Shown here: positions 1 to 64,000 of the stretch, piece by piece
Numbering within the stretch: position 1 is the stretch's first letter
Layout: each line of letters begins with the position of its first letter
Assembly (NCBI GenBank): GCA_030765065.1
Contig: CM060988.1
Coordinates: 176,803,065-176,867,064 of the forward strand
Reading direction: 5' to 3'
DNA from: Deroplatys truncata
Taxonomy: Eukaryota; Arthropoda; Insecta; Mantodea; Mantidae
Length of the DNA stretch: 64,000 nucleotides
Translations under genes and position numbers: made by a program
The notes under the pieces: generated by a model
The model's database searches: none
The model's input: only the letters and a program-made list of their open reading frames with translations
What the model was told of the DNA's origin: nothing

Positions 1-70
1 ACATGAGTGGACGATGTCATCCAGGCTTAGTAGCAGTGGCCTCTTCAGTAACCGATAACGTAATAACTAC

Positions 71-1144
71 TGTCCATTCCAAACCAGAGTGCCTTTCACT
101 GAAAACAAACTCTTTGTATTATCCGCGCGAAAGTAGTTCGCAATCCACGCTCCTCCCATGTGCTTGTTGAACACTATTTAAATCTATAAAAACGCAACCT
201 GCCTGAGAATTATAGTTCAAAATGCAACCTGAGGTAACAATCTATTTTATAAGTACGCGGAAATGAACATTTTACTTACGTTAATCACAATGCTCGGGCA
301 AAAGTGCAACACCCAAATCCGAATCCTCCGAAGATGACTCAGCTGCCATATCAGAATCGGAACTACTCTCCAAAATAATGACAAGCTTATCCACAATTCC
401 ACAGCATTGTCGCACTTAAAACAAGTTCCCACATTTTATCCTCTTCTATATTCTATTATGTCTGTTTATATTCCCTGCTCGCTTTGGTTACACTTCTCAC
501 TGAAACGCCTGTAAAATCCGATATTAGTTTTGCAATATGCACTATTGCAAGTGTCGGGTATTTTTTTAATAGTAATTGAATATATGAAGAGGTGTTTGTT
601 TTTCGCCACTTTTTAACTGTTTCCCGCTTTTGTGTTTGAACAGTTTGTTCGTACTACGCACACCTTCCTCTGCCATGAGAACTCTAATACCAACTGACTA
701 AATCACAAGATTTGACCTGAGCTGAGCATACGTGTACTAGCGCATTATGAATAACTGTTCGTTTATCATATATCCTGTGTTACGCAAAGTGTTTATTGGG
801 TACTCAGATAGCACCTCTGGGAATTCATTACTGCATTTCTCGTATATGTAAGAGAGTGGCAGTCTGCATACGGTTGGTATTAACAAGCAAGATGCTCTCG
901 GCATTAGCGCAATAGCAGTCGAAAATCATATTTTGTAATTTCCTAACAGCTAGTATATACCCATTACCTTTAACGACGATTTATAATGATAACCGCAATA
1001 AAATGTGCAGTTCTATACCTTTGCTGCTCTAATATTTCATAATACAATACATGTATTAAGGAACTATTTACGCTAGTGTAAGAGTGTGTTCTTGGTGCAC
1101 GTACTTCTGTTTACCTCAGAGGGAACTCTGGTTTGGAATGGACA
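71..1144. repeat. Inverted-repeat pair bounding ~1.1 kb (possible DNA transposon remnant)
   Basis: The 20-mer at 71-90 (TGTCCATTCCAAACCAGAGT) is matched perfectly in reverse complement at 1125-1144. Weaker similarity continues outward, where the GATAACGTAATAACTA side resembles the reverse complement of TAGCTGATCGTTACG. The enclosed kilobase is AT-rich and has no recognisable transposase. Paired inverted ends at this distance fit a non-autonomous DNA transposon, but I could not identify the outer boundary or a target duplication, and the left flank is cut by the window edge. Confidence 0.4.
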
Positions 1145-1164
1145 ATAGCTGATCGTTACGTTGG

Positions 1165-1310
1165 TAGCCGTCATTGGGTAACTAGTTACTTTGTATTCAT
1201 TACTTTGGTAACTGTTATTGGATAACTAGTTACTTTGGTAACGTTACATCAAGCTAACCGTTAGAAGCCAATCTTTACGTTATTTTCTGGCCATCCCTAG
1301 CTGGTAACTA
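1165..1310. repeat. Direct repeats of GTAACTAGTTACTTTG and a hAT-like terminus
   Basis: Two copies of a unit containing GGRTAACTAGTTACTTTG lie between 1175 and 1245, with a partial third, each holding the palindrome GTAACTAGTTAC. The stretch ends near 1295-1307 with GGCCATCCCTAG, whose reverse complement CTAGGGATGGCC resembles hAT terminal repeats of the TAGGGRTGG type. A hAT-derived MITE end is therefore possible. No partner end was found. Confidence 0.3.
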
Positions 1311-1664
1311 GGACACTAGTGGTGCAATCAAATTTTAAATTCGCACGTTACACCTTTTGTTGCAGCCCAGTGACGGGAGACCATGATCTTAAGGACACAA
1401 AGATAACCTCTAGCCTAACATAGCACTATATACCAAGTAGCATGGTACATTCACTCTATAATCCGAAGTTACAATATAATGCTATAGAATTTAATGGTTT
1501 GCCATTTACGTAGTGAAAATCTGTAACACTTTGAATCTGCTCACAAAGCCGTAAAAACGGACTCCGCTCCCGTACACTTTACGGGAAATCGTAAAAGTTG
1601 GCAAGTATGGTCAGTGCTATATGTCAAGACTACTTATTTGCATTGATTGAACAGTAAGTTTCTG

Positions 1665-1952
1665 TCTGTACCTTATTTTTACAAAAGAATACAAAATCCG
1701 TTGAGAACGTAGAGGCCTTCACAGTTTATTCTCAGAAAATTCAAGATATACATTGGCATTATTATCAAAATGGTAAGTGATTTTTGAGAATATCAAAAAT
1801 AACGAACACTTTCATGCAAAGGTTAGTTGTCGCATCTTTGGAAAGATTCTGAATTTCGTTTGTATTTCCGGTGAAATCTCGGGATGGAACTTTTTGGTGG
1901 AATGCAATACTTCCTCTACGTATTATAAGGTTTATAGCAGAGAAAGCAAAAC
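1665..1952 (+). repeat. R1 repeat, diverged fragment
   Basis: Recognisable R1 blocks appear in order: AAAATTCAAGATATACATT, TGTCGCATCTTTGGAAAG, TTTCCGGTGAAATCTCGG, TTGGTGGAATGCAATACTTCC, and a tail close to GCAGAGAAAG. The (CA)n region and head are missing, so this copy is internally deleted and old. Bases 1311-1664 before it hold nothing I recognise. Confidence 0.6.
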
Positions 1953-1999
1953 TTACACGTCAAGGTGATAAAATGAAAACGATAAAACAGCCGGGTTAG

Positions 2000-2860
2000 A
2001 CCTCTATTTACTTTTACAGGTTCTCCACTTTCCAGCAGTTGCCTTTTATTCCTGTTTTCCAGAATTTCCTATTCTCCCATTGTCCTTCCAGATCCCTCTT
2101 CAACACCTGTGCTTATTCCTTCATGCTCTTCCACGTTTATTTCTACCAGGTGCAGACCAACTGATGATACGTTTGGATCCCATTCCCTCCAACATTGTTT
2201 GAAGCTGTCTAACACTGCGGAGGTCTATTTCTATTCTATTCAAGAACGTCTTCCTCAGCATCCATTTCATTTCTTATATTCTCATGCTTCTTCGCTTCTT
2301 CCATCCATTTCCGCTGCCATTATTCGTTTTCGATTTTTTCATCTATGGTACAAGTTTCTGCAACATACGCAATATAGTTTCTAAAATCCTTTGTTTTGCA
2401 GTTTTTGTCAGAACCGTATTCCATAGGAGTCTATTCAAAGACCTTAATGCTTTCCTAGCTTGATTCACTCTCTGATTAATATGATTTACGTAGGTACCTA
2501 TTTTGTCAGTAAACGAACCAAGATATTTAAATTTATCTACACATTAAATTATCATTTACTTTTAAATCCTCTTCCTTCCCACCAAATGTTCTGCCTTATC
2601 TGCGTATTTTTCTTCAAATGCACCTACAAGTTTACGGAGTATATATTCTATATCATCCTTCTCTTGTTCCATTATGACCTGGTATTCAGCAAATAGTATA
2701 TTGTGCATGAAATGTTTGCTTATATTCAATATTCCATTCCACACCATGCCTTTTTCCAATTTTCTAATATGTCTTCTACAAATATATCGAACGATGTTAC
2801 GTCCTTGTCTTAATCCTTTCGTTGCAGAAAACTCCGATGATGCCCGCTTTCCAATTTTTA
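2000..2860 (-). pseudogene. Non-LTR retrotransposon (LINE) reverse transcriptase, 3' part, degraded
   Basis: Read on the minus strand, this stretch resembles the C-terminal half of a LINE ORF2. Near 2830-2800 it reads SATKGLRQG, the RT block that precedes QG..SP. It then reads RKLEKGMVWNGI, and near 2693-2680 LFAEYQVIMEQEKDD, where the catalytic FADD has become FAEY. About 500 bases further on (near 2165-2125), another frame gives APGRNKRGRA, the P.GRRKRGRP motif typical of insect LINE C-termini, and then DLEGQWENRKFWK near 2090-2045. Stops and frameshifts separate these blocks, and part of the RT between the QG block and FADD is deleted. No endonuclease domain, ORF1 or poly(A) tail is seen. 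Clade (RTE-, Jockey- or CR1-like) is undetermined. Confidence 0.7.
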
Positions 2861-3808
2861 ACGTACCGAATACCACCCAAAAATTCGACCGAGATTTCAC
2901 CGAAAATTTAAATTGAGTTTTATTTCTGGATGCTCTTTAACTGCTTTGGTCCTTAAGAGTCCCATTCTATATTGGGCGTGAAAGACCGGTAATTTTGCTC
3001 AGACGCCTCTATCATACTTGAGGTTCTCTTACGTGCCGTAAATCTACGACACCGGACCACCGGCTTTGCTTCCCTTCCGAAGAAAGCCATGCTAAGGACT
3101 TTTAGGCCGAAAAAAATCATCGCCCTCCGCCGGGTTTGAACCCGCGACCTCGGGAACTAGAGATTACCAAGGTAACCACTACACTACGAAGGAACGACAA
3201 GATTTCACCGGAAATACATGTTTTGAGGCTCCTTGAATAAAAAAAAAAACATTCTTAGAAAATGATCCGCGCACATGTGTGTGTATGAACAGCGTAACTC
3301 AAAACCGAAAACTCGGATACATACTTAACTTGGTATTTAGATTCAGTACCTTCCAGCGATGCGACAGGACGATTTTCAAGAAAATCACCCCACCGCAAAC
3401 TACCCTTTACATTGACCTTTTTTCCTAATTTTTTCCCTAAAACATGTAAATAACAATTTTGATTAAAATACCACATATTAAAGATATTTACGAATAAAGT
3501 GCATACCTTGAATTTTCTGGAAATAGCCTGTGAAATCTTCATTAGGAAGGCATTTTGTATAATCTTGTATAACCGGTAAACCGTAAGCGATAGAGGAAAA
3601 AATGTATTTACAAAAAATATAGATCTCTTCAAAACACAAAATTCATTTCAAAGAGTTTTTTTGTGGCATTACCCTTTCCGAGATATCCGTTATTAATGGT
3701 TCTTACTGTTCACCACTTAGTCATTATTTTCGAGTCATTTCGTTTCTAGCTGCTTCTCGCGATTGCATGAGTATGGAAAGAGTATGGGATTTTAAGGCCA
3801 GCATATAC
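2860..3808 (-). repeat. R1 repeat (minus) split by SINE-1
   Basis: The R1 tail block at 2862-2907 (CACCCAAAAATTCGACCGAGATTTCACCG) is cut off by a SINE and resumes at 3200 with the same bases. From there R1 continues through the (TG)n remnant, the CTTGGTATTTAG block, the CTACCCTTTACAT block and the GTATGGGATTTTAAGGCCAGC block to about 3808. The head end is lost. The minus orientation is set by the order of blocks. Confidence 0.75.
2908..3199 (-). mobile_element. SINE-1, tRNA-derived, copy 1, with target-site duplication
   Basis: On the minus strand a tRNA-like head contains an A-box-like GTAGTGTAGTGGTTA and a B-box GGTTCAAACCC, followed by GGCGGAGGGCGATG. A 200-bp body with TAGATTTACGGCACGTAA and GGTAATTTTGCTCAGA follows, ending ACTCAATTTAAATTT. 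It sits inside an R1 copy and is flanked by AGATTTCACCGRAAAT at 2892-2907 and 3200-3215 (15 of 16 identical), which is the target-site duplication. Full length is about 290 bp. The head most resembles Glu/Asp/His-type tRNAs, but I did not fold it. Confidence 0.85.
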
Positions 3809-3939
3809 CTGGTGAGTCTTCTCAGCCTGCGGATTGAGAAGTGCAGTCCCGGCGTTGTACACACTATGCCGTAAACACTGTCCACTGCGTCGTATCAATT
3901 TCGGGCGAAATGACTGCTTTGCACCACTGTGCATGCAGT

Positions 3940-4020
3940 GACTTGCGCTCGTAGCGCAACAGTGTCCGCGTTAGCCTTCAGTGGTGAAGGTCCCAGGTTG
4001 AAATACTGCCACTTGAAGGT
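3940..4020 (+). repeat. tRNA-like SINE head
   Basis: GTAGCGCAACAGTGTCCGCG resembles an A-box region, and GGTCCCAGGTTGAAATACTG resembles a slightly decayed B box (GGTTCGAATCC) at normal spacing. No acceptor-stem pairing or CCA is evident. A SINE head or tRNA pseudogene is the likeliest reading. Nothing else recognised lies between 3809 and 4200. Confidence 0.35.
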
Positions 4021-4204
4021 ACTTTTTTATAGACGACGTGCCTCCTTGTTGCGCTTCCCCGTATACTAACACCACGTCCAGATACTCTCCATTAGAAAAC
4101 ATTGTTCCACAGTGAGCACGAACGGCTGGAACTTCGTATTTATAGGCAAATCTACTTTCTAGTGCATTCGGAAGGAAATGATTTGATAGAACGTTCTCGA
4201 AACA

Positions 4205-4385
4205 TGAACAGAAATGAATAAAAAAAACTCATTTATTCGCAGGCGTGATTTGAACTTCCCACCTTCACCACGACTTTCCAGCATGTAAACCATTGCGATA
4301 CTAAAGCACGTTAACAACATGCAGCACGTAGCCCTAATCAGCGGGTTGGTGAATGCGGTGTCAGCCCCTTGCATTTCGCATCGAA
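4205..4385 (-). repeat. tRNA-like fragment, minus strand
   Basis: The minus strand shows GGGAAGTTCAAATCACGCC, close to a B box with T-arm, preceded by a decayed D-arm-like segment around 4275-4300. This resembles another tRNA-derived SINE head. Boundaries and body are uncertain. Confidence 0.3.
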
Positions 4386-4449
4386 TATAAAATGCAGAGT
4401 TGCCTAGCTACCAATTCGCAGGATGAGAAGACTCACGCGGTATAGTAAA

Positions 4450-4587
4450 ACTCTTTTGACCATAGCTATTCCCTTTGTGTTTATAACGAAGTGTGCAATG
4501 TAGCTGTTTACGGTAAGATTTATCTGGATTAAAACGAACTAGATAGGAAAATAAACTTACCTAAGAATATTTGTATACGGCTTTATA
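4450..4587 (-). repeat. R1 fragment (minus) adjoining mariner
   Basis: GACCATAGCTATTCCCTTTGTGTTTATAACGAAGTGTGCAATGTAGCTG followed by GGATTAAAACGAACTAGATAG matches the head-proximal third of R1 in minus orientation. The mariner begins at the TA at its right edge. Confidence 0.6.
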
Positions 4588-5860
4588 CGAGAGCGGATCG
4601 AAAAGTAACGCACAATTAATTTCTTCTGTCTTGGCATTGAACTGGAATGTTGCAATTTTACACAGATGTAAGTTTGAAGTTTTCAGTACAGAGGGTATTT
4701 TTTGTTCCATGTGCAGCTCTAGCGAGAGAAGCGTGAACTACGCAACAAAGATGACGCGTATGTTACTGGCGTTCACGTGTGAAAAGCTGAGAGGTGTGGT
4801 TCGATATTTGTGGGGCAAAGGGCATAAACCGAATGATATTCACAGGGACAAGCGTGGCGTGTATGGGGATGATTGTATGGACCGTAGCAATGTCTCCAGG
4901 TGGTATGCATTCTTCCTAGAGGGCCGTGTGAACCTTAGTGATTCGCCACGCTCCGGGAGGCCGATAACAGCTGCAACCCCGCAAAATGTAGGCATTGAGG
5001 CGGCAATTTTGAACGACCGGCGTGTGCAACTGCGAGTTCAACATTTCCTATGGTGCAGTGCACGATATTGTTCATGACACGTTGAAATTTCGTCAAGTTA
5101 GTGCTCGCTGGGTGCCTAAGAACCACAAGGGCCCGCGAATGATGAGCTTGGATCACCTAACGCGGTATAACGCAGAAGGGCATGACTGAAAGGAATCGTC
5201 ACTGGTGATGAGTCGTGGGCAAACCACTACACGTCCAAGCAGCCAAGTATGGAATGGAAACATGTTGGTTCCCCAGTGAAGAAAAAATTCAAAGTGACTG
5301 AATCTGCTAGAAAAGTGCTTGTGACGGTGTTCTGGGATATGCATGGTGTTGTATTGGTGGGCCACTGTGAATGCTGCAGCCTACATGAACATTTTGGTGA
5401 AGTTGTGTCGTGCCCTTCGTGACAAACGCCACAACATGAATGCTGACGATGTCAAAATTCTTTATGACAATGCTCGTCCCATGTTGCTGCTGCCGTTCGT
5501 CAGAAAATCACCAAATTTGGTTGGGATGTGCTCCAGCATGCACCATACAGTCCGGACCTTGCGCCATCAGATTTTCGTCTGTTTGGTCCCATGAAGAAAT
5601 TCCTGGCCGGCCAACGCTTTGCGACAGGTGCGGAAATGAAATCAGCAGTTCGCAGATGGCTATACTCCAAGAAAATGGACTTCTATGAACAGGGCATATT
5701 GAAACTGGTATCACGATGGGAGAAATGTGTTGAGAAACTTGGTGACTATGTCGAAAAGTAGGTAAAAGGTGTATGTTAATTTGTAATATTTTTTTATTTA
5801 AACTTATTCAACTTATTTTGCAAAAAAAGTTATTGTGCGTTATTTTTCGATCCGCCCTCG
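4588..5860 (+). mobile_element. Complete-length mariner element, terminal inverted repeats and TA duplication intact
   Basis: The left end CGAGAGCGGATCGAAAAGTAACGCACAAT pairs with the right end ATTGTGCGTTATTTTTCGATCCGCCCTCG, an inverted repeat of about 29 bp with two mismatches. TA dinucleotides flank both ends (4586-4587 and 5861-5862), the canonical target duplication of this superfamily. At 1273 bp the element is the normal mariner length. The transposase inside is frameshifted, so the copy cannot move itself, but its ends could still be used by an active relative. Confidence 0.93.
4751..5761 (+). pseudogene. Mariner transposase (DD34D), frameshifted
   Basis: A DNA-binding N-terminus (FTCEKLRGVVRYLWGKG, then the linker SPRSGRP near 4945-4965) is followed by a frameshift near 5040. 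The catalytic core then appears in pieces: TGDESW near 5200 (first Asp), ILYDNARP near 5460 (second Asp), and YSPDLAPSDFRLFG near 5540-5580 (third Asp). Counting across the frameshift at about 5480 gives 34 residues between the second and third Asp, the mariner signature. The protein ends GDYVEK with a TAG at 5759-5761. At least three frame changes disrupt it. In intact relatives the protein of about 345 residues cuts and pastes the element at TA sites in the nucleus. Confidence 0.9.
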
Positions 5861-5862
5861 TA

Positions 5863-6774
5863 AAAAGGATGAGGTTTAGGAATATTAAATTTTGTCAGTA
5901 AATTCCACAGTTTATATATTGATAAAAGTCATATGCCATTTTTCAAATCTTTAAATCCTTAATGTATTTCTTTTCCTTTTGCTACCATTTTCTCTATTAT
6001 CTGTCTAATTATTACAGCTATGTTAACCCAAATTCAAGGCATTTCTATCCCGGACTGTTCATTTGAAACATGAAGTTTAAGACTTGTTTACAGCTTTAAA
6101 AATGAAATACTCAAAAAACCATTCATACATCAATCAAGCTAACTTAATTACAAATAACTTTCCATAATGTTCAGAGGAGTTTGTTTTCTCCGTCGTATTT
6201 AGACAAGGAACGCATCGGAAACCCAACGCTATGCGTACACTTAACGCAGTTCTCCACAAGCTTCCTTGCCTCTTCTCGCTTCATCAGGGCTGAAAATGTG
6301 CCCTGAGGCAACCCCGATCTTAATCCCCTGAATTACTAATTACAGCCAGTTTTACAGTGCCTACCTACCCCCGTCTCAATAAAGTAAGTCCGTGTTGCGC
6401 TAGACGCATGGCCTAGGAACCACGAACGAGGTAATTCTAAAATCCCTATTGCGACACAGTTTTAACATTCAAAGGGAATACCTTGGCTTATGCCGCAGTT
6501 TTAACATCATTTCATGTTAGCTTCTTTTTTTGCTCTTTGCATTTTTATGCAGTAACTTCACGTCCATCTAACTTTAATTTTGGTCCCCCCCCCCACCCAT
6601 CCATCCCTCGGCACTCTACAAGAGGATAGAAGAACTTCCGCAGACATTTGCATTTAATTAATGAACGAGGAAAAAGCCACAGTAATTTTATCAGAACAGG
6701 ATTCGAAACCCGTCCATCAGGTTTTAAGTTACACCTGATTACAGGAAACAGCGAGTATAGCATTTTCTTTACAG
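5863..6774. other. Unassigned AT-rich stretch
   Basis: No reading frame or repeat that I recognise. A run of C (TCCCCCCCCCCACCCATCCATCC) lies near 6583-6605. The B-box-like GGATTCGAAACCCG near 6698-6711 suggests a tRNA-like head just before the SINE-3 body. Confidence 0.4.
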
Positions 6775-7145
6775 AGTGTGAGGCCCGCATTCGGGAGATC
6801 CCGGTTTTGGTTTTTCGTGGTTTTCCGTGATCGGTAGGCGAATACTTGGTTTTTTTCATCTACCACGATTCCTTCAGGTGTGATTCTAGGTTTCATGGCG
6901 TATAGCCGTGTCGGACAGATGGCGCGGATGCTTCCTCAAAGGAAAGAGTACTCACCGTGGACACTAGAGGGCTGCTTGGTTGACGGTTGTTCATCGCCCT
7001 TCCAGTGGGACGGGTCTTCCAGCCTAGAACTATTAGGGACTTCCGCGCGTCTCTGTGACCTATAGCCTCCTGTGGTTCCTTCACCTCATCCCTTCCTCCT
7101 ATGTAGGTTGCAGTGCGGGAGGGTCATGTCCTCCGCTGTGTAACT
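6775..7145 (+). repeat. SINE-3 body, copy 1 (GGTAGGCGAATG family)
   Basis: Shares ordered blocks with 31955-32400: CATTCGGGAGATCCCGG-type head, GGTAGGCGAATRNTGG, CTACCACGATT, GATTCTAGGTTTCATGGCGT, CAAGGAAAGAGTA, GAGACTAGAGGGCTGCC and GACGGGTCTTC. Two such copies show a repeat of at least 370 bp. The GGTAGGCGAATG core recurs at 9940, 32065 and 33035. A tRNA-derived retroposon is the likeliest class, but the 3' tail is not defined. Confidence 0.55.
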
Positions 7146-7319
7146 TATACACAATACATTTATTTTATACGGTGCTGTGAAACATTAACAGACTACCTTC
7201 TATAACAGTTACTTCTATAGAAATGTTACTAATTATTGACATCAAAGCTTATTTTTCTATATACTTCCTAACATTACAAGCGCCCTATAAATTGTACACA
7301 CATCTAAAGTGCCATTGGG

Positions 7320-7691
7320 GTCAATTTGATCGGGGCTATTCACAGAAAATACAAGATACACATTTTATTTGTCATCTAAATATATTTAATATATGACATT
7401 TTAACCAAAATCGTATAGCAAATTTTTAGAAAGTAAAACATCTCGAGAAACGTTCCACGTAAAGGGTAGTTTGGAGTGGAGGATTTGCTTGAAAACGTTC
7501 GTGTCGCATCTTTGGAAGATACTGAACTTAAATAACAACTTTGGTGTTTGTCCGACTTATCGTTTTTGCTAAATATATTTTTTAATCAAGGGATCTCAAA
7601 ACATACTTGCGGTGAAATCTAGGTATCGAATTTTTGGGTGGAGTACAGTAACTTCTCTACCTAGTAGATACGTAGTAGAGAAAGTAAAGAG
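7320..7691 (+). repeat. R1 fragment (plus), 3' half without (CA)n
   Basis: Begins in the AAGATATACATTTTATTTGTCAT block, runs through GTAAAGGGTAGTTTGG, TCGTGTCGCATCTTTGGAAG and GGTGAAATCTAGGTATCGAATTTTTGGGTGG, and ends GTAGTAGAGAAAGT at about 7689. The (CA)n tract is deleted. Confidence 0.75.
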
Positions 7692-8204
7692 ACACTCGAG
7701 AGAAGCACGAATTTTCTCTAGCACGCGTAGATATGCTCAGTAAATGATGATTCCCTGTTCATTTATGCCATTAGTTGAGCCATTAGCTGAAATAAAGCCA
7801 TCAAGAAGGACGTGAACTGCTTTAAACTTTTGGGGGCATTAAGTACGGGATTAAGCTGAAGACAAGATTTGTCTTACGTAGGATTTTAACTCTCTTCTAC
7901 TCGATGTTTATGTAAATTTCACTACGGCTATCCGGCACTACATAAATATAGCTACTTCCTTATTTTGGGAATATGCTTCGAATATTACAAGCTTAATTCT
8001 TCTTTGATGGTACGTGGGCGAGAATTATTGCTCACAAAAGAGAAAGTAATACTCGGTGTACAGGGATCAAATTATTTAAGAAGCTATGGGAATGAATACT
8101 AAACTGTGTTTGTAATTTAGCACAGGAAATCAGAAAAACATAAAAAAAAACATTGAGTTTTAGCAGGAGGTTTGATTTCGTATGTATCGCTGTACAATTA
8201 TCTG
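7692..8204. other. Unassigned stretch
   Basis: AT-rich sequence with no recognised gene, repeat or transposon signature. Confidence 0.4.
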
Positions 8205-9117
8205 TATTCACTCTTAGATTGATCCGCGTCAAAACAAACCCAGGTGACCAGTGCACCGCTATAATGTATCCTTCGCACTAGTGTCACACTTTCAGGCCAT
8301 GTGCGGTGACTAGCATATTCTGTTTAGGGTTAAAGACAATAAGATTGATAGTTGCAACAAAATAAACGTTTTCACATATAATAATAGTTGATTCTAAAAT
8401 AAATGAGCGAAAAATAAAGTAACAGGTATGCGATAACCTAATTTATTCGCTCTCTGGGAGCCGCACTTTATTAACTGTTGGCGGCTCATTTTAAAAAAAG
8501 AAGTTGTGCATTGTTACGCGAATTGCATTCTTCTTAAAATCACTACATTCTTGCATCGCGTATTTCATATGCTTTCTTTTTTTTTCCCGGGTGTAACCAC
8601 TTTTCTCGTTTCAGATTTTTCTGCACAAGCACTGTTTATACTTGTACTCGGAACACCTGATCTTAGAAGTTAATTTCGCGGAAAGTGTTGGATATTTCTC
8701 ACATAACTTATAATAAAGATTCAACACTATTGTTTTCTCACCACTAGTCAATGGTTTGCGCGGATAATGCTTTACGTAATTCGACGAAAACACAGGAGCA
8801 AATTCACCGTCCGCCATGATACTAAACACAACCGCTGGTTTCTGGTTGTAAACAATATTCTGCGCCTACCCGGATGTCAGGTGACTCATACGAATTGCGT
8901 CATGGGACTTGTAGCTCTGTTTTACGGTATAAATCAGCGTTAAATAAAACCTTAGGTATTTGTATACAATATTATACTATTTAAGGATAAATTCATTCTA
9001 AAATTCAGAGTATTAGCATGGGACTACTTTCCTGCGCGCATTGCTTACGTGTTGCACCACGGTGCACTGACCACTTGGGTTTGTTTTGCCGCGGATCAAC
9101 CTAAGAGTGAATACAGA
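8205..9117 (-). mobile_element. Inverted-repeat-bounded element carrying an IS630/Tc1-like fragment
   Basis: The stretch 8205-8262 (TCTGTATTCACTCTTAG then GATCCGCG then CAAAACAAACCCA, ending CAGTGCACCG) is matched in reverse complement at about 9058-9117 with few mismatches, giving terminal or subterminal inverted repeats of about 55-60 bp. Between them a minus-strand frame encodes the start of a transposase-like protein (next entry). At about 910 bp it is too short for a full transposase gene, so it looks internally deleted. Exact outer ends and target duplication are not clear. Confidence 0.55.
8611..8829 (-). pseudogene. N-terminal fragment of an IS630/Tc1-like transposase
   Basis: The frame reads MADGEFAPVFSSNYVKHYPR and then KPLTSGEKTIVLNLYYKLCE. 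I recognise this as the N-terminal helical region of a transposase group common in insect genomes, which normally continues into a helix-turn-helix and a DDE core. Here it ends after about 70 residues with no DDE motifs. Its position between inverted repeats supports the assignment, which rests on remembered family sequence. Confidence 0.45.
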
Positions 9118-9513
9118 GTAACAATGTGTATGTAATTGCCGCGTCATCTCTGCCTGCACGAGCGCGGTAGAGAGATCGCATTTTGTTACATATCTGCATT
9201 TTATATTTTATGTGCAACATTGTATTTTCTCATGCGTTACTTGTCCAATACTGTATTTCACAACTACATAGTTTTTGTTACCAATGAATACGGTATCGTC
9301 AACATGATAGATAAAACGGAGCATTTACTTCGGATCGCGGGTTAAAGGATATTATTATCGATCATATTAACAGAAGAGGAATTCTGGAACGAGGCTTGGC
9401 GAATGCTATATTGAATTTAAGTAATTTAAGCTATTAACACTGACACCTCTTTTCACATCTACAGAGATGGAATTTCTTTTTTCTCTTACCCCACGAAATG
9501 TTTCATTATCCTA
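9118..9513. other. Unassigned stretch
   Basis: No recognised feature. The longest open frame (about 69 codons at 9136-9345) shows no motif I know and has no supporting context. Confidence 0.4.
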
Positions 9514-9700
9514 AGGTAGCCGAGTTGCTTAAGGGGAGATCTGGGGTTCAAATCCCATCAGAATCGTGATCCCTGACTAAGTTTTCCTCTGTCCTCATCA
9601 CTGGTAAAATTTAGTGAGGTTCCCTTAACTAGGCCTGGAACATTTCCTTCCCAAATTTCCTTTCCCAACTATCATTTCATTGGTATCATCAGCGTTCACT
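9514..9700 (+). repeat. tRNA-like SINE head and body
   Basis: GTAGCCGAGTTGCTTAAGG (A-box-like) and GGGGTTCAAATCCCATCAG (clear B box with T-arm pairing GGGG/CCCC) lie at a spacing slightly shorter than a tRNA. They lead into a body with CCTCTGTCCTCATCACTGG. A tRNA-derived retroposon is likely, and only this copy was noticed. Confidence 0.45.
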
Positions 9701-9739
9701 ACCTGTGGTATCATATGAAGCAAGAACGGGAGCCAAACA

Positions 9740-9893
9740 CTACTATAAAAAGCTTTCTCTACCCTCTATCGATTATCAGTGCATAAACAAATATTCTTTA
9801 GAAAGATTAATGTTCTATCTACTTCATTTTAATCGAGATAAACCTTTACAGAAACAGCTGCATTACACATTTCGTTATAGATACAAAGAGTAT
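9740..9893 (+). repeat. R1 head fragment (plus)
   Basis: CTTTCTCTACCCTCTATCG followed by TCTATCTACTTCATTTTAATCGAGATAAACC and ACATTTCGTTATAGATACAAAGAG matches the R1 head. It stops abruptly where a SINE-3-like body begins. Confidence 0.7.
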
Positions 9894-10231
9894 TTCCGGC
9901 CGAACTGGCTACCCTGGCCTAGGATTTTTGTGATTTATCCAGGTCAGTAGGCGAATGTTGGGTGAATTTCCTGCTCTGCACTTCCTCTCGTTACCTTTCA
10001 TATTGCAGTAGACAGTGGTATGTTTCTTCCCTGCTATGCAGCCTTTTGCTCGAAGCTTCCATGACGGGGGAAGTGGACATCGACGGGTGACCGAGGAGGT
10101 TCCGCCTGTCGCCTCATCCCTTCCTTCCGGAGTTTTCGACGCAGTGCTGAAATCCTTCGTTTCCAATCCGAAACCTATGAGCTATGAATACACGGACATT
10201 CACAGGCCTACAAGGCATATATTCACATTAT
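9894..10231 (+). repeat. SINE-3-like body
   Basis: Contains ATCCAGGTCAGTAGGCGAATGTTGGGTG, the SINE-3 core, followed by GTTTCTTCCCTGCTATGCA. The latter resembles GTTTCTTCCCTAGCATGGA at 33189-33207 in another copy. It directly precedes SINE-1 copy 2. Confidence 0.4.
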
Positions 10232-10238
10232 CAGCCAC

Positions 10239-10517
10239 GTCGTCCTCCGTGGACTATGGTACCTGCTAGCCTCTAGTTCCCAAGGTCGCGCGTTCAAACC
10301 CGGCGGCGGAGGGCGATGGATTTTTTCGGACGTAAAAATCCTTAGCATGGCTTCCTTCGGAAGGGAAGTAAAGCCGGTATCCCGTGTCGTAGATTTACGG
10401 CACGTAAAAGAACCTCTGAGCAAAATTACCGGTCTTTCACGCCCAATATAGAATGGGACGCTAAGGACCATAGTAGTTAAAGAGCGTCCATAAAGAAAAC
10501 TCAATTTAATTTATTAA
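10239..10517 (+). mobile_element. SINE-1, tRNA-derived, copy 2
   Basis: Co-linear with the reverse complement of 2908-3199. The head has GTCCTCCGTGGACTATGGTA, a B box GCGTTCAAACCCGG and then CGGAGGGCGATGGA. The body has CCTTAGCATGGCTTCCTTCGG, CGTAGATTTACGGCACGTAA, AGCAAAATTACCGGTCTTTC and CGCCCAATATAGAATGGGAC, with the tail AAAACTCAATTTAATTTATT. CAGCCAC occurs on both sides (10232-10238 and 10518-10524), a probable 7-bp or slightly longer target duplication. Confidence 0.85.
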
Positions 10518-11499
10518 CAGCCACAAGCAATACACAAGAGATGGGAACAGGTGGATCGCTTAGCGATACTGGAAAATTCCCAGCGTCCATCGCGCTTCTA
10601 ACGGAACGTCTTGTGCAGTTAATGTAGGATAGGTTAATACAACAAATACCGATTTACTTAGAGAAGAAATCCACTGCTATAACGTAATAATTGAGAAATA
10701 TGTGCCTATGTTGTCAAGGTCTTAAGAGACCACACAAGCTTTGGGGTACCTACACGGCGACAAATATTCAAATAGGATGTTTATCCTAAGTTTGCATGAC
10801 ACTGTTTTGTTTTCTTCCTCCTTCTTCTGGGGCTACTGGAAACGCCCATGTTACTCGATTCGTAGCACTGTATTTAATTCCCCTTCTGGGCTGGAAAATC
10901 GCTGATCTCCTTAGGGAACATGTTGACAACAAGCACAAGCGGGGAGTGTACGTTACACTCTGGGGTTGCAGGAGGCGGTGACGTTTCAAATGCTGCCGTA
11001 ACTCACTTCTAGGGACTAAACCACATCTGTGAACTCTCCCGCTCTCTGTCTAAAGGGTGGACATGCGGCTTTTAAAGACAGAGCTGCTGCCGCCGCCGCC
11101 GCGGTGAACGTAGTTTTCAGGTGTTAACGAAATGACAACTCCCACCAACCAACCTCACGGAGATAATCCTGCTTCTTTCCTGCAAGCACTTTTCCAACTG
11201 CCAACGACGTGAAGCGTGACATTTTCTTACACAAGGAGCGCATTATATTCTTTTGAATGATCGTGTTTTTTTTTTTCGTGAATTCATGAGCCATCGTGGC
11301 ATGGTTGGAAGTCAGTATTCCAGCATTGGTTGCAGCCAACCTAAAGTTGTGTTTGGCCTCTGTAGGCGCTACTCTTATCGTACCTAATGTTTTTATTATT
11401 ACAGTCTTGAAATATATACTTATATTTCAGTTAAATTTTTATCATGACAGGTTTTATGTCTTAATAAGCACTTAAGGGAGATTAAACAGTAAAAATCCG
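10518..11499. other. Unassigned stretch with a (CCG)n patch
   Basis: No gene or repeat family recognised. A short GCC-rich tract (CTGCCGCCGCCGCCGCGG) lies near 11086-11103. Open frames here are short and lack motifs. Confidence 0.4.
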
Positions 11500-12370
11500 A
11501 TCTGCTAATTCGCTTATTAAAACGATATACAAACTATTCTTACGAAACTTTATTTTTCTATCTACTACATTTTAATCCAAAAAACCTTTGCAGAAACAGC
11601 AACATTACACATTTCGTTATAGATACAAAGACAACAGCGATAGTCAAATGTTTAAGAACTGGACGCTATATGCTGGCTTTAAAATTCCATACTGTTTCCA
11701 TGACATCGCGAAAAATAAATGAAAATCGACAGAACTTTAAAAGAATGATAAGTATTAAACGGGCTGGTCCCGTAGCTCAATCGGTAGAGCACCTGCTGCT
11801 GTGCGAGGGGTCCCGGGTTCGATTCCCGGTTGGGAGAATTTTTCTCTAACCAAGATTATTTCCTATCTTCCTCAGAGTCTGGAAGTATGAATGAGTGTGT
11901 GATCTAATGATTAAAAACCCTAAAAAGTGCAAGAAACCCAACGACAAGAGAGTACGAGTTAACACCACTGCCAATAGGCAATAAGTTCTAAAGGAAAGGC
12001 CGCCGTTAAGACCAATGTAGTTAAAGGCGGGGTATAAATGGAAGTAAAAAAAAATCGAACCGTTAATGACGGATATCTCGGAAATGGCTAATGCCACAAG
12101 AAATTTTTGAAACAAATTGTGTGTTTAATACCTTTAATATGTGTCATTTTAATCAAAACTGTTAAAGTCGTTAAAAAAAAGTCGACAAATGTTCTATGCA
12201 AGGGGTATTTGTATATTCTTGAAAATCGTAGTGTCGCATCTTTGGAAGAGCATTTCGCTCTAGAGTCATGCTGCACGCACGCATGTTCGATGTTTTTTCT
12301 AAAAATGCTTTTTTTTTTATTTAGCCTCAAAGCGCATATTTCCGATGAAATCGAAGTAACTGTAGATGAT
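11500..12370 (+). repeat. R1 repeat (plus) split by SINE-2
   Basis: R1 head blocks at 11507-11750 (TATACAAACTATTCTTACG, CTATCTACTACATTTTAATCC, TTCGTTATAGATACAAAG, AACTGGACGCTATATGCTGG) stop at a SINE. They resume at about 12052 with AATCGAACCGTTAATGACGGATATCTCGGAAATGG, then continue to TCGCATCTTTGGAAGAG and CCTCAAAGCGCATATTTCCG. The end is decayed. Confidence 0.75.
11757..12050 (+). mobile_element. SINE-2, tRNA-derived, inserted in R1
   Basis: A strongly tRNA-like head at 11766-11838 has A box TAGCTCAATCGGTAGAGCA with a perfect GCTC/GAGC D-stem, and T-arm CCGGGTTCGATTCCCGG (perfect 5-bp stem). The anticodon arm pairs poorly and the acceptor ends (GGTCCCG with TTGGGAG) do not close, so it is not a functional tRNA gene. 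About 210 bp of unrelated body follows, ending in a run of nine A at about 12046. R1 is continuous on either side, which defines the insert. AAGTATTAAA on the left and AAGTAAAAAA on the right may be a decayed target duplication. Confidence 0.8.
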
Positions 12371-13709
12371 GGCGAGACTTCCACAACCAGCTCAGGGAAG
12401 AGAAATTTTGGGAAGTATGGAAGCCACTGTTCTATGCACTACCATGCATAAATATATGCAAAAATTCAGCACTGGATTTCTAAAGCTTAAAATCACGACT
12501 GTGAGAGGCTTAAGCACAAATGGCGCATCGTATATCGGGTTTCGACACCCTGTCCTCTCAATGTTTCCATTACGATGCGTCTGTGAGTGGCGGAAGATTC
12601 CGCGGGAAGCAAAGAAAACCTCATTTCCCTGGCAGCATTACCGGTTGGCACCGAAGCGGATATGATGTTTCAATTCTAAAAATCACACGCTGTGTGTTCA
12701 CCATGGAGCCAGTTAAAAAGTTCGCAAACATCACAGACGTATCGTATCGTTCCGTTCTTGTTTTTTTTCATTGATCACTCGGAAATTAAACAAGGCGATT
12801 CGGTAATGGAAAGCGTCCGAAGGGAGAATGTGAACTAGAAAAATTGAAAAGGTGTTCCGAGAGGAGTCTTGACAGCATTCAACTCATCTTGTGTGCGGAT
12901 ACGTCAAAGTATCTCTGCAGGCAGAAGGGAGGGATTTAAATCTTGTTGTTCTATCCTAAATAGTGTATTATGCAACTCGACTATAACGTTAGTAATTAAG
13001 ATTCGGTATATTTCTGAAACGAGCGTTTTAATTACCAGTATACGACTGTTTTTGGTCGACCACACGATAATTTCAAAATGATGAGTTTTTACAAAAAGAT
13101 TAACCTGGTTAACCCGGTTGCGAGTACTGCGGATGGCAGTAGTGTTGAGTCCAAACCGTATTCAATGTTTTTTTTTTTTTTGTTTTTTTGCAGGCAACGT
13201 ATAATGAACAATATTGAAACAAGGCAAATGAACGCAATTTATTAGAATACTAAACATACAATGAGGAGAGTTTATTTTATTTTAAATACACATATTTCAT
13301 TCCTTATTTGGGGAATGAATCCTAGAGGACTAAAGGTGTTATAAAAGATATGGGCTGCGCGCGCCGACGAGTAAGATCACATTTAGTCGCCTAAGTATTA
13401 TAGTTGCCATAAAGTTCAGTTACGTCACATGTGATCTGCTTATTGTGCTAAATGTTTAACATGTATTCTTACTGCATTTGGCACCACAGATGGTGGGCAC
13501 TGATGGTACATGAAATGAAAGTTGCAAAAAGAAACGTTGTGGACCTAGGTTTAACGTACCCCCCCTGGCATTTACCAGTTATGAAGACTAAGGTAAACCT
13601 GGAAGAAACCGCAAACAGGTACGAGGGTCTTGAAGCGCGGGCCCTCAAGCTCAAGAATCCAGGCCTTAACGACCTCGTCTACCCATATCAAAACACGTCA
13701 TGTAAAGTA
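12371..13709. other. Unassigned stretch
   Basis: No recognisable gene. It includes short T-runs (near 13170-13187) and a GCGCGCGC patch near 13357. The ~90-codon open frame at 13452-13727 matches no family I know and overlaps the edge of the mariner remnant, so I do not call it. Confidence 0.4.
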
Positions 13710-13830
13710 TACGAGGCGTGTTTTTAAAGTATCGATACGTTTTTAAAACATAACAGAACATTTTTTCCAAATACTTTATTATCACTCATTACCGTACACT
13801 ACTTCTCAACATAGTCACCGTTCCTGTGGG
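13710..13830 (-). mobile_element. Mariner 3'-end remnant
   Basis: Read on the minus strand, AACGGTGACTATGTTGAGAAGTAG encodes NGDYVEK-stop, the usual mariner transposase C-terminus. An AT-rich trailer follows, ending TACTTTAAAAACACGCCTCGTA, which resembles a mariner terminal repeat next to a TA. Only the last ~120 bp is present. This is a different mariner lineage from the copy at 4588, judged by the distinct terminus. Confidence 0.6.
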
Positions 13831-13888
13831 AAAAGCTCCAAGAAAATTGCTGTCTCCTCGCATTACGTGTCTTTTATGACCGAATAAT

Positions 13889-14060
13889 TGTCTCGCCCTC
13901 CAGATCTAAACCGTGTGATTATTATCTGTGGGGAATGCTTAAAGATAAGGTTTATGTAACAACTTTCCATACGATCGACGGATTAGAAGACAGTGTCCAG
14001 CCTGCGTGTGTTTTTCAATATTTCCGCAGATGTGGGGCATCTTTCGAACACCTTTTATAG
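13889..14060 (+). pseudogene. C-terminal fragment of a mariner-like (DDE_3-type) transposase
   Basis: The frame shows RPPDLN, then after one lost base CDYYLWGMLKDKVYV, which is the third catalytic Asp region. HTIDGLEDS and FRRCGASFEHLL followed by a stop come next, the typical end of this transposase type (compare FQHPL at the end of 53194-54268). Only the last ~55 residues remain. It lies back to back with the minus-strand mariner remnant, suggesting two independent fragments. Confidence 0.65.
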
Positions 14061-14334
14061 CGAAAGGGAAGCATAACACATTCATATTGTTTCCTATCGT
14101 TAGTATTATCTAGGGGAGAAACTGCGGGCCTGGCCGACGCTAATGCACGAATGGATTCGTACAGTAGTGTCGTAGGAGCTGCGGGCTGGAGGTTGCGTCA
14201 TTCAGAAGAAACCCATAAAGCTCTGATTATAGTGGAGAAAATTAAGTACGTCTTTATGGAAAGTAGAAAATGCGTTATAAAAAGAACCAAATCCGATGAC
14301 TACCTGCAAAATTCTTATTAAACGAAAAGAAAAA

Positions 14335-14990
14335 AATCCGTAGTGGTACATTTCCATTACCTTCTCTACCCTCTATTTTTATTAGTGGGTACACAATTAT
14401 CTTACTAAAGCTTATTTTTCCATCTACTACATCTTAATCCAAATAGAAATAGCCACACTACACAATTCGTTATAGATACAAAGGGAACAGTCACATATTC
14501 AAATGTTTAAGAATTGAACGCTATACGCTGCCTTAAAATCCTATACCGTTTCCATGCAATCGGAAGAAACAACTGAATGTTAAAAGGACTTTGAGACAAT
14601 GACCATGAAATGAACAATTCGAACCTTTAATAACGGATCTCTGAGAAACGGCTTATGACACAAACAACTTTTTTTTTAAATAAACAGTGTTTTAAAGAGA
14701 TCTATATTTTTTGTGTAATGCGTTTTCGTTAACACTTACCAGTTATACAAGATTATACAAAATTCCTTCCGAATGAAGAGGACTTCACAGGCTATTCCCC
14801 GAAAATTCAAGATATGCATTTTATTTGTCATGTAAATATCTTTCATATACAGTATTTTAATAAAAAAACTTTACAAAATAAAAAACTTTCGAAAAATGTT
14901 CCATGTAAAGGATAGTTTGGGGTAGGAGGATTTTATTGAAAATATTCGTGTCGCATCTTTGGAAGATATTAAACCTAAATCTCATTCAAG
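14335..14990 (+). repeat. R1 repeat (plus), 5' two thirds
   Basis: Starts near AAAAAAATCCGTAGTGGTAC and CCTTCTCTACCCTC, and continues with CATCTACTACATCTTAATCC, CGTTATAGATACAAAGG, TTTTTTGTGTAATGCG and CCTTCCGAATGAAGAGG. It breaks off after TCGCATCTTTGGAAGATATT. The (CA)n and tail are missing. Confidence 0.7.
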
Positions 14991-15916
14991 AGAAAACCCC
15001 TATTGCTCGTGGAGTCATAGGTTGCATGAAACGTATAGTGTTCCGATTCTACCAGAACACAAATGCTACAGGTCTGAATACTGGACGCAGGAACAAGTAC
15101 GAAATACAGCTATTGAGGTTTTGTTTTTGCTGCCCTGATGAAGAGCATCACAAGAGTAAATGAAGCCTGGCGCTGTAAAAGCCTGTGATGGAGTAACTTC
15201 GCAACAAAAAATGTGACGCGACGGCCACGCGCTACCAGAGGCGTTTTCCATTAAACTCTTCAACTCGTATCTACTAGATACGCACTGACATACTCATCCT
15301 GTCTCTACCCTTTAGCAGTCAATGGTTTTAATGTAATTTTCTCCAAAATTTAGTTACTTGTGGCATCAGTGTAGCTAAACATCTATCATTTCCTTAAACA
15401 TTTCAAAGATTCGTATCTCGTGGTGCTCTTCCGTCCAGTTTCAACAAAGAAGAATACCAGTTGAAATGTCTGCTACGCCTTCTACCTTTCTCGTTAGAGG
15501 CAACTAAATGTCGAAAATTACCAAAACATTTATTTTAAAAATTGTATTGAATCTGTTATTTTGCAGTTTAAATTCTGCACCACTTTACAGAAATAATACT
15601 AGCTCGTATACTCTGTTTTAGCTAGTCTTTAAGGGGAAGTTTTTCTCTACAAGTTGGTGTCACTACTAAATACGGCAACTTCCGTCTGTAAAAGTCATGC
15701 GATTCATTTCCTTGCAAATAGATTGTGAGCTTCTTTACTGTGTTTTTAGTCTGAAAAGCTTTTTCTGGGAAAAAACTGATATCAATAATCAGAAGAGATA
15801 ATGAAGATAGCTAAATTAAATTTTAGGATGATAAAACCAATACCTTAATACTACTGTAAATCTGGCGTCAATAGGGTGCTTGCTTATTTAAAAAAAAATT
15901 CTAATAACTTCTAATC
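14991..15916. other. Unassigned stretch
   Basis: No gene or repeat recognised. Short open frames on both strands lack motifs. Confidence 0.4.
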
Positions 15917-17205
15917 AAAATGTGTTGCATTCATATAACTTTCTCTACTCGCTATTCCACGAACTGTTTTACAAAATCTTCGTTTTCTATCTGCTTCTTT
16001 CATTACACATTCGTCGTAGGTAGGTATGAGAAGGATACAGTAAGCCAAAGCTATAGTCAGATTTTTAAAAAGCGGTTTGCTTTGTAATGGTTTTGAAATG
16101 GGCTTTGCATGCCCATGAGGGGGGGGGCAATAGCTACCCACCACTTGAAAAAAATTTGAAAATTCAAACCAACAACAAGAATATCTCGGAAATAGCTAAT
16201 GTCAAAACAAAATTAATTTACGATTTACACGTTACAAAAGTTATTCAGAATAAGCAGGACTAGTACGTGAACGAATGAGAAAAACAGATAAAATTGCCAA
16301 TATCTGAACTGTTCTATCTCTGAAGTTGCTGTCAGAATTTAATGTAATTAATTTTAATCCCATAGTTCTTGTATAGACACTATTGTATGCCAGGTGCCAG
16401 GTGGGGGGGAAGGAAGAAGTTTCATGTATGAACATTTGTACCCCTTACTCAGAAACTATTTGGGTTAGGAGGATGAAACTTTCTATGCTCAAGCGTGCTA
16501 GTTGAGCACACAAATAATTAAAATGCAGACCACTATTATTATAGAGGTTTCATTTTTTATGAAATTACGGATTTTATTATACGACTTTTTATAATCAAAT
16601 TTAAAATTTTATTTACACAAAAGTAATCACAGAAACACTAAGGAACTGATCCATTTAACAGAACTATCCTTGAGGAAGTATCAGTAAAAATTTCAAGCTT
16701 TTAAACCAATTTTAATTTGAGATATGGATATAAAAGTCCCACATGGAACCTTTTTCTTATTTTTTTTCCAGCTGACATACAATAGTGTCTTTACAAGTAG
16801 CTACGGAATTAAAATTTATTCTCCATATATTAAAATATTGTTGAATGGTCCAACAAGAGACCATATAAATCACTACAATTCTAACAACTTTTGGAGATAA
16901 AACAGTTCAAATATTGGCAATTTTTTCTCTTTGTTCTTCCTATTCGTTCACGCACTAGTCCTCTTAAGGAACATTCGTAAAAACTTCAAGATACCTTTTA
17001 TTTGCCTGAAAATGTGTTAAATATGTGGTATTTTAATCAAAATAGTTAAGAGCCAATTTTACAGAAAACCAAAAAATACAGAGAAATTCTCTGTCTTTCT
17101 CTTACATGCGCGCGCGGATTCAGGGTGCCTCAAAACTCGATATCGAAACTTTGGGTGGAACACATTTCCTCCACCTACTTTGTATGGGGTAGAGAGAATG
17201 AAAAG
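15917..17205 (+). repeat. R1 repeat (plus) split by a long-armed MITE
   Basis: R1 head blocks (ATGTGTTGCATTCATATAACTTTCTCTACTCGC) run to CAAAAGTTATTCAGAA at 16250, pause for the insert, and resume at about 16969 with GAACATTCGTAAAAACTTCAAGATACC. They continue to CCTCAAAACTCGATATCG and a tail at about 17205. Continuity of R1 across the insert defines the empty site. Confidence 0.65.
16255..16964. mobile_element. MITE or fold-back element with long inverted arms, in R1
   Basis: CAGGACTAGTACGTGAACGAAT at the left is mirrored by ATTCGTTCACGCACTAGTCCTC at the right. Pairing extends through AATTGCCAATATYTGAACTG, and further in through CTTGTAWAGACACTATTGTATGYCAG (left near 16370, right near 16770-16795). 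The arms are therefore roughly 150 bp or more with small gaps, and the element is about 710 bp. TAAG occurs directly at both junctions (16251-16254 and 16965-16968), a possible 4-bp duplication. TTAA-type targeting cannot be excluded, since the right junction reads TTAAG. It has no coding potential. The mobilising superfamily is not identified. Confidence 0.75.
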
Positions 17206-17399
17206 ATAGATCAAAGAACTTAGAAGGCAAGCGTAAAATTTCAGGCTGATTATCTTCATGAAGTTAGCAAATTTAACATTGCGGGACAGGGCTTGCAATC
17301 TCACCTTACATTTTCCTATATGTGTCTACATCCTACTATTGCCGGGAATACTGTCCATTTCAGGTATAATTTAAATTTTATGGTTATGTTTTCTCTCAA

Positions 17400-17624
17400 A
17401 AGCAGATCCAATTCATCACGCGGTTAAACACGCTTGTTTAAAAATCGAGACGAAAGGAACTGCCGCATTGTCGGGCCCTCTGCGAGCGACCGGCCAGCAT
17501 TGCGACGAGGCAGGAAGGGGGTACGACAGGAGTCTTCGAGAACCGAAACATACCAATGAGATTGTCCAGGAACATTCATGGCCCAAGATGCAAAGCGAGC
17601 AGAGTCTCCACACTTTATGCGCTA
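17400..17624. other. GC-richer patch of unknown origin
   Basis: TGTCGGGCCCTCTGCGAGCGACCGGCC and nearby sequence is more GC-rich than its surroundings, but shows no motif or repeat I recognise. Confidence 0.3.
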
Positions 17625-17630
17625 CTTTTT

Positions 17631-17759
17631 ACTTTCTCTACTACGTATAGTAAGTAGGGGAAGTATTGTATTCCACCCAAAAATTCCATACCGAGATTTC
17701 ACCGGAAATATATGTTTTGAGACCCCCTGAATAAAAAATTTTTTTTTGGAAACATGCCC

Positions 17760-17820
<61 letters not shown>

Positions 17821-18550
17821 CAGCATAACTCAGAAACGAACAGTCGGATAAACACCAAACTTGGTATTTAGGTTCAGCATCTTCCAAGGATGCGACACGA
17901 AGGTTTTCAAGAAAATCCCAAAACCCCAGATTACCCTTTACATGGAACATTTTTCGAAAATTTTAATTTTCTCAAAAATGGCTCTTAACGATTTTGATTA
18001 AAATATAATATGTTTAAGATATTTTTATGACAAATAAAATGTATATCTTGAATTTCCTGGGAATGTCTCCAAAACTATTCTTCATTGTGAACGACTTTTG
18101 CATAACTGGTAAACCATAAGAGATAGACAAAATTTTACTACACAAAAAATGTAGATCGCGTTAAATTTATGTCATATACATTTTTTTTTGTTGAGTGAAC
18201 CATTTGAGATATTGCTTGTTATTCCCTTAAATTTTTCAATACTTATTTTCTCAAATTGGAATTCGTTATTCATTTTTTTGTCTTGGATATCCAAAGAGTA
18301 TTAATCTGTGGGAAAGGGAATGGTGCTGCACCTAGCAACCAGCTATTAAGAGATATGTATATGCTTAAAGACTACTGTATTTCCAAATTTCCCTTGTAAA
18401 TATATATTCCCCTTACATCTACAAGAAAATTAGCAATAAGATAGAGTCTGCAAATGTTTATCTCGATTAACATGAAGTAGATGGAGAATAAGCGTTTGTA
18501 TAAATACTTTGTACAAGAGTAGAGAAATTCATGTGAGTGTAACACATCAG
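17631..18550 (-). repeat. R1 repeat, near-complete (minus)
   Basis: Runs from ACTTTCTCTACTACGTATAG at 17631 to GTGAGTGTAACACATCAG at 18550, about 920 bp. It contains all R1 blocks in order and a (TG)n of about 28 units at 17761-17818. A-runs flank both ends when read on the minus strand. A minus-strand frame of ~83 codons spans the microsatellite and encodes a His-Thr run, a by-product of the dinucleotide repeat. Confidence 0.9.
17761..17818. repeat. (TG)n microsatellite inside R1
   Basis: An uninterrupted TG tract of about 28 units after CGCG. Tracts of the same kind sit at the matching R1 position near 24081, 35172, 37683, 44777 and 48779, with different lengths and interruptions in each copy. 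Confidence 0.95.
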
Positions 18551-20030
18551 ATTTTTTTGTATTCTAAGCCTAATTTTACGATAGTTTACTATAAAATAGC
18601 GTGAGAACACTGCGATGAAGAAGACACAAGTCAAGTACTAGGAAATTAAATAACGCAGCGTAAACTTCGTATATCTTGTACGAGATTACACAGAATGAAA
18701 AGTTAAGACGCAAAACAGATGAGCACGGAGTACTTGGGGCTGAAGTTCTTTTCAACAACATGCAAAACTCGAGAGGAAAATGCCACAGAGGTAATTTGTT
18801 GCCATCGGAAATCGAACCTGTATCCGCGAACTGAGAGGGAAAGCCTTTGCAATTTGATAACAGTGTAAGCAGTCCAATATCATTTAAAAGTCTATTACTG
18901 TAATAACAATTTCACTTGCACCATACACCAACAGATCGCGCCTACACTACGTTGGAGACCGCCTCTGTATTCGCAGCAGCTATTTTTCTTTAACTTTAAT
19001 AATCCTGGCATATTCCTCCCTCTTGCTCTGCTGAAAGGATCTACTTTATTACTAAGAGAGGCGGAGGATGGAGCGAAAGCCGATATGTACAACTCGGTAC
19101 CCAGCAAGTAGCTTTGGACGGATCCTCTATGGCCTACCTTCCATTTTAAAACACTTTGTTTTCGTTTGTCGTCTCGTGAAAAACAGGCAGTGCAGTCCTA
19201 TACAAGTTTCGCTGAACCTCACGGTGAGAAACGCATCATTCGCAGAGTTTGTAATTTGCCACTCGCTTCTTCATAGGTCCCGTCTTTCACATTGATCAAT
19301 AATAATTATTAGTGTCTCGGATTCAATCAATTACGACGGTTTATGTCATAATGTACTTTACAAGAATGCTATTTTATGGATAAAACGTCAGCTGGTTGCT
19401 GAATAATAGCAACAGAACCAATCATTAATTCCGCAGAAGTTTCCATTGCCGAAAACCAGCAGATTCCTTCAGCTTTCAACTTTGGAAAACTGATTTTAAA
19501 CAACACAAGGAACTAATAATTATTTTTGTAATCTATTACATCTTATCTTAAGTCTTAATAAATGACTTAATTTAACTAGGAAGTCTTAATAAATCCCATT
19601 CGAGGTTAAGAATTTCAAAAGATAAATTCGTACTGGGAAGTGATCAAAGCAATACAGTATCGATAAGTAAACTGGACTACCACCTGGAATTACCTTCTAA
19701 AACAGTCGTTCACAGTAACTCAGTAAAATCTAGCGAGCAGTTTCCTTACTCGTTGTAACGGTTAGGAGTTGACATTTGGAGACCACCTCGCCAGTCTGAA
19801 GCTTTACTCGCCCGCGGTACCTGGGTCATACAGATATTATTAATTCATCATAATCGCCAACACAGGATGCATACAGGAATAAGCGAAAACATTTAGTAAT
19901 GTTATACACACAGCAACGTATTTACGCGATGTAGGGGGCGACTCACACAAAGAATTCACGCGCTGTAGTGTTACTAGCTTGTAAAAACACATTTTCCTTT
20001 GAGCTGGTAATAGTAACTCCGACAACACCT
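18551..20030. other. Unassigned stretch
   Basis: Nothing recognised apart from a weak minus-strand B-box-like GGTTCGATTTCCG near 18804-18816, which may be a tRNA-like head. No coding frame carries a known motif. Confidence 0.35.
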
Positions 20031-20137
20031 ATGCTTAGACTATTACAAAAAGGTCGCTATAGGGTGGCCTTGAAATTCCACAGTCTTTCCATGAAATCCT
20101 TTATTTTTATGTGGCTCCTATAAACTATTCTTCTATA

Positions 20138-21292
20138 CAGGGTGTATCTTTATTGGTGTCATATTTGGGGGACGTGTTCCTGACATCAGAAACAGTAAAA
20201 AAAGTTCATACGTACATGGGTCTGAAAATCAACCGTTTCTTTGTTATAGGTCAAAGAAGATGTATTCCATGAGTGAACAGACGGATATGCACTACACGTA
20301 TGGCCGTGCAGACGGCAATGCAGCACGAGCACGTGAACTTCATGCAGAAGGATACCCAAACAGGCCGTTACAGTGTGTAAGAACGTTCGCACGAATTCAC
20401 CCAAGCTTGAGAGAGAATGGCGCATTTGAGAGGAGCACTAGGGATGTTGGGAGACCAACAGGGGTAAGAGGCATTGAGCTTGAAGTGTGCAAGGATTAAA
20501 TGAGGCGGACTTTGAGCCAAGAAGACGTTTCTGTCAACGCATGTTACAGCAGTGTGCTGTGTTCATCAATTTCCTAGCCTGTGTCTTATTCATGGATGAG
20601 GCTGGTTTTACTCGCGACGGCATCTTCAATTTTCATACTCATAACTGGGCATTTAAAAATCTTAATGAAGCACGACAGGGCAACCATCAACAGAGGTTCT
20701 CTCTCAACGATTAGGGTGGAATCATTCATGACCACCTAATTGGTCCCTACGTCTTTCCTCTGGTCTAAATGGGTAAACCTATCTCTAGTTTCTCAGAAAT
20801 GAGTTGCACACTTAACTGATAATGTGCCTCTGGACATCATCCAACGAATATGGTTTTCACACGATGGTGCTCCAGCTCATTTCAGCATGATAGTTCGTAA
20901 GTTTTTGAATGATCGATTTCCGCAAAGATGGATTGGTCGAGAGGGACCCATTGCATGGCCTGCTCGATCGCCTGATTTGAATCCAATGGATTTCTTCGTC
21001 TGGGGACATTTGAAGTCCTTGGTTTATGCGACTCCTGTAGCTGATGTTGACATTTTGAAAGGACGTATCCGAACTGAATTTGACCAAATACGAAAGACAC
21101 CAGAAATTTTCAACAGAGTACTCCAGAGCATGGAGCGCAGGCTTACTGCATGCATCGAAACAAGAGCAATTTTTGTAACTTTCGATTTTGTGTTGTGACT
21201 CTGAAATAAATAATTTTCATATGAACTTTTTTATTGTTTTAATGTCAGGAACACGTCCCGCAAATATATGACACCAATAAAGATACATCCTG
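20138..21292 (+). mobile_element. Tc1/mariner-superfamily element, DD41D-type, TA-flanked, in R1
   Basis: The left end CAGGGTGTATCTTTATTGGTGTCATATTTGGGGGACGTGTTCCTGACAT is mirrored by the right end over about 50 bp with few mismatches. TA occurs at 20136-20137 and 21293-21294, and the surrounding R1 copy reads through a single TA. The element is 1155 bp. Its transposase gene is internally deleted and interrupted, so this copy is dead. Confidence 0.92.
20260..21198 (+). pseudogene. DD41D-type transposase, internally deleted
   Basis: The N-terminus has the motif TYGRADGNAARARELHAEGY, then PNRPLQCVRTFARIH and SLRENGAF, typical of the DUF4817-like DNA-binding part of this transposase group. It ends at GRPTG near 20464 and is joined almost directly to RRRFCQRMLQQ near 20525, so about 100 residues of the usual linker are missing. 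The core reads LFMDEAGFTRDG (first Asp), then a stop at 20712-20714, SHDGAPAHF near 20860 (second Asp) and ARSPDLNPMDFFVWGH near 20965-21005 (third Asp). I count 41 residues between the second and third Asp. At least one frame change and two stops disrupt it. Confidence 0.88.
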
Positions 21293-21975
21293 TATACTTC
21301 AAATTGATTCAGATAAAGATTTGCATAGTACATAGTTTCATTGCATATTTCGTTATAGCTACAAAGGGAATAACGAAAATCTAATGTTTAAAAACTGTTC
21401 GCCATATGCTGGCCTTAAAATTCCATGCCCTTTCCATGACATCGCGAGAAACAACTGAATACCGACAGCTCTTTAAAAATGAAAAAGTTTTGAAAAATCC
21501 AAACCAATAATAACGGATATCTGGGAAAGAACTGATATAACAAATGTTATTTTAAATAAGTTGTGTGCTTCAAAGACACATACATTTAAGATATACATGT
21601 TATTTTTCACGTAAATATTTTGATTATGTGGTATTTAGTTACATTCGTTTGAGCCATTTTTGCGAAAATCCACAATTTCGAAAAATTTTGCATGTAAAGG
21701 GTAGTTTAAGGTAAGTGGATTTTGTTACAAAAAACTTGGTGTCGTATCTTTGGAAGGTACTGAATTAAATACCACATTTGGCATTTATCCAACATTTCGT
21801 TTTTTTTAGTTAATCTGTTCACAGACACATACACACATGACCTTTTTCTAGGAATGCTTCCTTTTTGGACCCGACGGGCCTCAAAATATGCAATTTCGAT
21901 GAAATCTCAATATCGAATTTTAGTGTGGAATTCAATACTTTCTGTACCTATTAGATATGTAATAAAAAAAAAAAA

Positions 21976-22407
21976 ACGAATTACTTTGCAGATGTGACCT
22001 TTGAAAAGACTCCACCTGGAACATCCAGACAGGTATGTCCTCGAAAAAGGTATATGACTAACAAATAAAATAAGCTGCTTGTTTCATATCCACTTTCTTG
22101 GCTGTCACAATTTATCTTAATCCAGGGAACATACAACACCACATTTATCTTCATATTTTAGTACCCGCATTTTCGTGTATACCTCTAGAGACGGCCGCCA
22201 CATACAAACAATAGCAAGCGATGTCGTTTGTTTCCCTCTGTCTTCTTCCACTTGCAAGGAAATATGTCAAGCATTCATATGTCCAGTGAACAGGCTAATT
22301 GGCAATCGGTATCTACGACGACGGGAAAGAAAAACATTGTTGCAAAGCTTTACTGAGTAGCGCCGTTTTCATATACTTGGGTGTCCTGTTCAACGCATTT
22401 TTAGTTT
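21976..22407. other. Unassigned stretch
   Basis: A poly(A) patch (21963-21977) is followed by sequence with no recognised feature. The fragment at 22408-22508 is an R1 tail in minus orientation (TACTGCGTACAGTAAGTAGGGG to TACATGTTTTGAGGCC). Confidence 0.4.
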
Positions 22408-22511
22408 TTCTACTGCGTACAGTAAGTAGGGGAAGTGTTGTAATCCACCCAAAAATTGATGTCGAGATTTCACGGAAATACATGTTTTGAGGCCAACTGA
22501 ATAATAAAATT

Positions 22512-24076
22512 CTGATGTGTTACACTCACATGACTTTCTCTGTTCTTGTACAAACTACTTTTACAAACGCTTATTCTCCATATGCTTCATGTTAATCTTA
22601 TTGCTAATTTTCATGTAGATGCAAGGGGAATTGGTAGGTTTTAAGCGATAGTCAAATATTTTAAGAGCTGGTTGCTATGTGGCGCATTCCATTCTCTTTG
22701 CATGTCCAGTACATTAAAAAAAATCTGATGTGTTACACTCACATGACTTTCTCTACTCTTGTACAAACTATTTATACAAACGCTTATTCTCCATATGCTT
22801 CATGTTAATCGAGATAAACATTTGCAGACTCTATCTTATTGCTAATTTTCTTGTAGATGTAAGGGGAATATATATTTACAAGGGCAATATACAAATACAG
22901 TAGCCTTTAAACACATACATATCTCTTATTAGCTGGTTGCTCGCTGCAGCACCATTCGCTTTGCCACAGATTAATACTCTTTGCATATCGAAGACAAAAA
23001 AATGAATAACGAATTCCCATTTGAGAAAAGTATTGAAAAATTTAAGAGAATAACAAGCAATATCTCGAAAATGGTTCACTCAACAAAAAAAAAATATATA
23101 TGATATAAATTGTGTATTTTAACGCGATCTACATTTTTTGTGTAGAAAGTTTTGTCTATCTCTTATGGTTTACCAGTTATGTAAAAGTCGTTCACAATGA
23201 AGAATACTTTTGGAGACATTCCCAGAAAATTCGAGATATACATTTCATTTCTCATGACATTATCTTAAACATATGATATTTTCATCAAAATCGTTAGAGC
23301 CATTTTTGAGAAAATTAAAATTTTCGAAAAATCTTCCATGTAAAGGGTAGTCTGGGGTGGGGGGATTTTCTTGAAAACCTTCGTGTCGCATCTCTGGAAG
23401 ATACTGAACGTAAATACCAAGTTTGGTGTTTATCCGACTGTTAGTTTTTGAGTTATGCTGTTCACAGACACACACACACAGACACACACACGGACATGTT
23501 TCCAAAAATGCTTTTTGTGGATTCAGGAGGTCTCAAAACATGTATTTCCGGTGAAATCTCGGGTGGAATGCAATACTTCTCCTACTTACTATACGTAGTA
23601 GAGAAAGTAAAAATGAATAACGAATTCCCATTTGAGAAAAGGTATAAGTATTGGAAAATTTAAGGGAATAACAAGCAATTATCTAGAAAATGATTCACCC
23701 AACAAAAAAAAATGTATATGACATAAATTGTGTATTTTAACGCGATCTACATTTTTTGTGTAGCAAAATTTTGTCTTATCTCTTATGGTTTACCAGTTAT
23801 GCAAAAGTCGTTCACAATGAAGAAAACTTTTGGAGAGATTCCCAGAAAATTCGAGATATACATTTCATTTGTCATGAAAGTATCTTAAACATATGATATT
23901 TTAATCAAAATCGTTAGAGCCATTTTTGAGAAAATTAAAATTTTCGAAAAATGTTCCAAGTAAAGTGTACTCTGGGGTGGGGGGAGTTTCTTGAAAACCT
24001 TTGTGTCGCATCTCTGGAAGATACTGGACCTAAATACCAAGTTTGGTGTTTATCCGACTGTTTCTGAGTTATGCTG

Positions 24077-24121
<45 letters not shown>

Positions 24122-24247
24122 GCATGTTTCTAAAAATGCTTTTTTTGGATTCAGGGGGTCTCAAAACATGTATTTCCGGTGAAACCTCGGTATCGAATTT
24201 TTGGGTGGAATACAATACTTCCCCTTACTAAAAGTAGTAGAGAAAGT
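22512..24247 (+). repeat. R1 repeat (plus) interrupted by another R1 copy
   Basis: The outer copy starts CTGATGTGTTACACTCACATG at 22512 and reaches CTTTGCATGTCCAGTACATT at 22725. It resumes at 23609 with AAAAATGAATAACGAATTCCC, runs through a (CA)n of about 19 units at 24081-24118, and ends GTAGTAGAGAAAGT at 24247. Without the insert it is about 850 bp and co-linear with other R1 copies. Confidence 0.9.
22735..23608 (+). repeat. R1 repeat, complete, inserted into an older R1
   Basis: Runs CTGATGTGTTACACTCACATG to TAGTAGAGAAAGT, 874 bp, with a short interrupted (CA)n near 23466-23490. AAAAAT flanks it directly on both sides (22729-22734 and 23609-23614) and the outer R1 is continuous across it. 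This gives the clearest view of R1 termini and a probable 5-6-bp target duplication in an A-run. Confidence 0.92.
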
Positions 24248-24253
24248 AATAAC

Positions 24254-24712
24254 TAACGAGTTTGATTAAAATACCATATATTAAAGATGTTTACATGGCA
24301 AATAACATGTATATCTTGAATTTCTGAGAATATCCTGCGTAGTCCGCTTCATTCGGGAGAATTTATATATTGTTGTATAATTAGTAAACGTTAAGCATAG
24401 AAGTAAACGGACTACACAAAAAATGTAGTTATTTAAAATACCTTTTTTATGATATAAGCCATTTCCGAGATATTCGTTATTAATGGTTCGAATTGTTTAA
24501 TACTTGGTCATTCCTCTAAAGTCCTGTCAACATTCAGTTGTTTCTCGCGATGTCATGGAAACAGTATGGAATTTTAAGGCCAGCATATAGCACCCAGTTC
24601 TTAAACATTTGACTATCGCTGTTCTCTTTGTATCTATAACGAAATGTGTAATGTAGCTATTTCTGTAAAAGTTTATTTGGATTAAAATGAAGTAGATAGT
24701 TGTGTATCTATC
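24254..24712 (-). repeat. R1 fragment (minus), older subfamily
   Basis: Runs from GTTTGATTAAAATACCATATATTAAAG through TTATTAATGGTTCGAATTG and GTTTCTCGCGATGTCATGGAAACAG to GGATTAAAATGAAGTAGATAG. The GATGTCATGGAAACAGTATGG block marks a subfamily distinct from copies that carry the GGGAATGGTGCTGCACC block. Confidence 0.75.
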
Positions 24713-24799
24713 CACTAGTAGGTCATGTGGATATAACAAATAAGACTGTTACTTCTCCACCACTTATGATAAAGAGAAAGAGAAACAGCATAACTAAGA

Positions 24800-25300
24800 G
24801 TATCTGTTGCATTCATATGACTTTCTCTACTCACTATCATTTATTTATATCTCTCTTCTACAAACCATTCTTACGAAAACGTATTCTATCTACTTCAAGT
24901 TAATCTAGATAAATGTTTGCAGAAATAGCTTCATTACACTCTGGTTGTAGGTACAAGGGGCGAGGATACAGTGGGCTGAAGCAAAGGTCAAATGTTTACC
25001 AAAAAGGTCGATTCACATCGTGCGAAACTTCAAAAACCTCATGTGTTGCATTCACACGACTTTCTCTAACCACCATCGTTACTTTTTGTATAGTTTCTAC
25101 GAATTGTCCTGATGAAAGCTTACTTTTCTATCTACTTTATGTTACAGAAATAGTTTCATCAAACATTTATTTGCAAGTACAAGAGGGATAGAGGAAACCG
25201 AAGCGACAGTCGGATGTTTAAAAGCGGGAGGATATATACTGGCATTCAAAATTCCACACTCTTTCTATAATATCGCGAGAAATAACTGAAGCGCGACAGT
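24800..25300 (+). repeat. Two R1 head fragments in tandem (plus)
   Basis: TGTTGCATTCATATGACTTTCTCTACTCAC begins one fragment near 24803. TGTGTTGCATTCACACGACTTTCTC begins a second near 25041. Each runs about 230 bp into the GTCAAATGTTT...GGCATTCAAAATTCC region and is then cut by the next copy. Confidence 0.7.
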
Positions 25301-25314
25301 ACTTCAAAAAAATT

Positions 25315-26180
25315 CTGATGTGTTACACTCACTTTCTGTACTCTTGTACAAACTATTTTTACAAACGCTTATTCTCCATATACTTCATGTTAATCGAGAT
25401 AAACATTTGCAGACTCTATCTTATTGCTAATTTTCTTGTAGATGTAAGTGGAATATATATTTACAAGGGCAATATAGAAATACAGTAGCCTTTAAGCATA
25501 TACATATCTCTTAATAGCTGGTTGCTAGGTGCAGCACCATTCCCTTTGCCACAGATTATAACTCTTTGCATATCCAAGACAAAAAAATGAATAATGAATT
25601 CCCATTTGAGAAAATAAGTATTGAAAAATTTAAGGGAATAACAAGCAATATCTCGAAAATAGTTCACTCAACAACAAAAATGTATATGACATAAATTGTG
25701 TATTTTAACGCGATCTACATTTTTTGTGCAGTAAAATTTTGTCTATCTCTTATGGTTTACCAGTTATGCAAAAGTCGTTCACAATGAAGAATACTTTTGG
25801 AGACATTCCCAGAAAATTCAAGATATACATTTTATTTTTCATGAAAATATCTTAAACATATGATATTTTAATCAAAATCGTTAGCCATTTTTGAGAAAAT
25901 TAAAATTTTCAAAAAATGTTGCATGTAAAGCGTAATCTGGGGTGGGGAGATTTTCTTGAAAACCTTCGTGTCGCATCTCTGGAAGATACTGAACCTAAAT
26001 ACCAAGTTTGGTGTTTATCCGACGTTTCTGAGTTATGCTGCTCACAGACACAGACATGTTTCCAAACATGCTTTTTTGGATTCAGGGGTTCTCAAAACAT
26101 GTATTTCGGTGAAATCTCGGTATCGAATTTTTGGGTGGAATACAATACTTCCCCTACTTACTATACGTAGTAGAGAAAGT
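25315..26180 (+). repeat. R1 repeat, near-complete (plus)
   Basis: CTGATGTGTTACACTCAC to CGTAGTAGAGAAAGT, 866 bp, with the (CA)n almost absent (CACAGACACAGACATG). It shows A-runs at both borders like other copies. Bases 26181-26660 hold a further diverged R1 piece (plus) with CACGCACGCACACCGACC. Confidence 0.88.
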
Positions 26181-27354
26181 AAAAAGTGACGAAACTACTT
26201 CAAACCGATGATGACGAATACCTCGCAAGTGACTGTCACAAAAAAGTTATTTTAATATAATCTGTGTGCTTTACAGAGACGTACGTTGTTTGTCTCTATC
26301 TCTTATGGTTTACCCGTTACAGAACATCATACAAACTTCATTCTTAAATAAGACAACTTCACAGGTTCATTCAGGAAAATTCAAAATTTAATTTTATATC
26401 ATCTTAAATATGTGGCATTTTAATCATAATCCTTGGAGCCATTTCAGAGAGAAAAACAAAACAAACAAAACTGCAAATTCTTCCGTGTAAAAAATAAAAA
26501 CACGCACGCACACCGACCTTTGTCTAAAAATACTTTTTTGGGCGGAGGGGATTCAGTGTTCCTCAAAACACGTATTTGTTTTTAAAAAAAAAAAACTCGT
26601 GTCTCAACGTTAGAAGTTGCTGAAATTGTTTTATATCATGTTTGGTATTCAATCTACTCTTCGCTTTTTACTTTCTCTACTACGTACAGTAAGTAGGGGA
26701 AGTATTGTATTCCACCGACACCGAGATTTCACCGGAAATACATGTTTTGAGACCCCCTGAATCCAAAAAAAGCATTTGTGGAAACATGTCCGTGTGAGTG
26801 TGTCTGTGAACAGCATAACTCAGAAACGAACAGTCGGATAAACACCAAACTTGGTATTTAGGTTCAGTATCTTCCATAGATGCGACACGAAGGTTTTCAA
26901 GAAAATCCCCCCACCCCAGATTACGCTTTACATTCAACATTATTTGAAAATTTTAATTTTCTCAAAAATGGCTAACGATTTTGATTAAAATATCATATGT
27001 TTAAGATAGTTTCATGACAAATAAAATGTATATCATGAATTTTCTGGGAATGTCTCCAAAAGTATTCTTCATTGTGAACGACTTTTGCATAACTGGTAAA
27101 CCATAAGAGATAGACAAAATTTTACTGCACAAAAAATGTAGATCGCGTTAAAATACACAATTTATGTCATATACATTTTTGTTGTTGAGTGAACCATTTT
27201 CGAGATATTGCTTGTTATTCCCTTAAAGTTTTCAATACTTATTTTCTCAAATGTGAATTCGTTATTCATTTTTTGTCTTGGATATGTAAAGAATATTAAT
27301 CTGTGGGAAAGGGATAGTGCTGCACCTAGCAACAAGCTATTAAGAGATATGTAT

Positions 27355-28072
27355 TGTAGCGGGAACTATGATATATAGGGAACATAAATGTAATAGGAAA
27401 TAAGCTGAGTATTGTAACATATATGTAAGATGTGAAGCTAGCTAGCCGTGAGAAGAGAAACAGGCAGGTAGAAAGGGGTTTAGGGCTGGCAACACAGCTA
27501 AACAGTCACAGGCACGGAGAGAGATAGCAATAAGATGGAAAGACAGGGAGAGAGATTTTGACACCTTGGAAATCCCAAACTTGTCAAGACTGCAGATTTG
27601 GAGCAAATGTTTTCATAGCACGCTTAGGGGAGAACCAATAACAGAAAAGATTAGAGAAGAGCTAGGCGAACTTAGCGTCCCCTTAGCGAGTATAAAAGCG
27701 CTCACGTGCAGAGTTCTTTTTCGTCTGGTCCTGAAGAAAAGGCAACAATTCACGCCATGTTTGTGGCGATGCGTGTGAAGTTAGATATAGGAGACACAGC
27801 TAGCTTGGGGAGGTAAATCTTTGAAGATAGGCCCCTTTGAATTGCACATAGGTTTAAAACACAGGGCTAGCGGCATCACAAAACAGTATTATCACAATGC
27901 AATAAAGTAAAGTTCAAGTTATCTGGAGTTTCATTTCGTCTACCGTCACCACACCCTGGGAAAGAGTTTAGAAATAGGGCAACACACAAGTGTGCTAGGC
28001 TTGAATTCCAGGAACCAGCCACCAACAGCTCCAAGAAGGAAGGAAGACGACGGCACGAGGAGGTCCGTCGCA
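27355..28072 (+). mobile_element. Solo LTR (LTR-A), TG...CA with GTAT duplication
   Basis: Begins TGTAGCGGGAAC, ends GGTCCGTCGCA, 718 bp. GTAT occurs at 27351-27354 and 28073-28076, and the uninterrupted R1 site is known from another copy. Inside are a TATA box (TATAAAAG at 27691) and a polyadenylation signal (AATAAA at 27901-27906), giving the U3-R-U5 order on the plus strand. There is no primer-binding site, gag-pol or second LTR, so it arose by LTR-LTR recombination. A 4-bp duplication fits Ty3/gypsy-type elements but does not prove the class. Confidence 0.93.
27691..27698 (+). promoter_or_regulatory. TATA box of LTR-A
   Basis: TATAAAAG preceded by a GC-containing stretch and followed about 25-30 bases on by CGTCTGG-type sequence is a plausible LTR core promoter. 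Its only direct support is position within the LTR. Confidence 0.55.
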
Positions 28073-28279
28073 GTATGTGCTTAAAGACTACTGCATTTCT
28101 ATATTGCCCTTGTAAATATATATTCCCCTTACATCTACAAGAAAATTAGCAATATGATATACTCTGCAAATGTTTATCTCGATTAACATGAAGTAGATGG
28201 AGAATAAGCGTTCTATAAATAGTTTGTACAAGAGTAGAGAAAGTCATGTGAGTGTAACACATCAGATTTTTAGTAATGC

Positions 28280-28384
28280 GGTTCACAATGCTTATTTTTT
28301 GGGTTCCGGGGATCTCAAAACGTGTATTCGCGTGAAATCTCGATATGGATTTTTAGGTGGAATACACGTGGTAGAGAAAGTAAA
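28280..28384 (+). repeat. R1 tail fragment (plus)
   Basis: GCGGTTCACAATGC, GGGGATCTCAAAACGTGTATTCGCG and GGTGGAATACACGTGGTAGAGAAAGT correspond to the last ~100 bp of R1, with the (CA)n deleted. Confidence 0.7.
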
Positions 28385-28719
28385 AATTAGTCCGTTTTAA
28401 GCCGTAATTGTCCGCTTTTTAAACCCAAAAGCGAGAGTACAAAATATCTGCTTTAAAATGTCCATTTGTTTCAATCTCTATCACTAATGGACCAACTGCA
28501 TGTACGTCTGCCACTTTAATCTCTGCTGAATATGTTTATTGTTCTGCATTAATATTTAAACGTACAGCGCGCCACTCCCATTGGGACGAATATTTCACGT
28601 CGGCCTTTCTATCTGTTTACTTCCTCTCTGGGCTGACCTTTGGGACGTTGCGGACAGATAGGTATATACCAATCACGAATTCAAGATGTCTCACAGTCCG
28701 CTCAAAGAAAATACTGCTA

Positions 28720-28990
28720 CATCTATAATAGTATTATAAATAGAGAAAATCTCCCTGCCTGTCTGTGTGTAAGATAATCTCAAAAACTACTCAACCCATT
28801 TTCATAATGCTTTCACCATTGTAAAGCCCTATTCTTCCAGATAGTCACAGGTTATACAATGTCACCATAATTTTGCAAACTGTGGGGGGGGGTTTAGGGG
28901 TTTCTTTTTCATATTCATGTTAGCAATTAGGATATCGGAGGCTACTTTTGGCACTTAAGGGATAAATGAGTAGGCTTAAAACATTCCAGT
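28720..28990 (+). repeat. Arthropod-type repeat with TCTGTCTGTGTG...AAAACTACT
   Basis: ATAATAGTATTATAAATAGAGAAA followed by CCTGTCTGTGTGTAAG, AAAAACTACTCAACCCATTTTCATAATGC and a G-run resembles a motif order widespread in arthropod genomes (TATTATAAATGCGAAAGT, TGTCTGTCTG, AAAACTACTGAACGGATTTT), which I associate with DNA-transposon or Helitron ends. I cannot name the family. Bases 28391-28719 before it hold nothing recognised. Confidence 0.4.
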
Positions 28991-29062
28991 TATTTTAAGG
29001 GAGTTGTATATCGTTCACCAAATTTTCCTCATATTTCACTGAAGTTTTATCAAGTAATGTTT

Positions 29063-30294
29063 ACTTTCTCTACTACGTACTACATAGTAAGGTAGAGAAG
29101 GTATTGCATTCCATCCCAAAATTCGATATCGAGATTTTGCCGGAAATACGTTTTGACATCTGCTGAAGAAAAAAAAAAGTTTTAGAAAAATGTCCGCGCG
29201 CGCATATCTGTGAAGAGCATAACTCAAAAACGAAAAGCCATGTAATTACCAAACTTGGTATTTAGGTTCAGTACATTCCAAAGATACATGAAGATTTCCA
29301 AGAAAATCCCCCTCCCCCAAACTACCCTTTGCATGAAACGTTTTTCGAATTTTTTTCTTCTTTCTCTGTTTAACCTCCTCTTATGTAGGACTTACAAGTG
29401 GGTGCCTGGGATCAGAGGCCCGTCGAGGAGCAGACACTCATGGATCAGACAGAAGATCCAGGATGGGTGATCAGCCCGATGCCCGGTATGGGAGAAAGGA
29501 AGTAGATGAAACGAAATGATGGTGAAATGGATGAAAGGAAAGGTGATGATGGAGCAGTCGGTGGAATGAACGGCGGGGGAACCCGGAGAAAACCTGCCCA
29601 GACGCCGCTTTGTCCACCACAAATCCCACATGCGGGGAATACACGAACCCGGGCCGCCTCGGTGAGAGGCGAGCGGTCTAACCACTCGTCCACGGCACCG
29701 CCTTTTCGAAATTTTTTATTCTCAAAAAAAAAAGCTCTAGCCGTTTTCTAATTGATTAAAATACCACATATTAAAGATATTTACATGGCAAATAAAATGT
29801 ATGTCTTGAATATTCTGGGAACAGCCTGTTAAGTCCTCTTCAATCGGATGGAATTTTGTATAATGTTGTATAACTAGTAAACGAGAAGCGATAGACGAAA
29901 AGGTACTACACAAAAAATGTAGATATCTCTATAACACACAATTTATTTCAAGTAAGATGTTTTGTGGCATGGGCCATTTCTGAAATATATATTATTAAAG
30001 GTTCGAGTTCTTCATTTCTTGGCAATTCTCTTAAAGTACTGTCAACATTCAGTTGTTTCTCGTGACTGCATGGAAACAGTATGGAATTTTAAGGCCAGCG
30101 TATAGAGTCCAGTTCTAAAACATTTGACTATCGCTGTTCCTTTTATATCTATAAGGATATGTGCAATGTAGCCATTTCTGCAAAGATCCTATTTGCATTA
30201 AAATGTAATAGAAAAACAAACTTTAGTAAACATAGTTTGTATACCCACTAATAAACGAGAGGGTAGAGAAAGCCATGTGAATGTATCACAGCAG
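29063..30294 (-). repeat. R1 repeat (minus) split by SINE-4
   Basis: ACTTTCTCTACTACGTACTAC at 29063 leads through the tail blocks to TTTTTCGAATTTTTTT near 29356. It resumes at 29703 and runs to GTGAATGTATCACAGCAG at 30294. It has the older-subfamily CATGGAAACAGTATGGAATTTTAAGGCC block. The (TG)n is reduced to a few CG/TG units. Confidence 0.85.
29357..29702 (-). mobile_element. SINE-4, tRNA-derived, inserted in R1
   Basis: The minus-strand head reads GTGGACGAGTGGTTAGACCGCTCGCC, then GGCCCGGGTTCG, resembling a tRNA-Ser-type A box and a slightly decayed B box. The body contains GGGATTTGTGGTGGACAAAG, TTTTCTCCGGGTTCCCCCG and GGGCATCGGGCTGATCACCCA, and ends near TAAGAGGAGGTTAAACAGAG. TTTTCGAAWTTTTTT borders it at 29342-29356 and 29703-29717, a target duplication of about 15 bp with one mismatch. 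Length is about 346 bp. Confidence 0.85.
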
Positions 30295-30299
30295 ATCTT

Positions 30300-30900
30300 T
30301 TTGCTATGCTTTTGACAAAGCCGGGTACATTTGGATTCTAGAAACTGGCAAAAATAAGCTAACGTTACAATCAACCAGTATGCAAATACAATGTAGAATC
30401 CAAGGGAAATTGTGGTTCCTTTACAACTCTAGTAAAATCTATCCCTACAATATTTTCAAACCCTTATGTAGAAATCTACACTGCTTAAACCATATCGTCA
30501 AAATATTGCACAATTATACAATACGAGTTGGCAAAAATCATAGGTCACTTCACAGCTTCCAAAAAATTAATCTTTATTTTGAACCATATGGTACTCCAAA
30601 TGTTTAAAACTACCCTTACTTTATTCTCAACCCCTTATAAATGCTTGGTCAACCAGGACGCAAATCTATGCACTTGGACTATAGGACTTCGTGAAAATTA
30701 CAGTATACCATCCAACTTAAAAGCTTTACCCACATTCATATTTTTCAACCCCAAATGTACAAATTGCCATTTTAGCAATCTGGACAAAACTTTGGACATT
30801 TATGCTTTAGGTGCAAGTACACATTATGGACTACTTACGACTTTAAAAAATTATCCCCATCCTTATTTTCAACCCTCCTAAAAACGCATTTTTAAAGTAT
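30300..30900. other. Unassigned stretch with a recurring TTTTCAACCC motif
   Basis: TATTYTCAAMCCC-like motifs recur at about 30449, 30621, 30738 and 30862, spaced roughly 115-170 bp, each followed by a short AT-rich segment. This could be a decayed tandem repeat. Overlapping open frames of 108-117 codons occur on the plus strand, but they lack motifs and are rich in Asn, Phe and Tyr, as expected from AT-rich non-coding DNA. Confidence 0.35.
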
Positions 30901-31206
30901 AAGTGCAGGTTCTGAACAGCAATGATCAAAACAATACTTTTGTTATAAATCAATTTAAATTACATACGAATTTAATTCAATACACAGCGATGCACATCGT
31001 TCGATTCCGGGAATGACCTTGGTTTCGGCACACCCAACATCGTGATAAGTTTATCTGATGGGGGAAGCGTGATGCCGAGCACATGATCGCCCCGTATCGG
31101 TTGGATAATCGCCCATCTGTGGTTTGAGCACAAGTGGACGCGTGGTCAGTAATCGGGTGGGTTGGTTCTAGGCTTCAACGTTTATGTCTTTATACGAACT
31201 GTGTTT
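30901..31206. other. Unassigned stretch
   Basis: No recognised element. ATGGGGGAAGCGTGATGCCGAGC and nearby sequence is somewhat GC-richer than its surroundings but has no motif. Confidence 0.35.
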
Positions 31207-31925
31207 ACTTTCTCTACCACGTACATAGTAAGCAGAGAAAGCATTGTATTCCACCCAAAAAATTTGATACCGGGATTTTAAGGGAAATACATGTTTTTAA
31301 GGCACCTTGAATTAAAAAAACGTTTTTTGAAAAAGCTCCGCGCGTGTGTGTGTGTGGTATTTAAGTTCAATGCCTTCTAAAGATGAGATACGAAGATTTT
31401 CAAGAAAATCCCTCCACCCTAAACTACCCTTTACATGGAACTTTTATCGAAATTTTTCATTTTCTTATAAATTGCTGTAACGATTTTGACTAAAATGCCA
31501 CATATTAAAGATATTTTTATGATAAATAGAAAGTATATCTTGAATTTTTTGGGAATAGCCTGTAAAGTCCTCATTCATAAGGAATTTTGTATAATGGTAA
31601 ACCTAAGTAATAGACGAAAACGTACTACACAAAAAAACATATCTCTCTATAGAGCAAATTCGAATTGTTAGTTTCTTGGTCATTCTCTTAAGTCCTGTCA
31701 ACATTCAGTTGTTTCTCGCGATGTCATGGAAACAGTATGGAATTTTAAGGCCAGCATATAGCGTCCAGTTCTTAAACATTTGACTATCGCTGTTCTTTTC
31801 GTATCTATAACGAAATGTGTAATGTATCTATTTCTGCAAAGGTTTATTCGGATTAAAATACAGTAGATAGAAAAATAAGCTTGAGTAAGAATAGTTTGTA
31901 TACCCACTAATAATCGACTTAAAAT
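31207..31925 (-). repeat. R1 repeat (minus), head truncated
   Basis: ACTTTCTCTACCACGTACATAG through CGCGCGTGTGTGTGTG and AAACTACCCTTTACATGG to TATACCCACTAATAATCG. It ends where a SINE-3 body begins. Confidence 0.8.
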
Positions 31926-31954
31926 AGGTATCACTACGTAACTTTTAGGATACC

Positions 31955-32400
31955 GAGCGAGCTGCCTCCGCGGTAAAGTCTGAAGCTCGCATTAGGATGG
32001 TCACGGATACAATTCCTGTCCACGCTCTCACTGATCCTGATTTTTCGTAGCTATCTCTGGTCGGTAGGCGAATGATGGAATGGGTTCTAATCTACCACGA
32101 TTTCCATTTCTATGCGTTTAATTCTGGTGTATCAGGTGCGCTTCTAGGTTTCATGGCGTGAGGCGGTGCTGGGGTTGCTTGCTCCAAGGAAAGAGTATTT
32201 CCCGTGGAGACTAGAGGGCTGCCTATTTGGACGGGTCGTTCATCAACCTCTCTGGGCAGCTCCAGTAATGGGACGGGTCTTCGAACCAAGAACTGTTAGG
32301 GATTTCCGCGCGCCTCTGCTGCCTATACCCTCCTATGGTCCCTTCCTCCTAGTGCGCGAGGTGTATCCCTCCGTTGTATACCCCATACAACGTTTAGGAT
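31955..32400 (+). repeat. SINE-3, copy 2
   Basis: Co-linear with 6775-7145 through GGTCGGTAGGCGAATGATGG, CTACCACGATT, TTCTAGGTTTCATGGCGTG, AAGGAAAGAGTATTTCCCGTG, ACTAGAGGGCTGCC, GACGGGTCTTC and TTAGGGATTTCCGCGCG. Upstream, CGAGCGAGCTGCCTCCGCGG and GGTCACGGATACAATTCC look like decayed A and B boxes, which supports a tRNA-derived SINE. Confidence 0.6.
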
Positions 32401-32954
32401 CAAGAGTTTACTTTAAAATGGCCTAGCATTTTAGAGCATTCCTATTGCTTTTTTAAAGTATAGAAAAACTACTTTAGGCTCCCTTGTGTTTCTGACGATA
32501 TCCTTCACTCTTAACAACATTCTTTTTCCTCATTCCTGGAGATAAGACTACAGTTTTTAATTAAACTGTAAATAAGATAAACAGCAACACATAATGATGT
32601 TTCCATTAATATCTTGTTTTAAGCCTTGGAGCACTGCCCCAACTACTCTTCTGTCATGCAATTTCTCGGGGCTCATCGTTGTCTCACTTCCGCAGCACTC
32701 CAAACCGATTGCTTTAAATACACAGCCGCATGACCTGAAGAAATGACCAGCGTTAAGAATGTACTAAGATAAGCATTTTACACCTCTCAAAATGGTGCAC
32801 CTATTCCTCCCTTACCATCTAATCATCTCTTCAGCTGTCAGGAATCACTGTAACCACGAAACTGCTCCCGCCCCTGGCGAACAGCAACGAGCTCACCCAT
32901 CTGATCATGACAATAATTTACTGCCTGCAACATCTAACTTCTAGTATTACATAC
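32401..32954. other. Unassigned stretch
   Basis: No gene, repeat or transposon signature recognised. Confidence 0.4.
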
Positions 32955-33410
32955 AACTGACCGAGTGCATTCGGAAATATCCGGGTTTGAAACCCTGACA
33001 TTTGGGCTTCCTGTTGGTGGTTTTCCCAGGTTCGGTAGGCGAATGCTGGGTGGATTATATACTATTAAAAATTTTCATGATCATTTCATTTAATTTCATC
33101 TCCAGCTTATCTTTCAGGATATCAAGGCAAGGCGCGATGGAGGGGGATGTTCGGCGCATGCGGTAGTTGTGCTTTGAGGAGAGAACTGTTTCTTCCCTAG
33201 CATGGAACTTTCTGCCCGAATTTGTCCGTGAGGTTACGGGATGAAGAGGCGACCGGGGATGTACGATCTGGAAATCTTACAGATCCCGCTGCGCCATGCC
33301 TGCCGCCGGCAGATCTGGCGCCCTTTATACTCTCTCGCCTTCCTCCCGCTGGTTTAGTAGATGCAAATAGGCTTAATAATGGACGCAATGCTACTTCGCT
33401 ATACCTACTA
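32955..33410 (+). repeat. SINE-3-like element, copy 3
   Basis: A B-box-like CCGGGTTTGAAACCC near 32981-32996 is followed by TTTTCCCAGGTTCGGTAGGCGAATGCTGGGTGG, the SINE-3 core. Further on, GGCGCGATGG and GTTTCTTCCCTAGCATGG match segments near 58130 and 10021. Confidence 0.45.
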
Positions 33411-34140
33411 TAACCGAATACAAGAAAAAAAATACAGTTTGGCCATTCTGTATGGAAATGTGGATTTAATAGATGACTGACAGTATTCTACACCAAAGTT
33501 ATGTTCTGGGAACCTGTGGACCACTGAGGTTTCTTATTCATATGCTCGTGTGTTCCTTTTTTGTGTATCTTTCTATCGGATATTCTTATACGCGTTCCAT
33601 CAATTCCGTCACGTTGTTAATTTCATTTATACGTTCACTTACACTTTCAATTACCACACTATTTTTTTAATGAAGTTAATCTGCCCCCAGTGGCTATAGC
33701 CACACATTTAACGCAGTAATATTATTAGGAGAATAACTCGCCAACTGACAGAATATTTAAACGCGGGCGGGAGTTATTTCTTTTTTAAAGGGGGTATTTA
33801 AATGCAAATTGTCTGTCGGGCGCATATGACGGATAACGCCGCCATCTTGGTTTCGATCTACGTCATTCCCCACATCCGTTGTGGTTACGTCCACCCTGGA
33901 CAAAGGTTCGGACTGCGATGTTCAAAACTCCGATAAACATTTCCTCTTGCGATGCTGGGTATCTAAACTAAAAGAGTCTATCCTTACAAGTGAGGGCTTT
34001 GTTTACGTTGCCCAATACCATGTTTCGTGAAAGTACGAGACTCTCCAAGGTTTTATTTACTTTTAATAATAGTTTTTGTATTCCTTTAATTTGTGAATGT
34101 ATATTACGGTAATGCATACCAGAAATTTGACCAAAAATTG
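33411..34140. other. Unassigned stretch
   Basis: Nothing identified. The segment around 33830-33960 (CGCCGCCATCTTGG onward) is GC-richer and might derive from a transposon 5' end, but there is no supporting partner sequence. Confidence 0.35.
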
Positions 34141-34149
34141 AAGAATTAA

Positions 34150-34440
34150 ATATAATTTTTTACTACCTTTACTACGCACATAGTAGGTACAAAAAATTCG
34201 ATACAGGTGCCAAGAATTATACCCTCTGCAACGGTAACTTGAAGTCACGGAACAGGTCACTCTAATCCGCCCTTCAATTATTACAAAAGCTTATTCTTCT
34301 GTATACTTCCTAATAATCGATTATAAACCATTATTCATTTACAACTTTTGTTGAAGGTGTGATACGTACAGTAAAGCGATTGTCAGATTTTTAAAATGCG
34401 GGTCGCTATGTCACCACTTTTAACTGTAATACTCTGAAAC
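34150..34440. repeat. R1 fragments, diverged
   Basis: TTTTACTACCTTTACTACGCACATAGTAGG resembles an R1 tail in minus orientation. CAAAAGCTTATTCTTCTGTATACTTCC and GTCAGATTTTTAAAATGCGGGTCGCTATG resemble R1 head blocks in plus orientation. Confidence 0.5.
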
Positions 34441-34469
34441 AGCAAAAAACAAAACAAAATGGAAAAAAT

Positions 34470-35177
34470 CTGTTGTGTTAGACTAACATGACTTTCTCTA
34501 CTCTTGTACAAACTATTTTTACAAACGCTTATTCTCCATACGTTTCATGTTAATCCAGATGTTAATCTTATTGCTAATTTTCTTGTAGATGCAAGGGGAA
34601 TTGCTAGGCTTTAAGCTATAGTCAAATATTTTAAGAGCTGGTTGCTATTTGGAGTATTCCATTTTCTTTGCATTACCATGACAAAAAAAAAATTGAATAA
34701 CGAATTTGAGAAAAAGTATAAGTATTGGAAAATTTAAGGGAATAACAAGCAATATCTCGAAAATGGTTCACTCAACAACAAAAATGTATATGACATAAAT
34801 TGTGTATTTTAACGCGATCTACATTTTTTGTGTGGTAAAATTTTGTCTATCTCTTGTGGTTTACCAGTTATGCAAAAGTCGTTCACAATGAAGAATACTT
34901 TTGGAGACATTCCCAGAAAATTCCAGATATACATTTTATTTGTCATGAAAACATCTTAAACATATGACATTTTAATCAAAATCGTTAGAGCCATTTTTTA
35001 GAAAATTAAGATTTTCGAAAAATGTTCCATGTAAAGGGTAATCTGGGGTGGGGAGATTCTCTTGAAAACCTTCGTGTCGCATCTCTGGAAGATACTGAAC
35101 CTAAATACCAAGTTTGGTGTTTATCCGACTGTTCGTTTCTGAGTTATGCTGTTCACAGACAGACGGACAGACACACA

Positions 35178-35213
<36 letters not shown>

Positions 35214-35342
35214 CATGTTTCCTAAAATCCTTTTTTTTGGATTTAGGGGGTCTCAAAACATATATTTCCCGTGAAATCTCGGTATCGAATTTTTGGGTGG
35301 AATACAATACTTCCCCTACTTACTATACGTAGTAGAGAAAGT
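34470..35342 (+). repeat. R1 repeat, near-complete (plus)
   Basis: CTGTTGTGTTAGACTAACATG to ACGTAGTAGAGAAAGT, 873 bp, with a compound (CA)n containing CAGACAGACGGACAGACACACAG before about 19 CA units. All blocks are in order. Confidence 0.9.
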
Positions 35343-35708
35343 AAAATAGAATAGCGACCTACAATTTGAAAAAAAAAAAAGCAAGTGTAAGTATTTGAAA
35401 CTTTAAAACAATGACATGGTATATCTCGTTAAGGCACATAAAAATTGTATTTGACATAAACTGTGTCCTTTAACGAGGCCTACAATTTTTATGTAAGAAG
35501 ATTTTCTCTGTAAGAGCCGTATTCATAGATTTTATGCTGGTCTGGACTGTCTCCAGACTCATAGAGTGCGGACCAAGAAAGACCGTGGATCAAAAAGGAG
35601 AAAATGTTACACGACGAAGAAAGGTAGTTTTGCGCAAGTTTATAACTTTTTATGTTACTTTCACAGCTGTTTTTCCGTCAGTTCAGTGTTCACTCCTCAG
35701 CAAAAAAT

Positions 35709-36521
35709 CTGATGTGTTGCACTCACATGACTTTCTCTACTCTTGTACAAACTATTTTTACAAACGCTTATTCTCCATATGCTTCATGTTACTCGAGATA
35801 AACATTTGCAGAAACTATCTTACTGCTAATTTTCTTGTACGTGCAAGGGGAATTGGTAGGCTTTAAGCGACAGTCAAATGTTTTAAGACCTGGTTGCGAT
35901 GTGGAGCATTCCATTCTCCTTGCATGTCCAGGACATAAAAACACGAACAACGAATTCCCATTTTAGAAAAAGTGTAAGTATTGCAGAATACAAACAAATA
36001 GCAAGCAATATCTTGGGAACGGCTCATCCCCAAAAATACGAAAAGAAAAAAGTATATAATAAATTGCATATTTTAACATCTACATTCTTTGCGCTGTAAA
36101 AGTTTGTCTATCGCTTACGGTTTATCAGTTATGCAAAAGTCATTCAGAATGATGAGGGCTTTTGGAGACATTCCCACAAAATTCAAGATCTTTCATTTGC
36201 CATAAAAATATCTTAAACATATGATATTTGAATCAAAATTGTTAGAGCCATTTTGGAGGAAAAGAAAATTTTCGAAAAATGTTCCATTTAAGAGTAGTCG
36301 GGGGTTGGGGGTGTCGCATCTTTGAAAGATACTGAAGTTTGGTATTAATCCCATTTTTAGTTTTTGGGTTATGCTGTTCACAGACACACACAGACCTTTT
36401 TTTAAAAATGTTTTCTTTTTATTCAGGGGGACTCATAGCATATATTTCCGGTGAAATCTCGGAATCGAATTTTTGGGTGGAATGCAATACTTCCCCTACT
36501 TACTATAGCAGTAGAGAAAGT
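35709..36521 (+). repeat. R1 repeat, near-complete (plus)
   Basis: CTGATGTGTTGCACTCACATG to CAGTAGAGAAAGT. The (CA)n is short (CACAGACACACACAGACC) and the block CTTGAAAACCTTC is deleted near 36309. Bases 35345-35500 hold another diverged fragment, and 35501-35700 are unassigned. Confidence 0.88.
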
Positions 36522-36897
36522 ACAAATGGCGATAACCAAGAAGTGTGCACTAAATCGATCAGAGGAAAATGCGAGTTCTCTTTAATACAAATTGGGTGGA
36601 TAGTATTGAAAACAAATCGGTTTCCACAAATGCAAACGGGAGAAAAAAAAAGGAAGAGGCGGATGGAGCAGATAATATAGATGTATACTGATTTTTTTGC
36701 ATGATTCTAAACTATTGTCACCCCTCCCTTTTTTCTTATCCACCAGATACACAGTTTCATGGCATTGCCAATCATTTCAATAAGAATTTAACTTGCTGGA
36801 ATATTAATTGTTAACCTTAAAATTACAGAATGATATTGAATTTAAATAACAAGCAACATTTGATGTCATTTATTCAAATGCATCCCATCCTGGATCT

Positions 36898-37110
36898 TCA
36901 GCAAATATTTAAATACTGACTTAGGTCAATATGTCTTCGTCTTGGAAGTGCAGTTAGCATTTGTGTATCCATTGAGATACTCAAGCCTCGGTTATCGTCT
37001 CTGTCATACAGGTTAAGACGAACCAGTTCTATCAGTCTTCTAACTTTTCCTTTACTAAATCTGAAGTTTAGGTCGTCATACTTTCCAATTATGTCTAATC
37101 TTGGTTCATA
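36898..37110 (-). pseudogene. PIF/Harbinger-like transposase, N-terminal fragment
   Basis: The minus strand reads YEPRLDIIGKYDDLNFRFSK, then GKVRRLIELVRLNLYDRDDN, then RGLSISMDTQMLTALPRR, and stops at 36898-36900. The order (F/YRFSK, V..LI.L....L, DDNRGL.I....QML.AL) matches the region before the DDE core of HARBI1-like transposases. The frame is open for about 70 codons, but the following LRFYATG-type motif is absent. It is directly followed on the right by R1. This comes from remembered family features. Confidence 0.55.
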
Positions 37111-37685
37111 GTTTCTTGTAGATGCAAGGGGAATATGGTAGCTTTAAGCGATAGTCAAATATTTTAAGAGCTGGTTGCTATGTGGAGCATTCTATTCTCT
37201 TTGTATGTCCAGGACATAAAAAAATGAATAACGAATTCCCATTTGAGAAAAAGTATTGGAAAATTTAATGGAATAACAAGCAATACCTCTAAAATGGCTC
37301 ACCCAACAAAAAAAATGTATATGCCAAATTGTGTATTTTAAGGCGATCTACATTTTTTGTGTAGTAAAATTCTGTCTATCTCTTACGGTTTACCAGTTAT
37401 GCAAAAGTCGTTCACAACGAAGAATACTTTTGGAGACATTCCCAGAAGATTCGAGATATACATTTCATTTGTCATGAAAATATCTTAAACATATGATATT
37501 TTAATCAAAATCGTTAGAGCCATTTTTGAGAAAATTAAAATTTTCGAAAAATGTTTCATGTAAAGGGTAATCTGGGGTGGGAGATTTTCTTGAAAACCTT
37601 CATGTCGCATCTCTGGAAGATACTGAACCTAAATACCAAGTTTGGTGTTTATCCGACTGTTCGTTTCTCAGTTATACTGTTCACA

Positions 37686-37728
<43 letters not shown>

Positions 37729-37851
37729 TTCTAAAAATGCTTTTATTGGATTCAGGAGGTCTCAAAACATATATTTCCGGTGAAATCTCGGTATCGAATA
37801 TTTGGGTGGAATACAATACTTCCCCTACTTACTATACGTAGTAGAGAAAGT
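37110..37851 (+). repeat. R1 repeat (plus), head truncated
   Basis: Starts within TTTCTTGTAGATGCAAGGGG and runs to ACGTAGTAGAGAAAGT at 37851, with about 20 CA units at 37685-37725. The missing head coincides with the end of the Harbinger-like fragment. Confidence 0.88.
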
Positions 37852-39257
37852 AAAAATCTCCAATCCAGAATATAGGACAGCGTAGATTTTTCAAAAACCC
37901 AAGAATTAACTGTGGCAGCTTGTGGTGTGGGTAGGTACACACAGTGTCACGAATTTGTAGTGAAGCAGCTTTGTGTACCTGTATTTAAATCAAAAAAAAA
38001 AAAAAAAAAAAACAACTCAGAAAGTTGGAAAGTTGGACGATTTTGAAAAAGACGTTTTGCGCAGAATTCAGTATCCAACAGCTAAAAAATGTACGACACT
38101 ATGCAGTCAAGTATCATTAGCTTAAGGGATGAAAGGGACGTCTCCGAATTAAGCGCTTTCGAAGAAAACGAAGGGGACATCGTGCTTGCTGTTTCATAGC
38201 GGTAACGTGTGTTCAAAGTAGGATAATGCTTTAAGGATATTTAACATGTTGTTTAATTACGGAAACAATGGGCGGCACCCTTGCTGGCGTGTAAAACGTG
38301 CTTTGATATACAGAGTTACTGCCAGTACACGCTACTATGCTTGGCAACAGCGCTCCGCGCGAGCATTGGGTAACTACTATAGCCTGGTTCGGACATATTC
38401 AACTAAATCGATTTCAACCAAAGTTGAGACGTGTAGACAAATTTTATTCAAACTCCTGCCTCATGTTCTAGTCCAAAACTTCTCTGGTGTCATGAAGTAT
38501 TTTTGTAACGAATTCATATTATGTGTAAAAAGGATGAAATGGGAGCTGTTTGTTTAAAAAGAAAACAATGCAAGGATTACTTCTGTTGGTCAATAACGCA
38601 TTGTCTGGGGCTACTATCGACCGCATCTTCTATGAAGAAATGACAACTGGACAGCTGAGCAGATACGAGTGTAGACAGTTTTTCTCTTACGCAGACAGCG
38701 ACTTCTATAAGGGAGGGGGGAGAGAGTGGGAGGGGGAGAGAGCCATGCCCGCCCGCATGTAATTGACGAATTTACTTTATCTACCACATAGACTGATGTG
38801 CATAAAATGTGCCCCATAATGGAAAGTAACTATTTATGTTGGTGCTGGCAAATCTAGCCCCACCCTCAGCCAGGGTGACCAGTTTTATTTCTTAAGTATA
38901 ATTCCAGACCGACGTCTGTGGCACGCATTCGGGAGGTCACGAGTTCAAACCTCGAAGGTTTTCTTTCGCGGTACTTTACCTTCCACCAAAATATGACCGA
39001 AGTGCCGAATGGTAACAATACAAGTTAGTTGTCTATGTTCTCACTAACAGAATACCGTTAGGACAATGCTTGACTGGGTTATTTTGGCAAAAATAAAATA
39101 TAATAAAAACGTAGAAGCAATGTCACTGATGAAGGCTCTCATATTATAAGACACATGTAATTAAGTCTTTACCCCTTCCTCTTGAAGGGCGAATTATATC
39201 GTATTGGTTTAGCCTTTCCTCGAGAACCAATCATAGCAAAATTCGTTCATTGAGGTG
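37852..39257. other. Unassigned stretch with a 21-A run and a tRNA-like fragment
   Basis: A homopolymer of 21 A lies at 37992-38012, possibly a retroposon tail. The following TTGGACGATTTTGAAAAAGACGTTTTGCGC encodes LDDFEKDVLR, which faintly resembles a motif of IS630/Tc1-like transposases. Near 38927-38960, CACGCATTCGGGAGGTCACG and GAGTTCAAACCTCG look like tRNA-like A and B boxes (SINE head). A purine-rich patch (GGGAGGGGGGAGAGAGTGGGAGGGGGAGAG) lies near 38710-38740. No gene is called. Confidence 0.4.
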
Positions 39258-40024
39258 TGAAAGGGGATGCATTATACATATAAGAATTGTACAGTAATAA
39301 TTTAAGTCACTAACAAGTTAAAATATTCAACATCTAACATTTGTACAGAGCTGATTGTAAGAAACGGGCGAGCTAGCCAAATTCCAGGAAAACATAAAGA
39401 GCGTACCTTTCACCAAGCCAACAGGCAGGGAACCGGTAACGATACTGAGAAATAGAAAGAGACAGATAGAGAAAAGATACGGAGATATAGAACTATCTTC
39501 ACAACGCTCCAAGATGGCGCTTAAGCGCACGGATCTGAAGCCACACATTCTCATACATGTTATGGTAACGCGGTCTGAGTACCAATACAAAACGTTACAT
39601 TTTTAAATACAGAGGTGAGCGTCACTAGGCTCCCGGATATAAGGGCAGGCAAGGTCTCAAGAGCGCACTCTCTCGCTAACTGATCTTCAAGAATTCACGT
39701 CGACACGAGGTGCTACAGATGCACGTGGGTGCACAAGGGTAGGAGTGCATGTGCAGATAGCTATGCTCCTGACTAATTTAAAGTGGTGGGATTATAATAA
39801 TGGGAGAAGCTAGCCGCCCATAATTATTCAAACTGTGAAATAAACTTCACTGATTAAGGGAAAATTGCAGTGTATTTCTTAAACTTGCCTCACCCACTAT
39901 AACCTGAGTATTAATAATTAGATATAGTTAGGAATGGAATACGCAACAACCGAGGAGCATCAATAGCCGAGGAAGAACACTCCGAAGACCACATCAAACC
40001 AAGGATCGACGATTTCCCGCTACA
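39258..40024 (+). mobile_element. Probable solo LTR (LTR-B)
   Basis: Candidate ends are TGAAAGGGG and TTTCCCGCTACA (TG...CA) with GGTG at 39254-39257 and 40025-40028. A TATA motif (GATATAAGGG near 39636) and AATAAA at 39839-39844 fall in the expected order for plus-strand U3-R-U5. Length would be 767 bp. No empty site is available here, and several TG starts are possible, so the left boundary is tentative. Confidence 0.5.
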
Positions 40025-40238
40025 GGTGGTATCTAAAACGCACCTTTATTTCACATGGATAACATATTGCCCATTGTTTCATTTTTATGTCCTTGAGTTA
40101 TCTTCCACTCCGGCCACATAGAGAACTGACACGGCTGACTGGAGTCATCCAAGGTTAATTACTTGAAGGTAGGAATTATTGCATTTCACCAAAAAATACC
40201 ATGTCGAGATTTTGAGGTCCCCTGATTCCAAAATTTCT

Positions 40239-41855
40239 ACTTTCTCTACCACGTACATAGTAGGTAGTGAAGCTATTGCATTCCACTCAAAAATTGAATA
40301 CCGAGATTTCACTAGAAATACATGTTTTGAAGACCCTGTGAGAACAACGTAACTAAAACGAAAAGTCGGATAAACACCACACTTAGTATTTAGGTTCAGT
40401 AGAACCCTCTACATGGAACATTTTTCGAAAAATTTTATTTTTTAAAAACTAGTTCTAAAGACTTTAATTAAAATAAAATATATTGAAGGCATTTACACGA
40501 CTAATAACATGTATATCTTGAATTTTCTGGGAATAACCTGTGAAGTCCTCTTCGTTCGGAAGGAATTTTAATTAATCTTGTACAACTGGTAAAGGTTAAG
40601 CGATAGATGATAACGTACTGCACAAAAAATTAGATCTCCTCAAAACACACATTTTATTTCAAATAATTTTTTTGTGGCATCAACCAATTCCGAGATATCC
40701 GTTATTAATGGTTCTAATTGTTCATTACTAGGTCATTCAGTTGTTTCCCGCGATGTCATAAAAACATGAAGGTTTTGTATGCCTCACTGTTGGAAAGCCA
40801 ATTTGAAATGATGTATTGTCTTTACGTTGTTTGCACCACGCTTTGGGCGCCAATTTGAAGTTGTTGCTTCACGTATGGAAAACCAATTTGAGAAGGTTGT
40901 TTATTTTAGGAGTTGTATTTCAACTGTCAGTATTTATTTGTAGACATGAATATCCCAACAAGGCGTGGTGCGGCTGAAGAATGTAGGCTTACACAGATTA
41001 TAATTTTTACTTAACTCCATTTATTAATCCTTGACACGATTTAAATAACACCACTAATATAGAGAGCTGTGAGATTATTTATTAATTACTTGCACTTTTT
41101 AACACGTAAACTATTTTTGTCTCACACTGAATACGTATTAAACTTCTCGAGGACGCGTCTCGCGTCCAGTTAGGAACGCTGTCTACTAGCAACTGACTTC
41201 TGAATTTGTACAATTTGCCCTATTTCAGTTTCTGATTGGCTAATCCTACTCCAATAGAATACTTTTATTTGACTTAAACGTTTTTTCTGGTTGTTGATTG
41301 GCTATTTTATAAACTGTCTCAAAAATTACATTATTGTTGCTCCAAGAATTATCAATAGCATTATTAAAGTTTGTAATTCATTATTGCCTCAAGGTTGCCT
41401 CATTGTTAGCAAATTTTAACCTATTATTGTCACAGCTCCTACATTATTAAATTACGTAATACACTCACATAACATTGTTGAACATGTACATAATAATATA
41501 AACATTAATGAAATGACTCTTACATGCATTTTTATATTGTATTATACACATATTACTTTAAGGCGGGCTGTTATTGAATTTATATATTATATAATTTGAC
41601 TGAAATCATTTAAGTGTGAAAAATACTGCCTCAAACAGTATGGAACTTTAAGGCGAGCATATAGCGTCCAGTTGTTAAAGATCTGACAATCGCTGTTCTC
41701 TTTGTATCTATAACGAAATGTGTAATGTAGCTATTTCTGCAAAGGTTTATTTGGATTAAAAGTAGTAGATAGAAAAGTAAGCTTTAGTAAGAATAGTTTG
41801 TATACTACTAATAAAGATAGAGGGTAGAGAAGGTAATGTCAATGTATCGCATCAT
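40239..41855 (-). repeat. R1 repeat (minus) split by solo LTR-C copy 1
   Basis: ACTTTCTCTACCACGTACATAG at 40239 runs to CGCGATGTCATAAAAACA at 40766. It resumes at 41634 as AACAGTATGGAACTTTAAGGCG and continues to about 41855. Other copies read GATGTCATGGAAACAGTATGG, which is the empty site. A further small minus R1 piece precedes it at about 40180-40235. Confidence 0.88.
40767..41633 (-). mobile_element. Solo LTR-C, copy 1 (AACA duplication)
   Basis: On the minus strand it starts TGAGGCAGTATTTTTCAC and ends CAAAACCTTCA, 867 bp, with AACA at 40763-40766 and 41634-41637. It shares its whole length with 42843-43762 and 50700-51679. In sense orientation it has GCCAATCA motifs (CCAAT boxes, seen here as TGATTGGC), a TATAAA-like segment, an AATAAA before CTCACAGCTCTC, and a U5 rich in AT. 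Confidence 0.93.
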
Positions 41856-42762
41856 ATTTTTTAGAAGAACGTCTGCGTGTATGATTTAAAAGAAAGTGAA
41901 ATATAGCACTTTCGATGACCAAGAAACTAAGATCTAAAGAATTTTATGCAGACTATTCTTAGATAGAAGCACAAAGCAAAACAAGTGTCAATTTTCAGTT
42001 TTTCTCTTTTCGTTCGACGCCCAAGGACAGAGTGCTCGTTATTTCAGTGATCCATTCCTTTGTCATTTCGCGGAAAATTAACCGTTAAAAGAAAAGTATT
42101 TAGAATTTGTGCAGCATCACACTACGGAAATAAACTCGCTGCTTTGATTTTTACTTTAGTTAGATGATGGGTTTACATTCACGCTTGGCTAGTCTTGTTT
42201 CATCTTTCAGCTCTCTCAAATTTCTATCAGCGCTTTGGTTTGTTTTGCCATTTCCTCTTTCATTTAATTTCTATGTTAATTTGTCTCCAGTTTTCCCCTG
42301 TAATTCTTTTTGTCTCTTTTCTTCCTTTTGGTTTGATTTTTCCTTTCACTGCCGACTCCCACTGCAGCAAAGAACTGCACTAATTGCTATCTTATGTACC
42401 GTCTACTAGTGGAAGGTAATTTTGCGGGATTGGCAGCACTGCTCGCAAAATTGCCCCAGGCGACCGTCCTTCTGCTTTTATCTGGGGGAAGTAGCGAAAG
42501 GAAAGCAAAGTAATTGTATTTAATTCCTTGTATCAAACAAGGTTTTATTTTATCTGAGTTTATCACTTCGCTGCAAGTCTTAAACGATCCACAGACACTC
42601 TGGAATGTTAAGGTTTTGTCGAGACATTGTCGACATTGAAACTGTTTCATGTTAAAGAATTACTCTGTCCAACGATTTATTGCGTTAGCTACTGCAAAGC
42701 TACATCTATTTATGTATAAACGCATGAAATAACTCGCTAACCACAGCGCAGTTAAATACTCA
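41856..42762. other. Unassigned stretch
   Basis: No recognised gene or repeat. A pyrimidine-rich segment (about 42200-42360) gives overlapping Phe/Ser-rich open frames that look like composition artefacts. Confidence 0.4.
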
Positions 42763-44640
42763 TATTGTTTTCTCTATCCACTGTTGCGTACTTCGATATA
42801 GCGTCTATAACTATTCCTGCAAAAGCCTATTTTGAAGAATGACAATTTGAAGATCATGTATTGTATTTCGACTGTTGGGGAGCTGAACTTGAAGTACTTG
42901 CAACCGTACGTATGGTAAAAAGTTTCCGGTAGCCTTCGCCCCAAAAATGTACTTTCCGGTGGCCTTTGCCCCAAGTTTAAAAATATTAACTTTGTAATTT
43001 TGACTGTTTCTTTAAATATTATATATTTATGTTCGCCTCGGCTGCGTCAGTATTATTGTTAGAGACATGGATTTCTTTGCACGGCGTGGTGCGGCTGAAG
43101 AATGTAGGCTTACACAGATTATAAATTTTTAATTCGCTCCATTTTATTAATGCTTGACACGATTTAAATAACACTTCACTGATATAGAGAGCTGTAAAAT
43201 TCTTTAATTAATTATGTACTTGCACTTTTTAAACACGTAAACTATTTTTCGTCTCACACTGAATACATATTAAATTTCTCGAGGATGCATCTCACGTCCG
43301 GTTAGGAACACTGTCTGCAACCAACTGACTTCTGAATTTGTAAATTTTGCTATATTTCAGTTTCTGATTGGCTAATCCTAGTCCAATAGAATACCTTCAT
43401 TTAACTAAAGCTTTATCTGGTTGTTGATTGGCTATTTTATAAAATGTCTCAAAATTTACATTATTGGTGCTCCAATTATGACTAGTAGCATTATTAAACT
43501 TTTTTACTCATTATTGCCTCAAGGTTACCTCATTGTTAGCCACTTTTAACCTATTATTCTCACAGCTTCTATATTATTAAATTACGTAGTACATTCACAT
43601 AACATTATTGAACATGTATACAATAATATAAACATATACAATGACTGTTACATACATTTTACAAATTATTACATACACATATTGCTTTAAGGCGGGCTGT
43701 TATTGAATTTCCATATTATATAATTAGACTGAAATTATTTAAGTGTTAAAAATACTGCCTCAATTTACATCAAATCAAATGAAATAAACGTTTCCATAAA
43801 TAGTTTGATTACAATTTCTGGCTACAAGCGGAATTTTGAAAGTCAAATGTTTAAAAACTGCCCTTGAAATTCGTTAATCTTTCCACGATATCGCAAGAAA
43901 TAACTGAATAGCAACAGCACTTTAGAAAAAATCGTATTTTTTACATTCACATCACTCTCACTACCCTCATCACTTATTATTGAGTATACAAATTATTCTT
44001 ACAAACGATTATTTGCCTATCTATTTCAGTTTAATCGAGATAAACCTTTCCAGAAATATCTACATTGCACATTTTCTAATAGATACAAAGGGAACAGCGA
44101 TAGTCAAATGTTTAAGAACTGGACGCTATACGCTGGCCTTAAAACTTAACATTATTTCCATGCAATCGCCAATAACAACTGAAAATCGACAGGACTTTAT
44201 TGAACCATTAATAACGGGTATCTCAGAAATGGCTGATGCCACAAAACAGTTCTTTGAAATAAAATCCGTGTTTTAAAGAGATTCACATTTTTTGTGTAGT
44301 ACGTTTTCGTCTATCGCTTAAAGTTTGTCAGTTATACGTTATTCCAATTAGAGGAGTTCGAAGGCTATTCCCAGGATATTCATTTTATTTTCATGTAAAT
44401 ATGTTTATTACATGGTATCTTAATCAAAAGCGTTAGAGCTAGTTTTAAAAAAATTAAAAAATCTAAAAAATGTTCCATGTAAAGGTTGTTTGGAGTGGGG
44501 GATTTTCTTGAAAATCTCTGTGTCGCATCCTTGGAAGTTGCTGAACTTAAATACCAAGTTTGGTATTTATCCGACTTTTCCTTTTTGAGTTATGCTGTTC
44601 ACACCTATCCACCCACACACAACACCAGATCTTTTTCTTT
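42763..44640 (+). repeat. R1 fragments (plus) hosting solo LTR-C copy 2
   Basis: TTGTTTTCTCTATCCACTG to TTCCTGCAAAAGCCTATTT (42842), then after the LTR ATTTACATCAAATC and further head sequence to about 43920. A second, longer copy starts near 43931 (TTACATTCACATCACTCTCACTACC) and runs through GTAAAGGTTGTTTGGAGTGG and TGTCGCATCCTTGGAAG to TATGCTGTTCACACC at about 44605. Confidence 0.75.
42843..43762 (-). mobile_element. Solo LTR-C, copy 2 (ATTT duplication)
   Basis: Bounded by TGAAGAATGACAATTTGAAG and AATACTGCCTCA in plus-strand reading, 920 bp, with ATTT at 42839-42842 and 43763-43766. It is close to copies 1 and 3, including the TGTAGGCTTACACAGATTATA block and the TGATTGGC motifs at about 43366 and 43423. 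It also retains GGCCTTTGCCCCAAG and GCCTTCGCCCCAAA segments missing from copy 1, so copy 1 carries an internal deletion. Confidence 0.92.
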
Positions 44641-44644
44641 TTTT

Positions 44645-44781
44645 ACTTTCTCTACTACGTATAGTAAGTAGGGGAAGTATTGCATTCCACCCAAAAATTC
44701 GATACCGAGATTTCACCGGAAATACACGTTTTGAGACCTCCTGAATCCAAAAAAAGCATTTTTGGAAACATGTCCGTGTGT

Positions 44782-44815
<34 letters not shown>

Positions 44816-45519
44816 CTGTGTGTCTGTGAACAGCATAACTCAAAAACGAACAGTCGGATAAACACCAAACTTGGTATTTAGGTTCAGTATCTTCCAGAGA
44901 TGCGACACGAAGGTTTTCAAGAAAATCCCCCCAACCCAGACTACCCTTTACATGGAACATTTTTCGAAAATTTTAATTTTCTCAAAAATGGCTCTAACGA
45001 TTTTGATGAAAATATCATATGTTTAAGATAATGTCATGAGAAATGAAATGTATATCTCGAATTTTCTGGGAATGTCTCCAAAAGTATTCTTCATTGTGAA
45101 CGACTTTTGTATAACTGGTAAACCGTAAGAGATAGGCAGAATTTTACTACACAAAAAATGTAGATCGCGTTAAAATACACAACTTATGTCATATACATTT
45201 CTTTTGTTGAGTGAACCGTTTTCGAGATATTGCTTGTTATTTCCTTAAATTTTCCAATACTTATAATTTTTCTCAAATTCGTTATTCATTTTTTTTATGT
45301 CCTGGACATGCAAAGAGAATGGAATGCGCCACATAGCAACCAGCGTTAAAATATTTGACTATCGCTTAAAAGCTACCATATTCCCCTTGCATCTACAAGA
45401 AAATTACCAATAAGATTGACATTTCGATACCTCGATTAACATGAAGCATATGGAGAATAGGCGTTTGTAAAAGTAGATTGTACAAGAGTAGAGAAAGTCA
45501 TGTGAGTGTAACACATCAG
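44645..45519 (-). repeat. R1 repeat, near-complete (minus)
   Basis: ACTTTCTCTACTACGTATAG to GTGAGTGTAACACATCAG, 875 bp, with interrupted (TG)n near 44776-44827. All blocks are in order. Confidence 0.9.
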
Positions 45520-47330
45520 ATTTTTTTTAATTCAATGTGACTCAAAACGTGTAGTTCAGGTGAAATCTCGGAATGGAAGAAGGGACAATAAAATTGAATA
45601 ATTGTTTTATTCAAGGCGCCTCAAAACAGCTATCGAATTTTTAGGTGGAACGGAACATTTCCTCTACCTAGTAGAAATAAAAGGCAACAAAACTTACTTT
45701 TACACCATGTATTCCAATTTCCCCTCCATTAATATGAATTAGGTTACATCACGCGATAGGCACTTGCAAAATTAGCACCGTGTTCCCTTACAGAATATTC
45801 ATACCATGTTGCCCCATATATTCGTCGCCGTTTTTTCCCTTATATGCCATTAATAAATCATACCTATACATTATCTGATGGAAGAGGCGTTAACAAAAGT
45901 AGTCCCTCCCTTAAACCTGGCACCAGAAACAGCTGATTGCTGTTATAGAACAGTTACGTCCTGTAAATCATACTCATTCAGGCGCCAAGCGAATATTTGC
46001 AACTACTTTTACAATGGGTTGGTTCACAAACGCCATGCCATAGAAGGTGTAACAAAATCTCAAGATTTGCCAGGTATATGACCTTCACTGCCCGGCATCA
46101 ACTCTAAACGTATCGCTTATACCGGGCTTCTCTATAGTCCGTAGCTTCCACGGCACTGCTATACGAATCCGTTCGTTCAGTGGCAGCGGGATGGCCCGCC
46201 GTTTCTTCCCTGTTAACAATGCGAAGCATTATGAATGTTACACTTATCTTTCGCTATAAAAGGTATTCCAAACATGCCCTCTGCGTCTATACATGCCTGC
46301 CTAATTCGAGGTTGTAAACTCGGGCGAGGGCAAATCGGAAAGTAAGTGCCAGTCTCTCATTTACGAGTAGCAGGGACAGTAGAAATGGCATTCTTGATTC
46401 GCTGTGTAAGGGGACGCAGCATAACTCAAACTACTAAAACTTAAAGATGGCTGATGCCGCAGGTCAGGACGGTCAACATCCTAACTTGAGTCACTAGATG
46501 TATAACCAGAGAAATTACCAGACAGCCTGTTTACAAAAGACACTGTTTCGGTCTTTTGTTAGAATTATGAGTCACTGTCCTGCTCTGTAATATTCTTTCC
46601 TTCGGTGTAAAGGTTTGGTCACCACCTTTCTTCTTCGCCATAATTGCTGATTACCATATCCCGGATGCACCTTTAATCACTGAACTATGCTACTGACTTA
46701 ATTTATATAACATGCGTATGCTATAAAGCTGCAAATTACTGTACTGTAATAGTATGAAGAGCAACTTATAGTTAGATCTGAATGTCATTTCGGTGTACTT
46801 ATCCAAATCCGAAACATTTACATTTATTTTTTTTCTACGCAAATTTCTCCCAGTAGAAATAAAGCCTCACACAAACAACTGCAAAATAATTCAAATTTCT
46901 ACTTAACTGCAAAGATAAGACCTAATAATTAATAATAACCTAATGGCCTAATAACTTAACATAATAATAATTAAATGCTCGTACAATTAGCTTAATTAAT
47001 ATAACTATAAACAGTAAATGGTTAATATTGTTATATAACGGGGTGAGGCCAAAAGATTTTGCAGCTAAAATATTAAATTTAGTTACCCCGGCATAAACAT
47101 TGGGGAGCGTAGCTGCAGTGGCAACAAGGAAACTAGGAACTTCGCTGCACATATTTAAAGCAGGCGTGGGATATTCATAACATAATACACTTAAATTCAC
47201 ATTCAAAACATTACCTGTGGTTTATTAAATAATTGACATGGTGCCACTACATCATTCATAACATTACAGAACAAACACTGGAGGGAGATGTTCCACACAC
47301 TCTACATCCATCCATTCGCCACAACACACA
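45520..47330. other. Unassigned stretch; minor R1 remnant at left, (CA)n at right
   Basis: A decayed R1 tail (GTGTAGTTCAGGTGAAATCTCGG and TCGAATTTTTAGGTGGAACGG) lies at 45530-45690. The rest shows no recognised family. A short (CA)n of about 10 units is at 47325-47344. A 67-codon frame at 45878-46081 has several Cys but no domain I can defend. Confidence 0.4.
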
Positions 47331-47344
47331 CACACACACACACA

Positions 47345-48015
47345 CGACTGACCTACGCACATTTCGTTTTAGGTAAAAGTGGGGTAGACGAAACCGAAGA
47401 TGTTTAAAAGCAAGCAGCTATATGCTGGCCTTGAAATGCCATACCCTTTCCATGACAGAGAAGAACAATACAACAGCGACAGAACTTCAACAAAATGACA
47501 AAGTATTGAAAAATTTATACCAATAATAATGGATATCTCGGAAATGGCTGATGCCACAAAACAGTTATTTGAAATAAACTGTGTGTTCTGAAGACTATAC
47601 ATTTTTTGTCTCTCTCTTACGGTTAATCATTAATTCAATGCTCATTCAGAATATACAAGACTTCACAGGCTATTCTCAGAAAATTCTAGATATGCATTTT
47701 GTGATGTAAATGTATGGTATTTTGGTCAAAATCTTTAGAACTAGTTCTGAGAAAATAAAAAATATCGGAATATTTTTTCCCATGTAAAGGGTAGTTTGGG
47801 GAGGTTTTGCATGTTTGGAGAGTAATGAATTTAAATACCAAGTTTTCAATTTTGAGTTATGCTGTTCACAGACACACGAACCTTTTTTTTTTCTAAAAAT
47901 GCATTTGTTTCGATTCAGGGGACTCAAAACACGTATTTTCGGTAAAATCTTCATATCGAATTTTTGGATGGAACGCAGTACTTTTTCTACCTACACGGTA
48001 CGCGAAAGGGAAAGT
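47345..48015 (+). repeat. R1 repeat (plus), diverged
   Basis: GCAAGCAGCTATATGCTGGCCTTGAAATGCC, GGATATCTCGGAAATGGCTGATGCC, CCCATGTAAAGGGTAGTTTGGGG, GCTGTTCACAGACACACGAACC and a tail near CGGTACGCGAAAGGGAAAGT mark an older copy without head. Confidence 0.7.
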
Positions 48016-48646
48016 AATTAACCGAACTTACTTTTCGAATTGCCCTAGTAACATTGTATATTTTAAAAAAAATAGTTGTGGCCCAACAGACTAACGAAGA
48101 CCTGAGTCCAGGAGCAGAGTGTACCTTGTATAGCCAATGCTATGAGTGTACATATTACTATAATTATCGCTTATTTATTTTTGTTAAGTACCGTACAAAT
48201 AGTTCGGTCCGCCTACTCCATGACAAATCAAATTGTCGAGTGCCATGTGCAGTTTCGCTGTGTTGGCATGGAAACGGATCAGCGGGATGTAATTTGCTTG
48301 CGTCCCATTGCCCAATTAAGTGAGGCGAACACAAAGGGAGGCTATTGTCAGTCTCAGCGAGCTCTCTATCAACAATAAAACGAACCACTCTACAGCAGAG
48401 CCACCTACCTATCTTCCTACCTGCTCCCTTCAAGAAAAGCTGCTGTTCAAAAAACATCGTTCTAAATATGAGTTATGGAAGCCAGACGATACAAAACACA
48501 GAGAAAAAATGTTTTTCCGTGTCTTATTCACATAAACCTGGTGAAATTAAATTAAACACAGTAACTTAAGCAGGCAGGGGATGATAAAACAATTCATGAT
48601 TACCAAAAAAATTGACATATGTGTAATGCAACCACTTATAAGTTTT
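48016..48646. other. Unassigned stretch
   Basis: No recognised element. Several overlapping frames of 70-97 codons on both strands lack motifs. Confidence 0.4.
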
Positions 48647-49561
48647 ACTTTCTCTACTACGTATAGTAAGTAGGGGAAATATTGTATTCCACCCAAAAAT
48701 TCGATACCGAGATTTCACCGGAAATACATATTTTGAGACCCACTGAATAAAAAAAAAAAGCATTTTTGGAAACATGTCCGTGTGTGTGTGTGTGTGTGTG
48801 TGTCTGTGTGTGTGTGTGAACAGCATAACTCAGAAACGAACAGTCGGATAAACACCAAACTTGGTATTTAGGTTCAGTATCTTCCAGAGATGCGACACAA
48901 AGGTTTTCAAGAAAATCCCCCCACCCCAGGGTACCCTTTACATGGAACATTTTTCGAAAATTTTAATTTTTTCAAAAATGGCTCTAACGATTTTGATTAA
49001 AATATCATATGTTTAAGATACTTTCATGACAAATAAAATGTATATCTTGAATTATCTGGGAATGTCTCCAAAAGTGTTCTTCATTGTGAACGACTTTTGC
49101 ATAACTGGTAAACCATAAGAAATAGACAAAAGTTTACTACACAAAAAATGTAGATCGCGTTAAAATACACGATTTATGTCATATACATTTTTTTTGTTGA
49201 GTGAACCATTTTCGAGATATTGCTTGTTATTCTCTTAAATGTTTCAATACTTATTTTCTCAAATGGGAATTCGTTATTCATTTTTTTTGTCTTGCATATG
49301 CAAAGAGTATTAATCTGTGGGAAAGGGAATGGTGCTGCACCTAGCAACCAGCTATTAAGAGATATGTATGTGCTTAAAGGCTACTGTATTTCTATATAGT
49401 GCCCTTGTAAATATATATTCCCCTTACATCTACAAGAAAATTAGCAATAAGATAGAGTCTGTAAATGTTTATCTCGATTAACATGAAGTAGATGGAGAAT
49501 AAGCGTTTGTAAAAATTGTTTGTACCAGAGTAGAGAAAGTCATGTGAGTGTAACACATCAG
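48647..49561 (-). repeat. R1 repeat, near-complete (minus); reference empty site
   Basis: ACTTTCTCTACTACGTATAG to AGTGTAACACATCAG, 915 bp, with (TG)n interrupted by TC near 48779-48818. Its uninterrupted GATATGTATGTGCTTAAAGG at about 49359 is the reference site for the LTR-A insertion at 27355. Confidence 0.92.
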
Positions 49562-50699
49562 ATTTTTTATGTTGCTTTCCCACTCCTCTTAAAAAAACTA
49601 AACACAATTTGTAGAAAGTACTTTGCAATTTTTCTTACACCAACGTAAATAACAACGAAAATTCTGAATGGCTGAACCATCCTTGGATGGTCATTTGAGA
49701 GTCAAATTACGTTTCGTAATTGGGTACAAACATTTTTTTTTATTTTTGTATCCTTATTCCTCATCACAAATAAACAGCTTTTTATAAACCATTTTCTAAT
49801 GAGAAAACAACATACGAAAATGTAGGTTTCCATTTAAACAAATTAAATTGACCCTAAAATGACTATCATAACATCCTCCAAGCAACTTTTATTCAAGACA
49901 TTTCTTTCTACAACGTTTAGCTCTGGAGATATTGTACAGCCTCAAATTAAATGGTCCACCCTGTATGTCTATGTGTATATATAATCCTGATGTGTTACAT
50001 TCATATGGTTTTCTCTACCGTTCGCAACTGTTTATTTTCATGTAGCTTCTACAAACCATTCTTCTTTAACGGATTACGCTCCTGTTTGTAGGACTTGAAA
50101 TGCCTTGGATCAGTAACCTGTCGAGGAGCAAGCAACCTAGTCAGTAAACAAACAAGTTTGGAATGCACCGAGGGTTGGTGATGAGGGAGAATGGAAGACT
50201 TATGTCCTTAAAGTGTTCTCTGTAAACAAATGTGTTCAGATAAGGCAAGTCCACCCCACAGCATGAATATTAGAAGGGAAAAAAGCAATGCATGCTTAGC
50301 TATTGATAGGGTGCAGTTTGTTTATGAAAGCTACGAAACAATAATTTCGAAAGTTGTAGATTTTTACTGCAATATCTGCCTTTATTCGTGTGCGACACAG
50401 ATTCTCAAAATATTCTGATCTGTAGTTTGGGGCTGATGAGGTTGAAGATCCCCTTTCCTTATTGTTCCTTTCTAATAATGTCGCATGTTCTTTACGTTTC
50501 ATTGAATTACAGTGTTGTTTAACATTTTTTTTCAGCTAAGTTACATATAGTTTCGCCATTGTGCAGAAGTGTTTCCTGCCACATTCCGCCACAAATGATG
50601 CCAATTTTGATGTATAAACCCTTCTTTACTTTAGGCATATTGCCACAATTCTCCACTGCTGTATATGCAGGAAATAATGGGACAGATGCAACGAAACCG
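49562..50699. other. Mixed stretch: possible transposon end, R1 head, SINE-4-like piece
   Basis: AATGGTCCACCCTGTATGT at about 49951-49969 resembles the reverse of a TACAGGGTGG-type transposon terminus, with no partner found. An R1 head fragment (CCTGATGTGTTACATTCATATGG) lies at 49986-50085. GTAGGACTTGAAATGCCTTGGATCAG and CTGTCGAGGAGCAAGCA at 50090-50140 resemble the tail-side body of SINE-4. Bases 50200-50690 are unassigned. Confidence 0.45.
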
Positions 50700-51679
50700 T
50701 GAGGCAGTGTTTTTAACACTTAAATGATTTCAGTCAAATTATATAATATATAAATTCAATAACAGCCCACCTTGAGGCAATATGTGTATGTAACAATATC
50801 TAAACAGTGTATATTACAGTCATTGTATATGTTTATATTATTGAATCCATGCGTAATAATGTTATGTGAATGCATTACGTAATTTAATAATGTAGGAGCT
50901 GTGAGAAATAGGCCAAAAGTTGCTAAAAATGAGGTAACAATGAGGTAACCTTGCGGCAATAATGAGTTTTGAGAGCTTAAATGTTATTTGTGATTCTTGG
51001 AAGCATTAATGTAATTTTAGTGACAGTTTATAAAAAATAGCCAATCAACAACCATAAAAAGTTTTAGTTAAATGCAGGTATTCTATCGGAGTAAAAATCG
51101 CCAATCAGAGACTTGAAATACAGAAATTTACAAGTTTAGACGGTTGAAATCTAGTCAGTTGCCTGCGGACAGTGTTTGTAACTGGATGCGAGATGTGTCC
51201 GCGAGAAAATAATTACGTATTCGCGTGAGACGAAAAATAGTATACTTGTTAAAAAGTGCAAGTATTAAATAAAAGAATCTCACAGCTCTCGATTTCAGTG
51301 AAGTGTTATTTAATTTGTGTCAAGGATTAATAAAAAGGAGTGAATTAAAACTTAAAATCTGTGTAAGCCTACATTCTTGTCGCATCACGCCCTGCCAAGA
51401 CTTCCATGTCTCTAAAAATAATACTGACGCAGCCGAGGCAAACACACATATTTAATACTTAAAGAAAGTCAAATTAATATTTTTTTAAACTTGGGGCAAA
51501 GGCCACCTAAAAATACATTTGGGGCGAAGGCTACCAGAAACTGTTTACTATACGTGCTGTTGCAACTACAAGTTCGGCTCCCCAACAGTTGAAATACGAT
51601 ACAACTCCTCCAATACAAACTACTTCAAATCGAATTTTCATACGTAGCAGCAAACAACGTAAAGAACAATACTACTTCA
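50700..51679 (+). mobile_element. Solo LTR-C, copy 3 (ACCG duplication)
   Basis: TGAGGCAGTGTTTTTAACAC to AATACTACTTCA, 980 bp, with ACCG at 50696-50699 and 51680-51683. It is in opposite orientation to copies 1 and 2. Promoter-like motifs are ATAGCCAATCAACAACC near 51041 and CGCCAATCAGAGA near 51099 (CCAAT boxes). AATAAA lies at about 51268-51273, upstream of the CTCACAGCTCTC block shared by all copies. There is no internal coding region on either side. Confidence 0.92.
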
Positions 51680-51769
51680 ACCGGTTGTCGGGAAGGGTAA
51701 GAGGCGTCAGTCACAGTACCTGACGTTACCACGTCCGTGCGGTAACATGATTGCTTTATTTACTTACCA

Positions 51770-51895
51770 AAACCCCTCTGCCTGATCATAATATATCTGG
51801 GATGGGTGATCGGCCCAATGCCTGGTATGGCGGTGAAGAAGCGAAGCGAAGGGAATGGAATGGAATGGAATGGAATGGAATGGAATGGAATGTAG
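51770..51895 (+). repeat. SINE-4-like fragment leading into a (GGAAT)n microsatellite
   Basis: CTGGGATGGGTGATCGGCCCAATGCCTGGTATGG matches the SINE-4 body near 29458-29490 in the same sense. It runs into about eight GGAAT units at 51851-51892. Microsatellite growth from a SINE tail is plausible. Bases 51896-52200 hold no recognised feature. Confidence 0.65.
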
Positions 51896-52199
51896 TGATG
51901 AAAGGGATGATAGGAAAATTCGCGGATAAAGTATCCCAATCTTCGTGGCTAACGAAATACACAGGCTACGCCGCGAATCAGAGCTACGTAGTAATGGTAG
52001 CCTGAAACATGACTAACATTGAACAGCTTCATGGTATAACTGTGCATTTTCCATGCATTTAACAAACAATTTATTTATTGCTTTAGAATGTGGATATATT
52101 AAGCGACTGTAATTTCACTTCATAGGGCCAAGACTGATCTAGAAGTACAATCTGATTTCCGTCGCGCCGTAGCCTATCTCGCTAGCCACGCCCAATGTT

Positions 52200-52530
52200 T
52201 ACAAGACAACACGAGAAACAACTGAATAGCGACGGCACAAAAGTGACAAAAGAACTGAAAAAATCAAACCAACAATTAAGGTTATCTCGGAAATGGTTGA
52301 CCCCTCCCCCCCAAAAAAAAACAAATTGTGTGCTTTAAGGAGATGTACATTTTCTGAGTAATTAAGATTTTCTGCATCTTACGATTTATCAATTACACAA
52401 AAGTTATTCAGAATTAAAAGGACCTCACAGGCTATTTGAAGAGAAGTCAAGATATCGACTTGACTTTACTTTACATGCAAATAACATGCGATATTTTAAC
52501 CAAAATATCATTTTTGGGAAACAAAAAAAA
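52200..52530 (+). repeat. R1 fragment (plus)
   Basis: ACACGAGAAACAACTGAATAGCGACGG, GGTTATCTCGGAAATGG, GGAGATGTACATTTTCTGAGTAATTAAG and AAAAGTTATTCAGAATTAAAAGGACC are R1 middle blocks. The copy ends at the next R1 head. Confidence 0.7.
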
Positions 52531-53193
52531 TTTCTGATGAGATACATCACATTACTTTTTCTACCCTCTATAGTTTATTACCGAGTACACAAAATATTCT
52601 TACTAAAGCTCATTTTTATATATACTAGGTTTTAATCCAAATAAACCTTTGCAAAAGTAGCTACATTCCACATTTCGTTATAGATACAAATAAAACAGCG
52701 ATATTCAAATGTCCTACTGTTAGCCTGAAAATTCCACACTCTTTCCATGCAATCGCGAGAAACAATTGAATGCTGAAAGGACTTTAAACAAGAAATTAAC
52801 AATTCGAGCCATTAATAATGGATCTCTCAGAAATGGCTTATACTACAAAAAAACTTATTTGAAATAAATTGTGTCTTTTAAAGATATCTACATTTATTGT
52901 GCAGTAGTTTTTGTCCATCACTTAACTTTTACCATTTATACAAGATTATACAAAATTCCTTCCCAATGAAGAGGACTTCACATGCTATTCCAAGAAAATT
53001 CACGATATACATTTTATTTGTGATGCAAATATCTTTAATATATGATATATTAACCAAAATCGTTGCCATGTTTTAGAAAATAAAAATTTTCTAAAAATGT
53101 TTCATGTAAAGGGTGGTTTGGGGTGGGGTATTTTCTTAAAAATCATTGTGTCGCATCCTTGGAAGATACTGAACTTAAATAGCAAGTTTACTA

Positions 53194-54268
53194 TAGGGTA
53201 GTTATATTATATTCAAACCCACTCGTGGCCTCTCTCTAGTACGCGAGACACCCGCAGTCGCCGGGGAAATTACGCCGGCAGAGGCAGACTAAACTCCTTA
53301 CCAGTAACGGATGCTGGAAATGTTGAGCTTCTGCTCTCAAACAGGCAGCATATCTCGTGTAAATATTCTCGCTCACTCTCCGAAGCTCAGTAGCAGGAAT
53401 TCTTGGGATTTTTCTTGCACAATGTTTTCTCTTAAGTTCATGTAGTGTGCGAGGATTGGAACGATACATGGCCTTAGAATTAGCCTCTGATATCGCTCCC
53501 GCTAAACGTGTGAATTATTGTAACTGGTTTTTCCAAGCCCAAGAAAGGAGTTTCATTGACCCACAGCTTTTGTTTTTCACTGATGAATCTTGGTTTCGTC
53601 TAAGTGAACGTGTGAATACTTACTACAGTCGATACTGGGCTTCAGAAAGACCTGTGCTACTGGACGAAACGCCTCATTATGATCAGAAAATTTAAGTGTG
53701 GTGTGCGAAAAGTGCTAGAAGAAGAATAATAGGGTCCATATTCTTTGATGAAACAAAAAATTTTGAGCGATATTAGAAGTTAATTCTGAGGCCATTTTGC
53801 AATCGCTTGACAGAAGAGGAGAAATCGTATAGTTGGTTCCAGCAAGATTCTGCAACAGCACATACGCTGCCAAATCACTACATGCAATAAGAGAGGTGTT
53901 TGATGACAGAATATTTAGTGTTGATTTGTGACCCCCTCGTTCTCCTGACCTAACGAGTTGTGATTTTTATTTATGGGGTTCTTTAAAAGACAAAGTGTAT
54001 CGTTCCAATCCTCACACATGCAGGAACTTAGAGAAAACACTGTGCAAGAAATTACAAGAATTCCTACTGCTGAGCTTCGGAGAGTAAGCGAGAATATTTA
54101 CACGAGATATGCTGCCTGTTTGAGAGCAGAAGGTCAACATTTCCAGCATCCATTATAAGGTAAGGATTTTAGTCCGCCTCTGCCGACGTAATTTCCCCGG
54201 CGACTGCCGGCTGTCTCGCGCAGTAGAGAGAGGCCGCGAGTGGGTTCGAATATAATTTAACTACTCTA
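53194..54268 (+). mobile_element. Fold-back Tc1/mariner-superfamily element with ~272-bp inverted arms
   Basis: The left arm 53194-53467 and right arm 53997-54268 are near-perfect inverted copies. TA flanks both ends (53192-53193 and 54269-54270). The terminus is TAGRGTAGTTAWATTATATTC, followed by AACCCACTCG. Each arm holds the end of a transposase gene: both a plus-strand frame (ending near 54158) and a minus-strand frame (53469 down to 53236) encode ATELRRVSENIYTRYAACLR. The true 5' end of the element has thus been replaced by an inverted copy of its 3' end. It sits in an R1 copy whose order is restored by joining the flanks. Confidence 0.9.
53461..54158 (+). pseudogene. Mariner-like transposase (about DD37D), 5' replaced, broken
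   Basis: The core begins ELASDIAPAKRVNYCNWFFQ, then LLFFTDESWFRLSE (first Asp, near 53580), a stop near 53695, VWCAKSARRRIIGSIFF, FQQDSATAHT near 53845 (second Asp), a one-base frameshift and a stop where the usual WPP lies, then RSPDLTSCDFYLWGSLKDKV near 53938-53997 (third Asp). I count about 37 residues between the second and third Asp across the frameshift. It ends with HFQHPL and a stop at about 54156. The N-terminal DNA-binding domain is absent because the left arm is an inverted 3' end. Confidence 0.82.
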
Positions 54269-54358
54269 TAATTATCCGAGTTTTCGTTTTTTTAGTTATG
54301 TTGTTGACAGATACACACACACACACACACACACGCACACGAACCTTTTTCTAAAAAT

Positions 54359-55120
54359 CTGATGTGTTACACTCAAATGACTTTCTCTACTCTTGTACAA
54401 ACTATTTTTACAAACTCTTATTCTCCATACGCTTCATGTTAATCTTATTGCTAATTTTCTTGTAGATACAAGGGGAAATGGTAGGCTTTAAGCGTTTAAG
54501 AGCTGGTTGCTATGACGGAGTACTCCATTCTCTTTGCATTATCAGGACAAAAAAATAATGAATAACGAATTCCCATTTGAGAAAAAGTATAAGTATTGGA
54601 AAATTTCAAGGAATAATGAGCAATGCCAAGAAAATGGTTCACTCAACAACAACAAAAAATGTATATCACATAAATTGTGCATTTTAACGCGATCTACATT
54701 TTTTGTGTAGTAAAATTTTGTCTATCTCTTATGGTTTACCAGTTATGCAAAAGTCGTTCACAATGAAGAATACTTTTGGAGACATTCCCAGAAAATTCGA
54801 GATATACATTTTATTTGTCATGAAACTATCTTAAATATATGATATTTTAATCAAAATCGTTAGAGCCATTTCTGAGAAAATTAAAATTTTCTAAAAATGT
54901 TCCATGTAAAGGGTAATCTGGGGTGGGGGTATTTTCTTGAAAACCTTCGTGTCGCATCTCTGGAAGATACTGAACCTAAACACCAAGTTTGGTGTTTATC
55001 CGACTGTTCGTTTCTGAGTTATGCTGTTCACAGACAAAACATATATTTCCGGTGAAATCCCGGTATCGAATTTTTGGGTGGAATACAATACTTCCCCTAC
55101 TTACTATACGTAGTAGAGTA
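54359..55120 (+). repeat. R1 repeat, near-complete (plus), no (CA)n
   Basis: CTGATGTGTTACACTCAAATG to TACGTAGTAGAGTA, about 760 bp, with the microsatellite and adjoining block reduced to CACAGACAAAACATATATTTCC. A further short R1 piece (GGTAGTTTAGGATGACAG to GTTCACAGACACACAGC) follows to about 55230. Confidence 0.85.
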
Positions 55121-55239
55121 AAGGGTAGTTTAGGATGACAGATTTTCTTCGCGTCGCATCCTTGGAAGTTACTGAACATAAGACCAAATTCCGTACTTAA
55201 CCGAGTTATGCTGTTCACAGACACACAGCTAAAAATGCA

Positions 55240-55688
55240 GAGTATTTAAAGCTGCTTATTTAGCCGAGTGAAGTTACCGACAAACCAGACCCAGAGTTGT
55301 AGATACGTGGAAACGTTTTCTGAGGAAGCTGTGAAGCCGAAATGCTATCCATTCATGCGCACGGCGCCGAGGTCTGAAAGTGGTTTAATTGCGTTCCTCA
55401 ACCGGCCGGATTCCAGAAAGCATCAAGAAATTACAAACTTCACTATGGAAATCAATGAAGAGCGTAGTGGAAAATGCGATTCACAGGCTAAGTGCTGTGG
55501 CGGGAAAAGCTCCTCTCAAATTGCACGTTACAGCTGAAATGAAACCCATGCACTCCTCTAAAAATATTCTGTGAATGCATGCCACTCGCGCGTCATCTGT
55601 TTTATTCATAAACCAGCTCAGAAAAGAGCTATAAATAATCATAGTAGTAGTAATAATATTTTCGCTGTTATGGGAATAAAATTATTGG
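55240..55688. other. Unassigned stretch
   Basis: GC-richer than its neighbours (ATGCGCACGGCGCCGAGG). The open frames of 61 and 89 codons overlap in different frames and have no recognised motif. Confidence 0.35.
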
Positions 55689-55975
55689 AATAAAAATTTG
55701 ATGTACCTATTACGATTACATGACCTTCTCCATCCACTTTATTTTTATATTCTTCCGCAATCTATTGTTAACAAAAGTTTTATTTTTTTCTATATCTTAA
55801 AACGAATCACTATCTGTAGGCCTTGAAATTACATACGCTTTACAGGACATTGCGAGAAACAACTGAATAGACAGCGCTTTAAAAAAATCGAATGTGTAAC
55901 TTTCACACGACTATCTCTACCCCATGATATTTATTAGTGGGTACACAAACTATTCTTATAAAAGCTTATTTTTCT

Positions 55976-56929
55976 TGAGGCAGTATTTTATATCACAACA
56001 CTGTGAATCCAGAGTGATTGTAGTGTAAATTAATATTATTGTATGACAATGATTTTAGATGTTTGTTAGCCATAAGCATTGATAGGAAATAAGTTTACAC
56101 GGGCTCACTGAAACTGACAATAGGAGTGGGTAACAATGAACCGATGGGGTGAGTTGTTTATCACTTAGAAGAGACAAACAAATGACGTCAGGGTAGCGTG
56201 CCTTTCTTTAGAAATGGAGGGAATATCTTTCCTTGAGCATATGTATTAGTAATTGTAATTGGCTTACAAAACAGACGGTAATGTTGGCGCGATTTGGTAA
56301 CCAATAGTAGCTCTATTAAATGTTTAGGCATTTCGAGGTGAAGGAGTATATATTCTCGAGCTATAAGCATGTTTCACGCTTTATCCTTCTATATCGCACA
56401 GGTAAAGCCGCATACGCGGCTAGGTACTGTGGCGATTACATTCCGCCCAGGTGAACCTGGGCGACCTGTTCTCGATTGCTGGATTGCTGGATGTTTCACG
56501 CAGTTCTAAAGAATCATTCACGAGATACACGTCGCGCTGTCTTGAGCAATCTCTCGTGAGGTGAATGTCATACATTTTGGAAGAATCCTTCGCGTTGTAA
56601 ATTTAGTTACAAAATGTGAAGTACGCGGCAACTAATACGACAGTAATTACATTCGGAAATATAACAGTTTCAGTCAGGCGTGTATAAAGATTACAGGTGT
56701 GAACTATTAAGTGTGACGGCAATAAAAGTGTGAAAATAAATTCTTTTATCAGTGTTATCTTTTAGTAACAACTCCTTTCCGTTTTACACGCCCTGCTCAG
56801 AGATATTTGCTCGACTGACTAATAATAGCTAGCCGGAGCCCAAAGAACCCAAAATTCAAAATAATAAAACAATAACAGGCGCCCAGTAAATAAGATAACA
56901 CGAACAGATTACCGCGACATTGTATCCAC
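55976..56929 (+). mobile_element. Solo LTR-D, copy 1
   Basis: TGAGGCAGTATTTTATATCAC to GATTACCGCGACA, 954 bp, with TTCT before and TTGT after (one mismatch). It aligns with 58480-59401 over its length. A TATA-like AGTATATATTCTCGAG lies near 56346, and AATAAA motifs near 56722 and 56737. It shares the first 14 bases (TGAGGCAGTATTTT) with LTR-C, suggesting related elements. It holds a 122-bp segment not present in copy 2 (next entry). Confidence 0.88.
56369..56501 (+). repeat. 122-bp segment in LTR-D copy 1 with two perfect hairpins
   Basis: ATGTTTCACGC occurs at 56369-56379 and 56491-56501. The bases between are absent from copy 2, where GCATGTTTCACGCAGTTC is continuous (about 58871). Inside, AGCCGCATACGCGGCT (56406-56421) and CGCCCAGGT-GA-ACCTGGGCG (56444-56463) can form perfect stems of 6 and 9 bp. 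Either a small insertion with an 11-bp duplication, or loss from copy 2 by recombination between the direct repeats. Confidence 0.7.
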
Positions 56930-57102
56930 TTCAGTAATGCTGTTCACACATACACACAGAACTTTTACTAAAAATACTCTATTTTGGATTCGGAGAGTTC
57001 TGAACACATGCCTTTCCGGTGAAATCTCGCTCTCAAATTTTTGGGTGGAATGCAATAGTTCCTTTAATTACTATAGGTTATTTCTAGAAAAACTAAAAAG
57101 CT

Positions 57103-57910
57103 ATTATAACTAATATGATTTTCCGGGCTGTTATGCCGTGGTCTGCTGAAGAAAGATTTCCCAGACGTTTCGTCCACAACTGCGGTGGACATCTTCAGTG
57201 GCGCGGACGAAGTCTTCTCGGTGAAAGTATCGCAGCGTCTGATGCGTTGGCCGTTAGTGCCGCTCTCTTTATAGTGTGGGCGCTCTCTGCTGATTGGCCC
57301 GCTGGTATGAGGAGGCTGGCGCCGGCTGTGTTGTTGCTCTCTTCTGATTGGCTCGCAGTGTTTTTCGGTTTTGTATGACCTTTCTTGTTTTTGATGACTA
57401 GATGCCAGTTACTGTTGAGTTTCAATGCTTCTTCTTTCCTATTGAAATTATTGGGATGTTTATAAATCTCTATTGCTTCGCGTTGTAGCCGGGTATGGTA
57501 ATGCTTTATGGAGGAAAGAATGTTGGTGTCCTGAAATCTAATAATGTGTTCGCCCTCGGCTTCAATGGCATGTTCGGTGACTGCCGATTTTTCTGTATGG
57601 CCCAGGCGGCAGTTTCTTTTGTGTTCGCTCAGTCTGGTGTTAGCGCTCCGCTGTGTGGTACCAATGTACACTGAACCACACGAACAAGGAATACGGTAAA
57701 CACCGGCCGATGACAGGGGGTCTCGGGGGTCTTTGGAAGAGCGCAGTATACTTTCACCGAGAAGACTTCGTCCGCGCCACTGAAGATGTCCACCGCAGTT
57801 GTGGACGAAACGTCTGGGAAATCTTTCTTCAGCAGACCACGGCATAACAGCCCGGAAAATCATATTAGTTATAATTGTGACACCGGCCGTGAAAACCTAC
57901 GTTCTTACAC
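57103..57910 (-). mobile_element. Penelope-like element, 5'-truncated, 128-bp inverted arms, 12-bp duplication
   Basis: AACTAAAAAGCT flanks it at 57091-57102 and 57911-57922. The left arm 57103-57230 and right arm 57748-57875 are inverted copies (ATTATAACTAATATG...GGTGAAAGTAT). A 35-bp tail (57876-57910) lies beyond the right arm. Between the arms, the minus strand encodes a GIY-YIG endonuclease domain. A GIY-YIG C-terminus, inverted partial terminal repeats and a short 5' tail are hallmarks of Penelope-like retroelements, whose copies often carry part of the element in inverted orientation. The reverse transcriptase is missing, so the copy is not autonomous. Confidence 0.9.
57195..57863 (-). 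CDS. GIY-YIG endonuclease C-terminal fragment of a Penelope-like retroelement
   Basis: A 222-codon frame is open from 57863 to 57195. Residues 1-40 are translated from the right terminal arm (IFRAVMPWSAEERFPRRF) and are probably not part of the original protein. From about residue 53, SSAGVYRIPCSCGSVYIGTT carries the GIY-YIG core (GVY...VYIG), followed by Arg and Glu-containing RLSEHKRNCR, and later NNFNRKEEALKLNSNWHLV. The last residues run into the left arm. In full elements the domain nicks target DNA for reverse transcription. The frame has no internal stop, suggesting a fairly recent insertion, but without the RT domain it is a fragment and probably not expressed. Confidence 0.82.
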   Translation of the reverse strand: MIFRAVMPWSAEERFPRRFVHNCGGHLQWRGRSLLGESILRSSKDPRDPLSSAGVYRIPCSCGSVYIGTTQRSANTRLSEHKRNCRLGHTEKSAVTEHAIEAEGEHIIRFQDTNILSSIKHYHTRLQREAIEIYKHPNNFNRKEEALKLNSNWHLVIKNKKGHTKPKNTASQSEESNNTAGASLLIPAGQSAESAHTIKRAALTANASDAAILSPRRLRPRH

Positions 57911-57922
57911 AACTAAAAAGCT

Positions 57923-58174
57923 CTCTGACATGTGTGAAATCTGAATTCCGTTGTCCACTGAAATCGTGATATTCAATACTTAGATGAACTGCAATGCCTA
58001 CTCTACCTTAGGTATCGGGTAGAAAATAAGGTAACGTAATTCTGAACTTCATCCAAGGACCGGTCACGCAGAACTTGGTTTCTTTTCGTAATTTTTCACT
58101 CATTTAAGTATTACTGGGTTGCAGGGTCAGGCGCGATAGGCGTTAGTGTGCGGGGCATGTGGTGGATTTCCTTT
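57923..58174. other. Unassigned, with a SINE-3-like patch
   Basis: GGTCAGGCGCGATAGGCG near 58128-58145 resembles part of the SINE-3-like copy at 33130. Nothing else is recognised. Confidence 0.35.
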
Positions 58175-58479
58175 AAGCAGACTTTCCCAAAGTGTGCGCC
58201 GCGGACACAGGGCGTCGCAGCTGTCTCGCTACTTTTGAATCACATTGTCACTCGTCCCTGCTAGTATGTTTGTTGACCAAGTTGTCCAAGTTATACGTTT
58301 AATCGACCCTTTTAACTGACCTGTTTGAAAGGTTAAGCATTCCTTGCAGGGTAATACCGCAAACATTTTTCAGCCCTTCAGTGAAGTTGAAGTATTCCAA
58401 ACAAGCAAACGAACAAATAAACAAAAGCTTTCGCTGTGGAAGAACAATTTGATAAAAAGACGATTATATGATGTTTCCT

Positions 58480-59401
58480 TGAGGCAATATTTTATATTAC
58501 AACACTGTGAATGCCAGAGTGATTGTAGTGTAAATTAACATTATTGTATGACAATGATTTTAGATGTTTGCTAGCTATAAGCATTGTTAGGAAATAAGTT
58601 TACACGGCCTCACTGAAACTGACAATAGGAGTGCGTAAAAATGAACCGATGGGGTGAGTTGTTTATCACTTAGAAGAGACAAACACATGACGTCAGGGTA
58701 GCGCGCCTTTCTTTAGAAATGGAGGGAATATCTTTCCTTGAGCATATGTATTAGTAATTGTGATTGGCTTACATAACAGACGGTAATGTTGGCGCGATTT
58801 GGTAACAAATAGTAGCTCTATTATAATGTTTAGGCATTTCGGGGAGGAGTATAAAATTCTCGAGCCATAAGCATGTTTCACGCAGTTCTAAAGAATCATT
58901 CGGAGGTACACATCACGCAGTTCTAAGAAATCTCTCGCGAGGTACACATCACGCAGTTCTAAGAAATCTATCGCGATATACACCATCACGAAGTTCTAAG
59001 AAATCTATCGCAAGAAATACATCCGCAGTCTTGAGGAATCTTTCGTGGAGTGCACATTGTACAGTTTGGAAGAATCTCTCGCGTCGTAAAGTTAGTTACA
59101 AACTGTGAAGTACGCGGAACTAATACGACAGTAATTACATTCGGAAATATAACAGTTTCAGTCAGGCGGTATCAAGATTAAAGATGTGAACTATTAATTG
59201 TGACGGCTATAAAAGCATGAAAAATTCTTTTATCAGTGTAACTTTTAGTAACAACTCCTTTCCGTTTACACGCCCTGTTCAGAGATACTTGCTCGACTGA
59301 GTAATAATAGCTAGCCGGAGGACAAAGAACCCAAAATTCAAAATAGTAAAACAATAACAGGCGCCAAGTAAAAAAGCTAACACGAACAGACTACCGCGAC
59401 A
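58480..59401 (+). mobile_element. Solo LTR-D, copy 2 (TCCT duplication) inside the hAT remnant
   Basis: TGAGGCAATATTTTATATTAC to GACTACCGCGACA, 922 bp, with TCCT at 58476-58479 and 59402-59405. It is in the same orientation as copy 1, 2.5 kb away. The two are not the ends of one element, because each has its own target duplication and the DNA between them contains a Penelope copy and the 5' part of the hAT remnant, not gag-pol. Confidence 0.93.
58876..59095 (+). repeat. Short tandem repeats within LTR-D copy 2
   Basis: A unit of about 37 bp, CACGCAGTTCTAAGAAATCT followed by MTCGCGAGGTACACAT, is repeated five to six times with drift (near 58878, 58914, 58952, 58990, 59027 and 59062). Copy 1 has about three units (56495-56590), so the array length varies between copies. 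Confidence 0.8.
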
Positions 59402-59790
59402 TCCTTCTTTGAACCAGCTACTGCAATAGAATGAACGATTTTAAAAGATGAGCTGAAATGTGTGTTCGTCAACCACTTATCAAAATGGGAATTCTATTTT
59501 GAAGAATACCTCCCAAAAGATGAAATCAAATCATTACAGTGGGTATGTGACACTTTTAATGTGGAGGTACTTGAGAATTTCATGAACTAGGAAACAGAAA
59601 AACTCCTTGATATTTTTATGGACTCGTCTTTGTAATCTCGTTTCCAGTCTCAATCTTTGTTTGAATTTTGGCGAAGCATCGAGGATGAATATCCAGTAAT
59701 AAGCAAGAAGGCACTTCAAGCTTTAATACCCTTGGCCAGTTCTCATCTTTGTGAGTGTGGTTTCTCTGCAGTTGTTACTTCAAAATCTAA

Positions 59791-60405
59791 ATATTGTGAC
59801 CGCGAGCGCGAACAGCATGCCGGCCCTTTTACCTGGCCGCTTGGGTGGGGCTTTTGTCCAGCCCTTCAGGACAATGACCCGCGCAACAAACTCATTATGT
59901 GCCGCCTATTTGGGTAATTTCAGCTCCAGAAGATTCGTTTCGGCTGGTTCGAGTAGCTTCCTCTTCGAGAACGTTCCGCTTTGAATGCAGGGCCTATATG
60001 GGCTGCTAGAACCTCTTTGGATATTAAGCCAGAGTAGAAGTTGAAGAGTTTGGACAATTAAGGGTGACAGTTCAGAGTGCAGTTCCGTTGTAGTTGTGAT
60101 TCGATGGCACATTTGTGTTCTGTTCCGAATATCGCTCGAGTGTGACGCGTTGTGCTACAATGATTGTGTAGGTGATAAAGAGTGTTTCACAGCCATTGAT
60201 GTTCCCATTTGTTACAATACAGAGCTAGCCTCAATATCAAAACAGAAACTTGCGTTGCTTTATCAAAAATTACACCAAGATTCCATGAACTGATAAAAGA
60301 TATACAAGCGCAACCTTCTCCTTAGGATAGACAGGTCATTACTATGTTTTATGAAGTGAATATAAAATTCAGCTTTAATTTTGAATTAACTGTGCATCTT
60401 TCTAA
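59791..60405. other. Unassigned stretch
   Basis: GC-richer sequence (ATGCCGGCCCTTTTACCTGGC onward) directly abuts the end of the hAT reading frame. It might be hAT 3' DNA or part of another element. No inverted-repeat partner or known motif was seen. Confidence 0.35.
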
Positions 60406-60419
60406 TGGATTCTTTACTT

Positions 60420-60635
60420 TCGTATTAAAAATATTGTTTCTAAATACAAAGTTTGATGTTTATCCGACTGTTCGTTTCTGGGTTATGCTGTTCACAGACA
60501 CACACACGGACATGTTTCCAAAAATGCTTTTCTTGCATTCAGGGGGTCTCAGAACATGTATTTCCGGTGAAATCTCAGTATCGAATTTTTGGGTGGAATA
60601 CAATACTTCCCCTACTTATTCTACGTAGTAGAGAA
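60420..60635 (+). repeat. R1 tail fragment (plus)
   Basis: CTAAATACAAAGTTTGATGTTTATCCGACTGTTCG, TTCACAGACACACACACGGACATG, GGGGTCTCAGAACATGTATTTCC and CTACGTAGTAGAGAAAGT, about 215 bp, ending in a run of A. Confidence 0.85.
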
Positions 60636-60639
60636 AGTA

Positions 60640-61872
60640 AAAAAAAAAATGCCATAAAATGTGCAAAAATGATGTATTAAATATGCATTTTCATAATCTG
60701 GGACCCATGATAAGGGTTTATGTAACGTTAGGAATGTCTGTGATGCAACCATTGAAAGATAACATGCTCAGAATCAGGCTCAAAAGCATTTTTGTGTGTT
60801 TTATTATGTATAGATCCAGGCGTGCTAAAACGTCATCTTTTGTCAGTTGTAAAATGTTCAGAAAACTCCAAGGTTCCCATGTAACCATCCTTTGTATGTT
60901 GCACAAACTCTGCCCTCGCAGATCCGAAAGAGAACCGGAAACGAGTTCGTTAATATTTTGGAACGTTTGTCTCTCATCCTGAGCACACACTTTTTGTTCG
61001 CAGACAGCGAATTTAATAACCAGAACGGTCTATCAAATTACGAATGTTGTATTGTTCTGTGCGAAGCCACGGAAATGAAATTAAAAAATATCGCTTGTGA
61101 AGATGTTGACCGCCGTGCGGGTAAACATCGCTAGCTATCAGTACGTAGAGGGCGGCACGCGGTCAGCATAAAGCGAGGGGGGGAGGAACAATTTCGTTAT
61201 TAAAACGCATGCGAGAGATCCGGTGTTCATTAACTGCAAGCCTTTGTTAAAATTCCCTCCCTCCCGCTCACAGTCTCTGTGGGATGCAAAATACAGAACA
61301 AAAACCTTCGTGGAGATGCATAGCCTGTAATTAAAGTAGGCGTATCCTACTTTTGAAAATAATCATTAGCATAGCTACAGTGACTTCAGGTAAAAATTCT
61401 TTTCTCCTTTGAAATTTTGTACTGTTACACTATGTAGCTAGGTAGTTGAAGTTTAGGGACGAAGGGATTATCCGAGGGAGTACGAGGTACTACCAGACCT
61501 GATGTCAACAGCCGGGGCCCCTGATGTTTCCAGATTGAGCATCCCCCGTTCATACATCCTCCCGTCTAAACACACGCAATGTTTCTGGCTAAAGTTCCAT
61601 ACCAGGGAAGAAAGGGTTCTTTCCTTAAGTTAGGGGTTGGCGGCGCTCACAATGCGAACCAATATCACGTTCCTCGCAAGGATCGCTAAATAATTTTATA
61701 GCACAAACCCACAAAATGTAATATATAAATTGAACTTTGCATTGTTTTATAAGATTTGAAATTTATAATTCAATTTAAAACTTTAGCAATCTTTATTAAC
61801 TACGCTATTTATAAATAAATGGTATAATATGAGATTGTACAGGGAGGGGGAAAGTAAAGAAATGAACATATA
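60640..61872. other. Unassigned stretch
   Basis: No recognised gene. The overlapping plus (107 codons) and minus (90 codons) frames at 60659-60990 are mutual shadows without known motifs. GGCGGCACGCGG and GAGGGGGGGAGG patches are noted near 61150-61185. Confidence 0.4.
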
Positions 61873-63099
61873 CACTACATGATTAAAAGTATCCGTACAC
61901 CTGGCTGAAAATGACGTACAAGCTCATGGCGCCCTCCATCGGTAATGCTGGAAGTCAATATGGTGTTGGCCCACCCTTAGCCTTGATGACAGCGTTCACT
62001 CTCGCAGGCATAGTTTCAATCAGGTGCTGGAACGTTTCTTGCGGAATGGCAGCCCATTCTTCACGGAGTGCGGAACTGAGGAGAGGTATCGATGTAGGTC
62101 GGTGAGGCTTGGCACGAAGTCGGCGTTCCAAAACATCCCAAAGGTGTTCTATAGGATTGAAGTCAGGACTCTGTGCAGACCAGGGATGTAGTTGTCGTGT
62201 AACCACTCCACAACAGCCCGTGCAGTATGAACAGGTGCTCGATCGTGTTGAAAGATGCAATCGCCATCCCCGAATTGCTCTTTAACAGTGGGAAGCAAGA
62301 AGGTGCTTAAAATATCAATGTAGGTCTGCGCTGTGATCGTGCCACGCAAAACAACAAGGGGTGCAAGCTCCCTCCAGGAAAAACACGACCACGCCATAAC
62401 ATCACCACCACCGAATTCCACTGCCACACGCTGGCAGATGACGTTCACTGGACATTCGCCATAACCACACCCTGCCATCGGTTCGCCACATTGTGTACCG
62501 TGATTCGTCACTCCACACGTTTTGTCACTGTTCAATTGTGTAATGTTGACGCCCCTTACACCAAGCGAGGCGTCGTTTGGCATTTTCCTGCGTGATGTGT
62601 GGCTTATGAGCAGCCGCTCGACCATGGAATCCAAGGTTTCTCACCTCAAGTCTAACAGTCATAGTACTTAAGGTGGATACTCATGCAGTTTGGAATTCCT
62701 GTGTAACGGTCTGGATAGATGTCTGCCTATTACTCTTTACGATCCTCTTCAAATGTCGGCGGTCTCTGTCAGTCAACAGACGAGGTCGGCCTGTACGCTT
62801 TTGTGCAGTACAGTCCCTTCACGTTTCCACTTCACTATCACATCAGAAACAGTGGACCTAGGGAAGTTTAGCAGTGTGGAAATCTCGCGTACAGACTTCT
62901 GACACAAGTGACACCCAATCACCTGACCATGTTCGAAGTCCGTGACTTCCACGGAGCGTCCCATTCTGCTGTTTCGCGATGTCTAATGACTACTGAGGTC
63001 GCGTATAATGAGTACCAGGCATTAGGTGGCAGCACAATGCTCCTAAGATGAAAAACGTATGTTTGTGGGGGTGTTCGGATACTTTTGATCACATAGTGT
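61873..63099 (-). mobile_element. Tc1-like element with inverted ends, broken transposase
   Basis: CACTACATGATTAAAAGTATCCGTACAC at the left is mirrored by GTGTTCGGATACTTTTGATCACATAGTG at the right, an inverted repeat of about 28 bp with a few mismatches. The left flank is TA (61871-61872), while the right flank reads TT, so one copy of the expected TA duplication has mutated or the end has slipped. The element is 1227 bp. DNA to the right continues as an R1 block (TGCATGACAAATAAAATGTATATCTC). Confidence 0.88.
61955..62964 (-). pseudogene. Tc1-like transposase (DD34E), with stops and frameshifts
   Basis: The minus strand opens with VTDFEHGQVIGCHLCQKSVR then EISTLLNFPRSTVSDVIVKW, a paired-type helix-turn-helix. 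GFHGRAAAHKPHIT near 62600 is followed by WSDESRYTMWRTDGRVW near 62500 (first Asp). FGGGDVMAWSCFSW and FQHDRAPVHTARAV near 62250 (second Asp) come next, then after a frameshift QSPDFNPIEHLWDVLERRLR near 62120 (Glu), ending AVIKAKGGPTPY. TGA codons interrupt it near 62678 and before the first catalytic motif near 62525, and at least two frameshifts are present. Confidence 0.92.
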
Positions 63100-64000
63100 T
63101 TTTGCATGACAAATAAAATGTATATCTCTAATTTTCTGGGCATACTTGATGAAGTCCTCTTCATTCTGAATGACTTTTATATAATTCGTATACTGTAAGC
63201 GATGTAAACACCTTACTGTGCTAAAAATGTATATTTCTTTGTTGTTTTATTCAAGGAGTCCCAAAATGTGTTTTAGGTGAAATCTCGGTATCCAAATTTG
63301 GGGCAAGTGTAATATTTCCTCTACCTACTATATATATATAGTACAGAAAGTAACAATCCAATGTGTGGCGTTCGCATGAAAGTAAAAACGAAATGTCAAA
63401 AAAAATTCCTAACCTGGTAATGAAGTACAGGTTCTTTCAAAGATGCGACCAAAGATTTGGGGGAGAAACGCCCCTTACACGGAAGATTCATCTTTTTATT
63501 TCCTAAAATATGGGTCTAATGAGGTTTATACTGAGTAATAAAGTGTATATCTTGAAGTTTATGTAAAAACACTGGTTCTTTTTCTTCTGAATGACATTTG
63601 TATAATTTTGTATAACTGATAAGAGATAGACAAAAACTTCATTTAAAACGTATATATAAATGAACACCGTTTAGTTTTTGTTTGAATGTTTGTTTCTTAT
63701 TAATCCACGTTAACCACCTCATAAATATTCACTGCAATTGATTTGAACGTTTACGTTTTTAAAGTACTAAGATACCATTCTTTTGTTTCTCGTGGTCATA
63801 TAAAGAGTCTGGAATTTCAAAGCCAGCATATTGCGTACCGCTTTTCAAAACCTTTGACTACCGCATGAGCCTACTATAATTCCTCTTGTATCTACAACAG
63901 AATGTGTATTTCAACTATTTCTGCAAACGTTGATTAACGTGCAGTCGATAGAAACGCATGCTTTGGTATGAATCGGTTATAGCAAAGAAAAACTAAACCA
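63100..64000. repeat. R1 fragments in both orientations
   Basis: Minus-type blocks (GACAAATAAAATGTATATCTC) lie next to a plus-type tail (GTGAAATCTCGGTATCC to AGTACAGAAAGT at 63275-63350). From about 63410 a diverged minus copy runs through TTCTTTCAAAGATGCGACC and CCCCTTACACGG to CTTGTATCTACAACAGAATGTG and a head-like GTCGATAGAAACGCATGC. The (TA)n-like TATATATATAG near 63331 is short. The window edge cuts the last copy. Confidence 0.6.

Follow-up and report, generated by a model that had tools for sequence, protein, structure and literature searches.

R1, a very abundant 0.9-kb repeat of the mantis Deroplatys truncata, is very probably a non-autonomous Helentron element

Among described mobile DNA, the closest counterparts of the repeat family considered here are the non-autonomous Helentron elements (HINEs) known from the mite Metaseiulus and from Culex. 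The relevant sections of Thomas et al. (2014, PMC4067079) describe subterminal inverted repeats, a 3' palindrome, microsatellites and T-rich targets, with end T's that vary in number, no target modification found, and non-autonomous copies that outnumber a partner encoding Rep, helicase and endonuclease; R1 is alike in these features, and in its case too no target modification was found, though a duplication of five T's may still occur. Drosophila DINE-1 (INE-1), likened here by description only, is similarly non-coding, with a subTIR, an internal microsatellite, a 3' stem-loop and a TT target (PMC4067079, as far as its account of this element goes). The parts of Bao and Jurka (2013, PMC3627910) that deal with Helitron2 termini place a 5' repeat inside a 5' hairpin and a 3' repeat 20–30 bp from the end, directly before a 3' hairpin, with insertion after TTTT, an arrangement that R1 also follows.

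R1 is the dominant repeat of a 64,000-nucleotide stretch of the D. truncata genome (the window; assembly GCA_030765065.1, contig CM060988.1, positions 176,803,065 to 176,867,064, forward strand) and can now be named to class. It is approximately 0.92 kb long, codes for nothing, and is very probably a non-autonomous Helentron element of the HINE or DINE-1-like kind. A preliminary description had left it unclassified, which no longer holds because an autonomous, Rep-encoding relative with the same ends exists in the genome. In the available sections of the literature on Deroplatys and mantis Helitrons, where PMC12908712 was the only relevant paper, the R1 family does not appear. A text search for its terminal motifs matched at least one of them in 384 papers, and the 10 listed contain only the third motif and treat other subjects. 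Judged against this literature, R1 is a new family of an already known kind of mobile DNA.

Copies and subgroups of R1

The existence of an abundant repeat of about 0.9 kb, as originally proposed, is borne out. Comparison of the R1 consensus with the window returned 53 local matches on both strands. R1 makes up 24.6% of the whole window, and its share within positions 17631–55120 is 35.5%; the reversed, uncomplemented window returned 0 as a control. The terminal motifs far exceed dinucleotide shuffles, with 10 matches to CTGATGTGTT in the window against 0.23 expected and 25 to GTAGAGAAAGT against 0.01. Genome-wide, a 40-site sample gives R1 a share of 16.6% (10.7–22.4%), and the exact 5' 30-mer occurs 131,038 times.

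Eight near-complete copies had been listed, seven of which are full length in one match. The reference copy (17631..18550, +, 920 bp) is oriented with ACTTTCTCTAC taken as the 5' end and is 3.5% divergent from the majority sequence of 18 copies. The remaining full-length copies lie at 22725..23608 (−; its start had been placed at 22735), 25315..26180 (−), 34470..35342 (−, of the subgroup without an 18-bp block), 35709..36521 (−, an old copy, 14.8% from the majority), 44645..45519 (+) and 48647..49561 (+), and the eighth, at 54359..55121 (−), is near-complete in two pieces. A further copy covers R1 positions 1–751 (37132..37851, −), and an interrupted one is formed by positions 1–730 (26670..27354, +) and 727–920 (28073..28265, +). 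The copy at 22725..23608 is nested in an older R1 at the latter's T-run, separating the outer element's positions 1–647 (23609..24247, −) from its 3' remainder, which keeps its own 3' end (22512..22724, −). Segmental duplication with shared flanks is rejected as the source of the copies, because both 250-bp flanks were unmatched among the sequences compared in 11 of 27 insertions and many of the remaining flanks are R1 sequence themselves.

The proposal of two subfamilies stands in part. The sequence GGGAATGGTGCTGCACC, exact in 7 of the 18 full-length copies, marks one R1 subgroup, and an 18-column block is missing at its site in 6 of the 18. The other block, CATGGAAACAGTATGG, occurs in 0 of 18 full-length copies and at four places in the window, all in stretches resembling an older relative of R1. 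This related family, R1b, has the same kind of termini; its example at 29063..30294 (+) holds CATGGAAACAGTATGG together with a foreign insert of ~347 bp and has ~72% identity to R1 where alignable.

Termini and insertion sites

The 5' tip of R1 is a 12-bp repeat that folds into a hairpin, so that the hairpin includes the repeat as in Helitron2. In the reference copy, the repeat (ACTTTCTCTACT) and hairpin occupy 17631..17664 (+) at −4.7 kcal/mol, with 4 of 200 shuffles as good, and across 29 distinct 5' ends the stem has at least 10 of 12 pairs in 20, against 1.4% of shuffles. The dinucleotide TT precedes 59 of the 65 5' ends counted, after 42 of 107 motif places had been set aside because a simple criterion, applied to the bases in front of them, marked them as the 3' repeat read backwards. 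Subterminal inverted repeats of at least 11 bp are formed by ACTTTCTCTAC(T) at the 5' tip and its inverted copy, placed 21 bp ahead of the 3' CAG. The 3' side carries, in order, this inverted copy (18519..18529, +, with one mismatch in the reference), a short hairpin and the terminus CAGATTTTT, the last two spanning 18530..18556 (+). The 3' palindrome, ATGTG-7-CACAT, is present in the sequence as a weak hairpin whose folding energy is no better than that of shuffles (z −0.61). Internally, a (GT)n microsatellite holds a fixed position (17762..17817, +, in the reference); the GT-rich tract lies at an offset of 117–133 in 7 copies and at 85 in the eighth, which lacks positions ~90–172. The ends had been read correctly from the start, in their asymmetry, in the A-runs bordering the copies (A/T-runs on both sides) and in the variable (CA)n at a fixed position. 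Canonical Helitron1 elements have 5' TC, 3' CTRR and insertion between A and T, whereas R1 has 5' AC, 3' CAGATTTTT and T-run targets.

R1 sits in T-runs on both sides, and the run after the 3' hairpin is 5–8 long in 27 of 34 elements. Comparison of filled and empty sites, the latter drawn from R1-in-R1 and R1-in-Helentron nestings and from pattern counts, found no target duplication, with no clear one outside T; a duplication of five T's may still occur, because the targets are T-runs from which the T's of the element are indistinguishable.

An autonomous partner and competing classifications

The D. truncata genome also has ~10-kb elements with R1-type termini, encoding a Rep/PIF1 protein of ~2,324 amino acids in long intact frames, and these link R1 to a protein-coding partner in the same genome. 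They are the larger autonomous relative which the preliminary description had named as the decisive test. A Pfam scan of the protein matched PIF1 (1.8e-28), Helitron Rep (1.2e-27) and, at the C-terminus, an AP endonuclease (PF14529, 2.3e-6, 27.9 bits, barely above the cut-off of 27.4), and the Helentron G-S-P Rep signature (RGSPHEH) appears as VEFQMRGSPHEH in 10 of 10 young loci. A PDB sequence search gave no convincing solved structure (one chance-level match, E 0.37), and IMG/VR, searched with the Rep segment and both terminal motifs, gave no relative.

The R1-type 3' end, followed by A and a T-run, is present in 9 of 9 autonomous copies examined. Genome-wide, the autonomous 3' end has 45 exact copies, and 40 of these are located 4,687–6,274 bp past the start of a Rep match on the same strand. 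In the two copies measured, 30 of 32 bases at the 3' end equal the R1 consensus (29 of 32 for the reference copy). A start after T's with ACTTTCTCTACTACGTATAGTAAGTAGGGG is found in 8 of 9; the apparent 5' start of the ninth was rejected, since it belongs to an R1 inserted within that copy's inner head. The autonomous elements share ~750 bp with R1 at the 5' end and again the final 32 bp, and the intervening segment differs. Over the last 60 bp, both copies measured agree with R1 in 45 of 65 columns when aligned with gaps and in 38 of 60 without them, less than the 80% over this length expected within a subfamily, which makes them the same family by repeats and a different subfamily. Given this low identity and the unshared middle, the true partner of R1 may be an older sister of the elements found.

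By analogy with described systems, R1 would retain just the terminal signals read by the Rep, helicase and endonuclease of an autonomous Helentron, namely the 5' repeat with its hairpin, the inverted counterpart of that repeat close to the other end, and the 3' hairpin with its terminal CAGATTTTT. Rep would nick at the 5' end of R1, within the T-run, and one strand would be peeled away and copied; synthesis would halt at the first 3' terminus reached, and the strand would then be joined into another T-run. Strand transfer, the rolling-circle step and mobilisation by this autonomous lineage, or by an older sister, are all presumed on the same grounds.

The alternative that survives best would make R1 a Helitron2 without endonuclease rather than a Helentron proper, with the same clade and mechanism under another name. 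The R1 termini also fit Helitron2, whose definition in the passages of PMC3627910 on termini comprises two hairpins and asymmetric terminal inverted repeats, and the endonuclease match is marginal. An endonuclease-free Helitron2 was indeed the first reading of the partner, dropped after the C-terminal scan. This alternative is unlikely, because PIF1 carries the endonuclease-like region as a C-terminal fusion, the arrangement of Helentrons, and because the G-S-P motif agrees with that given for Helentrons in PMC4067079; the published grouping of Helentrons with Helitron2, as presented in PMC5148889, also weighs against it.

Far less probable is the reading of R1 as a MITE belonging to a cut-and-paste TIR transposon, with the outer ~21 bp on one side gained later. 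The short inverted match (11–12 bp) and T-rich insertion sites would suit it, and DINE-1 was formerly classed so according to the text of PMC4067079. R1 nevertheless lacks the TIRs at both extreme ends of a MITE and showed no fixed target duplication outside T, the 3' extension with its hairpin is in all 18 aligned full-length copies and 9 autonomous ones, and the autonomous protein is of the Rep/PIF1/endonuclease type and not a DDE transposase. A SINE-like or other retroposon, its A/T-runs being a poly-A tail and target duplications, would account for the A-runs on both sides, the asymmetric ends and the many copies, but is scarcely credible given that both ends are fixed and common to the Rep element, that only a short T-run follows the 3' hairpin, and that R1 copies have no RNA-family match at Rfam gathering thresholds and no tRNA-, 7SL- or 5S-derived head (the window's one tRNA-like match, at 11768, is outside full-length R1). 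The TIR, LTR and tRNA/7SL SINE readings, already set aside at the outset, were rightly rejected.

Self-insertion and comparison with known systems

The T-run at R1 position ~646 (18273..18279, +, empty in the reference copy) is an insertion hot spot for R1-family elements, with 13,439 filled against 80,370 empty sites genome-wide by exact words and 19,297 5' junctions at the hot spot. All 8 autonomous copies with a 5' end read have two stacked R1 5' heads of ~646 bp. In three of these elements, the best match among the 18 copies is 44645..45519 for the outer head (94–96%) and 48647..49561 for the inner (~91%), and the heads could have been captured from R1, not vice versa. R1 may be its own preferred landing pad, at thousands of sites, and the young autonomous Helentron a stacked unit on two captured R1 heads, a reading we hold to be somewhat short of probable. 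With copying begun at the outermost 5' end and halted at the first 3' end, new mobile units would come to carry stacked 5' heads. If true, self-targeting and stacking would form a ratchet through which a single family came to occupy roughly one sixth of a 4.3-Gb genome. One target site, represented by ~13,000 copies that are filled and ~80,000 that are empty, provides a natural dataset on Helentron targeting and on the points at which copying begins and ends.

Composite FoHelis of Fusarium oxysporum, in the portion of PMC5148889 devoted to them, are alike in having multiple 5' termini and a single 3' terminus, attributed there to self-insertion and a stop at the first 3' end; their duplicated 5' piece is typically <200 bp, against ~646 bp in the mantis autonomous copies. 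The R1 partner differs from Helitron2, as characterised in the same sections of PMC3627910, in its C-terminal endonuclease-like domain. From the Metaseiulus and Culex HINEs, compared by description only and as far as their published account extends, R1 differs in its host, its very high genome share and the two stacked heads on its partner. Its biology is not new, since the family class and Helitron bursts in D. truncata are already in print, and beside these systems R1, for all its very great abundance, is an unexceptional case of an established kind of mobile DNA.

Copies and structure of R1 in the window

R1, the abundant repeat family of the window (reference copy 17631-18550 (+), 920 bp), is a HINE-type, non-autonomous Helentron. 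Its terminal motifs and copies occur in the window far more often than by chance. The consensus finds 53 local matches there and covers 15,752 of 64,000 bases (24.6%), or 35.5% of the interval 17631-55120 assigned to the family in the preliminary description, while the reversed sequence yields no match. That description also counted at least eight near-complete copies, of which seven are full length in a single consensus match and the eighth is split in two pieces. Eighteen full-length copies were aligned: seven in the window, nine at seven hit loci and two at two Rep loci. They differ from their majority by 1.9-14.8%, so their insertion was probably spread over a long period. Both flanks are unique, within the set of sequences used for that comparison, in 11 of 27 insertions compared.

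In the orientation of the 17631 copy, ACTTTCTCTACT forms the 5' tip and pairs with the adjoining downstream bases as a hairpin, which 4 of 200 shuffles equal in folding. Across all loci collected, at least 10 of 12 pairs are formed by 20 of 29 distinct R1-type 5' ends, against 1.4% of shuffled tails, with 42 further motif places left out as the 3' repeat in backward reading; TT precedes 59 of 65 such ends. Two features noticed earlier are borne out, namely a repeat tract at a fixed internal position (GT-rich, at ~130) and an internal inverted match on one side, this being an inverted copy of the tip 21 bp upstream of the 3' CAG end. The 3' order is the inverted tip copy, a hairpin ATGTG/CACAT, which is no stronger than in shuffles, and then CAGATTTTT.

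Other features share the window. A ~347-bp insert (29356-29702) in the copy of R1b, an older related family, at 29063-30294 is 84% similar to L042:2188-2560, its sole other place among the sequences collected; it appears tRNA-like by eye, though it gives no tRNA call in ARAGORN or Rfam. Positions 11768-11836, matched as tRNA by Rfam (29.9 against a 29-bit threshold) and not by ARAGORN, are perhaps a tRNA-derived repeat. Mariner-type transposase fragments lie at 4565-5074 and 20803-21195 (HTH_48, 2.4e-7; a weak DDE_3 under the cut-off).

Insertion target and self-insertion

Among 34 elements with both ends located, at least five of which are mispaired ends, five T's are the commonest left-flank ending (16) and 27 right flanks hold 5 to 8 T's, usually after A. 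For an R1 nested in an autonomous copy (475-1422 of L065+L055), counterparts without the insertion exist; in the two printed, the empty site is T8 and the filled one reads T6, the element, then A and T7. The same arithmetic applies to R1 nested at its own T-run (left T5-6, right T7-9, empty T6-9). Among left flanks that contain bases other than T, that of window copy 35709 shares nothing with the right flank, and those at L002:1501 and L005:2772 end in ATT, with which the right flank starts, as right flanks nearly always do regardless of the left. The simplest reading of these junctions is that R1 would end in CAGATTTTT, without target duplication; a T5 duplication instead would be indistinguishable from this by sequence.

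The T-run at R1 ~646 is a hot spot for R1-family elements. Genome-wide, an R1 5' end follows it in 19,297 places, an R1 3' end precedes R1 647+ in 13,439, and 80,370 sites are uninterrupted; of the sites that can be recognised, roughly one in seven holds an insertion, the filled and empty patterns having only right-hand words in common. Joints of 3' end to 5' end over a T-run number 6,830. All are lower bounds, since only exact words were counted.

R1 pieces also occur in arrays. Near the start of contig C1 (20307-122788), hot-spot words recur in tandem units of ~3,409 bp, most with an R1 3' end ~223 bp beyond them; this is a satellite with a captured R1 piece. Four 3'-to-5' joints at an exact 2,481-bp spacing (C1:19824422-19831894) are a short tandem array built with R1 ends. 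Inverted pairs of equally spaced heads occur at C1:22028000-22033300, with similar ones at 13.83, 26.12 and 8.18 Mb; the arms of the first are identical over 563 bp, to the limit of the stretch fetched, flank a ~76-bp tandem array, and the locus holds no stop-to-stop frame above 111 aa.

The autonomous partner

PF14214, the Helitron Rep family, has 152 genome matches; among the matches listed, at least 18 show an open frame of 2,000 aa or more without internal stop. One copy read end to end (L039+L040) encodes 2,324 aa in which Herpes_teg_N-like, DUF6570, Rep and PIF1 domains are followed by a C-terminal Exo_endo_phos_2 domain marginally above cut-off; the Herpes_teg_N-like domain (1.2e-8) lies close to the N-terminus of this protein (L039:1627-8500). 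All ten young loci (L029-L038) carry the Rep motif RGSPHEH, and Helentrons are described as having S at the place where Helitrons have L (Thomas et al., PMC4067079). A second Rep group (L009-L028), mostly with internal stops, has RGLPH, the canonical Helitron signature, in 12 of 20 loci, no such motif being printed for 8.

An R1-type 3' terminus closes all nine autonomous copies examined, and the exact R1 5' terminus is seen as the start of eight. The 35-nt autonomous 3' end has 45 exact genome-wide copies (control 0), 40 of them 4,687-6,274 bp beyond a Rep start on the same strand, among the matches listed. In the last 60 bp, partner and R1 consensus match in 45 of 65 aligned columns, and in the last 32 bp at 30 positions; they are one family by repeats, and separate subfamilies by the published 80% rule. 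No pieces of the autonomous frame are detectable in the window.

The eight 5' ends read have R1 1-646 followed immediately by R1 1-752. The join, AATGCGTTATTCATTTT|ACTTTC, is identical in all eight and is therefore inherited. Downstream of the 3' end, R1's own T-run region follows in four of nine copies (C4, C5, C8, C13c) and different sequence in the rest; in C4, C5 and C13c the entire unit is itself nested in a further, third R1, again at that T-run.

Genome-wide abundance and known elements

At 40 arbitrary round-number positions (90 kb), R1 makes up 14,908 bases, or 16.6% (bootstrap 10.7-22.4%; 19.8% and 12.5% in two 20-site sets), and is present at 21 sites (reversed control 0); the partner-specific part contributes 0 bases to this sample. 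The share in the window is somewhat higher. C16, the largest contig (707 Mb), has R1 at only one of six sampled sites, too small a sample to indicate real depletion. Exact copies of the 5' 30-mer number 131,038 and of the 3' 20-mer 147,968 (controls 0), heads and ends within larger units included. This level is high yet has precedent, as Helitron shares of 7-20% are given for grasshopper repeat content (PMC7486953).

The self-targeting of R1 and the stacked heads of its partner are possibly worth specialist pursuit. R1 itself is a new family of a kind already known, and the stacked heads agree with the idea, as outlined in PMC5148889, that self-insertion and a halt at the first 3' end produce several 5' termini and one 3' terminus.
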